From positions 1 through 64,000 of the forward strand of contig BDDD01000984.1 of the NCBI GenBank assembly GCA_001972305.1: 64,000 bases of DNA, in the 5' to 3' direction. Below are positions 1 through 64,000 of the stretch, piece by piece; within the stretch, counting starts at the first letter, position 1, and every line of letters starts with the position of its first letter. The notes beneath the pieces were generated by a model. That model was not told where the DNA came from, did no database searches, and saw nothing but the letters and a program-made list of their open reading frames with translations. The stretch is from Cephalotus follicularis (Eukaryota; Streptophyta; Magnoliopsida; Oxalidales; Cephalotaceae). The position numbers and the translations under genes were made by a program.

Positions 1-1526
1 AGGGGCTGGTATTATTAAAAAGCATTTTCTGCAAGAGTGGAGTGTGGGGTTTTTTGAGACAATATTGCTGGGTAATTGGACTTCGATTCTCTCTGCAGAC
101 TGTGAGTGATTTCTAAATTGATAAACACCAAGCAAGGCTTATCTAGGGTGGATTGATTACTGATTTCATTAGTCATAATCAATACTCCCTTTTCTAAGCT
201 AAGTGAGAGAGTGAGTGTCTTCTAGCTCTTGGATTTCGCTGGTTGTTTTTCTTGGTGTTCCTGTAGCTTGGAGAAGATCAAAGGGATTCTACTCAAGCTT
301 GTACCGGCAAAGAACGAAGGAGCCAACACCCTCTGGTATAAATTCTTGGTCCTTCTTGCTTATGCCATGTTTATGTGTCACCATTGTTTGCAATGGTGAC
401 ACCAATTCAATTCTGTTGATGTTGTGGTGATCCATGGGTTCTGTGGATATGCCTTCATGGACTTGTTATATTATATAGGGTGTCCTTCCGCTGCATGATT
501 AATAGTTTAAAAGAAAAATTTTATTCTATACTCTTACACCCTATGTCCATTGAGGCATCGGAGTCTGTATATCCGATTCCATCAATTTCATGTGTTTCCA
601 AATTGATTTTGATAAATAAATGTTTTGGTAATGATTAAATACTGAGTATTTGTACCCACCTATGGGGCGTACCATAGGCATGTCGTAGGCCTGGCACGGG
701 GGCATGACACTTCTATAGCGGTGTAATTAGTCTACGACGTCTCTGTATGTTATGAATAAATCCCATGAGGTGGATTTATAGATCCACTATGTATGATAGA
801 GGCGTAAGAATCGATTCTAGTTGATGGCATATGTGATAAGATATGCAATGTGTGATATGATATGATAGTAGAATTGACTTGTGTAGTGCCGTACACTTCA
901 ATTCTAATGGGCGTGTGGAATTAGCTCCTCCCTTGCCATATATGTTTCTAATATGTGATATGTTATATGGCTCAATATGAATTATGAAATTGTGATTTTG
1001 AAATGTTTCGTATATATTTCAAGTTATGAATTGGGTTTTATGAAGTTCGGAAATGAACGTTTAAATGATTTAATGCTTAAGATTTCTGTTACGAGTTTTA
1101 TTGATATCTTACTGCTTTTAAATTATCGTTTACTGTTTTTATATTCTTTATCTGTACTGAGGTTTGCTCAGCCGCGTTTTGGTTTCCATGCGGCAGGTTA
1201 TCAAGAGCAGTGGGGGAATGTGTGAATGAGAGTTGGCCACCTTTATGTCATGGATCCCTAGGAGTGTGATCCCTATGTGTTTTCAGTTAGAGACGGTCAT
1301 GAACAATAAGTTACTTTTGGTTTATGATTTTAATAATTGACCCTTGGAACATATCATTTAAGTTTTCTAAATATGTAAAGTTTTTAAGTTTATGATTAGT
1401 TTTCAGTATGTTATGTTTTGACCGCCATGTTTTTGGCTAATAAAGTTATGCCTATGTTATGTTCAGTTAAGTTAAGTTTTGTTAAGTTATGACCTGTGAC
1501 GACTCTCGCCGTCCGGGGGTGTTACA
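1..1526 (+). mobile_element. 3' part of a Ty3/Gypsy chromovirus-type LTR (family C), cut by the window edge
   Basis: The segment ends in GGGGGTGTTACA at 1526, the 3' terminus typical of large plant Gypsy LTRs. Its last 400 bases match, in order, the end of the solo LTR at 18934-21041 (shared 'tactgaggtttgctcag' and 'ccatgcggcagg' blocks). The part around 655-800 (characteristic 'ggcatgtcgtaggcctgg') matches, reversed, the LTR at 30014-33415. No primer-binding site follows, so this is either a 3' LTR or a solo LTR. The short ORFs inside have no codon logic and are not genes. The 5' end is outside the window. Confidence 0.8.
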
Positions 1527-3896
1527 CTATGCATAAATATATATGTATGTATGAGATGCACTCCTTCATTGGAGAAGTTTCTTTAAGCCGCGGGGCGGCT
1601 GCATGTATGTATATTACACAATCTATTTATACAATCTGAATTCCTTTTCATATTTTATAGTGCATATTCAATCAACAATGGCAACCCGCTATATGTATAT
1701 CCCAACCTATCTCAATGGATCAGTTGATCAACATGTCAACTGAGTACACATATAGTGCCCTGTCATTCAAGGGGTTGGATCTCATGCCTGAGAGGTTATG
1801 AGAATGAGGTCCTTACTCCTTTATGACTGAACGTTCCAAGTCACAGGTTCACTTTCTTAGGGAAATTATTGAACTGTAAAGACTTGCCATATTATGCTTG
1901 CTCCCAGGTATAGTGGAGGATGGATTATCTCGTTACCATTTGGATTTATCCTAAAGCATAATGCGGGGTTCATGCTATGGAGCATGAGACTAAACAGACC
2001 CACCATAGGAAACCTATTTGGAAAGTCATACCTAGGTCAATAGGATTCCTATAGTCTCGGTAGTGTATAGTCTATGGTGACTAGTAGACCATTCGTGGAG
2101 CTACGTTGTATCGTTACACTTGAGCGGCTGACATGCATTGTGTTGTAACTTCTTGGCTTTGATTTCCGCCTTCCCCAGCACTAGCCATGTGCTGGCAAAA
2201 GGGTTGTCTTTGGGCCCTGTGGGAGTTTCATTGAGATGTATGAGCGAGTTCACAATAAGGAATCATCACACTCATATGCAGGGTGATCGGCTCTATGTTA
2301 TTTATGTTTATTGAGATTTATAAAACCCTGATCAGATATAGGCAGACTGGAAACGGGGTTTCCGAGGAAGTCTGCCAAAAGTCTCAATGCGTACGTAAAT
2401 TTATAGTTATTGTGACTTTACCTAAGAGTGACATTATTTCGAGCCCTAGGTCGCGGTCGAAGCCAAGTATGACGTAGGATACATGACGCATATGCTGATG
2501 ACTGGATAAAGTACTGGTTTACCGAATGTCGACTTATAGACGTAGTTTATTCTACTGATTCGGGGGGTGAAGGGATTCACACTGGGGCTATTTTAAAAGT
2601 CTGGGACTATTGGGATAGTCATACAAGAACTCCTGGGATGTTCTGGGAAATTTATAGTCGTACAGGATTCAAACCGGGCTTTCGGCTCCTGCCTGATTAT
2701 TGGAAAAGCGATGCATGCTACATACATGCTAGCTTGGCGGAAAATCTATAATTTGGCATTAGTGATTTATTTATTAATTTATTTTTACCACCGTATTGCC
2801 AAATTGATATATTAAGAGAAACTACAGTGGGAGTATGTTTAACATACGTTGTGCGGGGCACATAAATTAAACTAAAGAGAGACTTTTAATTTATAAAAAA
2901 GAAGAAAGAGATAAAAACAAAAAAATGGACTAAGTCAAAATTGGATTTTTGACATGCCTATTGCACACGGGCGCGTAACAGGTGAGAGGCGAGAGAGAGA
3001 CAGAGCACGCTACGCGTGCTCTGTGCCTGGCGACGCGGTTCCTGGCTGGAAAAAGAAGGCGCACGTGGCGCCGGTGGCTTGCAAAGGAGTTGTCCTCTCA
3101 TCCCCGGTGCTCTTCTCTCTCTCACCCCATTTCTCTTTCTCTCTCTCTCTCTCTGTTTTGGCCAGACGCAATTTCGCCTCTTCCCACTGCCGTCATCTCC
3201 TTCGCTGCCGACAGTCACAGTATGTGGAGCCAAGCTTTGGATCTACCTACCTTGACCATATTTTAGGCCTTTCCCGGCGTTTTTCGTTATTTTTGTGGTC
3301 GGATGCATTTTCTGAGTCGACTCACTATGCACCGTGAGTTGGCGTTTCGGCCCGAGTCACGCTGAGTCTTGGCCACCAGTGCGTTTGTAGGGGTGTTGCC
3401 GTCCACATATGTCACGGCCGGTCAATGGCGAGTTGACCGAGTCACACTGAGTCCAAACTCAATGAGTTGGAGCCACTGTCCACCATTCCAGGGCGCTTCC
3501 AGGCTGGTCTCCACCATGAATGAGTAGATCTCTATTTTTGGAGTCCGTTAGTGTGGTTGTTGGTGTTTTGGCAGGTTGGCCAGAATCCGGGGTAGTACCA
3601 GTGACGGGCAGTTGCTTTGACAAGTGCGTAGCGGTAAAGTGATGGAGCCGCCAACGTTGGTATGATTCCTAAACATTTATATTTAATGTTTACCGAATTG
3701 GTTTCGGTTATGTGGATGTATGCTTGACATTTCGTTTTGTTCGATTGAATATTAAACGGAGATCCTTGGCGGATTGATAATGGTAGTAAGATGTAAGTGT
3801 GACCTTAACTTCGTGTGTCGGTGTTTTTGAAAAATTAAAATTATACACACTTGCATCCTAGAACCAAAGTCGACCGGGACCCTCCCGGGTTCCAAC
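1527..3896 (+). mobile_element. Copia-like LTR fragment, 5' end unclear
   Basis: The right end (about 3740-3896: 'taaacggagatcc', 'gaaaaattaaaattat', 'gaccggga', final TTCCAACA) matches the end of the small solo Copia-type LTR at 33765-34189. The left part (about 1590-1770, with 'ggatcagttgatcaacat') matches the start of that LTR. Between them lies about 1.9 kb absent from the small copy. That stretch includes a CT-rich leader near 3110-3160 and, at 3420-3475, repeats of the 'gagttgac..gagtcac' type also seen in the LTRs of the 17-kb element. No TGTTAG start is visible, so the 5' end is truncated or rearranged. The overlapping ORFs on both strands near 2950-3340 are low-complexity shadows. 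Confidence 0.55.
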
Positions 3897-4032
3897 AGTC
3901 CTGGTATCACCTCAAAGGCCATAGGCCTGCAGACACTCCATAAAACCATCCATAACCATACCATGGCAACAATCAACCATAGGGTCAAGGAATAACACTA
4001 GCCACATAACCCTGCCTTGATGCTTACACCTG

Positions 4033-4198
4033 AAGGTGCTAGCCCTTGAGGGGACCCGCGATCAATCCTGAAGGAGTTCATCTTGGTCTACCCTAAATCC
4101 ATAATGCTAGCCCAGAAGGTACTAGCCCCTGAGGGGACCCGTGATCAATCCCGAAGGAGTTCAGCTCGGTCTACCCTAAATCCATAATATGTGGCCTA
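4033..4198. repeat. Two-copy tandem repeat, about 83 bp
   Basis: Two adjacent copies begin at 'aaggtgctagcccttgagg' (4033) and 'aaggtactagcccctgagg' (4116). Each runs through 'ggggacccg', 'gatcaatcc' and 'ggtctaccctaaatcc' with a few substitutions. Confidence 0.8.
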
Positions 4199-4679
4199 CA
4201 TCCATAATGCTTCTTGACGTAAATGAAGATTATGAATGGGTTATGCCGTAAGATTGCAACCATAACAAACAACAGCCATAGCCGTGCCATACCCTTTACC
4301 ATAACTAATTTACATTTAAAGGATAGGGACCTGCCATAAAGGATCACATAGGATCCATCTGTCAAAACCATTAAAAACCATTTCCATAACCCATTTTTCC
4401 ATTAACCATTCCCTTTTATTTGGTCCTTATCGGAGTTGAAAACAATGGAGAGGAAGTCTAACTAGGATGTTCGCGTCCAGACACCCTAATTGAGCTACTA
4501 TAACCATTCTTGAAAACCATTTATATAAAAACCCCCTTTTCTTTATAAAACTTCATTGTTTATAGCTTAAAAGGGATAGAATTTGGATTTCCATAGATTA
4601 CAAGCCCTTAGGAAGGCTTCCTATGGAATATATTTGGAGAGAAGATCATTTGGGTTGAAAACCGTAAAATTTGGCCAAC

Positions 4680-5012
4680 GTAGATAGGGGGTTTAGGCGT
4701 TGACGTGTAAAGTTTACGCGTCGACGCGTAACGTCTGAGCGTCGACGCTTTGTACTAGGCGTCGACGCTTAGAGCACTAGGCCTTGAGCATTGACGCATG
4801 CGCTAAGCGTCAACTGCTGGCAACACATAAGGCATCAACGCTTAACGAAGGCGTCGACGCTTATGTCCCCTTCCCTCATAGCGTTAAAGTGCCACACAGT
4901 CGGGCGCACTAACGCAAAGGCACCTAGGCTTCGACACTTAAGTCAAAAATGTCGACGCCCTGGGCACTTAGGAACACGTCAACATGCATGAAAAACACGT
5001 TGACGCCCTGGA
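4680..5012. repeat. Interspersed GCGTCGACGC palindrome array
   Basis: The 10-bp palindrome GCGTCGACGC occurs exactly at 4718, 4739, 4759 and 4851. Degenerate copies (gcgttgacg, gcattgacgc, gcatcaacgc, tgtcgacgcc) fill the gaps at roughly 20-40 bp spacing. The flanks extend the symmetry to AGCGTCGACGCT. Function unknown; see findings. Confidence 0.75.
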
Positions 5013-5535
5013 CTGTTGTCAACTGTAAAAATCGCCCAAAATCCCTCAATAATCCATATAAATTGTTTTTAATTCAAATCCAAGGAAGCCACAAGCTCCC
5101 ACCGTCAAAAGGAACATAAAAACACCTTTAAAACCCTTTAAAATAGTGTCCATAACCCTTAGAATGAGGGAAAACGGGAATTGGGAAAAAAGCTCCAAAT
5201 CCTTCGATTTCACTCAAATCTCCCCTTTAATCCGTATTTAACCATATCAATCACCCTAGTCCATCCATATAGCATATATGCAACTGTCCATAACCATAAA
5301 ACCATGCAAATCCATCCATATAAGGAGATCAGAGCATAAGTAGAACCTACCTTAATTAGCTGAGAATGGAGAATAGGTTGCTTGAATCCGTATTCCGCTT
5401 CTCCCTTCAGGTTCTATATGCTGCCACGATTCCAATAGCTGCTTGTTTGCTTGATTTCGCCCATTCTCTCTCTAACTCACTCTTTCACTATCTCTCTAAG
5501 GGAAATGAGAAGTGAATCAAGGATGACCGAACCGC

Positions 5536-5547
5536 CTATATATATAG
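5536..5547 (-). promoter_or_regulatory. Probable LTR TATA box
   Basis: CTATATATATAG lies in a GC-richer context on the minus strand. A CT/GA-rich leader and a 'aaggtagg' splice-donor-like site lie downstream on that strand (about 5360), the usual order of a plant LTR promoter and R/U5 leader. Position relative to the LTR start (about 200 bases in) is plausible. Confidence 0.5.
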
Positions 5548-5749
5548 GAATAGGCTCCCTTAGGCGAAAATCTCACAAACAGCGAGCGGGTTTTACTAAA
5601 CCTCCCTTACTCATAAACATGCACAAAAGTGGGAAATAGTATATACAATATACATTCCATGACATCCATAAGTATAATATTGTACAATACAATATAAATA
5701 TAAGCAGAATACACGCTAATCCGTACACATAAAATATATGGGGCTCACA

Positions 5750-6641
5750 AACATCGTTTAAATTTATGCTGAAAAGATTACTTTAGGTTTCTTTTAGTCG
5801 GCTGTGTATATTGAAGAGAGCAGCATTGACGAGCGGCACAAAAACGCACGAAGCCACTCATTTAGTCCCTTTTTTTTCTTTTTCTTTTGTTTAATTTTTA
5901 TTCAATGTTTAGCAGCTAACTTTCCAATGGTTTTTGGGTCAGAACAAAGCCTAGATTGTATCGATTCGACTTCATTAATAAAATCCTTGAAGTTTTGATT
6001 TGTTCTTCAATTTTCTGCCTTCACACACACTTTGTCAGTCTGATTCAAATCCACAAACATTTTGTCGGTGAATATGAAAGTTTCTGAATGAATGGTTTTC
6101 AACGCAATCAATGGAGTCTACTCATACGGTTTGTCACAACGAACACACTCCATATAGACTTAGCATGTCTACTCATCCGATTTGTCGTCGCTGCCACACT
6201 CAGCATAGACCTAGCATGACTACTCATACGATTTGTCATCACAGTCTCACTCCGTATCGATCTAGCTGCGGTTGGTTGTCAAAATCTGATCAATCAAGTA
6301 AGTGAGTTGATCAATATAATCTATGGTGAGTTTCTATACCTTAAAACCGTTTTTCTCTTGCATATTTTATTTAGTTTTATTTACTGCTTTGATAATTCAT
6401 AGTTTGATCAACGCTTTCCTGCTTTACATTTATTTACGCCGACGCCTTCAACTACTGTTTTAATAAATTAGCTTAGTTTTGCATGTTTAGGAGTACTTTT
6501 CATAATTGGATCTGAATTTTGCATACTATGCCTAGGTTGAATAGATTAAAATTAATTTAACTTGATTTCCTAGTGTTCGACCCGTTACTGCACAATATGC
6601 ACTTGCGGTATAAATTTAATTCTTTTCAAAACACGTGAACA
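5750..6641 (+). repeat. 5' LTR of the Athila-type element, 5'-truncated
   Basis: Collinear with 12233-13145 of the 3' LTR. Shared blocks include 'ctttaggtttcttttagtcgg', the 50-bp tandem units, and the end 'cttttcaaaacacgtgaaca'. It terminates in CA at 6641, six bases before the primer-binding site. The first 0.8 kb of the LTR (compare 11434-12232) is missing. Confidence 0.8.
6115..6290. repeat. About 50-bp tandem units inside the Athila-type LTR
   Basis: Roughly three and a half units, each with 'tactcatacgatttgtc' and 'cactccgtatagacctag' variants. The same array is in the 3' LTR at 12598-12760, so it predates insertion. Confidence 0.75.
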
Positions 6642-6647
6642 AGTTTT

Positions 6648-6665
6648 TGGCACCGTTACCAGGGA
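6648..6665 (+). other. Primer-binding site, tRNA-Asp type
   Basis: TGGCACCGTTACCAGGGA lies six bases after the LTR end. It matches the 18-base Athila-group primer site complementary to tRNA-Asp at all but three positions. All three differences are G-to-A changes, the two CpG ones being what methylcytosine deamination on the opposite strand would give. Confidence 0.8.
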
Positions 6666-6888
6666 AACAAGTTTTAGATAATTTTAATTATTTAACTGAT
6701 TCGTAGTATTTAGTTTAATTAATTACTTAAAAAACCGGTTTGCTTTAACGTTGTGTTTTCTGCTTCAATTTATGTTAATTAATTTAATTTAGTATTTTTC
6801 GTTTTATTGTGTGTTTTGCGTTAGTTATTAATTCCCCGTTTGTGCGTTCTGTTAGTTTTTTGTCTATTTTCAGTCTTTGTGTTAATAC

Positions 6889-8307
6889 ATGACTGAGTGG
6901 GTTCATGGTCCAAATCAACATCTTGAAAGAATTAATCATCAACAAGCAACAATGGCGGACGAACGACCCATCCAAACTTTACGCGATAGATTTTACCCCG
7001 CGAGGACAGCGCAACCGTCTTGTATCCTGTTGCCTGCCCCTTAAGGGAACAATTTTGAGTTGAAATCTCAGTTTATTAGCATGCTCCTGTACTTTCATGG
7101 TTTACCCAATGAGGATGCATATCTCTTCCTTCGTGAGTTGGAGGAGGTATGTTCCCTTATGAAACTTCAGCAACTCTCGGATGACGCAATTAAATTGCGT
7201 TTCATAAATTTTTCTCCCAAACATGGAGCTAAGAAATGGCTCTACAGTTTTCCTAGTGGCTCCATCTCTACACGAGACCATTTCACTGTCTCGTTCCTCA
7301 AGAAATTTTTTCCGCTTCATAAAACCAATAAGCTTAGTAACGAAATTCTCTAGTTTCACCAGCGACCCAATGAATCATTTTCTCGATGCATGGAACGTTT
7401 CAAAGACCTTCTTTTAGAGTGTCCTCATCATGGTCTGAATAGTTGGCATTTATGCCAAATCATTTATGAAGGGATCGACTACCAGACCAAGCAATTGGTA
7501 AAATCAATGTGTCATGATGGGTTCACCTCCTATACCGATGAATACGAGGGTTGGAATTTCCTACTAGATTTGGGTGAGCGAACAAGGGAGTGGGAGTCAA
7601 GTCAAATTTCTGAGAGAGCTTTGCCGAGTAAGGGTTACGTTATAGAAGGGGCAGTTGCTAAGGAGGCCCAGTTGGATAGCCTCATCAATAGATTGAAGTC
7701 GATAGTTAAGGGTCTCATGCAAGTAAATCACATTGAATAATGGACCCCTATGTGTTCTTGGTGTCAGTCTCTGAATCATGTTAATGAAGAATGCCAAATT
7801 TACACTGAAAATCAATACTCTCTTGAGAATGTTTCCGCAATGAATCAATACAACCTGTATAGTAACACTTACAATCCGGGTTGGCAAATTCACCCAAACT
7901 TCTCATGGAGTCAAGGGCACAACCAAAGAGGACCATTGAATTTTTTTTGTCAAACATCAAATTTTTTTGGTCAACCATCAAAGTTTTCTAGGCAACCTTT
8001 GAGCTTCTATAGCAAGTCTTCACCACAACAGACCTTTCAAAGGTTCCCACAGTCTTCAACAAATGTCCAATCATCCTTCCCACTTCAAAATCAATTTCAA
8101 AATCAACAATCACCTGGATTGTTGAACCAAAGGGAAGGCACGTCTAGGATTTCATCGTTAGAAAAGAACATAGAGCTTCTTATGAGCACTGTGATGACTA
8201 GCCAGCATAACATGGAGAAGCAAATTTCTCAGCTAACATTTGTGTTACATACAAGAGAGAAGGGAAAAATGTCGTCCCAACCTGTACGAATCCTAGGACA
8301 GTCATGA
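6889..8307 (+). pseudogene. Athila-type Gag, broken by stops
   Basis: One frame runs from the ATG at 6889 to TGA at 8305 with internal stops at about 7042, 7351 and 7738. The retrotransposon gag domain is clear: 'ELKSQFISML', 'NEDAYLFLRELEEVC', 'DDAIKLRFINFS', 'KKWLYSFPSGSI', 'FLKKFFPLHKT', then 'RFKDLLLECPHHGL' and 'CQIIYEGIDY'. A Cys-rich remnant 'CSWCQSLNHVNEEC' follows near 7750, which fits a zinc knuckle CX2CX4HX4C. A long Asn/Gln/Phe/Ser-rich linker comes next (about 7840-8140). Gag would form the virus-like particle and bind element RNA. The downstream ORF starts in another frame at 8304 and overlaps the stop as ATGA, so a frameshift separates gag from protease. In relatives gag and pol are read as one polyprotein. 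Not functional as it stands. Confidence 0.85.
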
Positions 8308-10133
8308 ATAATCAAGCTCACACCCAGGCAGACCCAAATCTTAGGATGACTATGATTCAGCCCACGCATGCCCAACCGCAATCTAATTCAAAATGCTCAT
8401 TTTCTTCCTCGAGACCAGCGGACCAAGTGTTTGTCATGAGGAGTGAAGGTGAGGACCAACCAACAGATCAAACAGAAAATCTGAGTGAGCAGTTGGATGA
8501 GTCCTTGGCACATGAAAATCTAAAAGAACAATTGGTTGACTCCTTTACAAAACCAACAAATTAAACTGTGAAAGATGAAAAAAGGGGAGAAGAAGAGAAG
8601 AAAAAGAAGGAGAAACTAGTGGCGTTACCTGAGCGTTCATATGATCCACCAACCCCTTTCCCAAAAAGATTGCAAAGTAAGAAAGCCCCCGCAATGGAAA
8701 AGATCATCGATACATTTAAGCAAGTCCAAATAAATATTCCATTGCTTGATGCTATCACTCAAGTGCCCTCTTACGTAAAATTCCTAAAATACTTATGCAC
8801 TAAAAAGAGGATCCTTTAGACACCAAAAACGGCTTTCTTGGCAACCAATATCACTGCGATTATTTCGCAACCGAAGATTCAAAAGTTTAAAGATCCAGGT
8901 TGGCCAACAATCTCTTGTGTCATCGGCAACACCAAAATTGAACATGCTTTGCTTGATCTAGGAGCAAGTGTTAATTTGTTGCCTTCTTCTGTTTTTGAGC
9001 AACTTGGTTTAGGAGAGTTGCGCCCGACCACAATGACTTTGCAATTAGCTGATAGGTCGGTGAAAGTACCAAGAGGAAAATTTAAGAATGTTTTGATCAA
9101 GGTTGGTGAGTTTTTCTTTCCTGTCAAGTTTGTCATTTTAGATATTAAACCTGTTGCAAATATAAAAGACCAAATCCCAGTTATCCTTGGAAGACCATTC
9201 TTGGCCACGAGTAATGATTTAAAAAATTACCGAAATGGTCTGATGAATTTGAGTTTTGGAATATCGTCAATGGACTTTAACATTTTCTGTTTGGGAAAGC
9301 ATCAAGCTGACTTTGATGAAGTCTACGTGATACACTCGATTCCTGATAGGATTGACACTTTTGATGACATTGATTTTGATAAAGACTTCATTGAGTGTAT
9401 GAGAGAATTTGAAGAAAAGGAAGCTACCCAAAAGGAAATGTTAACGTGGCTGACAAATAAGATCAATGAGCCAACTTTGGATAGTGAATGGGATCATCTA
9501 TCCCATCACACTCACAAAATTGTCAGGCCTGACCAAACGCACTTTGACAAAGATTTTGATAGCAACTTCATGGAATGTTTGAGAGAATTCAAGGAGTTAG
9601 AGGTCATGCAAAAGGAAATTCTGAGTTAGTTGGACGATGGGATCATTGATTCTACTTTGGATAGTCAATGGGACAATTTGTCCCATTTCACACACAAACT
9701 CAGCACGCCGTCTCACCCTCACACCACCCTCGAAAAGGAATTTTTATTTACTAAAAGCCAAATAGGATGGAGGGTGTGCATATTCAATGACCAAATGTTT
9801 GACTGGTTGGTTGGCCATAATAATTCTGGTTCTCTTGATGTTTTTTATTGCTGGAGATCACTGTGGGATAATTTTTATTTTGTAAACATTGTTTTCTCAC
9901 CTTATGAATTGCAGTTTAATTTTGATGGATTTTATTGGTGGAAATCTCGTTGGGATGATGCTTATATTATTAAAACTGTGCTTTCACCTTGTATGCTTAA
10001 GTTTTTTAAAACAGGTATTGGAGAAACGTTTAAGCTTTTTTGGCAGCGGTTGAAGAAGTTTCTAGAGTTTCCGGCTGCACCGATGGATGAGGCCATGGAT
10101 CTTCACGAGCCTCCTTATTTCAAGCCTCCATGA
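8304..10133 (+). pseudogene. Athila-type aspartic protease ORF with a Trp-rich tail in place of RT
   Basis: A single frame runs from 8304 to TGA at 10131, with stops at 8562, 8817 and 9627. First comes a charged linker (Lys/Glu run near 8570-8620), then the conserved pre-protease block 'VQINIPLLDAITQVPSYVKF'. The retropepsin core follows at about 8940-9200: 'ALLDLGASVNLLP' (active-site D-L-G-A-S as usual in this group), 'LQLADRSVKVPRG', and the closing 'IPVILGRPFLATS'. After it an acidic segment is present twice ('FIECMREFEEKEATQKEM' near 9390; 'FMECLREFKELEVMQKEI' near 9565), each followed by 'TLDS.WD.LSH'. The last 130 codons (about 9740-10133) hold a two-unit aromatic repeat ('FYCWRSLWDNFYF', 'FYWWKSRWDDAYI', each followed by 'SP'). 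I recognise no domain in that tail. RT should start here in an autonomous relative but is absent. Confidence 0.8.
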
Positions 10134-10902
10134 TCACATTCGGCAAACCCTAGCCATTTTGTTCTTTATTGTATTACATTGTTTCTTATATATTTTTGAT
10201 AATTCATTGTCATTTCTTTAGTAGATTTTTATTGCATTGAGGACAATACAAAATTTAAGTGGGGGGGGGTGTGGGGAAGGGGGGTACCAATTTTGATTTT
10301 AATTTTGAAAGTAGGAATAAATGCAAATGTGGTTAGAAATAATAGAAAACCCCATAGGAGAAATAATAAAAATTTTGTTTTCAAGGAAAAGAAAAGGAAT
10401 ACATAAGGTAGGAGTTTGTGAAAAAATTAAAACATGAATGAAACAAAAAGTCCGATCTTGTGTGTTTTCAAAGTTTCATAGATCTTACTAAGGATGAGGA
10501 CAAGGAATGGATATTCTTGCATATTTATATATAAAAAAAAAAGAAAAGAAAAAAGAAGTACAAAAATAATGTTTATTTTACCTCCTTGAATTCAGTCTTA
10601 GTCTGTAGCCTATTTGATTCGAGTAATTAAACCTTAGGGGTGTTCTACACCTAGTTCCTTAAATCCAACTGGTTTGAGGGTAACTGGTTGAAAACTCGCT
10701 ACATGGGTCTTATAGAAAGCTTAAGAGACTAAGACATTGCACGAATTTAAGTTGGTAAAATTTTCATTGATTTCTTGAGCGAATTGCAAATTCTTAAGCT
10801 ACTTAGTACTTTGGATGTCTAGTGCTTGCTCCATCCATGACAATTCATATGGAAAAGAGTGGAGGAATGAAAAAAAAAAAGAAGAAGCAAAGAGAAAGAG
10901 AA

Positions 10903-10969
<67 letters not shown>

Positions 10970-11433
10970 AGTGCTAAAAGTTCTTTTGTCTAACTCCAAA
11001 GTAGGATTTTATGTTGCTGCGAAGGTATATCTTGATTGGTCATTAATGGTGGAATAATAGAAAAATGTACGAGAGCTCCTTAATTGAGATGTGTTTTGGT
11101 TCTGGAACTTGAAACGAGATAATAAAATTCAAGTATGGGGGTTGCCTATGAATTTTTAAGTAAAGATACATTTTGTCTATCGTCAAAGTTTTGATAAACT
11201 GAATTTTGTGTGTTTATTTTCTTGGAAAACACTCACGAGACAAAACTCGTCCACTAGGGCCACCTAGGGGTTTAACGGCTTGTTGCATAGCTAAATTCAA
11301 TCGTGATTCCTACGAAAATGAGTTAGGTTTTTGTTTTTGTTTTTGTTTTAGCTTTTGCTTTTGCTTTTGTGTTTTTGTTTTAGCTTTCCATTTGGTTTGC
11401 TTGAGGACAAGCAAAGTCTAAGTATGGGGTATT
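10134..11433 (+). other. Non-coding 3' region with two polypurine-type motifs
   Basis: No coding sequence is seen. Two copies of the Athila-group motif 'gaggacaa..aa.t.taagt.tgggg' occur. One at about 10232-10285 ends in a G-rich run. The other at about 11402-11430 ('gaggacaagcaaagtctaag' then tatgggg) lies directly before the 3' LTR and would be the plus-strand primer. In autonomous Athila elements an envelope-like ORF can lie between such motifs. None is visible here. Confidence 0.65.
10905..10966. repeat. (AC)n(AT)n microsatellite
   Basis: About 33 bases of AC followed by about 29 bases of AT. The minus-strand ORF of Val/Cys/Ile/Tyr runs across it is an artefact. Confidence 0.95.
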
Positions 11434-13145
11434 TGTTTAGCATAAAAATGTGTTATTTTTAATGATCTATTTGTTATATTCTTATGCTTGGAATAGACTA
11501 ATGTGGTTGTGTTTATTTGATTTTCAGGTATTATGTTTATTATTTCGGAATAAGAGAAAATAAAGCTAAACACTACTTTTCAAGTTAAAGTGGTTTGAAG
11601 TCAAATATCGGTTAAAGAGTGCACCCATTTAAGCCAAAGAAGTCAAAATTTAAGGCTCAGAAGATATTGAATATTGGACTCATTTTGTTCATAAAATTAT
11701 TTGGAGCATTTTTTGTTCTTGGGCTTCCTCATTCTGAAGTTCCAATGAAGAGATATTACAAGAAAAAAAATTATTGAAACACGTAGAGCCCACTGCTTAC
11801 ATCATCATGACATCAGCACCTGCATGAAACCTTACCTGGGCCAAAAATTTGTGACGCCGCATGCATGTGTTACATGCATTCCTCAACTCAGCAATTAGCA
11901 TAGTGCACTTCACGCCATATTCAGTAACATGCAGCAATCCATGCACCACGAGTCTATGCAGCAGCCCATGCACCATATATCATCCCATGCACCACGAGAA
12001 CACGTCGAGCAACATGCGCCAATGAGCCCATGCAGCCATCATCTTCATGATACATTACCCATAGCATCCATATGCAATCCATTTCCATGTGTCCCATTGC
12101 AACTGCTCAACATTCAATTTAGGCCTTCAAGAATCAGCTCCAAGGCAATGAATCAATTTTCCACGTGCGCCAAAGAAAGGGAAAACAATTGCCGACCTTT
12201 GATTTCATTATGCGGGAATAATTTACAAGTGGGACCATTGTTTTAATTTATACTAAATAGATTGCTTTAGGTTTCTTTTAGTCGGCTATATATATTGAAG
12301 AGAGCAGCATTGAGGAGCGGCACGAAAACGCACGCAACCACTCATTTAGTCCCTTTTTCTTCTTTTTCTTTTGTTTAATTTTTATTAATTGTTTAGTAGC
12401 TAACTTTTCAAGGTTTTTTGAGCTAGAACAAAGCCTAGATTGTATTGATTCAACTCCATTAATAAAATCCTTGAAGTTTTGATTTGTTCTTCAATTTTCT
12501 ATTTTCACACGCACTTTGTCTGTCTGATTAAAATCCACAAGCACTTTGTCGGTGAATATCAAAGTTGCTGAATAAATGGTTTTCAATGCAATCAATGGAG
12601 TCTACTCATAGGGTTTGTCACAACGAACACACTCCGTATAGACCTAGCATGTCTACTCATACGATTTTTCGCCGCTGCCACACTCCGTATAGACCTAGCA
12701 TGACTACTTATACAATTTGTCATCACAGTCGCACTCCGTATCGACCTAGCTGCCGTTGGTTATCAAGGTCTGATCAATCAAGTAAGTGAGTTGTTCAATA
12801 TAATCTATGGTGAGTTTCTATACCCTAAAACTGCTTTTCTTTTGCATATTTTATTTAGTTTTATTTACTGATTTGATAAGTCATAGTTTGATCGACGCTT
12901 TCTTGTTTTACATTTATTTACGTCGACGCCTAGACAAAGCGATGACGCCTTCAGCTGCTGTTTTAATGAATTAGTTTAGTTTTGCATGTTCAGGAGTAGT
13001 TTTCATAATTGGATCTCAATTTTACATACTACGCATATGTTGAATAGATTAAAATTAATTTAACTTGATTTCCTAGTGTTCGACCCGTTACTGCACAACC
13101 GTGCACTTGCGGTATAAATTTAATTCTTTTCAAAACACGTGAACA
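11434..13145 (+). repeat. 3' LTR of the Athila-type element
   Basis: Starts TGTTTAGCAT right after the polypurine motif and ends GTGAACA at 13145. Length about 1.7 kb. The right 0.9 kb matches the 5' LTR copy. The expected 5-bp target repeat cannot be tested because the left end of the element is gone. It contains one GTCGACGCC site near 12920, which the 5' LTR reads as gccgacgcc. Confidence 0.75.
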
Positions 13146-13799
13146 ATTCATTAAATATCTTACGTGGATAAACCCAGAAGCATACATCCATGCCTTATAA
13201 CTTAAGCTCTGCCACAAGCTGGCAGGTCAAATATAACTATTTACAACCTTCTTTACATATTACTATCTTATACAAGGTAAGTCGAATGGAACTACCCTGA
13301 AGAAGAAGCCTTATTCTGTGATCTAGCCCGTCTGGTCACTACGCTACATCACCTGAACCTGACCCATTTCAAGAATGGGTCAGCAACCCTTGGTTTTGTA
13401 GGCTATACTTTATGTAGAGCATGAAAATGCATGACATGCAAGATGCACAATACCAACAATTCATATAATCCTAGAAGTGATCATCCATAGCATTCCATAA
13501 CAATAACAATACCGTTCCATCATTAATCATCATCCATAATACTCCAAAATCATCTCGGAGCACATATAAGTTCGCCTCGGCCTCCTCTATCGAGGTAGCA
13601 GACCACATCCATTCCATAGCATTCAAAATCATCTTAAGACACATATAAACTCTTCTCAGCCTCCTCTCTCGAGGTAGAGCAGACTAGGGACTCTTGGTGT
13701 CATAGGCAAAGCAAGCGAGATAGAACTGGCATGGACATCTTTCCTTTTAATGCTAGTTTCATATAAGACTAAGTGCTATAGGTTCAATCATAATCTATG

Positions 13800-13975
13800 C
13801 CCTTTCTTGGTCATCTCGGTTGGTAACCATTTTGGTCATATCGGTCGGTGACAATTATCAATTCCGATCATCTCAGTCGGTGACAAATAACAATCCCGGC
13901 CATCTCGATCGGTGACCATTTCGGTAATCTCGGTCAGTGGCCTTCACGGTCATCTCAGTCGGTGACCCATAGGGT
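13800..13975. repeat. About 28-bp degenerate tandem repeat
   Basis: Six units carry 'ggtcatctcggtcggtgac' variants with short spacers, inside the reversed LTR fragment. Confidence 0.75.
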
Positions 13976-14104
13976 TCCCTACTACACAAGTTCTTTAGAA
14001 GATTTGTATTGAAGACCCTCTGTATTTAAAAGGGATGCAAGGTAGGAACCAGTGTGTTTTACAGAGAATAGGGCGTTAACCGTCGTATCTGTCGTTCAAG
14101 TACT

Positions 14105-14330
14105 ATTAGCACAAGTCTACACTGTGGCCTTTGGGGACAGGTCTGCTCTGCAGCCTTGGGAAAGAGCCTTGGGCGTAAGCCTGCTCTGCAGCCTTGGGCG
14201 TAGGTCTGCTCTGTAGCCTTGGGGCAGGTCTACTTTGATGCCTTGGGACAGGTCTGCTCTGTAGCCTTTGGCGCAGGTCTGCCATGGAGCCTTTAGTGCA
14301 GGTCTGCTCTATAGCCTTCTAGCAAAGCGC
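14105..14330. repeat. About 35-bp degenerate tandem repeat
   Basis: Around seven units of 'caggtctgctctgtagcctt' type with variable spacers, inside the reversed LTR fragment. Confidence 0.75.
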
Positions 14331-14797
14331 CAAAGCTTTAATTGGAGGTGTCCACAGTCTAAAGACTTAGCATAACGATAATATATGGTTGTTAAACAGC
14401 TCATAAACAACTCAAGTCCAATTTAGGCAAGCCATCACACGATCTAAGGGAGCCATAAGCTCCAGTGGTCGGTTCCAACTCAAACAGCTTAATAAATCCT
14501 TAATCCATAAATCTAATCATGATCTAGCAATTCATAGCAGCATAACCCATCAGTTCGTAATAGTATAATCTATCAATTCATAATAGCACACATCATTCAA
14601 GGCAGAAATATGCCTAAAATCAAAGCCTATAAGTAAAGCCTACCTTGATAGATGTCAAGCTATATGTCTGGAAGAACTTGCTGCTCAAACCGCTTGCAGA
14701 TCTAGAAGAATCTGCTGTTGGAATCTTTATTCGATTCTTCCTTTAGGCTCTATACACTGCTAAGAATTCAATGACTCCTTCTTTATGCCAATCCGAG

Positions 14798-14798
<1 letters not shown>

Positions 14799-14834
<36 letters not shown>
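14799..14834. repeat. (TC)n microsatellite
   Basis: About 36 bases of uninterrupted TC. On the minus strand it lies in the leader of the reversed LTR, downstream of the promoter position. Confidence 0.95.
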
Positions 14835-14836
<2 letters not shown>

Positions 14837-15094
14837 CTATCTCTCTCTACATCAGGAGGGAAGAAGATAAAAATGAGAGCAGAGAGTGTCTAACTCTCTA
14901 GATGAAGGAGTTCTTTTTGGTTTCTTCCAGAAACACGCCATATGCAACCTTCCCTCAAAATGGCTGGCCCAAACATACATTTTTCCCATGGTCCAAGTTC
15001 GGCCCAAAAAGGAAGAGAAAATAATACCAAGCTCAGATCATCATTTCACAATATTATTTATTACAACATTTACATATAATTTCAGGGCTTACTA

Positions 15095-15706
15095 AGGTAA
15101 ATAAGTCATGAGAATAGATAACATGATTAATCTCATTAATCATGTAACTTATCCCATAAACTAATTCAATTAAAAAAATCACATTGGTATAATTAATTAA
15201 TTTTTAATTAAATATCTCTCTCTAACTCTCTTGCATTCTCACACTTGTATTGTGTGTGACTCTATGAGTTCATAATTACGCTAGACATAGGATTAATCAT
15301 AACAGTTATGATTGTCCAATTAGTCATTCCTAATCGCATTAGACACTTCTAATCGAAATAGAAGAAATAAACCCTTATTTTAATTTTTTGTTACATCTGA
15401 TTAATAATCAATTAATCTCAGTTATCCTAATGATCAACATCGACATGTAGTAATGAATATTGACCCATAGGTAACATGAATATAACCTTGAGCCTCGAAC
15501 TACATTTATGTGTACGTATAGTCCCTCTACCAGCAATACTTGAATTAAACCTAGGGCAAGGAACATGTCAGGCCATAATAGTTCATTCATTAAAATGATA
15601 TCGCCGGCAATCAGCTATCATGATCAAATTAGAAAGCCTTTCTAATTTTCTGATCCCTGATATTGGAATCAACATTCCAATACCTTTTCATCTTGGCCAG
15701 GAAATC
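15095..15706 (-). mobile_element. Left segment of a reversed Ty1/Copia 3' LTR
   Basis: The segment continues, across the whole of element B, the Copia LTR at 27955-28623. Element B is flanked by the same AAATC on both sides (15702-15706 and 27950-27954), so the two segments were contiguous. No coding sequence. The LTR end should lie near 15095 but is not sharply visible. Confidence 0.65.
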
Positions 15707-18104
15707 TATCACACCTAGGATTTTCATTAAATGTAATATTGTATTTCCCGATGTAACCTATGCATTAAATTAATGATAATCGTGATTTTCCACTTTGTGG
15801 TGTTAAGACTTATACGAAAAGTTAAAGAAGTGTTGTGGGAATAGGGCAGGCAACCGACTGTCTGTGAGAGATAGCCGACTGGACCCCCTTATGTGTACCA
15901 GCCAACTGCTGAGGAAACAGTCAGCTTGAAGTGTCGGCAGAGGCAGCTGACGACTACCATGGGTCAGGCATCATAACGTGCTCCCAGACCTGGCATGACA
16001 GAGGGAAAGAAATTTTGGGGATTGTGCTGGCAGAGAAAGAAAGAGAGGAGGGAGAAATGAATTTTCTCCATAAAAACACATGTTCTCTCCTCTTCCCATC
16101 AGCAATTCTGAGAAATAGAGAGTTGTGAGGAAGAAAAGGGAAAAGAGAGAGAGAGAGAGAGAGAGGTTGAGCCCGAATGCTCCGCGCTTGAATCGGAAGA
16201 TTGGAGACTCGAACCAGTGGGAGAGCCAGACCTGCTGGAGTCGTTGGATGGATTTGGAAGCTTTGAACGTGGATTTGGGACATAAAGAGGTGGATTGCAA
16301 TTCCTAACTTGGAATTCAAAGGTAGGGGAAATTTCATAATCGTTATTTAAGTTCCGTTATAATGGACGTTTATGAATGAAATGCATGCAATGGACTGTGA
16401 TATAAGCATGAAATGTGTTGATGGTGATAAATGCTCTATTGTGTTTGGATTTGGATTGATGATTGCATGTATTTTCTGCTATTTTTGTGCACTGCGTGTA
16501 GGACCAGCCGACTGTTCAAGGCTACCAGTCGACTATTCAGTGCGAATAGCCGATTGCTCGAGGGAAACAACCGACTATGCTATGGAGCCAGTCGACTGTT
16601 CATGCGTTTTAATGGAGATTATCTCCTGATGTATGATTAGCCGACTGCCAAGAGAAGGCAGCCGATTGATTGATGGCACAGCCGATTGTTTGGGACGACA
16701 GTCGACTATCCACGTGTCACTTTACCCAGATTCACTGGGGTAGCAATGATGGGTCAAGAGGCGATGTAGAAGATACGTACTGTTCATGAAACAACCGACT
16801 ATCTTGCAGAGACAGCCAGCTGTTAAGTGAGCAGCCGACTATCAAACATGAGACAGTCGACTGTTGAGGAAGGCAGCCGACTGCCAGATCTGGGACAGCC
16901 GACTGTTAAGAGGAAACAGCCGACTGTCATGAAGGGGCAGTCGACTGTTGAGGGACAGACTTGCATTTTGAGCGTATATTTGCATCGTGTTTTGATATGA
17001 AATGAACTGATGATTGAAATTTGAATGATTCTAAAGTGTTTTATTCATTTTAGAAATGTGTACATGATTTTATACAAATCATTATTTGATATGAAAATGT
17101 ATATTTTGATAAATGTATGTTTTCGACGGATTGAAACATGGTTTCAAAGATGCAATGCATTTTAAAATAAATGTATTATTTTTAGTATTTTATAAATTAC
17201 TTGGAAACGATCATATTTGAATTGATTTGTTGATTGTGATTGATGTTGTACTGGCTGGGGTGACGGAGTGTCACCGATGGCTGGTGGCGGGATGATCTCC
17301 TAGGTGCCAGAAGATGGCTAGGGATGCCCAAATAAAATGTTACCAGACACATAGTGCAAGTAACACGGGTTACCATGATTGCTGAACACAGAGTGCGAGC
17401 ATCATGAGTTTGATTTGTTGCTTTGCTTCGTCACCCGGGAGTCGGGGACCGGAGTAAGAGTACGACGTCGGGGCCAGGAGATGGCAGCGTTCTTCGTACC
17501 AATTCGATTTGATTTGATTTGTCCTTTGAGACATGATTGATGATTTGATGGTTGTAGCCACTTGGCATGGTTGCACATATTGGCATAGATACATATATGT
17601 ATATATGTACAGTGATATATTGTATATTACATCACGAATGCATTCACTTCATGACATTCATTATCATTGACCCTAAATTACACTTATGATTTAGCCGGGT
17701 GAGGACAAAGGCTAACCCCCTACTATTATAGATTGATGCAGTGACTTGGATTTCGATCTTGCGCAGCAAAATCAGAGGGGAGACGGAGTTTTATCTGCTT
17801 AAATAAATGTTAAACGATGTTTTGAGACACGTTTTGTTCTGGATTACTGTACTAATGTTTTAATGTTGTTGATCGACTTTTGGATCACGCTTCGTTTGTT
17901 GGCCTTTTAAGAATGACTTAATGATGATGTTGTGGGAATCATGTGGCATGGGACACATGATTCGGTTTACTTTCATCTTGTATTTAAATGCTTCCGCAAG
18001 ATGTTAATGTTATTTAAAGTTTTAAATTTACCATATTTTCATAAGCTGAATATTTATGTTAAATTTCCATGACCTTTATGTTGTCAATGAAACGGGGTGT
18101 GACA
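15707..18104 (+). repeat. 5' LTR of element B
   Basis: Starts TATCACACC (expected TG has become TA) and ends CGGGGTGTGACA. Collinear with the 3' LTR at 25607-27949, with scattered substitutions and small indels. The segment 15850-16950 holds the CAGCCGACTGT/CAGTCGACTG motif array. A CT/GA-rich leader lies near 16130-16170. The segment 17690-18104 is shared with the LTR of element E and, reversed, with 34922-35400. Confidence 0.9.
15850..16950. repeat. Array of CAGTCGACTG-type motifs in the 5' LTR of element B
   Basis: Some 18-20 copies of cagccgactg/cagtcgactg lie mostly 20-40 bp apart, densest at 16790-16950. The exact palindrome CAGTCGACTG is at 16854 and 16938. Most copies differ by one T/C change in the centre. 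The 3' LTR has the same array at 25750-26810. Confidence 0.8.
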
Positions 18105-18108
18105 GGAG

Positions 18109-18120
18109 TGGTATCAGAGC
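18109..18120 (+). other. Primer-binding site, tRNA-iMet type
   Basis: TGGTATCAGAGC, the complement of the 3' end of plant initiator tRNA-Met, lies four bases after the 5' LTR. Confidence 0.95.
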
Positions 18121-18245
18121 ATATAACCATTATATTCTTAGCTAGGATACTATCCTTGGCAATTAAATAAGTGTTCCTGTAAGGAAGGTTCATTAATGAT
18201 TTAAGATTGTTCCTGATGGTTAATGTTATTCTATTATAGAAACAT

Positions 18246-18933
18246 ATGGACGGTCGGAGAAGATGCGAAATGCGTTGAGTTGTTGATGAGGATGTTCCCG
18301 AGGAGGCAAATCATGGGGGAGATCCAATGAATAATATTCCACAGGGGGCTGCCAACATGAATGTTCCAGAGGTGGCACCTAATATGAGAGATCCGATGGA
18401 CCGCATCGCTGACTACATCCAGCAGCAGATAGCTGCTAATTAGCAATAGATGGCCGCTAATGCAGCAAACATGGAGGAGATACGGAGATTGTATGCTCAA
18501 GCTTAGCCTCAGCAGATGGCTCATGCTTAGGGTATTCATGATGACGGTAATCGGTTTGGAATGAACCTTGAGAGGTTCATGAGACAAAATCCTCCTAGTT
18601 TCAAAGGGGAGCTTTATGCCATTATTGCGGAGAGGTGGCTACAGGATCTAGAGAAGATCTTCGAGGTGATGGAGTGCACTGACAGACAGAAACTGGGATT
18701 TGCTGTGTACCGATTATGGGGTGAGGCCACTCACTGGTGGGAGATGGTCAAAGCTAAATGGGAAGCCACTGGAGTTGCTAGTACTTGGGAGGGGTTTCAG
18801 GAGGTGTTCCTAGAGGCTTATGTACCCCGGATAGAGCGAGAAAGGAGAGAGACGGAGCTCTTGGAGCTGCGTCAGGGTGATATGACTGTGGCCGAGTATT
18901 AGGCCCGATTTGTTGAGCTTGCCAGACACTGAG
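18246..18933 (+). pseudogene. Element B Gag, first part
   Basis: The frame opens at ATG 18246 and aligns with the better preserved Gag of element E (61294 onward). The N-terminal tail has stops at 18276, near 18441-18450, 18505 and 18528. The gag domain follows: 'MRQNPPSFKGEL', 'AERWLQDLEKIFEVM', 'GEATHWWEMVKAKWE', 'ELLELRQGDMTVAEY'. A TAG at 18900 replaces the Gln expected in the 'AEYQARF' motif. Most stops are TAG at places where relatives have Gln, as CAG-to-TAG changes would give. The reading is cut at 18933 by a solo LTR and resumes at 21042. Confidence 0.9.
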
Positions 18934-21041
18934 TGTAATACCTCGTTTGTTCGTGTGCATATTTTTGGATTTTTAATTTGTTTTGTTATATTGTTGGTCC
19001 ATTTTAAATTTTTGGGCTGTTATGTTTTGGGCTATGTGATACCATGTTTGGGCTTTGGTATATTGGTTGGCATATAATTATGGATAAGTCAAATTGATTG
19101 TTTTATTTTTTTAAATTAGTTTAAAATAGTTATTATTATTATTATTATTGCAAAATTGTTTATTTGGAAAAGAAAATCTTTTTATTTTGGTTAAAATTTT
19201 ATTTCCTTAAGCTCTCCTCTCCCTCTCCCGTATGAATATCTCTCTTTTCCTTATTGTCACCGATTCCCTCTCTTTTTCTCCCTATCTCTACCGAAAATCA
19301 CTGCCCAATTCCTTATCCTACCAAAATTCTGTTTTCTTTCCTTATCTCAACCTAAATTGCCTATTATTTTCTGGTAAAAAGTGCCTATGACCACTGTTTT
19401 TGCATTATTTTCTATCTCCCTCTCCTGGTAGCCGAACCTGAAAGTTGAGAGTGGTTTTGTTCTTCATGTTTTGTTCATCAAATCATGTTAGTTCTCTTGG
19501 TTGTTATGATTGTTATCCTATTTTGTTATGGTTTAGCAATTGGCTTTGGTTTTAAGTGCCATCCGATTCTCTTGGGTATAGGCTGTTAAAATATTGGTTT
19601 TGATTTCTGCCATGCATGCTTTGCTAATGTTTTTGGAATTGTTAACAAGTCCCGAGTTGTCTTGTGATGGTAGTAAACAAGTTTTGAATATAACAATTGG
19701 TGTTTGATAGAAAATTGGTAATGGAACTAAGTATGCAATGAATTGGAATTTGCTTCTCCTTAAAGTACGATCACCCTTTGCATGATTCTTTGTCTTTAAA
19801 TGAAATTGTTAGGTCACATAAGTCTTGTTTAAATGTTTATGTTCTTCTAGTGTTGTAACATTGGAGTTTTGATAGCAAAATTGTATTGACCTGCCATACT
19901 TTGTCTTTCTGTCGCCTGGAACAGTAAGCTGTCTATGTAAACAGTCGGTTGTTGCGCTTTGAGTAGTCGGCTGCCTTGTAAAAACAGTTGGCTATTTTCT
20001 CTTGCACAGTCGACTGGACCCCTGTCACAATCGACTGGCTATTGTTCTGCTTCTGTAGTCGGCTGGCCATGTGATATAGTCGATTGCCATGCCCCAAACA
20101 GTCGACTGGATTTTGTTATTGTCGGCTGGTTTTGTCCAGTAAATTTTTGGTTTCAAGTTTTGTTATCCGTTTGTTCTTCTAATGTTTTGGAGTCTGTTTT
20201 AGACACTGTTAAATTGATGTTTGATGTTCGGAAGTGATTTTTGAATCCTTATATGAATGATATTGCATCTTTTATATTTTTGTGCTACGAGGGGCAATTA
20301 GAAATTTGTTGATCAATTCTTAAGTCATTATGTTAAAGAAATATTGAATATTGTTTTGGATACCGTTTTGAGTTTTATATTTGGCTATGAAACTTGGATT
20401 ATGCTTTGAAAATAAGATTTTGTTTTCAGATATCGTTTTGAAAATTTGTTAACGCTTGAAATTTGGATATTGGTTTTGAATTGATAGAATTGTTTATGTG
20501 ACTGCTTTCCTTCGTTTTCTGAAATAATGTTAAATTACTTTATGCATGAGTTACATTCCATTTGAATGTTCAGGTATTTTCTATTCTTTAAAATGTCGTT
20601 TTATGTTTTATGACTCTATATCCGTACTGAGGTTTGCTCAGCGCGTTTTTGTTTTCCATGCGGCAGGTATTCTGGGACAGCATCCAGGAAACGTGTGATG
20701 AGTGATGTCCACCATGTCTGAGGATCATCTAGGAGTGTGATCTTGCTATGTTTCTATTAGGATTAGTTTATGAACAATAAGTACTTTTTGGTTTATTATT
20801 TCAGTATTTGACTTAAGGATTATTTTTAAGAATTTGGCTTATGTTTATGCTTTCAATTTATGAATAAAGTTTCAGACTATATCATAGATTATAAACGTTA
20901 TGTTTAGACCATCACGCATTAGAATAAAAGATAAACTAAAATTTTGATAAAATGAATAAAATCGATCTTTGTTATAAGATATGTTATGAATAGTTTCGAA
21001 ATAGGTAACCGTAATGACTCCCGCCGTTCGGGGGTGTTACA
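18934..21041 (+). mobile_element. Solo LTR (family C) inserted in element B gag
   Basis: Starts TGTAATACC and ends GGGGGTGTTACA, 2108 bp, with gag on both sides and no internal region. The flanks CTGAG (18929-18933) and TTCAA (21042-21046) fit a decayed 5-bp target repeat. The sequence expected from gag relatives at that spot is close to both. It contains a CAGTCGACTG cluster (19930-20130, exact copies at 20007 and 20099). Its end matches 1100-1526 and, reversed, the LTR at 30014-33415. Confidence 0.85.
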
Positions 21042-21522
21042 TTCAACCTATCTGGTGGCCGACGAAGAAAAGAAGATTCGGAGGTTCTTAAGAGGCCTGC
21101 GACCGGATCTTCGGTCTCGGATTAGAGTTATGGAGCTGGGTACCTTTGTGGAGGTTACCCAGAAGGCGAGGTTAATAGAAAGTGTATTAGGTGAAGACCG
21201 GGCCGAGAGGGCCCGAGCACAGCAGAGTAAACAGACTTCTACTCAATCTAGGCTAGCATTATCGAAATGGCAGGGAAGTGGTTCACCATCAAAGTCACCA
21301 AAGAATAGATCCAATCAATCAGCCAGTCAGGGGAGTAACACGAGGTCCGGAGCTTGTTCTGCCTGCGGCCGTATGGGTCACATTCAGAAAGACTATTGGT
21401 TGAAGAAAGGGCTGTGTATGAGATATGAGGAGTCTGGCCACATGGCGAGGGATTGCCAGCGAGTGGTAGCGGTTCGGCACCTGGACCGTCACAGCGGAGA
21501 GATACCAGCAAGGGTATCGTGA
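21042..21522 (+). pseudogene. Element B Gag, C-terminal part with zinc knuckles
   Basis: Continues the gag frame with 'YLVADEEKKIRRFLRGLRP', 'GTFVEVTQKARLIE', then a Ser/Gln-rich linker and two knuckle-like motifs: 'CSACGRMGHIQKDY' (last Cys is Tyr) and '[14 protein letters not shown]' (second Cys is Tyr). Both knuckles therefore lack one zinc ligand. The frame shifts near 21455, where the protease-linker frame takes over, so Gag and Pol are no longer in one frame. Confidence 0.85.
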
Positions 21523-22742
21523 AAGGTAGAGTTTTCATTCTCACTCAGACAGAGGTTCCAGAGTCTACTTCTGTTGTGGGAGGTACTATATATGTTTACG
21601 ATTTTTCTGCTATAGTGTTGATGGAATCGGGAGCATCGCATTCTTTTATTACTTCCCGTTTTGCATCATGTTTAAATGTGCCTCCTTATTGCATGCCATA
21701 TGTTCTTGATGTGAGTACACCTACTGGGGGTTCCATGTGTACAGATTCGGTGTATAGAGGTTGCGAGATTTCTATGGCAGGTGTTCCAGTGTATGCAGAT
21801 TTGATTGTATTGCCCATACATGATTTTGATGTCATCTTGGGTATGGACTGGTTGTCAGCTTACCGTGTATACATGGACTGTTATAACATGATTGTGGATT
21901 TTTGCTTACCTAATGGAACTACTATACAGTTCAAGGGAAACAAGGGGTTCTCGACGCCGATTATATCTTTTATTCGTGCCTCGAGGTACCTAGAGAAAGG
22001 ATGTGAAGGGTTTCTGGCACATGTGATTGACAAAAGAAAGGAGAAGGGTAAGAGCCTGGAGGAAGTTCTGGTTGTGAATGAATTTCCAGATGTGTTTCCT
22101 GTAGACTTGGTGTCTTTACCACCGAGGAGGAGCATGGAGTTTGTGATTGACTTGGTACATGGTACGGCTCCTATCTCTAAGGCGCCTTACCGAATGGCTC
22201 CTGCGGAGTTGCGAGAATTAAAGTTACAGTTGCAAGACCTAATTGATAAGGTTTTTGTATGGCCCAGTGTTTCTCCGTGGGGCGCGCCCGTGTTATTTGT
22301 GAAGAAGAAAGATAGGTCGATGAGGCTCTGTATCGGCTACAGGATATCGAATAAGGCTACCATCAAGAACAAGTATCCTCTTCCACACATTGAGGATTTG
22401 TTTGACCAGTTGCAAGGGTCAAGGGTGTTTTCTAAACTAGACCTGAAGTTGGGTTATCACCAGCTGAGCGTAAAGGAAGGAGATATAGAGAAGACTGCCT
22501 TCCGGACTAGGTATGGTCACTATGAGTTCTTGGTAATGCCGTTTGGTGTCACCAACGCACCGACAGCGTTTATGTCACTGATGAATGATGTGTTCCGACC
22601 GTACCTGGATCAGTTTGTGGTAGTGTTCATTGATGACATACTGGTGTACTCAAGGAGTGAGGAAGAGCACGCCTATCATCGGAGATTAGTTTTGCAGATT
22701 CTCAGAGAGCATCAGTTGTATGCAAAGTTTGGCAAAATGTGA
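21453..22742 (+). pseudogene. Element B protease and most of reverse transcriptase
   Basis: One open frame of 429 codons. The protease domain starts near 21610 with '[11 protein letters not shown]', so the catalytic Asp of the D-S-G motif is Glu. It ends with '[13 protein letters not shown]'. RT follows from about 22100: '[20 protein letters not shown]', '[17 protein letters not shown]' (usual D-G-S is D-R-S), '[13 protein letters not shown]', '[20 protein letters not shown]', and the catalytic '[11 protein letters not shown]'. At 22735 one extra A in an A-run shifts the frame and stops translation at 22740. The product would be catalytically doubtful even if expressed. Confidence 0.9.
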
Positions 22743-23470
22743 GTTCTGGCTCGACCATGTGATCTTTCTGGGTCACATTGTATCTGGAGAGGGTTTGGCG
22801 GTGGATCCGTCAAAGACTGAAGTGGTGCAAGATTGGCTGCAACCAAGGAATGTGATTGAGGTGCGCAGTTTTCTTGGTTTGGCGTGTTATTATAGGAGGT
22901 TCATTCAGAACTTCTCAAGGATAGCCGCACCATTGATGAAGCTAACCCAGAAGAACATTTTGTTTATTTGGGATGATGACTATGAGGCCAGTTTTTGTGA
23001 TCTCAAGGATCAGTTGGTTTCCGCTCATGTTTTGGCGTTACCTGAGGGTAATGAGGGCTTCGAGTCTATAGTGATGCTTCGGGTAAGGGATTGGGTTGAG
23101 TGTTGATGCAGCGAGGTAGAGTGATCGCTTATGCTTCGCGGAAACTAAAGCCGTATAAGGAGAATTACCCGACGCATGATCTTGAATTGGCCGCGATTAT
23201 TTTTGCCCTTTAGAAGTGGAGACATTATCTATACAGGGCACAGTTTGAGATTTTCATTGACCACAAGAGTTTGAGGTATCTTTTTTGTCAAGATACACTG
23301 AACATGAGATAACGTAGATGGGTTGAGTTACTTAATGATTATGACTTCAGTATTCAGTACCATCCCGGGAAAGCGAATGTGGTCGCGGATGCCTTGAGCC
23401 ATAAGGCTGTGATTGCTAACACGATGATATCTCAGTGGAAGATGTTAGAGGACTTCCAAAAGTAGTCTCC
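22736..23470 (+). pseudogene. Element B RT thumb/connection and RNase H
   Basis: After the frameshift the RT end is read from 22736: '[20 protein letters not shown]', '[15 protein letters not shown]', '[13 protein letters not shown]'. A second frameshift near 23064 leads to RNase H: '[11 protein letters not shown]' with TGA for the next residue, '[20 protein letters not shown]', '[11 protein letters not shown]' followed by TAG, 'FEIFTDHKSLRYLF', then TAA in the 'NMRQRRW' motif, and '[14 protein letters not shown]'. At least two frameshifts and several stops make it a pseudogene. Confidence 0.85.
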
Positions 23471-25561
23471 ATTTAATTAGTCACCGGGGGGTTTTGTGGC
23501 TAGCATGCAAGCACAGCCGGCGCTACTGGACCATATAAAGGATTCACATCCTGAGTTACTAAAGATTCGCGAGAATCTGGAGTCCGAGTCTGACTTTCAG
23601 ATGCATTCTGACGGCATTCTGAGATTTCGGGGCCGAGTATGTGTTCCTGATGAGGTTTGGATAAGAAGTGAGTTGTTATATGCGGCGCATAAATTACGGT
23701 ATAGCATACATCCTGGCAGCACAAAAATGTATCAAGACATGAGGAGGAATTACTGGTGGTCTGGCATGAAGAGGGAGATTTCCGACTATGTTGCGAAATT
23801 TTATACCTGTCAGACTATCAAGGCTGACCACCAGAGGCCAACGGGGTTGTTACAGCCTTTACCAATTCTAGAGTGGAAATGGGAGCATGTGATGATGGAT
23901 TTTGTTTCGGATTTTCCTCAGCACACTTTTTGCCTACCCACGTCACAAATTCGGCGAGCAAGTTGGCTCGGTTATACATCAAGGAGATCATGAGGACGGT
24001 GTTCCTGTTAGTATAGTTTGTGATAGAGATTCAATCTTCACTTCCAACTTTTGGAGGAGGTTTCAGACAGCTTTTGGGAAGAAGCTAAACCTTAGCACTG
24101 CCTTTCACCCACAGACAGATGGTCAGTCAGAGCGTACCATCCAGACTTTGGAGGATATGCTCCGAGCTTGTATTATTGACTTTGCTGGCACTTGGGAAGA
24201 CCACATTCCTCTGATAGAGTTTTCTTATAATGACACCTATCATTCCAGTATTCGTATGGCACCATACAAGGATCTTATGGAAGAAAGTGTAGATCACCCA
24301 TTTGTTGGGATGAGGTTGGCGAGCGATTGTTGCTTAGATCGGATCTGGTGGAGGAGACTTCTGAGAAAGTCAGGTTTATTAGAGAGAAACTGCTTGCAGC
24401 TCATAGCCGGTAGAAGAGATATGTTGACAGCGTCAAGAGGATACCTCTGAACTTCGACGTTGGTGATCATGTGTTTCTAAAGGTTTCACCATGGAAGGGC
24501 GTGCAGAGATTTGGGAAGAAGGGCAAGTTAGCTCCGCGCTACATTGGTCCTTTCGAGATCTTAGAGAGAGTTGGGGAGGTGGCTTATCAGCTTGCTTTAC
24601 CTCCTGCACTATCAAATGTGCATGATGTCTTCCATGTGTCTATGCTGAGGAGATATATTCGAGACCCATCACATGTCTTGAATTATGATTCAGTTCTTGT
24701 GCGAGGTGACCTTTTTTTGCGAGGAGTTACCGGTACAGATTTTGGACTGGAAAACACAGGTATTGAGGAATCGAACCATTCCTATTGTAAAGGTTCAGTG
24801 GCAGTTCCATCGACCCGATTAGGTGACTTGCACTACAGGAAAAGGGGGCAACGGCTAGGGCACTTCCCCTCGCCATCCCCTCGCCATTGAGTCAACGGCG
24901 AGGGCATGGCGAGGGGAGCACACCCTCGCCAATTTACTCCTCTCCATCAAGTACGGAGAGGGTACGGCGAGGGGACGCCGAGGGTACCTTCCCCTCGGCA
25001 TTTACTGCCCTCGCCACGCAGAGGGCATGGCTAGGGCAATTTACCCTCGCCATGCCCTCGCCATGGCGAGGGCACTGCGAGGGCATGGCTAGGGCGCTGG
25101 GCTGCCCTGTCATCCCCTACCTCGTCGTGGTACAAAAAAAAATTATAAAAAAAAAACTAGTAGAGAGAGAGGGAGACAGAGGTTACCTCCGAAGGAGAAA
25201 GTGAGAGAGAGGTATGCCGGCGGTGGAGAGATTGGGAGAGAGTAGGGTGGGAGAGTGGGAGAAAGAGAGAGGGAGAAAGAGAGGGGTGGGGCGGCGGGGA
25301 AGAAAAAATATTGAGGAAGAAGAAGTGAAAGAGAAGAAGACAATCGGGCAACAAATTAGGGTACCTGGCGAGGGCATGGCGATGGTAATAATGCCCTCGC
25401 CATGCCTTTCTTTAAAAAATAAAAATAAAAACGGGCAAAACGACGAGGGGACTTAATGCCCTCGCCACGCCCTCGCCGTATGCCCTCGCCGTTGGCCTGT
25501 TTTTTAGTAGTGTTGGGAACGCGAGGAGGACATTAGAGAGTGTTACCCATTTTTGTTTTAG
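23471..25561 (+). pseudogene. Element B integrase with chromodomain, split by a CACTA element
   Basis: Integrase begins near 23496. The zinc-binding region has 'SIHPGSTKMYQDMRRNYWW' and 'CQTIKADHQRPTGLLQPL'. The core starts 'MMDFVSDFP', then about 30 codons are missing and the frame changes. The rest of the catalytic core follows ('[15 protein letters not shown]', '[20 protein letters not shown]', '[12 protein letters not shown]'). Another frameshift lies near 24270. The C-terminal part reads 'FLKVSPWKGVQRFGKKGKL' and 'VHDVFHVSMLRRYI'. A chromodomain follows: 'LDWKTQVLRNRTIPIVKVQW' up to the insertion at 24830 and 'EREEDIRE' after 25515, with the stop at 25559. The chromodomain marks a chromovirus and in relatives directs integration to particular chromatin. 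Confidence 0.85.
24831..25512. mobile_element. Small CACTA-type DNA transposon (non-autonomous)
   Basis: A 682-bp insertion with termini CACTACAGGAAAA and TTTTTTAGTAGTG (inverted, 10 of 13 matching) and a perfect 3-bp target repeat TTG (24828-24830, 25513-25515), the hallmarks of CACTA/En-Spm elements. Many copies of GGCGAGGG/CCCTCGCC, in both orientations, crowd both subterminal regions (24865-25100, 25365-25495). A purine-rich centre lies at 25150-25345. No transposase is present. It sits inside the chromodomain codons of element B; the ORFs in it are repeat artefacts. Confidence 0.9.
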
Positions 25562-25593
25562 TACTGTTTTAATTTTGAGGACGAAATTCCTCG

Positions 25594-25606
25594 AATAAGG
25601 GGTGGA
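25594..25606 (+). other. Polypurine tract of element B
   Basis: AATAAGGGGTGGA lies directly before the 3' LTR. It is preceded by the inverted repeat 'aattttgaggacgaaatt', which relatives also carry between the pol stop and the tract. Confidence 0.85.
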
Positions 25607-27949
25607 TGTCACGCTCGAGATTTTCCTTAAATGTAATATTGTATTTCCCGATGTAACCTATGCATTAAATTAATGATAATCGTGATTTTCCACTTTGTGG
25701 TGTTAACACTTATACAAAAAGTTAAAGAAGTGTTGGGGGAATAGGGTGGGCAGCCGGCTGTCTGTGAGAGATAATCGACTGGACCTCCTTAAGTGTACCA
25801 GCCGACTGCTGAGGAAACAGCCAGCTGGAAGTGTCGGCAGAGGCATCCGACTGCCAAGCAAAGCAGTCGATTGCCACGGGTCAGGCAGCATAACGTGCTG
25901 CCAGACCTGGCATGACGGAGGGAAAGAAATGTTGGGGATTGTACCGACAGAGAAAGAAAGAGAGGAGGGAGATATGCATTTTCTCCATAAAAACACATGT
26001 TCTCTACTCTTCCCATCAGCAATTCTGAGAAATAGAGAGTTGTGAGGAAGAAAAGGGAAAAGAAAGAGACAGAGAGAGAGGTTGAGCCCGAATGCTCCGC
26101 GCTTGAACCGGAAGCTTGGAGACTCGAACTAGTGGGAGAGCCGGACCTACTGGAGTCATTGGACGGATTTGGAAGCTTTGAACGCTTCAGATTTGGGACT
26201 TAAAGAGGTGGATTGCAATTCCTAACTTGGAATTTAAAGGTAGGGGACATTCCATAATTGTTATTTAAGTTCCGTTATAATGGATGTTTATGAATGAAAT
26301 GCATGCAATGGACTGTGATATGAGCATGAAATGTGTTGATAATGATAAATGCTATGTTGTGTTTGGATTTGGATTGATGATTGCATGTATTTTCTGCTGT
26401 TTTTGCGCACTGCGCGTAGGACCAGCAGACTGTTCAAGGCTACCAGTCAACTGTTTAGTGCAAACAGCTGACTGCTCGAGGGAAACAGCCGACTATGCTA
26501 AGGAGCAAGTCTACTGTTCATGCATTTTAATGGAGATTATCTCCTGCTGTATGATTAGCCGACTACCAAGTGAAGGCAGCCGACTGATTGATGGCACAGC
26601 CGACTGTTTGGGACGACTGTCCACGTGTCACTTTACCCGGATTCACTGGGGTGGCAATGCTGGGTCGAGTAGAGATGTAGAAGATACGTACTGTTCATGA
26701 AACAACCGGCCGACTGTTGAGGGAGGCAGCCGACTGCCAAATCTGGGATAGCCGACTGTCATGAGGAAACAACCGACTATCATGAAGGGGCAGCTGACTG
26801 TTGAGGGACTGACTTGCATTTTGAGCATATAATTGTATCGCATTTTGGTATGAAATGAATTGATGATTGTAATGCGAATGATTCTAATGTGTTTTATTCA
26901 TTTTAGAAGTGTGTACATGATTTTATACAAATCATTATTTGATATGAAAATGTATATTTTGATCAATGTATGTTTTTGACAGATTGAAACATGGTTTCAA
27001 AGATGCAATACATTTTAAAATAAATGTATTATTTCCAGTATTTTATAAATTACTTGGAAACGATCAAATTTGAATTGATTTGTTGATTGTGATTGATGCC
27101 ATACTGGCTGGGGTGATGTAGTGTCACCGATGGCTGGTGGCGGGATGTTCTCTTAGGTGCCAGGAGATGGCTAGGGACGCCCAAATACAATGTTACTAGA
27201 CACATAGTGCAAGTAACACGGGTTACCATGATTGCTGAACACAGAGTGCGAGCATCATGAATTTGATTTGTTGCCTTGCTTTGTGACCCGGGAGTCGGGG
27301 GCCGGAGAAAGAGTACGACATCGGAGCCAGGAGATGGCGGCGCTCTTCGTACTGATTTGATTTGATTTGATTTGTCCTTTGAGACATGATTTATGATTTG
27401 ATGGTTGTAGCCACTTGGCATGGTTGCACATATTGGCATAGATACATATATGTATATTTGTACAGTTATATATTGTATATTTCATCACGAATGCATTCAC
27501 TTCATGACATTCATAATCATTGACCCTAAATTACACTTATGATTTAGCCGAGTGAGGACAAAGGCTAACCCCCTACTATTACTGATTGATGCAGTGACTT
27601 GGATTTCGACCATGCGCGGCCGAATCATAAGGGCGACGGAGTTTTATCTTCTCAAATAAATGTTAAACGATGTTTTGAGACACATTTTGTTTTGGATTAC
27701 TGTACTAATATTTTAATGTTGTTGATCGACTTTTGGATCACGCTCCGTTTGTGGGCCTTTTATCAATGACTTAATGATGATGTTGTGGGAATCATGTGGT
27801 ATGGGACGCATGATTCGGTTTACTTTCAGCTTGTATTTAAATGCTTCCGCAAGATGTTAATGGTAAGTTTTAAATTTACCGTATTTGCAGTTGAATATTT
27901 ATGTTAAATTGCCATGACCTTTATGTTGTCAATGAAACGGGGTGTGACA
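25607..27949 (+). repeat. 3' LTR of element B
   Basis: Starts TGTCACGCTC and ends CGGGGTGTGACA, followed by the target repeat AAATC. It differs from the 5' LTR by point changes and several small indels (for example fewer motif copies at 26690-26810). The insertion is therefore not recent. Confidence 0.9.
25750..26810. repeat. CAGCCGACTG/CAGTCGACTG-type motif array in the 3' LTR of element B
   Basis: About 15-18 copies of the motif, in the same order as in the 5' LTR with a few units lost. Confidence 0.75.
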
Positions 27950-27954
27950 AAATC

Positions 27955-28623
27955 TTACAGCTAATAACCCTGAGCATAAACTCCCTTTATTGGGAGCGGT
28001 AGATACCATCTTCCACATTCACATATCTCCATGCATAATCTACCATACCTAACTAATTCCTATGTACTCCTCATGGTTAGAAAATGTACTTAAGTAACAT
28101 CAAAGTATGATATCTTATACCCAAGACATCTAGTGGTGGCTTAGGTCTAAGGACCATTCACATTACTGCAGTACAAGAAGCCTGTCTAACATGTAAGTAA
28201 AACTCCACACAGGTCTTCTTACAGCGAGCCACTTCAGTGAACTCATAAAATAGTGAGCACCCACGTGTATGCCATATAGTCACTACATGATGACTTGTGA
28301 GAAAAGTCGACCTCTTCAACGAGCTGGCATATAACGCGCTAGTCTATCCGGATAACATATATCCAAGTATGTTATCCTACAACTACAAAGGTTCTAGAAT
28401 AAAGCTTACCGATGTTGCTATGTCTCACAGCATGATCTCATCATGGTCTTAGTAATCAGAATTTATTCTACGGACATTTATTGATTATACATATATTTAT
28501 AAACATATATTAATGAATAGTTGCCATTGATTATAATGAAGAACATCCTTTACTGAACTATAATATTTATAACAAACTATTGTTATTACAAGATAACCAG
28601 GCTTGCAGGACTTATCACTAACA
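27955..28623 (-). mobile_element. Right segment of a reversed Ty1/Copia 3' LTR
   Basis: On the minus strand the LTR starts TGTTAGTGATAAG at 28623, just after the purine-rich 'actgggagat' that follows the pol stop. It continues leftward to the insertion site of element B and then to 15706-15095. No coding sequence. Confidence 0.75.
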
Positions 28624-28637
28624 ATCTCCCAGTAGTA

Positions 28638-30013
28638 CTAAAGGTAGTTACCCGTGTGTCTCACACCCATCCCAGAAAGATGTTTGTCGAAAACGCTCTT
28701 CGATAATGCTTTGGTAAAGGGGTGTGTGGTGTTGTCTTCTCCTTGTACTCGCTATACTTTAATATCTCCTCTTCCAATGATCTCTCTAATCAAATGAAAG
28801 CGTGACAATATGTGTTTAGACATTTCGTGTGACCAGGGTCCCTTGGCCTGTGCAGTAGCCTCATTGTTGTCACAATATAAAGATATTGGATCACCAATGG
28901 TAGGAAACACACCAAGATCTATGATGAACTCTTCATCCACACACATTCATTTGCAGCTTATGATGTTGCAATGTATTCAGCCTTAGTGACTGAATTTACT
29001 GTGGTTGGTTGCTTGGAACTCTTCCAGCTCACTGAACCACTATTCAAGGTGTATACGAAGCATGATGTAGATCTAGAATCATCCACATCTGTTTTAAAGT
29101 TAGAGCAAGTAAAACCCTTTACTTTCAAACTATTACCTCCATAGACAAGGAACATATCTTTAGACCTTTTCATGTACTTAAGAATGTCCTTAACTGCCTT
29201 CCATTGGCTCTCTCATGGATCCGACTGATATCTGCTAATAACGCTTACAACAAAAGCGATATCCAGTCATGTGCACAACATAGCATACAAGATGCTCCCT
29301 ATTGCAGAAGCATAGGAAATATGCATCATACACTATCTTTCATCCAATTTCTTAGGAGACATTAATTTAGAAAGCTTAATCCCATGATAGAGAGATAAGT
29401 AGCATCTCTTTGAATTTTCTATGCTAAATCTCATTAGTACTTTGTCTATGTATAAGGATTGGGACAGTCCAAGCATCCTCTTAGATTTATCTCTATGGAC
29501 CTTGATTCCCAAGATGTAGGTTGCTTCTCCAAAATCCTTCATGGAGAAAACTGTGGACAACCATTTCTTGATTTTAGTGAACATACCTACATCATTATCA
29601 ATGAGTAGTATGTCATCAAAATAAAGAATCAAGAATACGACTGATCTTCCACTCAATTTCTTGTACACACACGGTCATTTTCATTTTTGATGAAATCAAA
29701 CTCTTTAACATTTTCATTAAAACAGAAGTTGAAGCTCCTGGAGGCTTGCTTCAATCCGTAAATGGATCGATTGAGTTTGCATACCTTGTGGTCCTCACCA
29801 CTAGATATGAAACCCTAAGGTTGGGTCATATAGATGTCTTCTTCAATGTGTTCATTGAGGAATGAAGTTTTCACATCCATCTTCCATATCTCATAGTCAT
29901 GGTGTGAAGCAATAACAAGCAAAATCTGAAATGATTTAAGCATGGCAAATAGAAAGAAGGTTTCTTCATAGTCGATTCCTTCACTCTGTTTGCAGCATTT
30001 GGCTACTAGCCAA
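28638..30013 (-). pseudogene. Ty1/Copia pol: reverse transcriptase and RNase H, 5'-truncated
   Basis: Reading the minus strand from 30013: 'KQSEGIDYEETF', 'HDYEIWKMDVKTSFLNEHI', 'IYMTQP' then TAG, 'VCKLNRSIYGLKQASRSFNF'. The catalytic RT motif 'LILYFDDILLI' follows (Y-F-D-D where Y-V/A-D-D is usual), then 'WLSTVFSMKDFGEATYILGI'. RNase H includes 'VKGFTCSNFKTDVDDSRSTS', 'SVTKAEYIATS', 'SLYCDNNEATAQAKGP', 'SKHILSRFHLIREIIGRGDI'. A stop and frameshifts interrupt it, and a region near 29175-29330 is poorly preserved. The pol stop is at 28638-28640, and the purine tract and LTR follow. Gag, integrase and the first part of RT are lost where the LTR at 30014 begins. Confidence 0.9.
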
Positions 30014-30664
30014 GTAACACCCCCAATTCATAACCGAAAATGTCACACCCCCGATTCAAAACCGGAAATGTCACGCTAAACCAACCTACAGAAACATATC
30101 AGAAGTCTTAAGACAATTTATCCTTTACTTAAGTCATCAAAACCATAAATCCGAAATACTAACAGATTGTTACCAAAGTATGTTAATCTTTATCCAAATC
30201 ATCAAGTTATCAAAATAATATTTCCAGTTTAAACAGATAAAATACAATATCGAGTTCCAAAAATCAAATGCTACTTTTAATCAAATTTAATCTCCAAGTT
30301 AATACGTGGTGGTCTAAAACATAATCTGAAAAATCATAGTCTGAAAATCATAACATTACTAAGAGAAATCAACTCTAAGAAATCCTCAACCCAAAGGTGT
30401 TCCTCTTATCACACTTTTCCGGCAAAAGCTCCGGATAACCTGCCGTATGGAAAACAAAAACACGACAGAGCAAACTTCAGTACGGATATAGAGTAATAAA
30501 AAAAGTTTACGAAACAAAGGCAATACTGATAAATCGCGAAAACATTTCGACTGATGAAACGGAATACAGTTTACGAAACAAAACAAAACAAAACGAATCT
30601 TTTACAATCGCAGAATAATTCATAAATAAACCAACACATGCAATTCAAATGGCTTTCTTGTCAA

Positions 30665-30708
30665 ACACACACACACACACACACACACACAGAGATATAT
30701 ATATATAT
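30665..30708. repeat. (AC)n plus (AT)n microsatellite
   Basis: About 26 bases of AC then a short AT run, inside the reversed LTR. Confidence 0.95.
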
Positions 30709-32129
30709 TCGCAACCTTTCCTAAAATAGATATACTATTTCCAAAACCTTTCGAAACAGTGATTTATACTGAGATATGCAATACACAGTTTAAATACATA
30801 CATATATGCAAGGGATCCTACAGAATTCACATGCGATACGGAATGACGTGTACGGCACTACACAATTAATTCCCATAACATAACATAACATACATATATC
30901 CTAGGGTTAACCCATATGCCTCTATCAGAAGGGGGATCCAAATCCTATTCACAGGATATCATAAACATAGAGAGACGCCATAGACTAATCACACCGCTAC
31001 GGAAAGTGTCATGTCCCCGTGCCAGGCCTACGACATGCCTATGGTACATCCATAGGTAGGAAACATATATTCTCATTATTTCAAAAATAATGATTTTACA
31101 AAAATCATTTGCAATTATTGGATTACTCCAAAACCAATTCTAAAACATATCATAAAATCATATAGTAAAATCAGCATACTTTCGTAATTGAAAATCATGC
31201 TCAATTAATAACAAAATCTATATCATAAAAATTAGCATACTTTCATAACTGAAAATCATGCTGAATTTATAAAATTAGTGATATTCAACTTTACTCAAAA
31301 GTAATAAATTGGATTTTATATATATCATATCGAAACATAATAGTCAAAACGAAGAATCCATACAAAAAAACATATCTGAATTCATTTCAAAAAAATCAGA
31401 GGATAATGATTGAAAACGAAAGTATCCATACTTATTCATCAAAAACAAAACTAAATCAATTCAGATAAAACCGAAGGATAATATCCAAAGACGAAGAAAT
31501 CCGTACATTTTCACAATCAGAAATCAAGTCATTTTAATTTTCACAATAAAATAGATGATCGTACAAAATCTTTGTAAACAGATCATAATTGAATTGATAA
31601 AGTCAGAACTATTTAATTTCACAAAAATATTAAAACTGGCTTTATTTCCAAAACATATTGAAAAACAGAATTCATAAATCCGAAGGAATATCAAAGAACG
31701 AACATTTGTACATATTCATTAAAACAAAACTGATTCAATTCAGATAAAACTGAATGATGGTATTCAAGAAAGAAGGATATGTACTTTGTTTACAAAAGTA
31801 TAAACTGATTTATTTTAATAAAATCACAAGAGTGTATCAAAGAACGAAGTATCAGTACTAAAAGCAAAATTCATTTCAATAAAATCAAGAAGATAACCAA
31901 GAACGAGAAAATCCGCACATTCCAATAAAAATAGAACTGAATTTACTTCAATAAAATCAGATGTCCAAGAAGAGAATTATCCACACCTTAGCCTCTCCAA
32001 CCTAAACAATCACCAAAACGAACCAAAAGCACAGTTGGAATCACCTTAAACTCCACCACAAATGTTATCAAATCCTAGACAAATCGACCCAATCATTACC
32101 ATAACATATAAACACAAAAAAAAAATAGC

Positions 32130-33305
32130 CAGAAAAAGCATCGACGTTCTGGACAAAGGCGTCGACGGTTTCAACAAGTCATGGACCAAAACGCTGGACA
32201 AGGCGTCGAAGCAAAAAATTACAAAACTTGACAAAAGCGTCGACGCTCAAATCAAAGCGTTGACTGTTAAGACACAAGTGTCGACGGGAAAGACGAAAAC
32301 AGTCGATGCTTAGACACATGCATGTCAATTTAAAACAGCTTTTCAATACACAGGCGTCAACACATACGATAGGCATCGACGCTTTAGGTCAAAAACATGA
32401 AAAACGCGTTGATACCAGATGCAGACATGAACAAAATTTCCAAATTTTAAACATAAATCATAAAACAGCTGCATATACTTCATAAGGCGTGACTTCCTTG
32501 TTTTAAAAATACTAGCATAATAATTTTAATATATCAATAAATGGATTTACAGATTAAACATAGCCATGGAACTCTTAAAACATGATTTCTCAACTTACAG
32601 GATCAAAACAATTTTTTCATGGATGACAGTGGAGGTTCCAAAACCCTATATCTGATAAAACAGTAGTATATATATATATATATATATATTCTTAAAACAT
32701 GAAAACATCTGTTTAACATATGGACATATGGATTAACAGGTTGAATTCTTCAAAACAGAGTTCATGGTTCTAAAACAAACATCATAGACTAACAAATGAG
32801 TTTGAGCAACCAATATGCTTTTCTAATCAGCAAAAACAATAGTATATGATGGAAATAAAACCATACCTCATGATGATGTGCAAAAGATGATGAAAACGTG
32901 TATGAAATGGCTGTCAAGTTTGTAAAATAAAATATGCAGGTAATGGCCTTTTTAAAAAGAGAATGCAATCTAGATTTTTAATGGCAAAACATGAATTTTA
33001 AATGACAAAATGGGTGGATTAAAAACCTTACTATGTTGACAGAAAACGTGTCAAACTCTAAAGGAAGCAAATCACCGAATAAAGGAAAGAATCCCACTTT
33101 CAAAAAACAAAGCCACCGCCCAAAACAAATAAGGAAGACGACTAAAGCATCGACGGTAATACGAAAGCGTCGATGCTTAAGCCTTTGCATGCAAAATGCG
33201 TCAACGTCAACGCAAGGCATCAACGTTTTTACACCTTTACAAAACGACAAGACCACAACGCTAAGGCGTCGATGCTTAGGACAAAGGCATCGACGCTTAA
33301 CGCCC
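32130..33305. repeat. GCGTCGACGC-type motif clusters in the reversed LTR
   Basis: Exact GCGTCGACGC at 32237. Near copies (gcatcgacg, ggcgtcgacgg, gcgtcgatgc, gcatcgacgc) lie at 32130-32400 and 33140-33300. Confidence 0.7.
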
Positions 33306-33415
33306 AAAACAAAGCAATACAGAGTTTTCAAAAACAAAAATTCAAACAATCCAAATAACACATAACATATAGCACATATGACGAAAACATATAGGCAACG
33401 AACTGGGGTATTACA

Positions 33416-33430
33416 TTCTCACCCCCTTAA
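33416..33430 (-). other. Polypurine tract of the reversed gag-only element
   Basis: Minus strand TTAAGGGGGTGAGAA lies directly before the LTR start. The perfect inverted repeat AGATTTTG-TCC-CAAAATCT is at 33433-33451 just upstream. Confidence 0.8.
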
Positions 33431-33451
33431 AAAGATTTTGTCCCAAAATCT

Positions 33452-34862
33452 ATACAACTACCAACCTGAAGCATCTGCAGTCTGATGAATCGCAAACACA
33501 TTACCTCCCTTATTTCGCTGCTCAGCATCTCTACCATTTCTCCTTGTATTCTTAGCACGAGGGTCAGAACAAACCTTAAAAATATGACCCATTCAGCCAC
33601 ACCTGAAACAAGCTCCAATAGCCTTATAACACGTTCCAACAGGATGTTGCTTACCACAAAAATCACACTGTGCAACTAGAATAAAATTGGAATTATCCCC
33701 GTTTACCAATTTGCCACCATGGCCCCTATCCCGCTGTTTTGGGCTCTGGTCCTGATGATCATTTTGTTAGATTAGGGTGTCCCTGCAAGCCACGAGAAGG
33801 CTGCAGACATATGTTCTCAGCATATGACACACTCTTGAATCGTACATTCTTAGTTCCATTCGTGTTTTATTGTGCATATTTAAATAAAGATTGGCATTTT
33901 GCTATATGTATTATCCCATACCGTCTCTACGGATCAGTTGATCACCATATCAACAGAATACACATATAGCGCCCTGTCCGTAAAGTGTGTTCGGTTTATC
34001 TTTTTGTGCATGCTTGTTCTTGTTTTTGTTCGCTTGTTAATTAAACGGAGATCCTAGGCTTTTCTATTTGGTACTAAGATGTAAGCGTGGACCATGACTT
34101 TCAGTCTTGGTGTTTTTTGAAAAATTAAAATTATGCACACTTGCGTCCTAGGACCAAATCGACCGGGAACCCTTGCCAGGTTTCCAACACATTTCTTATC
34201 CGTTTCCTTCCCCCTCTCTGTCTGGCCACCGAAAAATCCATCCTTTTCATCTCAAAGTTTTTGGCCCCATTGGCCATGTCTGACACATCTGCAAAACTTT
34301 CATTGACTAACTTACCCCTAAGCCGATCATGAAGCTTCCACTTGAACTTTTCTGCTTGTTCAGCTGCGGTCCCCACCGCATAACCAGCAAAACCCTCCAA
34401 TCTAGTAAATCGTTTTAAGAACTCTGTAACTGTCTCATCATCTCTTTGTCGGGTAGTCACAAATTCCCAGACATCCGTTTCCTTATCAGCAGTTGGGAAG
34501 TACTGCTGATAAAAGACCCCACAGAATGCAGTCCACGATAGGGCAGTAATGAACTCTTCCCCCATTTCTATCCTCAGAGCCTTCCACCAATGTTGAGCAT
34601 CCCCTTCCAACTTGTAGGTAGCCAACTTCACCTTTATAATATCACTACACCCTAACACTTCAAAAAATTTCCCCATATGGGCTATCCAATATTCAGCATC
34701 TACAGGGGTCGATGCCGAACTAAATGCCAGAGGTCTCTATTTCAGGAACCTCTCTAACCAGACGCGCACCAAAATATCGGGCCGCTCATCCGCTCCTTCA
34801 TCAACCTGTGCACTTACCCGCACATTATCTCTTAACACGTTTCTTCACCGCTCTTGATCCAT
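33452..34862 (-). pseudogene. Gag of a gag-only chromovirus derivative
   Basis: On the minus strand the frame opens at ATG 34862-34860. It has a stop near the start and another at the first residue before 'RPLAFSSASTPVDAEYWIAH'. The gag domain follows: 'KFFEVLGCSDIIKVKLATYK', 'EGDAQHWWKALR', 'FYQQYFPTADKE', 'FLKRFTRLEGFAGYA'. A solo Copia LTR (33765-34189) splits the codons after 'RGGRKRIRN'. Beyond it the frame resumes with a basic linker and two knuckles: 'CDFCGKQHPVGTC' and 'CFRCG' followed by a stop and 'MGHIFKVC'. After the usual Gag end ('NVFAIHQ') the sequence passes straight to the pol-3' inverted repeat and polypurine tract. Protease, RT, RNase H and integrase are absent. Confidence 0.85.
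33765..34189 (+). mobile_element. Solo Copia-type LTR with internal deletion
   Basis: Starts TGTTAGATTAG and ends TTCCAACA, 425 bp, with perfect 5-bp target repeats CATTT (33760-33764, 34190-34194). Removing it joins the gag codons on either side in frame. Its two halves match the left and right parts of 1590-3896, but about 1.9 kb of the middle is missing. Confidence 0.9.
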
Positions 34863-34921
34863 ATTCTGTTGTTGTATGGCTTAAAGCACTTAGTTTACCA
34901 CTTGGGGATAGCCCATGCAAC
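34863..34921 (-). other. Leader remnant upstream of the reversed gag
   Basis: The 59 bases before the gag ATG on the minus strand. The primer-binding site and 5' LTR of this element are missing, cut where the next LTR begins at 34922. Confidence 0.5.
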
Positions 34922-35669
34922 TGTCACACCCCGTTTCCATCAAACAACATTTAGGTTATGGCAATCAACATATATTCAGCGTATTGCAATTAACGAATAA
35001 ATTGAAACTTTTCAAAACATAATATCTTGCGGAAGAATATGAATCATAAGCTGAAACCACACGTATCATGCATCCCATAGTACATGATACTAGCATTTAT
35101 CATCTTATAACCATTGTCAAAAGCCCTCAAACGGAGCGTGATCTGATATTTAATCAGTTACATTAAAACATCAATACAGTAATCCCAAAAGTAAACATTT
35201 CTCAAAGTAAATACAACATAAGGACAATTCATTATTACAACGACTAATTTAAACATTCCTCGAAGGAAAACACAATTTAAGCTTCACTTCGCTACCCAAA
35301 GCCCAACGGTGACAATCCGCTGCATCAACCTGAAATGTAGGGGGTTAGCCTTTGTCCTCACTCGGCTAAGTAGAGAAAATATAATACACTTCGGGACTCA
35401 ATGATAATGAAAGTCATGAAATGAATGCACCATGATGCAATACGTGATATGTATATACATATATGTACATATATATATGTACGTATATATGTATATAGGC
35501 CAAAAGGTTCGACTATGCCAAGTGGCTATAACCATACAAATTATCAATTAGGTCACTAAGGACCCATCAATCCAGTCAAACAAGTCATAGAGGACAAATC
35601 AATCACTCAGTCAATCAATCATCAGTCGATCAATCATGCCACAAAGGACAACACTCTAAACGGGGATGC

Positions 35670-35915
35670 TTCCACTCTGTGTTTAGCACCTGGTCACTTC
35701 CACTCTGTGTTTAGCAACCCGGTTACTTCCGCTCTGCGTTTAGTAACCACCACAATAATCAATCCGTCACATCGGACAAACAATCTATCAATCATGTCAC
35801 ATCGGATAAAAAATCTATCAATCATGTCACATCGGACAAACAATCCATTCAGGGATTCTTCCACTCTGTGTTTAGCACCTAATCACTCCCACTCTATGTT
35901 TAGTAACCCAGTTAC
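35670..35915. repeat. Short tandem units in the reversed LTR, first block
   Basis: Repeated 'cttccactctgtgtttagc' units, plus three units of 'atcatgtcacatcggacaaa' (35760-35850). Related LTRs have only about two diverged copies of the first unit (for example near 17350-17400, 'gaacacagagtgcgag' on the other strand). Confidence 0.75.
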
Positions 35916-36725
35916 TTTCGCTGTAATGACCTGAGTTTCCATTAAAGATATTAATTATGGAAAGATGATTGCTATTATGTAATTGGAAAATATTTCAAGG
36001 GACCCGTAGTATGACCCTATGCTGGGGGGTTCGGGGGTTCCGCTCCCTGGTGAGCAGAAGGGGGGTCCCGCTACTCGGATAGTGGGCAGGGGCTCAGGGG
36101 CAGCGCCCCCGGAAGAAAATTGAAATTGGTTATTTCTTTGGACTGGAAATTCTGGCTTAAGCGCCGACGATTCTAGGTAAAGAGTCGACGCTTTGGTGGT
36201 AAACCAGCGACTCTTGGACCCCTTCTAACGGAGCTTTAAACCAGTGCAACGGCAAATTGGACAAACCCCTGACACCGGCGATGCTTACTAGAAAGCGTTA
36301 GCGCTTTGGAGGCAACCGACGACGCTCCAAATGTAAGCTTCAACGCTTTGAGATCAAGTATTGAGGTTAACTTGGACGAGACTTAAAGCGGCGACACTTT
36401 GTTGGAAAGCGTCAGTGCTTTAGTCGGGATAGAAGTTGGAGAACTCAGGATAAGCCCATGACCGGCGACACTTAGGGAGAAAGAGTCGACGCTTTGACCT
36501 GTGTTAGGTGCAGAATTCTAAGTTTTATGTCACTTGGGGAGGAATTAAATGGATTATGGGACACTTGTCAAGCAAGGAAAGGATGACTTATGATATTTTG
36601 ATGTTAAGGGACATGTGGCATCAGCTGATGGAAAGAATTCCATCACATGGACAACTATGAGGCAAACTCACATGGGTGAGGTCATGGATGACACTATGCA
36701 AGCTTGGCCTCCAAGTTTGTCTCTC

Positions 36726-36733
36726 CTATATAT
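36726..36733 (+). promoter_or_regulatory. Probable TATA box of the level-1 LTR
   Basis: CCTATATATG in a less AT-rich context, about 800 bases into the LTR. A mild candidate. Confidence 0.4.
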
Positions 36734-36801
36734 GTATGTGTAACTTCAGCTGAGTAATGGTTAGTTTTCTGCTGAGTTTGGAGAGAAGATTTCAGCTAAG
36801 G

Positions 36802-39800
36802 TGTAAGCCCCCAATATATATAAATATATATATTTGCATAAAAAAAAACGAGAAGCCATCAGGCGCATAACACAAGTGTGTTATGCGTCGGGCGCATTAC
36901 TTGCACCAAAGTAAAAGAAAGGCAGAGAGTGCGGGAGAGGAAGCATGCGGGAGAGAGAACCAGAGAGGGAGAGAGAGCTTGACGCCGGAGAGCAAGTGGC
37001 CATCGCCGGAGGAGATGGCGCAGTACGGGTTGTCCACCACTGACCGGTAACCTCGTTCCCCTTCTCTTTTCTTTTCCTTCTTCTCCCATCACTGTCGCCA
37101 CTGTCACGCCGCTGCCGTGCGTTCCACTGCCGGTTAGTATCACGGGAAGGTCCGGTCTTCACTTAGGAGGCCGGCTACACCTATTTCAGTGACTGGTTTG
37201 GCACCATTTGGCCGAAAATGACCGGATCCCTACTGCCGAGTTGACTCAGTGAACCAACTCGCTGCCGCCTTTGACCGCGCATTTAGCACCGAGTCTTGAT
37301 GAGTTAGGGGCATAGATGTGTTTGTCTGGTGGTTGTCATGCGTTTTATGGTGGTAGCCGGACTTATGGACGGCCGGCGAGTCAACTCAGTGAGTTGAACT
37401 TACTGGCCGTCCATGGCAGCGTGTTCTACGGCGAGTCTCTGGCAGCGTAGAATTGATGGTTGTGTGGCGATTTCGGGTGATGACCGAAGTTGTGGTAGAC
37501 TGGCGAGTTGACTCAGTGAGTTGACTCACTGCCGGCTATGACTGTGCGATTCACGGCAAGTCACGGCTACCAGTGCATATATTGGCCAATTTCGAGCCTG
37601 TATACGGCGTGGTTGGAGTTTCAATGTGTTGGCCAGAAATTGGTCGGAACTCTGGTGACAACAATGTGTATTTGCTACTTTTGAGTAAGTCATAATAGAA
37701 TGTGTGATGGTTATTGCAGTGATACGAGGAGAGAAAGAGAACCCCGTTGACAAAAGATGGAGCTGTGCTCGTGACAACGAGTGAAGCTTAGAGGAGGTGG
37801 CAGTTCTTGGATTCTGCTGCAAGTCCTTCCAACTCACAAGCTCAATTGTTAACAGGTAGGGTATACATTTACTCCGATGGCACGTGCCAGATGAATAAGG
37901 ACTTGATCCCATTCGTAAACGCCGATATGAGATGGTAATATACAAATGGTAGCTCACTAGAGTAGGTTATACTACTTGTATTGCATTCATGCTTTCTAAA
38001 TGGTTATATGAATTTATATGTGTACGAGTTGTAATTGTATGGATGCATGATTGTGTGTATATATATACGGGTATATGGAATAGTATTTTTATGCAATGTT
38101 TCTATGCTACCTCGTGCCCAAGAGGCTGAGGTATGTTTATCTTCTACCTCGAGCCCAAGCGACCGAGGGTAACTCATATATGTCTTGGAATGATTTTCAA
38201 GGTTATGAATTGAAAGTGGTATGTGATTAAATACTTATATATGCTGGTATGGGACAGTGTATATATCTAGCTAACCTCTTGATTGTTATTAGATGAATGG
38301 TATAGTTAAGGACTGACATAGATGTGGATCGTTATGGAATGGATCATACGATCACTGATGAATATGATTACGAAGGCCGGGGATATGATAACGGACGAAC
38401 ATGGAGATGGTTACAGATTAATATGGAAAGGGCTTATGGATTTGGAAATTAGCCTATGGCTACGGAAATGTTTCATGGATATGAAATATGACTTATGACT
38501 AGGGAAATGATTCTAAATGGTTTGACGGATGTGGATCCATGAGATCCTTTACAAATGGTCCCTATTACTTAAAAGCATACATGATTTGGGGTCACAACTA
38601 CGGGATGGATTATTGATTGTACTGTATGAGACTATAGAGATAACCCATTCCTGACTTTCATTTCCGTCATGAACGTCATGAATGTTAGACCACAGTTTAC
38701 ATCACATTGTGATTATGGACCAATACGTGGACCCCACTATTGTGGGAGGACCGATACAATGCGTGGACCCCACACATTGGATGGACCCATATACATTGTG
38801 TGGACCCCACACATTGGGTGGACCCATATACATTGCGTGGACCCCACACATTGGGTGGACCCATATACATTGCGTGGACCCCATATATTGGGTGGACCCA
38901 TTACGTTGCGCAGACCCCACACATTGGGTGGACCCATACAAAGCATGAAATAAACAACGTAGTCAGTGTTATCTCATTCCTCACTCCTCCACGTCACCAA
39001 AAGTACGTCGAGGGTGGGATGGACCCTATGGATTGATTGTCCCTATGATCGATATGAATTGTTATATGGATTGGTTACAGGGCTATGGACTTGACGTGAT
39101 TAGTACTAACTAAATATACCCCGCTTAGGGACGGCCTGTACATTGAAGCTACCCACGATTGTCATTTATACACATGACATCACTTGGCATGCTGATACAC
39201 ATATATGTATATTGTTCACCCCATGACTTATGATTTCACTTGATGCATGCACAACACCTTACTCCCCTGTGGCATGCATGGCATATCTTTATATTGTTGC
39301 ACTGTGGCATATAGTATGGTTTCGCCATATGGATCGTACAACTATGGATTGTACATTATGAATCGTACGACTTTGGTTTGTATGACGATGGATCGTACGA
39401 TTATGGAACGGATGCCAAATGGTTATGGTACATCACGGGACATATACAATATGATTATGAATCGTGTCGTTACGTGTCGTAATGGCCGGATTGTGATGAT
39501 ATATGGATATGGATGGTGGTTGTAGCTAGAGAGACCAGTTTTAGAGAATGTCCATCTTCTCTTCCTTGTTCTACTTACGGATCCTACTTTAATCTGCCAG
39601 TGGAATAAGGGCTTCTGCCTAGGTCGCCAAGAGCGCCTAGTCTGTTACCTCAGCAGAGGAAGCCGAGAAGAGCTTGTATACGCTTGAAAGGATTTTGGAA
39701 TGATATGGACGCTGAATGATAAGGGAAACGGTTATGGCTATGGAAGGATACGATATGGTTATGGACCGTATCGTTATGGATCATGATGGTCCTGATTGTT

Positions 39801-40824
39801 ATGGTATGGCTATGATATGGTTACGGTAGGACCATGGCATGTATCCCCAGATGGTTGTTGTTAATCCTATTCTTATACGCCAGTATGGGACGGTTGTATA
39901 CGAATGGTAGATCCCTAGTGTATGTGAATCTAAGGGAATGGTTGTATTGGGCTAGAACCTTTGGGGTCTGGCATTGGCTTGTTAAAGGGTGATGATTGAT
40001 TTGATTCCATCCTATACACCGGTATGGGATGGTCGTATACGAATGGTAGATCACATGTTCTATTGGTCTCTAGGTTATGATGCATGACCTTTATTTTATG
40101 AGCTACGTTGCTATGAATTGGCATTCATACATCTCTTGTCATGCATGTATCTCTCATGTTGTACACATATCTGCTGCACTTTTATATGTTCATTGCATAT
40201 GTATATCCTACACAAACTTCGGGTTGCTGACCCATTACATTGTATTGTAATGTAATGGGTCAGGTTCAGGTCCAGGTGACGCGCATCAGTGACCAGCCAG
40301 GTTAAATCGCAGGGTAAGGATTTACTTCTCCTCTGACCTACTTTGTATAAATGTGATATTGTAAAAGGACAGATATTGAATATGGATGTGTTTATAGTTG
40401 TTGTATAAGAGACAAATGTAAAGATGAAATAGAGATATGTTTATGTTCAGCTATTGACCTGCCGGCTTGTGGCAGCGCTTGTTTAATATGTGTGTTGATG
40501 TAAAGGACATGGAAGGGTCCACATATTGTGATATATTATTGATTTCCTCCCACGGGAGTGTGATTGTTGAGGCCTGAGCCCCAGTTATAAATTGAGTTTT
40601 TCTTTACAGGGGGATATAGTCCGATAAACGAATACTTCATGCTGAAATTTTGGGAGATTTTAAGAGTTAGTTTTTATATGGATTAATTATTCCGTTAGTG
40701 TATATATGACTGTTTAAAGTGATAAACTTATAGCACTTTTGATTAATGGATATGAAATGACTGAATGGAAGGTATCTCACGCGTCGGATAGTAGGGGTTC
40801 GCCCTCGCGGTTCTGGGGGTGACT
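36802..40824 (+). repeat. 5' LTR of the level-2 element
   Basis: 4023 bp, TGTAAGCCCCC to GGGGGTGACT (final A changed to T). It contains: clusters of 'gttgactcagtgagttgac' type (37240-37540), a 37-bp tandem array (38763-38945), AT-rich repeats of 'tatggatatgg' character, and an inverted repeat 'gacccattac..gtaatgggtc' near 40220-40260. The ORFs on both strands at 38669-39036 come from the tandem array. Confidence 0.9.
38763..38945. repeat. 37-bp dimeric tandem array, 5' LTR copy (about 5 units)
   Basis: Units begin at 38763, 38800, 38837, 38874 and 38910. Each unit is a dimer of two 18/19-bp halves, 'gtggaccccacacattgg' and 'gtggacccatatacattgc'. Since 37 is not a multiple of 3, all three frames stay open and give look-alike peptides on both strands. 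Confidence 0.95.
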
Positions 40825-40827
40825 GCT

Positions 40828-40839
40828 TGGTATCAGAGC
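40828..40839 (+). other. Primer-binding site, tRNA-iMet type
   Basis: TGGTATCAGAGC three bases after the 5' LTR of the level-2 element. Confidence 0.95.
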
Positions 40840-41023
40840 CGGTCCTATGCTAGATACACCTGGATAGGATCCTCGACTAGTGGAAATGAGATTGATTGAT
40901 TGAGTTAAAGTGCTATAGTTGGAGTTATTTGGAGTAGTGGAATAATAAGTGTTACATGGAGTATCTTGGAATTATGGTTATGAAAGTTGATGGCTGATTG
41001 TTGTCTCTTATACAAGGTAGAAT

Positions 41024-41300
41024 ATGGAAGATCGATGCGGAAGAACCGCAAGAGGAGATAGAGCCGGGTCATTGTTGAGATGTACCCGAGCCAATAGATG
41101 TATTGAAGGACAATATGAAAAGGAAAGTACGGCCCATGAGGCAGAACATGTTACTTCGGCCCAAGAAACAGAGCATGTTGTTTTGGCTCAAGAAGAGCCT
41201 TGAGATTATTTGAGAGAGATGCATGGCATGATGACCAAATGATGCGATGATGCAATGACAAGTGGCTGCAAATTGACGGTAACCAATGTGAGGCTAAGTC
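41024..41300 (+). pseudogene. Gag N-terminal remnant of the level-2 element
   Basis: The frame from ATG 41024 gives a charged N-terminus ('MEDRCGRTARGDRAG', then 'EHVTSAQETEHVVLAQEE') followed by a stop near 41205 and 'LREMHGMM'. The position after the PBS and leader fits Gag. No gag core domain or zinc knuckle is left; the sequence runs into RT remnants near 41430. Confidence 0.5.
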
Positions 41301-41429
41301 TATTGGGTTATCAAGGATAACATCTCATACGGTTAGCATGGAAGCAAGGTAGGCTAAGAGGTTTCCTACCTAACCCACAGATCAATGGATCTTGCTAAAC
41401 GATCCAGTAGAGTTGCCGATGGATGAATT

Positions 41430-41995
41430 GGAAGTGATTTCAAAGGTGGATCCATACGGATATGCATTATCATTGGCAGCCTCCAATTCACGATGTGGAC
41501 CTTATGAGTTGATCCTAATGTCGTATGGGGTGGCCAATGCCCTGCTGGAATCATGGGCCTTATAAAAGGGGTGTGTAGTCCATATCTTGACCAAATCATC
41601 GTAATCCCCTCCGATGATATGTTAGTGCATTCCATGTCTACAGAATGCCATGAGAAGCAGTTGCACTGAGCATGGCAGGTCTTGCGAGATCGCCAATGGT
41701 ATGCCATGTTCCGCAATTATGGATTTTGTTTATCGGAGGTAGTTTCCTTGGTCATGTTATCTTCAGTGCTGGTTCATTGGTGGGCCTAACAATGATAGAA
41801 GTAACGAGGGATTGGAAATGGCTGATAAACATGACAACAGTTCGTGGTTTCTTAGTCTTAGCGGGCTATTACCGCCGCTTCATCGAGGAAATTTTTTGGA
41901 TTATTACACCATTGACTCGATTGACGTAGAAAGACAGGGGATGTGAGTGATGACAGTTGTGAATGGAGCTTCTAGAAGTTAAAACATCTTCTGAT
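41430..41995 (+). pseudogene. Reverse transcriptase remnant of the level-2 element
   Basis: Degenerate RT: 'CGPYELILMSYGVANAP' (usual M-P-F-G-V-T-N), 'SPYLDQIIVIPSDDMLVHS' (catalytic F-I-D-D is P-S-D-D), 'AWQVLRDRQWYAMF', 'FCLSEVVSLGHVIFSAGSL', '[17 protein letters not shown]', 'ITPLTRLT' then TAG. The first third of RT and the protease are deleted. Frame changes and stops rule out function. Confidence 0.8.
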
Positions 41996-43146
41996 ATCTG
42001 TGCTAATCGTGGTTTTACCTGAGGGTAATGAGGATTTTGTGGTATATAGTGATGCCTCAGGGGATGGTGTAAATTGTGTTTTAAGGTTGTTTGGGGAAGT
42101 GAGCTCCTATGTCCCATGGAAAGTTGGAACCTCATGAGTAAGTTATTCCACTCATGACCTAGAAATTGTAGCGTTAGCTGTGCTCTATGCAAATGGAGAC
42201 CCTATCTATGTGGCACAAAGTTTGAGGTTTTCACAGAGCACAGGGGTCCGAAACATCCTTTCTCATAGAAGGCTCTAAATATGAGACAAAGAAGGTGGAT
42301 GGAGCCGTTAAATGGTTACATCCGTGAGATCCAATGTCAACCAAGCTAGCCTAATATGGTGGCAGACCTCTTAAGTCACCGATTAGCTTGCTTGACGGTC
42401 TCATAAGTTCAAGCACGACCATGGTTGATGGATAGAATTGAGAGGCTCAAGGGATGGATGATGAATTGCTTAAGGCTGCATTACATGATCAAGATGAGTT
42501 CAAACCCGAATCCTTGATTCTTGGTGACGAATTGATAAGATCCCAATACAGAGTTTGTATCCTTTACAACATATGGCTGAAGGATAAGCTATGGACAAGC
42601 CTATCGCTCCCGTTTCTCAGTACATCCAACGAAAAGTAAGATGTATCAGGATTTGAAGCCTATTTGGTAGAATGATATGAAGACAGGATAGACACTATTG
42701 CCTACAGGCTTGCCTTACTAACCAACTTATGGGATCGAAACCTACCATATAAGGTAGAGTGTATACCATGGATGAGGGTGGCATCGCAGAAGCGTGATGG
42801 ATAGGGATAACAGTTGGAATGGACCCCTGCCGTTAGGAGAATTCACGCGGGAAGATCATGTATTGCATAATGTGTTCAAGTCTCAATGCTCGAAATGTAT
42901 TATCCAGATCCTTCTCACGTGCTACAATATGAGCCGTTAGAGTTGATGACGGATACGAGCTTGAAGAGATACCTTTTTGGATGATCGATCGTCGAATCAA
43001 ACAGCTGAGAAAGAAGGGTATTTTGTTAATGGAAGTGTTATAACAATGTTATGGACTTGAGAAAGCCACGTGGGACGTGAGAAAGGAATGAAACATTCTA
43101 CCCTCACATGTTTTAACCTAAAGAATCTCAAGCACGAGATTTCTCT
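41996..43146 (+). pseudogene. RNase H, integrase and chromodomain remnants of the level-2 element
   Basis: RNase H traces: 'LPEGNEDFVVYSDASGDG' near 42020, 'YSTHDLEIVAL' near 42145, '[20 protein letters not shown]' near 42275, 'MVADLLSHRLACL' near 42360. Integrase traces: 'HPTKSKMYQDL' near 42620 (HHCC region) and the C-terminal 'PDPSHVLQYEPLELM' near 42905. A chromodomain-like stretch 'DRRIKQLRKKGILLMEVL' follows near 42985, then 'KATWDVRKEMK'. The catalytic core of integrase is not recognisable. Multiple frames and stops. Confidence 0.75.
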
Positions 43147-43159
43147 AAGGAGGGGAGGA
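43147..43159 (+). other. Polypurine tract of the level-2 element
   Basis: AAGGAGGGGAGGA directly before the 3' LTR start TGTAAGCCCCC. Confidence 0.9.
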
Positions 43160-44393
43160 TGTAAGCCCCCAATATATATAAATATATATATTTGCATATT
43201 AAAAAAAAAAAAGATATCAGGCGCACTACTTACGCCAAAGTAAAAGAAAGGGAGAGAGTGCGGGAGAGGAAGCATGCAGGAGAGAGAACCAGAGAGGGAG
43301 AGAGAGCTTGACACCGACGAGAAAGCGGCAGTCACCGGAGGAGATGGCGTGGCACAGGTCGTCCACCACTGACCGGTAACCTCCTTCCCCTTCTCTTTTC
43401 TTTTCCTTCTTCTCCCGTCACTGTCGCCACTGTCACGCCGCTGCCGTGCGTTCCACCGCCAGTTAGCATCACGCGAAGGCCTGGTCTTCACTTAGGAGGC
43501 CGGCTACAGCTATTTCAGTGACTGGTTTGGCGCCATTCGGCCAGAAACGGCCGGATCCCTACTGCCGAGTTGACTCAGTGAACCAACTCGCTGCCGCCTT
43601 TGACCGCGCGTTTAGCACCGAGTTTCGGCTAGTTAGGGCTATAGATGTGTTTGTCTGGTGGTTATGATGCGTTTTATGGTGGTAGCCGGTGTTGTGGATG
43701 GCCGGCGAGTCAACTTAGAGAGTTGAACTCACTGGCCGGCCGTGACATCGCGTTCTACGGCGAGTCTCGGTGAGTCTCTGGCAGTGACGCGTAGAATTGA
43801 TGGTTGTGTGGAGATTTTGGGTGGTGACCACAGTTGTGGTTGACTGGCGAGTTGAGTCAGTGAGTTGACTCGCTGCCGGCTGTGACTGTGCGATTCACGG
43901 TGAGTCATGGCTGCCAGTGCATATATTGGCCAATTTGGAGCCTGTATACGGCGTGGCTGGATTTTCGATGTGTTGGCCAAAAATTGATCGGAAATCTGAT
44001 GACGACGATGTGTATTTGCTACTTTTGAGTAAGTCTTAACAGAATGTTTGATGGTTATTGCAGTGATACGAGGAGAGAAAGAGAACTCCGTTGACAAAAG
44101 ATGGAGCTGTGCTCGTGACAGCGAGTGAAGCTTAGAGGAGGTGGCAGTTCGTGGATTCTGCTGCAAGTCCTTCCAACTCGCAAGCTCAATTGTTAACAGG
44201 TAGGGTATACCTTTACTCCGATGGTATGTGCCAGATGAATAGGGACTTGATCCCACTCGTATACGCCGGTATGAGACGGTAATGTACAAATGGTAGCTCA
44301 CTAGAGTAGGTTATACTACTTGTATTGCATTCATGCTTTCTAAATGGTTATATGAATTGATATGTGTACGAGTTGTAATTGTATGGATGCATG

Positions 44394-44398
<5 letters not shown>

Positions 44399-44427
<29 letters not shown>
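44399..44427. repeat. (AT)n microsatellite
   Basis: About 29 bases of AT, 20 bases before the level-3 insertion. The 5' LTR has only a short version here (near 38060). Confidence 0.9.
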
Positions 44428-44428
<1 letters not shown>

Positions 44429-44628
44429 GAGTATACGGAATAGTATTGTTGTGACGACCCGAATTACCTTTTGTACTGTTCATGCATACATCGTACCGTA
44501 TTGCACCGTATTGGACCGTACTGAACTGTATTGAATTGAGGTATCTTATGCCCATTGAGATTGTATTTGGTTTTATGCATGTATAGTCAGGATTTTGAGC
44601 TGAGCTTCGGAGAGTTGACCGAATCGAC

Positions 44629-44636
44629 TATATAAG
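44629..44636 (+). promoter_or_regulatory. LTR TATA box of the level-3 element
   Basis: TATATAAG in the context 'gaatcgac..tcaattctcac', followed by a pyrimidine-rich leader starting about 20 bases downstream. A textbook plant LTR promoter layout; the transcription start would fall near 44660. Confidence 0.7.
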
Positions 44637-45164
44637 TCAATTCTCACTCTCACACTCTCATTTCACACATTCTTCTCCCTCTCTCTATCCTTCTCACACT
44701 CTCTCTCTAGCTGGAGCCTCCATCTTCCTCTCTTGCAGTCGGATTTGCAGCTCCTTCAACAAGGACACCGATTACAAGTGGTGGCTTACCGATTGAACAA
44801 GAAAGTAACGGATTATTGGGCGATTTCTGCCGATCGATTGATTGGGAGCTCAACTTTTGAAGCTTCAGTGATAGGTAGGACTTCTTTACTGAATTGCCTA
44901 TTGCTTTATTGATTGATTGATTGAATTGCATGCTTGAATGACTGATTGAATGATTGAATTGAGTGTATTGAGTGAATTTATGGTTTTTAGGGTTTTTTAG
45001 TAAATCGTTGACCTAATTGTTAATAGAAAGATTGAAATGTTAAATTGAAGGTTGTAACTAGTTTTACTAACCTTAAAGAACGATTTTTAACCCTTGGTTT
45101 CTTAAAGAATGGATTTGATTGGATTTTGGCTTGAAATATGTTGGTTTTCTGCAGAAAAATCGGC

Positions 45165-45500
45165 CATTCCCTGCAAAGACGTCGATCCCTTTGCCCATGG
45201 GCATCGATGTCTTTCACTTTGGGATGTAGCCTCCTTGCTTTCACAGCAAAGACATAACGTCTTTGAAAGGCGTCGACGTCTTTTGCTTGAGATGCCTTTC
45301 CTCAGAGAAGGCGTCGACGCGAGACATCGATGCGCATTCCCAGGCCATTTTCATTGAAACGCGTCGACGCCTTTTTCCAAGGACATCGACGTCTTCGGAC
45401 AAATTGAGAAAGACATCGACGTCTTTGAAAGACATCGACGTCTTTCTACCGTTTTCAAAAGCATGCCTTGATACGCATCGACATCTTTTGTTAAAGGCAT
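45165..45500. repeat. TCGA-centred palindrome array of the level-3 LTR
   Basis: About ten copies of a motif approximating AAAGACGTCGACGTCTTT, for example 'ggcgtcgacgtctttt', 'acatcgacgtcttcgg' and two adjacent 'agacatcgacgtcttt', with some 'ggcgtcgacgc' forms. Confidence 0.75.
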
Positions 45501-47025
45501 CAATGCCTTTCAGGCAAAGTGGAATTTTTAACTGTTAAAGCTGGTTTTTCAACCCTTTTCACATTGCCGGTTGACCGGAACCTCACTTGAGGTATTCAAG
45601 CGTTTAAAACACAGTTTTCAATGGTTTTCAAAGATCGAATTGATAGAATGATAGAGTGACAGCTTGGGCCATAGGTGACGACTCAGTGACTCTCATTGAC
45701 CAAATAGATGTTCATTCCTATTTCATCGATTCGATTGTCAGCGCCTAGCAGCTACCGATTGAATGCTTGAGTCATGAGTGTTGTTGTGAGTCTAAGTCAG
45801 TAAAATGGACGCACGTTCCCATCCCTCAATTAGGCACCACCACTTATTGACTTGCTTCGACATTGTATTGATACATTGATCGATTGCTTAAGTCATGAGT
45901 GTTGTTGTGAGTCTAAGTCGGTACGATGGATGCAAGTTTCCATTTCTCCATTAGACACCACCACTTATTGACTTTACTTACATTGTATTGACTTGATTGA
46001 TTGACTGTATCGTATGGATCCTATAGAGCGACCTTGTGGTTTACGTCGGCATGATAGGTTGACTTTTTCCACCTATTCCGTGGATCGTTTCTTTTATTGT
46101 ATTGTCTTGCTGACGAGCATGTGCTGATGAGCACGATTGATTGATGATTGACGCTCGCTGAGGGCCGTAGCTCCCTAACGGCATCAGTAGCTCCCTAAGT
46201 TGTAGTTCATCGAGATTGTATTAGCCCAGCCATAGGCTGGAAGATCTATGTGTTCCAGACCTGATTAGTCTAGGAACCGTAGGTAGATCTCCCACCCTTT
46301 TTGAAGGACTACCTTCCGTGGGATCGATCACTGCTAACTGATTGACACTGAATTGACATCGGTCGCATGCTCTATAGGATATTGATTGATTGATTGGGTG
46401 TTTCATACACCGACATTGAGTGTCTGCCATTGATTGATTGTTGTTATAGATCCTATCCGTATGCTCTGTTATGGGCCATTGTCATACGGGTAGTCTGATC
46501 GCCAATTGTACATTTACATTTGCCATGTCATGCATTGATATTGTACACCGCACATTGATATTGTATTGATTGTCACCGATATTTCCCATTGTACATGCAT
46601 ACATGCTGTATGGGGTTTATGCTTAGCCAGTGTGGCTAACCCCATCCTTCGGGGTGGGGCTGTGTTATACCTTTGTATGCGGCATAGGTAGGGCAGCAGG
46701 TAGCAGCGGACAAATGGACTGAAGACTCGTTTGATCGCATGACTGCTTGGGTACCGCAGGACTGGTTTTGAGATTGTAGTGAAGTTTGGAATGTACTGTA
46801 TTGTAATACTGTATTGAAGATTTGATAATGTATTGTAAAAGACTAGTATTGTAAAAGATTTGTATTGTACTGTATAGATGGATTGGTATTGTATCTTCCG
46901 CAAGTGTTATATATTGCAAATTTTAAGTTTTCTGCATTTTTATATTGCTAGTCCCGACCATTGTATTGGGTATTGATTGAGAGTAATGCCACGTGTCCGC
47001 CCTGCGGGCTCGGGGTGTTACAGTA

Positions 47026-47037
47026 TGGTATCAGAGA
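47026..47037 (+). other. Primer-binding site, tRNA-iMet type
   Basis: TGGTATCAGAGA, three bases after the LTR end. One change from TGGTATCAGAGC. Confidence 0.9.
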
Positions 47038-47199
47038 CATTGGTCGGCCTGCTAGCTAAGTATATTAATGCATTGATTGATATTGACTGAATGGATTTGC
47101 ATGATATATGTTCTTGCTTATTCATGCCATTGGTTATTGGAAAAGAGATTGATATTGGAATTGAAAGTGATTGCATCTGATCATCCCGTCATTGAGTCG

Positions 47200-48098
47200 T
47201 TTCCTAAAGTTGTAGCCTCCAGCATCGGTAGGACTTCCTGATTCTACTATTGCTTAGTCTTGGCTAACCCATTTAGAGAAGACCCTTGAGGTCATGGGAT
47301 GTGATGATGAACAGAGATTGGTATTGGCAGTGTATATGCTCCAAGGAGAAGTTGAGCACTGGTGGGCTATGGTCAATACAGATTGGACAAGGAATGGTAC
47401 AGTCCACTCTTGGGATGCCTTCAAAAGAGAATTCTATGCAAGGTACTACCCTTAGGTAGAGATAGACAGAGGAGAGATTGAATTTGTTAACTTGGTACAA
47501 GGAAGCACGATAGTTGATGAGTATTAGGCGAGGTTCACGCAGCTAGCCGGATCTGCCCCGTACTTAGTGGAAAGCCAAGAGCGTAGAGCAAAGAAGTTCC
47601 TTCGGGGACTGAGATTGGATTGAGGAGGCAACTGACCCCTTCGGGTTGACCTCCATATCGGATATTTCTTCCCGAGCTATGCAGCTTGAGGATATTGCAG
47701 CTGAGGCTAAATGGATGAGTAATGCAGCTCGTACCAGGCCTACTCCTTCTTCTTGGTAGAGTGGTATTGAAAGTGGCAGTGCTAAATCACAGAAGACTGA
47801 TAGTAGCCCCTCACCTGGTTCTCAGGGTAGTAATCAGGATAGCGGGAATCTGTCCCGTTCTCGGAGGAGAGGCAGATCAAGGAACGCATGTCGAGGAGAC
47901 CGATTTTCAGCACCTAGTCAGGGTACACCCTCCAGACTTTCTGGGAGCGGTAATCAGAGTGCTACGGTTCCTTGTGTGCATTGTCAGAAGACCAACCATA
48001 CTTCTGAGAATTGTAGGTGATTCTTGGGCCATTGCATGGTTTGTGGTGGTGTACCATCTTCTTCCCGTGGGACTTCGTAGTCCAGGGGGAAGCAGCCT
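47200..48098 (+). pseudogene. Level-3 Gag
   Basis: The start is not clear. From about 47255 the gag domain reads 'SWLTHLEKTLEVMGCDDEQR', 'LAVYMLQGEVEHWWAMV', 'WDAFKREFYARYYP' then TAG, and 'VDEY' then TAG (47525-47527), 'ARFTQLAGSAPYLVE', 'AKKFLRGLRLD'. A frameshift near 47625 leads to 'SSRAMQLEDIAAEAKWM', a Ser/Arg-rich linker, and one intact knuckle 'CVHCQKTNHTSENC' (CX2CX4HX4C). The 47525 stop is at the same codon as the 18900 stop in element B. Gag runs into the protease frame without a termination signal between them other than mutations. Confidence 0.85.
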
Positions 48099-49649
48099 AT
48101 GAGTTCTGCTCCGACAGTTCAGGCTAGAGTGTTTGCTATGGAACTGAGTGCTGCAACAGGGTCAAATGTTGTGATTGGAGGTACCATTCGACTCTTTCAA
48201 CTTCCAGCGCGGGTTCTTATTGATCCGGGTTCATCCAATTCATTCATTGCATTGCATTTTGTCTCCCATGTTGGGTTGAGACCCGAGTACCTTCCTTTCT
48301 TTATGGAGGTATCCACACCTCTCGGTGAGTCAGCAACCACCGATCGAGTGTGTAGAGATTGTATTGTTGAGATTGATGATCATTGCTTGTTAGCCGATCT
48401 TATTGTTTTACCGATGAATTGCCAAGATGTGATTCTTGGCATGGATTGGTTGTCTGGTAGCTTTGCTCAGGTGGTTTGTCATCGGAAAGTAGTGGTTTTC
48501 AGTCCTCCGGGATGACCACCTTTTCGGTTTCTTGGCACCTTAGAGCCATTGTTTGTTCCGATGATTTTGGCTTTGCATGCGGACAAATTGTTATGACAGG
48601 GATGCCAGGGGTTTCTGGCACATGTGCTTGATTCTGACATATGGCAGCCAGAACTGGAGGATATTCCAGTGGTTTGCGAGTTCGGAGATGTTTTTCCTCG
48701 GGATTTGACGTTGTTGCCGCCAGACAGAGAGATAGAATTTGTGATTGATTTGATACCAGGAACTGCACTGATTTCTCGAGCACCGTACCGAATGGCACCG
48801 ATAGAATTGAAAGAGTTAAAGATACAGTTACAGAATCTTCTCGACAAAGGTTTTATAAGACCTATAGCTTCACCCGGGGGAGCACCTATCCTTTTTTTCA
48901 AGAAGAAAGATGGATCGCTTCGTATGTTTATTGACTACCGACAGCTCAATAAAGTTACAGTGAAGAATAAGTACCCTCTGCTACACATTGACGAGCTGTT
49001 CGACCAGCTTAGAGGAGCGACAGTGTTTTCTAAGCTCGACTTGAGATCGGGCTACCACCAGTTGAAAGTCAGACCGAAGGATATTCCGAAGACGGCTTTC
49101 AGATCGAGATATGGCCATTATGAGTTATTAGTTATGCCTTTTGGTGTGACTAATGCTCCTGCGGCTTTCATGGACCTGATGAACCGAGTGTTCAGACAGT
49201 ATTTGGATCAGTTCATTGTAGTGTTCATTGACGACCTCTTGGTCTATTCCAGGACCGATGAGGAGCATGACCAGCACCTCTACATTGTATTGCAAACATT
49301 GAGGGATCATCGACTGTATGCCAAATTTGACAAGTGTGAGTTTTGGTTATCGGAGATTGCTTTCCTAGGGCATATTGTTTCTAGCAACGGTTTATCAGTG
49401 GATCCATCGAAAGTAGAGGCAGTGAAAGATTGGAAACAACCGACGAATGCTTCCGAAGTTCGCAGCTTCTTGGGTTTAGCAGGATATTATCGTCGGTTTG
49501 TTGAGGGATTTTCCCGTATTGCAACACCGTTGGCCAGATTGACACAGAAGAACGCTACCTTTGTATGGGATAGTGATTGTGAAAGAAGTTTTCAAGAATT
49601 GAACATGAGACAGAGGAGGTGGTTTGAGCTTCTTGATGATTATGATTGA
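48099..49649 (+). pseudogene. Level-3 protease, RT and collapsed RNase H
   Basis: Protease: 'RVLIDPGSSNSFIALHF' (active-site Asp kept) to '[13 protein letters not shown]'. Stops at 48513 and near 48594 follow. RT is a 341-codon open stretch from 48624: '[20 protein letters not shown]', '[20 protein letters not shown]', '[15 protein letters not shown]', '[19 protein letters not shown]', '[12 protein letters not shown]', '[20 protein letters not shown]', '[19 protein letters not shown]'. At about 49600 'CERSFQEL' passes directly to '[15 protein letters not shown]' and a TGA. About 110 residues that carry the RNase H active site in relatives are missing, in frame. RT itself has all catalytic motifs. 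Confidence 0.9.
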
Positions 49650-50748
49650 GATATTGAATATCATCCTGGAAAAGCAAATGTCGTTGCAGATGCATTGAGT
49701 CGCAAGCTATCTTGTATGACTCTTTCCCATATTCAGGTGCAACCTGCATTGCTTGATCGGATTAGAGATGCACAGATAGTGGATATTGAATTACAGAAAG
49801 TGGCTACTGCTATTGATGAAGGATTGAAACCCAGTTTCTCTCTCTCTACATATGGGTTATTGAGATACAGGAACAGAATTTGTGTCCCAGCCGATAGCGA
49901 GTTGAAGGAAGAGCTCCTTTCTCAAGCTCATAAATCTAGTCTCTCTATCCACCCAGGGAGTACGAAGATGTATCGTCACCTAAAACTTAGCTATTGGTGG
50001 ATTGGCATGAATAGAGAAATTGCAGAGTTTGTATCGAGATGCCTCACTTGTCAGCAAGTTAAGGCAGAGCACCATAGACCGGCAGGCTTGCTTCAGCCTT
50101 TACTCATTCCTGAATGGAAATGGGAGCATTACCATGGATTTCGTGTCTGGGTTGCCTCTGACTCTTGACAGACATGATGGTATATGGGTTGTGGTCGATC
50201 GACTCACGAAGTCGGCCCACTTTCTACCGATTCGGATGACTTATTCTAGAGAGAAGTTGTCCAGATTGTTCATGAAAGAGATTATTAAAGCACATGCAGC
50301 TCCTGTCAGCATTGTTTCGGACCGAGACTCTCGCTTCACTTCCGGGTTTTGGAGGAATTTACAGGTAGCTATGGGTACATAATTGAGTTTCAGCACTGCT
50401 TTTCATCCCCAAACAGAAGGTTTGTCCGACAAGACCATTCAGACATTAGAGGATATGCTTCGAGCATGCGTGCTCGACTTTGGAGGCAGTTGGGATGACT
50501 ACTTGCACTTTATTGAGTTCTCATATAACAACAGTTATCACGAGAGCATACAGATGGCTCCCTATGAAGCCCTATATGGTAGGAAGTGTTGATCGTCAGT
50601 TTGTTGGGATCAGGTCGGTGAAAAGAGTATTTTGGGGCCAGAGATTGTACAGATTACCGCAGAGAAAGTGAAATTGATAAGAGACCGAGTGATTGTTGCT
50701 CAGAGTATACAGAAAAGCTATGCTGATGTTCATCGCAGAGGCTTAGAG
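49650..50748 (+). pseudogene. Level-3 integrase, C-terminus deleted
   Basis: After the TGA: '[16 protein letters not shown]' (end of RNase H), then integrase with 'LSIHPGSTKMYRHLKLSYWW' and 'CLTCQQVKAEHHRPAGLLQP' (HHCC zinc region). A frameshift near 50130 follows. The core reads 'MDFVSGLPLTLDRHDGIWVV', 'LTKSAHFLPIRMTY', 'VSIVSDRDSRFTSGFW', then TAA at 50380 and '[20 protein letters not shown]', where the catalytic Glu of the usual Q-S-E-R is Asp. 'MAPYEALYGRKC' is followed by TGA. At 'VHRRGLEFSI' the sequence joins the end of the 3' LTR, so the DNA-binding C-terminus and chromodomain are missing. Confidence 0.9.
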
Positions 50749-50931
50749 TTTAGTATTGTAAAAGATTTGTATTGTACTGTATGGATGGATTGGTATTGTA
50801 TCTTCCGCAAGTGTTATATATTGCAAAGTTTTAAGTTTTTCGCATTTTTATATTGCTAGTCCCGACCATTGTATTGGGTATTGGATTGACAGTAATGCCA
50901 CGTGTCCGCCCTGCGGGCGCAGGGTGTTACA
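50749..50931 (+). repeat. Last 183 bp of the level-3 3' LTR
   Basis: Matches 46845-47022 ('attggtattgtatcttccgc', 'tgccacgtgtccgccctgcg') and ends AGGGTGTTACA. Polypurine tract and the first 2.4 kb of the LTR are missing. The join lies in 'tagtattgtaaaag', present in the LTR near 46848. Confidence 0.9.
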
Positions 50932-51603
50932 AGTTTTATGCAATGTTTCCATGCTACCTCGTGCCCAAGAGGCCGAGGTATGTTTCTCTTCTACCTCGAG
51001 CCCAAGCGTCAGAGGGTAACTGATATATGTCTTGGAATGATTTTAAAGGTTATGAATTGAAAGTGGTATGTGATGAACTACTTATATATGCTGGTATAGG
51101 ACAGTGTATATATCTAGCTAACCTCTTGATTGTTATTAGATGAATGGTATAGTTAAGGACCGACATAGATGTGGATCGTTATGGAATGGATCACACGATC
51201 ATGGATGAATATGATTACGAAGGCCGTGCATATGATAACTGATGGACATGGAGATGGTTACAGATTAATATGGAAAGGGCTTATGGATATGGAAATTAGC
51301 CTATGGCTACGGAAATGTTTCATGGATATGAAATATGACTTATGACTAGGGAAATGATTCTAAATGGTTTGACGGAAGTGGATCCATGAGATCCTTTACA
51401 AATGGTCCCTATTACTTAAAAGCATACATGATTTGGGATCATAACTACGGGATGGATTATTGATTGTACTGTATGAGGCTACAGAGATAACCCATTCCTG
51501 ACTTTCATTTCTGTCATGAACGTCATGAATGTTAGACCACAGTTCACATCACATTGTGATTATGGACCAATACGTGGATCCCACTATTGTGGGAGGACCG
51601 ATA

Positions 51604-51940
51604 CGATGCGTGGACCCCATACATTGGGTGGACCCATATACATTACGTGGACCCCACATATTGGGTGGACCCATATACATTGCGTGGACCCCACACATTG
51701 GGTGGATCCAAATACATTGCGTGGACCCCACACATTGGGTGGACCCATATACGTTGCGTGGACCCCACACATGGGGTGGACCCTATACGTTGCGTGGACC
51801 CCACACATCGGGTGGACCCATATACGTTGAGTGGACCCCAGGTATCGAGTGGACCCATATACCTTGCCTGGACCCCATGCATCGGGTGGACCCATATACA
51901 TTGCCTGGACCCCACACATCGGGTGGACCCATGCAAAGCA
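51604..51940. repeat. 37-bp dimeric tandem array, 3' LTR copy (about 9 units)
   Basis: Same dimer as at 38763-38945, but about 9 units with more sequence variants in the right half ('cctggaccccatgcatcg', 'gtggaccccaggtatcga'). The variant units are not in the 5' LTR. Confidence 0.95.
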
Positions 51941-54475
51941 TGAAATAAACGACGTGGTTAGTGTTATCTCATTCCTCACTCCTCCACGTCACCAAAAGTA
52001 CGTCGAGGGTGGGATGGACCCTATGGATTGATTGTCCCTATCATCGATATGAATTGTTATATGGATTTTTGACAGGCCTATGGACTTGACGTGATTAGTA
52101 CTAACTAAATATACCCCACTTAGGGACGGCCGGTATATTGAAGCTGTCCACGATTGTCATTTATACACATGATGTCACTTGGCATACTGATACACATATA
52201 TGTATATTGTTCACCCCAAGACATATGATTTCACTTGATGCATGCACAACACCTTACTCCCCTGTGGCATGCATGGCATATCTTTATATTGTTGCACTAT
52301 GGCATATAGTATGGTTTCGCCATACGGATCGTACGACTATGGATTGTATGTTACGAACTGTACGGCTTTGGTTTGTATGACGATGGATTGTACGATTATG
52401 GAACGGATGCCAAATGGTTATGGTACGTCATGGGACGGATACAATAAGATTATGAATCGTGTCGTTACGTGTCGTAATGGCCAGATTGTGATGATATATG
52501 GATATTGAGGGTGGTTGTATCTAGAGAGGCCAATTTTAGAGAATGTCCATCTTCTCTTCCCTGTTCTACTTACGGATCCTACTTTAATCTGCCAGTGGAA
52601 TAAGGGCTTCTGCCTAGGTCGCCAAGAGCGCCTAGTCTGTTACCTCAGTAGAGGAAGCCGAGAAGAGCTTGTATACGCTTGAAAGGATTTTGGAATGATA
52701 TGGACGCTAAATGATAAGGGCAACGGTTATGGCTATGGAAGGATACGATATGGTTATGGACTGTATCGTTATGGATTGTGATGGTCCTGATTGTTATGGT
52801 ATGGCGATGATATGGTTACGGTAGGACCATGGCATGTATCCCCAGATGGTGGTTATTGATCCTATTCTTATACGCCAGTATGGGACGGTTGTATACGAAT
52901 TGTAGATCCCTAGTGTATGCGAATCTAGGGGAATGATTGTATTAGGCTAGAACCTTTGGGATCTGGCATTGGCCTGTTAAAGGGTGATGATTGATTTGAT
53001 TCCGTTCCTATACACTGGTATGGGACGGTCATATATGAATGGTAGATCACATGTTCTATTGGTCTCTAGGTTATGATGCATGACCTTTATATTTTGAGCT
53101 ACATTGCTATGAATTGGCATTCATACATCTCTTGTCATGCATGTATCTCTCATGTTGTACACATATCTGCTGCACTTTTATATGTTCATTGCATATGTAT
53201 ATCCTACACAACCTTCGGGTTGCTGACCCATTGCATTGTATTGTAATGTAATGGGTCAGGTTCAGGTGCAGTTGACGCGCAGCAGTGACCAGCCAGGTTA
53301 AATCGCAGGATAAGGATTTACCTCTCCTCCGACCTACATTGTATAAATGTGATATTGTAAAAGGACAGATATTGAATATGGATGTGTTTATAGTTATTGT
53401 ATAAGAGACAAATGTAAAGATGAAATAGAGATATGTTTATGTTCAGCTATTGACCTGCCGGCTTGTGGCAGCGCTTGTTTAATATGTCTGTTGATGTAAA
53501 GGACATAGAAGGGTCCACATATTGTGATATATTGCTGATTTCCTCCTACGGGAGTGTGATTGTTGAGGGCTGAGCCCCAGATATAAATTGAGTTTTTCTT
53601 TACAGGGGGATATAGTATGATAAACGAATACTTTATGCCGAAATTTTGGGAGAATTTAAGAGTTAGTTTTTATATGGATTGATTATTCCGCTAATATATA
53701 TATGACTGTTTAAAGTTATAAACTTATAGCATTTTTGATTAATGGATATGAAATGACTGAATGGAAGGTATCTCACACGTCGGATAGTAAGGGTTCGCCC
53801 TCGCGGTTCGGGGCGTGACATAAGGGAAGGAGAGGAGGAGATCAAAGTGAGGTAAGGAAATTCTATACCCATTTATGTCAAAGCTTCCTCTATCTTACTT
53901 CAAAATTATGCAGCAGATTTTTTTATTCATATCTTGCTCGTTTCTTGATGAAATTTCAAATGGTTGAATGTTTGGAAAACCTTAAGATGTCTAATTTAAC
54001 TGTTATGTTTTATGCATCTCAAAATTCTGTAGAATTCTTGATGAAAAGCCCCGTTTGCTTCTACTGCTCAAGTCCTATTTTCAAAAGGAAGCTGCAACTT
54101 TAAAAATTCATTGCAGCTTCGTTTCTTAATGGAATTTTATGATTTTTATCTCTATGAATTCATTGAGATGTCTACTTTAACTTTAGTGTTTTAAGTTTTC
54201 CAGGAAAGAGTTTATTTCTATATGAAATATCTATTTTAGAAAAGTTATGCAAAGCTATTTTATAAATGTTTTTGAGTTAATTACTCAAAGTGATGAGAAA
54301 TGTTTTATGATTGTGAAATGAAATGAAATGAATGTTTCTACATGAGAAACCAGTTTTAGAAATGTTTTAAAATGATGTTTTATGAATTCTTTGATCTGAT
54401 CACTCAACGTATTAAGGAAGATTTTATGAAATGATTTTATGAATGCATTTGAACTAACTACTCAAATGAACAGAA

Positions 54476-54680
54476 ATGTTTTATGAATGCATTTGAGTTA
54501 AGTATTCAAATGAAGAGAAATGTTTTATGAATGAATTTAAGTTAAGTACTCAAATGTAGAGAAATGTTTGATGAATGCATTTGAGTTAATTACTCAAATG
54601 AAGAGAAGTGTTTTACGAATGCTCTGAGCTGGTCACTCAAAGTATTAAGAAATGTTTTATGAAATGAATGAACAACTACT
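54476..54680. repeat. About 46-bp tandem array with an internal inverted repeat
   Basis: Four to five units with 'atgttttatgaatgcatt' followed by 'tttgagttaagtactcaaa', whose arms TTTGAGT and ACTCAAA pair. Diverged units extend leftward to about 54240. Part of the level-1 LTR. Confidence 0.8.
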
Positions 54681-55916
54681 GGATTGAGATCCAGTGAGGA
54701 TTAATCTAGTAAAGATTCATGAATTAACCACACTTGGATTGCGATCCAAGGGGAAAGAATCTGAGATGGATTAATGTTAGTGGAGCGTAAAGTGCTCGCG
54801 GACATGCATGTGATGTAAGGATAGTAATCGGGGAGTGCACAATGCCCCGATGAAGTGGTGTGAAAGGGTTCATTAAAGGTTCATGACCATTAAGTTTTAT
54901 GAAATGTTCTGTTTCATGATATATGAATAGAAAAAGGGTTTTAAAGATGTTTTGTTTATGAGTGTGAAGAAAACGATTTTACTGATGTTTTCAAGTATGG
55001 CTGTGATACAAGCCAAAAGAAGGAATGATTGGAATACGTTTTTTTTTATTGTTTTCAAGTATGTCGATGTTATACACTAGAAAAAGTATTGTTTTAGAAA
55101 TGTTCTGATTTTATGATAGTTATCAGAAAAGAGTATTTTGATAGTGACATGTTCTGGTTTTATAAAATTAGAAGATGATTTTCAAAGATATTTTGAAATG
55201 TATGATGTTGAAACATTTTGATAAATATTATCAAAAACAACGGATTTCGATAACGTTTTATGACTATGATTGTTACTGGGCTCTTTGAAGCTCACTCCTT
55301 TCAATGACTTGTTTTCAAATGAATTTCCAGGAATGTCGAGCGTGAAGATTGCGAGCTTTAAAGAAAGTTCGTAAACGAAGTATCGTAAAGGAAGTATTAT
55401 ATGCTATGAAGTTATGTTTTAATGTCATGTGTTAATGTTTTCGGTCATGCAACATTTTATGATAAATGATGTATAGATGTTAAAGTAACGAAATGAATGC
55501 TATAGGTTATGATGTTTTTATGTAAGATGATGATATCAAAAGTTTTTGAACATACTTGAGAGTATGAGAAGTTAATGATAAAGGTGAGTATATGATTGTT
55601 TTATGATGTAATAAGTTTATGTTTTTCCGCTGTGTAAGGTTACATGTTATGTGATGTACAATTGCAAAGGTATTAGAAACGATCATGATAATGAGAATAT
55701 GATATTTTGAAATTGGTGTTCAAAGATGTAAGCATATGTGATCCTGTGAAGTTATTGAGTAATAATGTTAGGTTTTAAATCTAAATTAAGATTGAATGAT
55801 TAATGGATCGTTAAATGATTAAACGATTTGACGGTCAAAGGTCACACCCACACAACGCACCGATTCCTCGAGGCTAGCTTTGAGCATAAAGTGGACTCCG
55901 GTCGGGGGCGTTACAT

Positions 55917-56530
55917 CCGCTCTACGTTTAGTAACCGCCGAATGTGGGAGTCCCTAGCTACTTCCACTCTGTGTTTAGTAGCCCCGTTACTTCCGCTCTG
56001 CGTTTAGTAACCATTGTACGGGAAACCCTAGCTGCTTCCACTCAGTGTTTAGCAGCCAACACATGTGAAATTCCTAGTAACTTCCACTCTGTGTTTAGTA
56101 ACTAATGTTGAATTCCCATCACAATCCATCAATCAATCCAATTCAAGTTGCTTACACAACAGTGCTTAGCAACCGGTTACTTACACAACAGTGCTTAGTA
56201 ACCAAAAGGGAGTCCCTAGCTACTTACTCAACAAAGCTTAGTAACCATTGTATGAGAAACCCTATCTACTTACTCAACAGAGCTTAGTAGCTACCGTATA
56301 TGGAATCTCTGGCTTTTTACTCAACAGAGCTTAGTAGTGGAATTCCTGGCTACTTACCCAACGGAGCTTAGCAGCCAACCAAAATCAATCAATCCATTAC
56401 AAGTAATTATTAACAAATATAATACTTGTAAACCATACATTTCCAAATGTACATAAGTCATTTTAAAACATTTCAGGTTTTGGCTACTTACTCAACAGAG
56501 CTTAGTAGTCATCAAAGTCTTTCAATCCAT
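55917..56530. repeat. Tandem units in the reversed LTR, second block
   Basis: About a dozen units of 'cttccactctgtgtttagta' grading into 'cttactcaacagagcttagt', roughly 35-50 bp apart. It continues the block at 35670-35915, from which it was separated by the 20-kb insertion. Confidence 0.8.
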
Positions 56531-56759
56531 TTTAAGAAATTTATAAGTATAAACACTTGAAAACATATATATATTTACTCAATATATATAACAGTCCTTT
56601 TTAAATCCTTTTCCAGTAAATTCAATGTATCATAAAATAATTTGTTGACATTTATGTCTCAATCCTATGTTTTGATGATAACATATTTGTATTTGACAAA
56701 GTTTCTTTATGTGCAAGAAAGATAAAAGATAAACAAATCAGCAAGAATTATGCAGAAAA

Positions 56760-56835
56760 CTGCCCAGACCGTCGACGCCCAGCATTAAAGCGTCTGCGCT
56801 TTAGCTGACGGTCGAGACAAGAACAAAGCGTCTAC
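56760..56835. repeat. GTCGACGC-type motifs upstream of the ORF
   Basis: 'ccgtcgacgcc', 'aaagcgtctgcgcttta' and 'gacggtcgagac' lie within 76 bases, the same motif class as in the LTRs. Confidence 0.6.
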
Positions 56836-56953
56836 CGGTGTCACTGTGCTACGAACCCTAACTCCAAACATTTCTTCTCTCTGGCGATTCTCTGGCGTTT
56901 TTCTTGGCGATTCAAGTCGAAGATCGTCGATTAACATCACTACAACTTCAATC

Positions 56954-58200
56954 ATGGTGAAATCAAAAGGTCTTGAGCAAGGGCAAGGCTCCAAGGGCAA
57001 AACGAAATCGGTTGGGAAAAAGGGGAAAGAGAAGGCTGTTGCCACCACCTCAACCACCACTCCAGAGGTGCCTCCCTCTCTCCCTAGATATCCAGAGGCC
57101 TACTTTAACAGAAAAATCCTAGTAGGTAAAGTTCTTGACTTTGAGTTTTGTTCTAGGGAAGGATTTCCCATAGTAGAATGGATTAGATTTCAGGGTTTAG
57201 AACCACTTTTCTCTTTGCACAAAGCTAGTTATCCAGACCTAATGAAGTAGTTCTATGCTAAAACTAGTACTATCTCTTCATACACTTCGGTTGGCATAAG
57301 CACCACTGTCAAAGGAAAGTCCATTGATTTGGATTTAGACGAACTTCATACCATCCTGAAAATTCCGAACCTAGGTGTTCAAGGTTGGAATCAACGCACT
57401 TGGGTCACTGGCAATGATTTCGACAGACTTGATTGTGTACGAGTCTTATTCGGTGAAAACGCTGATCCGATTCAGCGAATGTACACTAGGAACTTACCTT
57501 TGCACTATAGATTCTTGCACCGTGCGATATGCACGCACATTCTTCCCAAGGCCGGTGGGTTCGATGAGGTAACCCACATGGAAGCCTTCACTATGTACCA
57601 TTTTATCACTAGTCGGCCAATAAATGTTCCCTTTCTTATTGTCAAATATATGCATTCGATACATGACCGGGAGAATGCTAGGTTAGGATATAGCAATATC
57701 ATAACTAGGATTCTCGAGTGTTGTGATGTCGACTTCACTGGGGAAGTGCACAATGACCTTCAAAGTTCTGACAAGCTGGGAAAAGGAACCCTCGGAAGAA
57801 TGGGGTTCAAAAAGCACAAGAGGACAGGTGCTTGGATTCCAAGGGATGAGGACTCAAACAGAATAGAGCAAAAGGAGGGAGAAGCCGAGGCTGGTGAAGA
57901 AGCGGAGAATGTACCTCTACAGATCGAACCACCGCCTCAACCGATTCCAGATGACCATCCTCCAAGAAATAGGACGGATGAGATGTTCGACGCAATCAAA
58001 GGCATGCAGAAGAACATTGAGTGCATGAAGAGGCGACAAAAGATATTTCTCAAGAGATTTGCTGATGCAGGCCTTATTTTCTATGATGGCCTCATTTCTC
58101 CATCCTCCAGCCACGACGATGATCCCCAGACGATGCGGCAACTGATGATATGGAGGGTGATCTCGGAGGAGATGATGCGGGCACTCGCATGGAGGATTGA
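56954..58200 (+). pseudogene. Putative plant transposon protein (nearly intact)
   Basis: From ATG 56954 one frame runs with a single in-frame TAG at 57248. The N-terminus is basic and Lys/Gly-rich ('KSKGLEQGQGSKGKTKSVGK'). A globular domain follows, typical of the 'putative plant transposon protein' family: 'YFNRKILVGKVLDFEF', 'IRFQGLEPLFSLHKASYPDL', then after the stop 'FYAKTST', 'TVKGKSIDLDLDELHTILKI', 'YRFLHRAICTHILPKAGGFD', 'ITSRPINVPFLIVKYMHSIH', 'LGKGTLGRMGF'. An acidic/Pro-rich linker and a 'MQKNIECMKRRQKIFLKRF' helix follow. Near 58125 the frame seems to slip. The other frame gives an Asp/Glu-rich tail ending at TGA 58198-58200, while the original frame stays open to 58303 into flanking LTR. 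The family is common in plant repeats; its biochemical role is not known to me. Confidence 0.7.
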
Positions 58201-58280
58201 GCATTTGCATCTCATGTTTCTTCTTTTGCATTTTCTGTTGTTACTCTTTATGAACTATGAGCGTTGTAATCATAGCTTGA

Positions 58281-58617
58281 TAATTGAAAGCAATACATTT
58301 TAAAATGTAAAACCAGCCATTCGAACCACATTCAAATACACGAAAATATTCATGTTTGCATAACAGTTTCTTAATCCCTTGAAACCGTTTTCACAATCCT
58401 TTTGGAAAACATTACATTTCGTCATAACAATGATTTTATTAAACCATTTACATACTTCCCAAAAAGAGGAAACGATTTAGAAATCAAGTGATAACTCAAT
58501 CAACAATCCAACTCACAATTGTATGCAATGCAAACATATGCTAAAAATGCAACCGGGCTCTATTCGCTTCAAATCTCATCCCTTTGGCATCAACGCTCAA
58601 GGCATGGACCATTAAGT
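58281..58617 (-). mobile_element. Last visible segment of the reversed host LTR
   Basis: 'caatacattttaaaatg' and the following AT-rich 300 bases continue the LTR interrupted at 56642. It ends at the start of element E. No gene. Confidence 0.65.
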
Positions 58618-61182
58618 TGTAACGCCCAGAATTTTAATATATTGTAATTCCATAATGTAAATGTACTTTATTATGGAATTAATAAAAATATGGATTTCCA
58701 AATTGGATGATGTTTTCCCAAACTCTGATGATGCTGATTTTGGAATCCAATTGTTAGAGAAATGTTAAAAGTGTAAATTTAGTTAAACGACACAGTTCAG
58801 AGGTTAAAGCGCTGACGCCTGGATTTGGAGCGTCGATGCTTAAACGATTGAAATGCGTGTTTAAATTCAACACATAAGCGCCGACGCCTGCATGTAAACG
58901 TCGACGCTTTATGGCGTATTCTGCATACACATAACAACAGATGGACGTGTCGCAGGGAGGTGATTTCGTGACACTTTCCAAGCATCATAGCAGGCGCTTT
59001 AAGAACGTGGCATGCATGCCCTTAATGCCAGAATTACCTGCAACGAAAGGGCATGGGGCAGAGGGACAACCTCTGAGTGCATGGCCTGTGAAATGGGAGG
59101 TTTGGGCACCTGTTGCACCAGGCTGCCAGTTTGAGAGAGGAAAAGAAGTTAGGAGAACATGCAGAGAAGACACAACGAAATCTGCATAAAAAGTCGACTC
59201 CTCTCACCCCTCTCATCTGTTACAGAAAGCTGGAGGGACAGTGACACTGTGAGTGACAAAAGAGAGCAGGAGAACTTGAGAGAGGAAGCTCAACCATAAT
59301 TGTTGAGCAAAGGAAGCTTGGAGCTTGCACACCAACTGCTGGGACGAACCAGGGAGCTTTCAAGCCGTACCTGGGAGCTCCAAGTGACTGGTTGGATACT
59401 AAAAGAGGTGGACTTTTGGCTTCTAACTTGAGGGCAGAGGTAGGGGAAGTCATAATTGCGTTTTGTGTTCAATACTTGGTGTATGTTCAGTGATGTTATG
59501 CATGAATTTCATAGCTTGATGACCCCTTTTTAGTCACTGAAATGATGCTACATTGTAATGGATGTATCATGTGATATTGCATGTTGCCTTTCTGGGCCTT
59601 ATACATGTGGGATTACATGTTACTGTTATGGGAATGTCACTGATTGCTCATGTCATGAGGTAGAAGACGACCCCTGAACGAAATCGTCAACGCCTTGGGT
59701 AAGCGTCGACACTTAATACTCTGAACTGCGTTTTATATGTTGAAAGCGTTTAAACATCGACGTCTAAAGGGAGGAGCGATTGATGACAGACACTGAAAGC
59801 GCTGACGCAAAAGGACTAAACGGCGACGCTTAAGGGACATAAACGTTGGCGCCTAAGGAATAAACGTCGATGCTTTAGAGTCCTGTTTGGACAGTTTTTA
59901 CGGTTTTGATACCCGACGATCCCGATTTCACCTAGGGTGCATTAGAGCATTTGTTTGCAATGCATATAAACTGTTTACTTCCTGTTTGGTTACTGTTTGT
60001 AAATCGTTTATGATTTCTAAAGCTGTGATGTTTAGAAATGCATATGTGAACTCAGAATGTGCTATTTTGAGTATGAAAATATGTATTGGTTAATAACGTA
60101 TTTTCGAACGAACTGGTAAACGATTTACACTATTGATTTGTTCAAAGGTATTTCTACTACTGAAATTACATATTTCAAATATTATTACTTTCAGAAATAG
60201 TTGAAAATGAACTGCCTGTTGTCAATCTAAACGATCACCACTGTACTGTTTACTGCACTGTTTACTGTTTGATTCACTGTTTGCTCTGTGAATTTCTATG
60301 TGGTTGTGCTTGAGCCACTGGTTGCATAGCGGTGGCTGCCAGCGCCGGCTAGTGGTAGGGTTGACCTAGGGGCCAGGAGTTGGCTGGGCGACTCACTGTA
60401 CTGTACCGTTGCCTCGCTTGGTTGCTGGAGCAGGGACCGAAGTGGGAGTGTAGCGTGGGGCCAGGAGTTGGCGGCGTTACATATACTGCCTGACTATTGT
60501 GGTCCTTTATGGACATACTATACTGCATGTTGGTCCTTTCGGACATTACTGCGATTGCGGATGTGATCCTGGCCAGATCACTACTGTACTGTTATTGTTT
60601 ACATATATTTTCTTATATATGTACCCATTGTTATTTTACTGTACTGCAAAATATATATTTTTTTCATATATATATAAACTTGTATTTCCTGCACTGCATC
60701 ATTTATGCATACATTACATGACATGCATTGTTGTTGATCCCGAGCTACTTTTATGACTTAGCCGAGTGAGGACAAAGGCTAACCCCCTACTTTACAGATT
60801 GATGCAGTGGACCGGTGCTGGACTGGCATGGGCAAAGAACGAGATGTTATGTTGTTTTGTTCTTGGTTTTACTTTTCTCATGTTTTGTAATAAACCGAGT
60901 TTTATTTAAGGACTAATGTACTGTACTATGGTTGTTTAACGTTGGAACTTAATATTGTACTGTGATCACGCTCTGTTTATGGGCTATTATCAACGACAAT
61001 CTTGTATTGGGTAGCGTGCAGTATGGGATGCACGTTACATGTTTTTCAGCTTATGAATCTTATGCTTCCGCAATTGATGTCTTGTTTATAAGTTTAAAAT
61101 TTTATGGTATTCACATAAGCTGAATTTGTGTGTTAATTGCCTTTACCGCTTTAATGTTGTCTTCTCAAACGGGGGCGTGACA
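58618..61182 (+). repeat. 5' LTR of element E
   Basis: 2565 bp, TGTAACGCCCAG to GGGGGCGTGACA. The right 450 bases match the LTR end of element B ('gacttagccgagtgagg', 'acaaaggctaaccccctact', 'tatgcttccgcaa'). It contains GCGTCGACGC-like motifs at 58800-58920 and 59680-59880. A weak TATA-like 'cataaaaag' lies near 59185, followed by a CT-rich leader. Confidence 0.9.
58800..59885. repeat. GCGTCGACGC-type motifs in the element E LTR
   Basis: Two clusters: 58800-58920 ('gcgctgacgc', 'gcgtcgatgc', 'gcgccgacgc', 'acgtcgacgc') and 59680-59880 ('gcgtcgacac', 'acatcgacgt', 'gcgctgacgc', 'ggcgacgc', 'acgtcgatgc'). Most copies differ from the palindrome by one or two transitions. Confidence 0.7.
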
Positions 61183-61185
61183 ACA

Positions 61186-61197
61186 TGGTATCAGAGC
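61186..61197 (+). other. Primer-binding site, tRNA-iMet type
   Basis: TGGTATCAGAGC three bases after the LTR of element E. Confidence 0.95.
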
Positions 61198-61293
61198 ATT
61201 TTCCATATATGCTTAGCTAGGATGCTTTCCTTGGAAATTAATGAATTGTTTTCCTAAAGTCGTGACTAACCGTCATCCTTCTTATAGGAACCA

Positions 61294-62350
61294 ATGAACC
61301 GAAGGAGAACACGTGCTAGGGCTAGAGCTGTTGGAGCTAATGCTCCTGGGGAAGCGAATGTTCCGCAAGGAATGAATGTTCCCCAAGATGACAGAGATCC
61401 GATGGCCCGAATTGTGGACTATTTTCAGCAACAGATGGCCTTTAATAGGGCTAATGCAGAGGAGATGTGCCAGTACTATGCGCAAGCTCGACCGCAACAT
61501 AGAGCTCCCGATCACTGGCCGGGAGAAGATAATAACCAGTTTGGAAGGGACATTGAAAAGTTCATGAGGCTGAATCCACCCAGCTTCCGGGGGGAACTTG
61601 ATGCTACTATTGCTGAGAGATGGCTGCAGGACCCGGAGAACATCTTTGAAGTGATGGATTGTACTGACACTCAAAAGCTGAAGTTTGCAGTGTACCGCCT
61701 ATGGGGTGAGGCCACTCATTGGTGGGAAATGGTCAAAGCAAAATGGGAATCACAGAGACTGGACAGCACTTGGGACAGATTCCAGACGGAGTTCTTGGAG
61801 ACTTATGTTCTGCGTATTGAGCAAGAGGGACGAGAGACGGAGCTCTTGGAGTTGCGACAGGGAGAGAGATGACCATGGCTGAGTATCAAGCAAGGTTCAT
61901 GGAGCTGGCCAGACATTCACCTTATCTGGTAGATGATGAAGAGAAGAAGATTTGGAGATTCCTGAGAGGTCTGCGACCGAATCTTCGGTCAAGGATCAGG
62001 TCTATGGAACTGGGAACTTTTGTGGAGGTTGCTCAGAGAGCAAGAATGTTGGAGACAATATCCAGCGAAGACCGGGCTGAGAGAGCTCGCGCACAGCAGA
62101 GTAAACAGAGTCCTACACAGACCCGACCGGCATCGTCAAAATGGCAAGATGGTGGTTCTCCGACGAAGTCATCTAAGAACAAGTCTCAGCAGACAGCTTC
62201 ACAGGGTACTCCCAGCCAAGGGAGTAATGCTAGATCCGGAGGTTGCTATTATTGTGTCCGTACAGGCCACCAACAGAAAGATTACTGGAGGTTCAATGGT
62301 TGGTGCCTGGGCACCTGGTCACTCAGTGAAGGACTGTCCGAAGAGTTCTG
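61294..62350 (+). pseudogene. Element E Gag, two frameshifts
   Basis: ATG 61294 starts 'MNRRRTRARARAVGANAPGE', a basic N-terminus. The gag domain follows: 'MRLNPPSFRGELDATIAERW', 'EVMDCTDTQKL', 'WGEATHWWEMVKAKWE', 'ETELLELRQGE'. At 61863-61870 a GA repeat is two bases longer than expected, shifting the frame. The second part is read from 61869: 'MTMAEYQARFMELARHSPYL', 'WRFLRGLRPNLRSR', and a Ser/Gln linker. The first knuckle is 'CYYCVRTGHQQKDY' (last Cys is Tyr, as in element B). Near 62310 another frameshift lies inside the second knuckle ('GHSVKDC' in the other frame). Apart from these shifts there are no stops, so this is the best preserved Gag here. Confidence 0.9.
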
Positions 62351-64000
62351 CTACAACGCCTACTGGGCCAGGGAGTAGTAGTGGTGCGGTGGCGGGACCA
62401 TCACAGAGGAAGGACACAAGCAAGGGCATCGCAAAAGGTAGAGTTTTTGTACTTGCTCAGACAGAGGTTCCAGAGTCGACTTCTGTTGTTTGAGGTACTC
62501 TGTACATATATGGTTTTTCTGCTAGGGTATTGATGGATTTTGGAGCATCGCATTCTTTTATATCTGCATGTTTTGCATCTTATTTACATGTCACCGCTGA
62601 CTGCATGTCATACATACTTGATGTGAGTACACCGACCGGGACTTCTATGTACATTGATTCGATATATAGGAGTTGTGAGATGTCTATGGCAGCCATTCCT
62701 TTGTATGCAGATTTGATAGTGCTACCTATCAGTGACTTCGATGTTATATTGGGGATGGATTGGCTATCAGCACACCGTGCTCGTATGGATTGTTACAATA
62801 AAACTGTGGATTTTTGTCTGCCCGACGGAATGACTTTTCAGTTCAAGGGAGACAAAGGGTTCTCGACACCGATCATATCCTTTATTCGAGCATCGAGATA
62901 CCTAGAGAAGGGATGCGAAGGATACCTGGCCTATGTGATTGATCGAAGGAAAGAGAAAGGCTTGAGCTTGGAGGAAATTCTAGTTGTGTGCGAATTTCCA
63001 GATGTATTTCCTGATGACTTGGGATCTTTGCCACCGAAGAGGAATATGGAGTTTGTTATCGATCTTATACCGGGTACAGCTCCTATTTCTAAAGCACCAT
63101 ATAGAATGGCCCCTACAGAATTGAGGGAACTAAAATTACAGTTGCAAGATCTGATCGATAAGGGTTTTATTCGACCTAGTGTTTCTCCGTAGGGTGCGCC
63201 TGTACTGTTTGTCAAGAAGAAGGATGGGTCGATGAGGCTCTGCATCGACTACGGAATGTTGAACAAGGCAACTATCAAGAACACATATCCTCTACCCCAC
63301 ATCGAGGAATTGTTCGACCAGTTGCAAGGATCAAGGGTGTTTTCCAACCTCGACTTGAGGTCAGGTTATCACCAACCGAGAGTAAGGGAAGGAGACATTG
63401 AGAAGAATGCCTTCCGGACAAGGTATGGGTATTACGAGTTCCTGGTGATGCCGTTTGGTGTTACCAATGCACCGGCAGCTTTTATGTCATTGATGAATGA
63501 CGTATTCCAACCATACCTGGACCAGTTTGTTGTGGTATTTATCGATGACATACTGGTATATTCAAGGAGTGAAGAGGAGCACGCTCATCTTCTGAGGCTA
63601 GTATTGCAAGTTCTCAGAGAACATCGGTTGTAGGCCAAGTTTGGCAAGTGTGAGTTCTGTCTTGATCATGTGATCTTTCTCGGTCACATCGTATCTGGGG
63701 AAGGCTTGACGGTGGATCCGTCAAAGACTGAAGTGGTACGAGACTGGCCACAAAAGAAGAACGTGACAGAGGTGCGCAGTTTCCTTGGATTGGCGGGGTA
63801 TTACAGGAGGTTCATCCAGAACTTTTCAAGGATAGCCGAGCCCCTGACTAGACTAACCCAGAAGAATACCCCTTTTGTCTGGGACGAAGACTGTGAAGCT
63901 AGCTTCCGTGAACTGAAGGATCAGTTAGTTTCTGCTCCTGTCTTGGCATTACCTGATAGTAATGAGGGCTTTGCGGTCTACAGTGATGCATCAGGTAGGG
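62351..64000 (+). pseudogene. Element E protease, RT and start of RNase H
   Basis: One frame to the window end, with stops at 62491 (TGA), 63190 (TAG for Trp) and 63631 (TAG for Tyr). Protease: 'RVLMDFGASHSFISACF' (D-S-G is D-F-G) to '[13 protein letters not shown]'. RT: '[20 protein letters not shown]', '[20 protein letters not shown]' (usual final R is G), '[12 protein letters not shown]', '[18 protein letters not shown]', '[12 protein letters not shown]', '[18 protein letters not shown]', '[19 protein letters not shown]'. The connection domain leads to 'FAVYSDASG', the first catalytic Asp motif of RNase H, where the window ends. Confidence 0.9.

Follow-up and report, generated by a model that had tools for sequence, protein, structure and literature searches.

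GTCGAC-centred palindrome arrays in LTRs of Cephalotus follicularis: candidate upstream enhancer-like modules of Ty3/gypsy elements

We identified arrays of short GTCGAC-centred palindromes in several LTRs of a 64,000-nucleotide stretch of the Cephalotus follicularis genome (contig BDDD01000984.1, positions 1 to 64,000; hereafter the window); on balance, these arrays are probably upstream U3 enhancer-like modules of Ty3/gypsy LTRs, made up of two-fold-symmetric sites for one or more dimeric host factors. The sites fall into three classes, or dialects, with the consensus words CAGTCGACTG (class 1), AAAGCGTCGACGCTTT (class 2), and AAAGACGTCGAYGTCTTT (class 3); all share the GTCGAC core and differ in the flanks around it (CAG.CTG, AAAGCG.CGCTTT, and AAAGACG.CGTCTTT, respectively). 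The arrays and elements of the window are as follows.

4691-4962, no strand assigned: class 2 array (AAAGCGTCGACGCTTT type), 6 sites at 4722-4953
15708-18104 (start approximate), forward strand: 5′ LTR of element A, Ty3/gypsy, primer-binding site TGGTATCAGAGC at 18109
16505-16947, forward strand: main class 1 array of element A (CAGYCGACTG), 13 sites, several steps of 20-22 bp
19908-20108, no strand assigned: class 1 array whose 8 sites span 19913-20103 and include two exact CAGTCGACTG
21429-22739, forward strand: element A, protease (RVP_2) and reverse transcriptase (RVT_1), Ty3/gypsy type
25608-27949, forward strand: 3′ LTR of element A, with class 1 arrays in decayed form between 25755 and 25868 and between 26490 and 26753
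32135-33300, no strand assigned: two arrays of class 2, one with 7 sites (32142-32377) and one with 4 (33151-33291)
34921-36800 (upstream end approximate), reverse strand: LTR "F", matching the element A LTR at 69% identity over its terminal 650 bp
45070-47022, forward strand: part of the 5′ LTR of element E, primer-binding site at 47026
48597-49646, forward strand: reverse transcriptase of element E (RVT_1), Ty3/gypsy type
58618-61182, forward strand: 5′ LTR of element G, primer-binding site at 61186

Paired copies, a primer-binding site, or both identify the regions at 15.7-18.1, 25.6-27.9, 45-47, and 58.6-61.2 kb as LTRs, and the status of 34.9-36.8 kb rests on LTR homology. The original prediction named at least seven LTR-like array regions; among these, the arrays at 19.9 kb (in an insertion that separates two gag blocks of element A) and at 32-33 kb have no defined LTR. 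The regions 15850-16950 and 25750-26810 lie in the two LTRs of element A and so represent a single family. In the 5′ LTR of this element, class 1 sites occur near 15.86 kb and from 16.50 to 16.95 kb; the decayed arrays of its 3′ LTR contain no exact GTCGAC, and 25750-26810 as a whole, likewise free of exact cores, carries decayed forms, for example CAGCCGACTG at 25799, 26577, 26597, and 26727. LTR "F" has a class 2 array at 36165-36487 (eight sites by consensus, three by matrix); since no primer-binding site follows it, it is a solo or 3′ LTR, and a mosaic element joining it to the gag at 34.1-34.7 kb was dropped because the junction lacks such a site. The element E LTR has a class 3 array of seven sites at 45183-45436; the word AAGACGTCGACGTCTT, predicted here, has no exact copy in the window, and the 45-kb array instead holds AAGACATCGACGTCTT twice. 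The element G LTR contains class 2 arrays at 58834-58902 and 59707-59868, and its 3′ LTR (L030), outside the window, is interrupted by another insertion. With motifs masked, the 4.7-kb array shares flank homology with arrays of L010 and of the L031 and L012 LTR pair, so this array appears linked to the L031+L012 family.

Pfam domains of element A occur between 20.9 and 24.9 kb in the order zinc knuckle, RVP_2, RVT_1, Integrase_H2C2, and SH3_Tf2-1, which fits a gag-PR-RT-INT order with a Tf2-1-like integrase C-terminus. The element may be a chromovirus of the Tekay/Del lineage; in frame 24414-24887, Pfam found SH3_Tf2-1 and no chromodomain. Element G has RVP_2 and Retrotrans_gag domains. On sequence grounds, elements A, E, and G are classed as Ty3/gypsy type. 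Among named homologues, the closest to one Athila-like protease come from Tasmannia, Cephalotus, and Telopea.

The arrays are real by comparison with shuffled sequence, a reversed control, and array-free LTRs. GTCGAC occurs 31 times in the window (mean 6.27 and largest count 15 in 100 dinucleotide shuffles), and 29 of its 198 TCGA sites (14.6%) have at least six of eight palindromic arm pairs, a fraction higher than for any other 4-bp palindromic core except TATA. Weight matrices built from stretches outside the window matched it 33, 29, and 17 times for classes 1, 2, and 3 (one site may score as both class 2 and class 3), against means of 1.82, 0.00, and 0.02 in 60 dinucleotide shuffles. Only two matches, at 3318 and 56773, fall in the 40,946 bases beyond 14 listed LTR or array regions, three of which were listed because the original prediction named them. 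Traces of arrays had been proposed at 12920 and 56760: GTCGAC is present at both, each time as one isolated site. The six LTR copies of families B, C, and D have one match in total, so the arrays are confined to some families.

Beyond the window, we used a 200-kb sample for which 20 contigs each contributed a single 10-kb stretch, taken at a fixed position; the sample is imperfectly random because the contigs came from a randomised list of which only numbers up to 1000 were kept. Sets of 314 and 334 kb combine this sample with the window and with a further 50-70 kb of selected stretches. TA runs aside, no palindromic 10-mers in the 200-kb sample of the 1.58-Gb genome are more over-represented than CAGTCGACTG and GCGTCGACGC. 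Genome-wide, AACAGTCGACTGTT has 11,812 copies, and its reversed control 25. Among the 188 sites in the 314-kb set, 49 lie in the 34.7 kb preceding recognisable primer-binding sites, two in coding matches (41.9 kb), and 137 in the remaining 237 kb, which includes unseparated LTRs whose primer site was not recognised.

Neighbouring sites keep a preferred distance. For nearest neighbours of one class lying no more than 60 bp from each other, the distance is 19-22 bp in 52 of 70 cases for class 1, 29 of 60 for class 2 (where spacing is looser), and 12 of 15 for class 3, a preference that is identical for 10-bp and 18-bp motifs; class 1 has a lesser peak at 26-28 bp. Among exact GTCGAC pairs, picked without regard to flanks, 18 are separated by 20-22 bp and not one by 6-19 bp. 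No helical period was found at 24-110 bp: the periodogram of nearest-neighbour distances peaks at about 12.3 rather than 10.5, so we dropped long-range helical phasing and limit the claim to the 19-22 bp spacing. Within-array class 1 spacers are no more alike than those between arrays (0.281 over 29 pairs vs. 0.277 over 436 pairs, the same array meaning the same 1500-base bin), for which reason we rejected tandem duplication as the source of the class 1 spacing. The corresponding values for class 2 (0.117 vs. 0.260) and class 3 (0.389 vs. 0.272) are uninformative, since each class has six within-array pairs and its spacers are no longer than a few bases.

Dialects are not mixed at random: 145 of 167 adjacent sites are of like class, whereas label shuffles give 64 (maximum 81). 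Beyond the class 1 core, information does not exceed 0.37 bits per base; inside all three classes, it is inflated by the choice of sites by consensus, and with two mismatches allowed a control palindrome gives 33 matches against 129 for class 1. Relatives with homologous LTR ends carry different classes. Many motif variants are explained by CpG decay. In three LTR pairs, CpG transitions within motifs number 24 of 147, similar to the rest of the LTR (89 of 424) and above non-CpG positions outside motifs (198 of 6394), as expected from the proposed deamination of a CpG core.

Regarding place, 9 of 17 stretches anchored at the LTR 3′ end (the anchor of L019 is doubtful) have arrays some 1.1-2.4 kb upstream of that end; four are array-free, three of them shorter than 1.9 kb and one (family D) of full length, and four hold just one or two sites. 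L021 has an additional class 2 array farther upstream. TATA-like runs occur near -500 in A, F, G, L021, and L010 (there are other such runs elsewhere), followed by a conserved block in A, F, G, L021, and L007, and the arrays are about 0.6-1.8 kb upstream of the run. This distance is far for a promoter-proximal enhancer and counts against such a role.

The original prediction offered a palindromic DNA-binding site or an RNA hairpin; a putative DNA site fits best, because the consensus is symmetric, information outside it is low, spacing is 19-22 bp, and class 1 spacers are unrelated. AP2/ERF (CBF) proteins may bind GTCGAC and are one possible lead. Each palindrome would most likely be a site for a dimeric transcription factor, or for a few related factors, which we infer to be of host origin; the preferred spacing places neighbouring sites two helical turns apart, and we therefore propose that dimers occupy one face of the DNA and cooperate. 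Different families hold to one of the three dialects, and after insertion the CpG-rich sites decay through deamination at the pace of the LTR; the array module would turn over fast while the promoter-proximal part of the LTR is retained. Array copies inside a family, it should be noted, are not independent. If the arrays are such enhancer strips, they offer a compact sequence handle on how the abundant retrotransposons of this genome are switched on, and the two-turn spacing with three dialects on one core would allow a clear test of families competing for one host factor.

A wider reading, possible though in our view unlikely, is that unrelated LTR families independently built phased GTCGAC arrays that are read by a few dimeric host or element proteins and amount to a common regulatory code. 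If so, dialect switches between close relatives would record an arms race or a change of niche, and the arrays, with about 200,000 exact 10-mer copies by extrapolation, would rank among the largest sinks that any plant genome offers to a DNA-binding protein.

Plain inheritance, with one ancestral LTR array whose diverged descendants were kept or enlarged by tandem duplication, seems quite unlikely to be the whole account. With motifs masked, the 45 arrays form 16 groups without detectable homology to each other. Homologous LTR ends are found in A, F, G, L021, and L007, whose array regions show no mutual match and whose dialects differ, and the class 1 spacers show no memory. All of this is compatible with very old descent, however, and several observations favour it: arrays occupy like places in related LTRs; one homology group of 15 arrays comprises all three classes; L007 and L013 have class 1 arrays that match at 79% over 73 bp, non-motif bases included; and the asymmetry of class 1 sites (CCGA or TCGG) is mostly the same throughout an array, which suggests some copying. 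The arrays had been predicted to be convergent or exchanged rather than inherited; the 16 groups and the class differences among relatives agree with this, but the like places make an inherited architecture with rapid turnover an equally good reading. The main array of LTR A has 13 sites, and the other 44 arrays have 3-10.

The arrays might alternatively recruit a trans-acting protein that changes methylation, as silencing or anti-silencing targets whose dialects co-evolve with the protein, although this seems quite doubtful to us. The precedent is VANC, whose targets in VANDAL DNA transposons are described as arrays of short motifs in non-coding parts (PMC5735166, PMC10398659, in the sections drawn on here). 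Our arrays match that description in being dense, built on a single motif, non-coding, and fast-diverging among related elements; their core is a CpG, and related families differ in dialect. They differ in that the VANC word, YAGTATTAY, is non-palindromic and, for VANC21, arrayed in one orientation, the binder is element-encoded, and the hosts are VANDAL transposons of Arabidopsis (PMC5735166, PMC10398659). Pfam analysis of ten window frames returned domains of gag, protease, reverse transcriptase, and integrase, plus a single Transposase_32.

Rather improbable are RNA hairpin arrays, in which a stem with a UCGA loop in element RNA would act in packaging, in dimerisation, or in the production of small RNAs. 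As single strands, the consensus words fold at -2.3 to -4.7 kcal/mol, and a small-RNA excess at LTR palindrome clusters is reported for maize Sireviruses (Bousios et al., 2016, as described in PMC10760457), which resemble our case in having palindrome clusters in the LTR cis-region but differ in element class and words. Across pooled GTCGAC sites (a set that also took in L001, L003, and L004, chosen for holding a class 2 word, and left out L002, which overlaps L027), arm pair 4 is complementary at 0.69 (0.36 expected) and pair 5 at 0.52 (0.32 expected), levels reached by 0 of 1000 shuffles, and the covariation of pair 7 is reached by 3 of 1000. Letters thus switch between dialects while symmetry is kept; the strength of the pooled signal can be put down to the mixture of differing dialects, although base pairing would explain it too. 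Within classes, flank covariation is weak (pair 6: 0.49 vs. 0.36 in class 1, reached by 34 of 1000 shuffles, and 0.48 vs. 0.34 in class 2, reached by 111). G-U mismatches are no more frequent than A-C (43 and 58 of 532 pair cells in 76 oriented sites). This lack of G-U bias, the spacing that is independent of motif length, and the unrelated class 1 spacers favour the DNA site over hairpins. That the palindromes are a functionless by-product, self-propagating by template switching or slippage, is very improbable: such events are expected to yield symmetric arms in tandem, but here one GTCGAC core recurs, a spacing is preferred although class 1 spacers are unrelated, and sites are scarce in coding matches and in the LTRs of B, C, and D.

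Among known systems, the BII-type tandem boxes in the U3 of the copia elements Tnt1 and Tto1 resemble our arrays in being repeated, subfamily-specific protein-binding boxes, and differ in their few copies, other words, and Ty1/copia hosts. A literature search with the literal motif words gave no retrotransposon title among the matches listed. The closest precedent is the LTR palindromes of Sireviruses, similar strips in other words from another class of plant element: these Ty1/copia LTRs carry repeated palindromic motifs, the RM boxes, in up to 32 copies per element and with a CGG-CCG signature that is absent in Tnd-1 (Bousios et al., 2010; PMC2829016, in the sections drawn on here). The grapevine RM, CGGTCGACCG, includes GTCGAC, and the Tnd-1 RM is ACAATCGATTGT. 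Like the RM, our motifs are short, dyad-symmetric, CpG-containing palindromes, present in numerous copies within the LTR's upper half and upstream of a TATA box or, here, TATA-like runs, with a common core and varying flanks across otherwise dissimilar LTRs. Unlike the RM, they occur in elements (A, E, and G) of Ty3/gypsy rather than Ty1/copia type, have a GTCGAC core with CGG-CCG absent from all three consensus words, and form three dialects within one genome; we measured a 19-22 bp spacing, and those sections of the Sirevirus paper give no spacing rule. RM clusters are also marked by a position shortly above the TATA box and by forming a CpG island; our arrays lie at about -1.1 to -2.4 kb from the LTR end, with TATA-like runs near -500. 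The occurrence of this design in both Ty1/copia Sireviruses and Ty3/gypsy elements suggests that arrays of palindromic sites are a recurrent solution across plant LTRs and not a peculiarity of Sireviruses.

The window is dense with nested LTR retrotransposons, and the arrays of TCGA-centred palindromes that the original prediction described in them were correctly seen: shuffle, reversed-control and genome counts bear them out as real and genome-wide. The window holds 31 copies of GTCGAC, whereas 100 dinucleotide shuffles average 6.27 and never exceed 15, and at least six of eight arm pairs are palindromic at 29 of its 198 TCGA sites. In 20 outside 10-kb stretches the corresponding figure is 99 of 551 (18%), and 3.6-6.6% for other cores except TATA and ATAT. 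When the core was not preselected, the top over-represented palindromic 10-mers in these 200 kb, after TA runs, were CAGTCGACTG (17 observed, 0.08 expected) and GCGTCGACGC (9 observed, 0.01 expected); extrapolation from the 20 fixed stretches to the assembly (1.577 Gb, 9746 contigs) gives, as a rough figure, ~200,000 exact 10-mer copies. Exact counts over the whole genome placed ACGCGTCGACGCGT at 93 positions (reversed control: 0) and the class 1 word at 11,812 (reversed control: 25). The words form three dialects around the GTCGAC core:

Class 1: AACAGTCGACTGTT, a 10-bp core, often with CCGA or TCGG replacing TCGA
Class 2: AAAGCGTCGACGCTTT
Class 3: AAAGACGTCGAYGTCTTT

The dinucleotide-shuffle check of the motif came out clearly in its favour: matrices trained solely on the 20 outside stretches and then run on the window gave 33, 29 and 17 matches for classes 1, 2 and 3, far above the 1.82, 0.00 and 0.02 of 60 shuffles. 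Looser consensus matching gave 129 class 1 matches in 334 kb versus 33 for a control palindrome, and in 314 kb permuted palindromes gave 23, 6 and 9 matches versus 103, 131 and 74 for the three classes. Neighbours within 60 bp belong to the same class in 145 of 167 pairs (shuffled labels: mean 64, maximum 81). Picking sites by consensus inflates the information within the words, not outside them; class 1 carries at most 0.37 bits per base outside its word, and the base just past the search word still holds 0.47-1.35 bits in classes 2 and 3, so that these words are truly 16 and 18 bp long. In two stretches elsewhere in the assembly (L006, 2578-4651; L009, 6107-7000) the class 3 arrays consist of two or three blocks ~600-1000 bp apart, and the asymmetric word GACGTCGATGTC is repeated in many of their copies; since so many share it, the active element itself may have the asymmetric form, which would then be more than a product of decay. 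A class 2 array of 13 sites in another stretch, L019, spans -2367 to -1980 relative to a primer-binding-site match that is itself doubtful. All four letters occur left of its central CG, and 5 of the 13 sites (7 including CAACGCTT) hold the half CGACGCTT unchanged, as if some sites joined one strong and one weak half-site.

Centre distances of 19-22 bp are found in 52 of 70 (class 1), 29 of 60 (class 2) and 12 of 15 (class 3) same-class neighbour pairs within 60 bp; among exact GTCGAC pairs, flanks ignored, 18 are 20-22 bp apart and the 6-19 bp range is empty. The preferred spacing is two turns of B-DNA, and it is independent of motif length, since the class 1 word has 10 bp and the class 3 word 18 bp. 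Class 1 spacers resemble each other no better within an array (0.281) than between arrays (0.277); a smaller second peak at 26-28 bp is seen for class 1, and no clear helical period was found at longer distances.

In 334 kb, 45 arrays with at least three sites were delimited. Of the 188 sites in the 314-kb set, 49 sit immediately upstream of recognisable primer-binding sites (34.7 kb in all), 2 within coding matches (41.9 kb), and 137 in the remaining 237 kb, in which any LTRs lacking a recognised primer site are also counted. Seventeen stretches have a primer-binding site or LTR end as anchor: nine carry arrays ~1.1-2.4 kb upstream of the 3′ end of the LTR (A, G, F and E in the window; L013, L021, L007, L010 and L019 outside it), four have one or two sites only, and four have no array, three of these being under 1.9 kb long. 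Joining L012, one of these short stretches, to its continuation L031 reveals an array 1.45-1.7 kb before the primer site. A TATA-like run sits near -500 in A, F, G, L021 and L010, though similar runs are also seen at other places. A, F, G, L021 and L007 each have an AT-rich stretch with a strongly conserved 29-base block downstream of it. The block has at most one change among four window LTRs that otherwise differ, lies ~400 bp before the LTR end, just past the AT-rich TATA-like run, and folds with a 6-bp stem (TTAGCC/GGCTAA); it is perhaps the start of R, in which case the arrays would lie in U3. LTR families B, C and D have a single match in total across their six window copies. Both copies of family D carry 37-bp tandem repeats of a wholly different word (...GTGGACCCCACACATTGGGTGGACCC...). 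Window positions are:

17691-17719, forward strand: block TTAGCCGAGTGAGGACAAAGGCTAACCCC
27544-27572, forward strand: the same block
35341-35369, reverse strand: the same block
60758-60786, forward strand: the same block
38754-38938: family D tandem repeats, 5.0 copies
51607-51932: family D tandem repeats, 8.8 copies

Element A encodes RVP_2 protease, RVT_1 reverse transcriptase, H2C2 integrase finger and Tf2-1-like SH3 domains, element E RVT_1, and element G RVP_2 and Retrotrans_gag; by these predicted domains all three are Ty3/gypsy elements, of a lineage that we take to be Tekay/Del, and no chromodomain was detected within the tested integrase piece of A. For the protease of an Athila-like element the nearest named homologues come from Tasmannia, Cephalotus and Telopea, in keeping with a flowering-plant host. 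At ~67787-70517 in window numbering, in the adjoining stretch L030 (64001-74000 of the same contig), the 3′ LTR of G is split by an insertion that has its own class 1 array of seven sites, at steps of 41, 22, 28, 21, 21 and 21 bp. A lone palindrome match at 56773 lies ~500 bp before an open frame (57251-58300) resembling Transposase_32 (PF20167, putative plant transposon protein).

We read the arrays, with slightly better than even confidence, as upstream cis-regulatory modules of putative two-fold-symmetric DNA-binding sites. This half of the original prediction is the best supported of the readings; its other half, an array of RNA hairpins, is weaker, and we hold it to be improbable. What speaks against the DNA reading is covariation between the arms of 126 pooled, de-duplicated GTCGAC sites, where pairs 4 and 5 are complementary at 0.69 and 0.52 versus 0.36 and 0.32 (reached by none of 1000 shuffles) and pair 7 at a level reached by 3 of 1000; a mixture of symmetric dialects yields just this pattern, as would base pairing in hairpins. 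Single words can fold, as can any palindrome. Within class 1 (45 de-duplicated sites), pairing is weak: the first flank pair is complementary at 0.49 versus 0.36 shuffled (34 of 1000 reach it), and pairs further out are less so. Moreover, sense-strand mismatches in 532 pair cells (76 oriented sites, nine LTRs) comprise 43 G-U and 58 A-C, and the lack of a G-U excess counts against RNA stems, which would favour G-U. Together with the independence of spacing from motif length, these mismatch and pairing results favour a DNA site.

Whether all matches reduce to one ancestral LTR segment was examined after masking the motifs and retaining 500 bp of flanking sequence, arrays being linked by an 80-base match at E 1e-8. 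The 45 arrays fell into 16 groups without mutual match, which speaks against a single segment, but related LTRs have their arrays at similar places. The largest group, 15 chained arrays, mixes all three classes. The final 600 bp of LTRs A, F, G, L021 and L007 are homologous (stretches of 46-658 bp, 67-87% identity), and their array regions have no match to one another; the class is 1 in A, L021 and L007 and 2 in F and G. The gag of A is 76% identical to that of G over 384 bp and 75% to that of L021 over 823 bp, so dialect does not simply track relatedness. Pointing the other way, the arrays of L007 and L013 have 73 bp in common at 79%, non-motif bases included, and their gag stretches do not match each other; L010 and L012 share class and much LTR sequence. 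Three histories would each fit these results: an inherited array layout that turns over quickly, occasional exchange, and parallel growth.

The deamination proposed for the CpG core agrees with three LTR pairs (A, G, L031+L012), in which transitions affect 24 of 147 motif CpG positions, near the 89 of 424 at other CpGs and above the 198 of 6394 at other positions. CpGs inside the motifs decay at much the same rate as those elsewhere, which gives no hint that the sites are protected once an element has inserted. Non-CpG motif positions are also hit at a raised rate (26 of 312, 8.3%), perhaps through CHG contexts or CpGs lost earlier.

A limited search of titles and abstract beginnings, with few subscription papers, turned up no description of arrays of this kind in Ty3/gypsy LTRs. 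Their structure resembles that of Sireviruses, a Ty1/copia genus in which, according to PMC2829016, palindromic repeated motifs with dyad symmetry occupy the upper half of the LTR ahead of the TATA box; these have a CGG-CCG core, their flanks vary by element, and the words given include CGGTCGACCG (grapevine) and ACAATCGATTGT (Tnd-1). A small-RNA excess on such clusters in maize was reported by a later study, as described in PMC10760457. The present arrays differ in superfamily and core and are thus not Sirevirus members; they are a real genome-wide feature with a clear structural precedent and a putative binding role.
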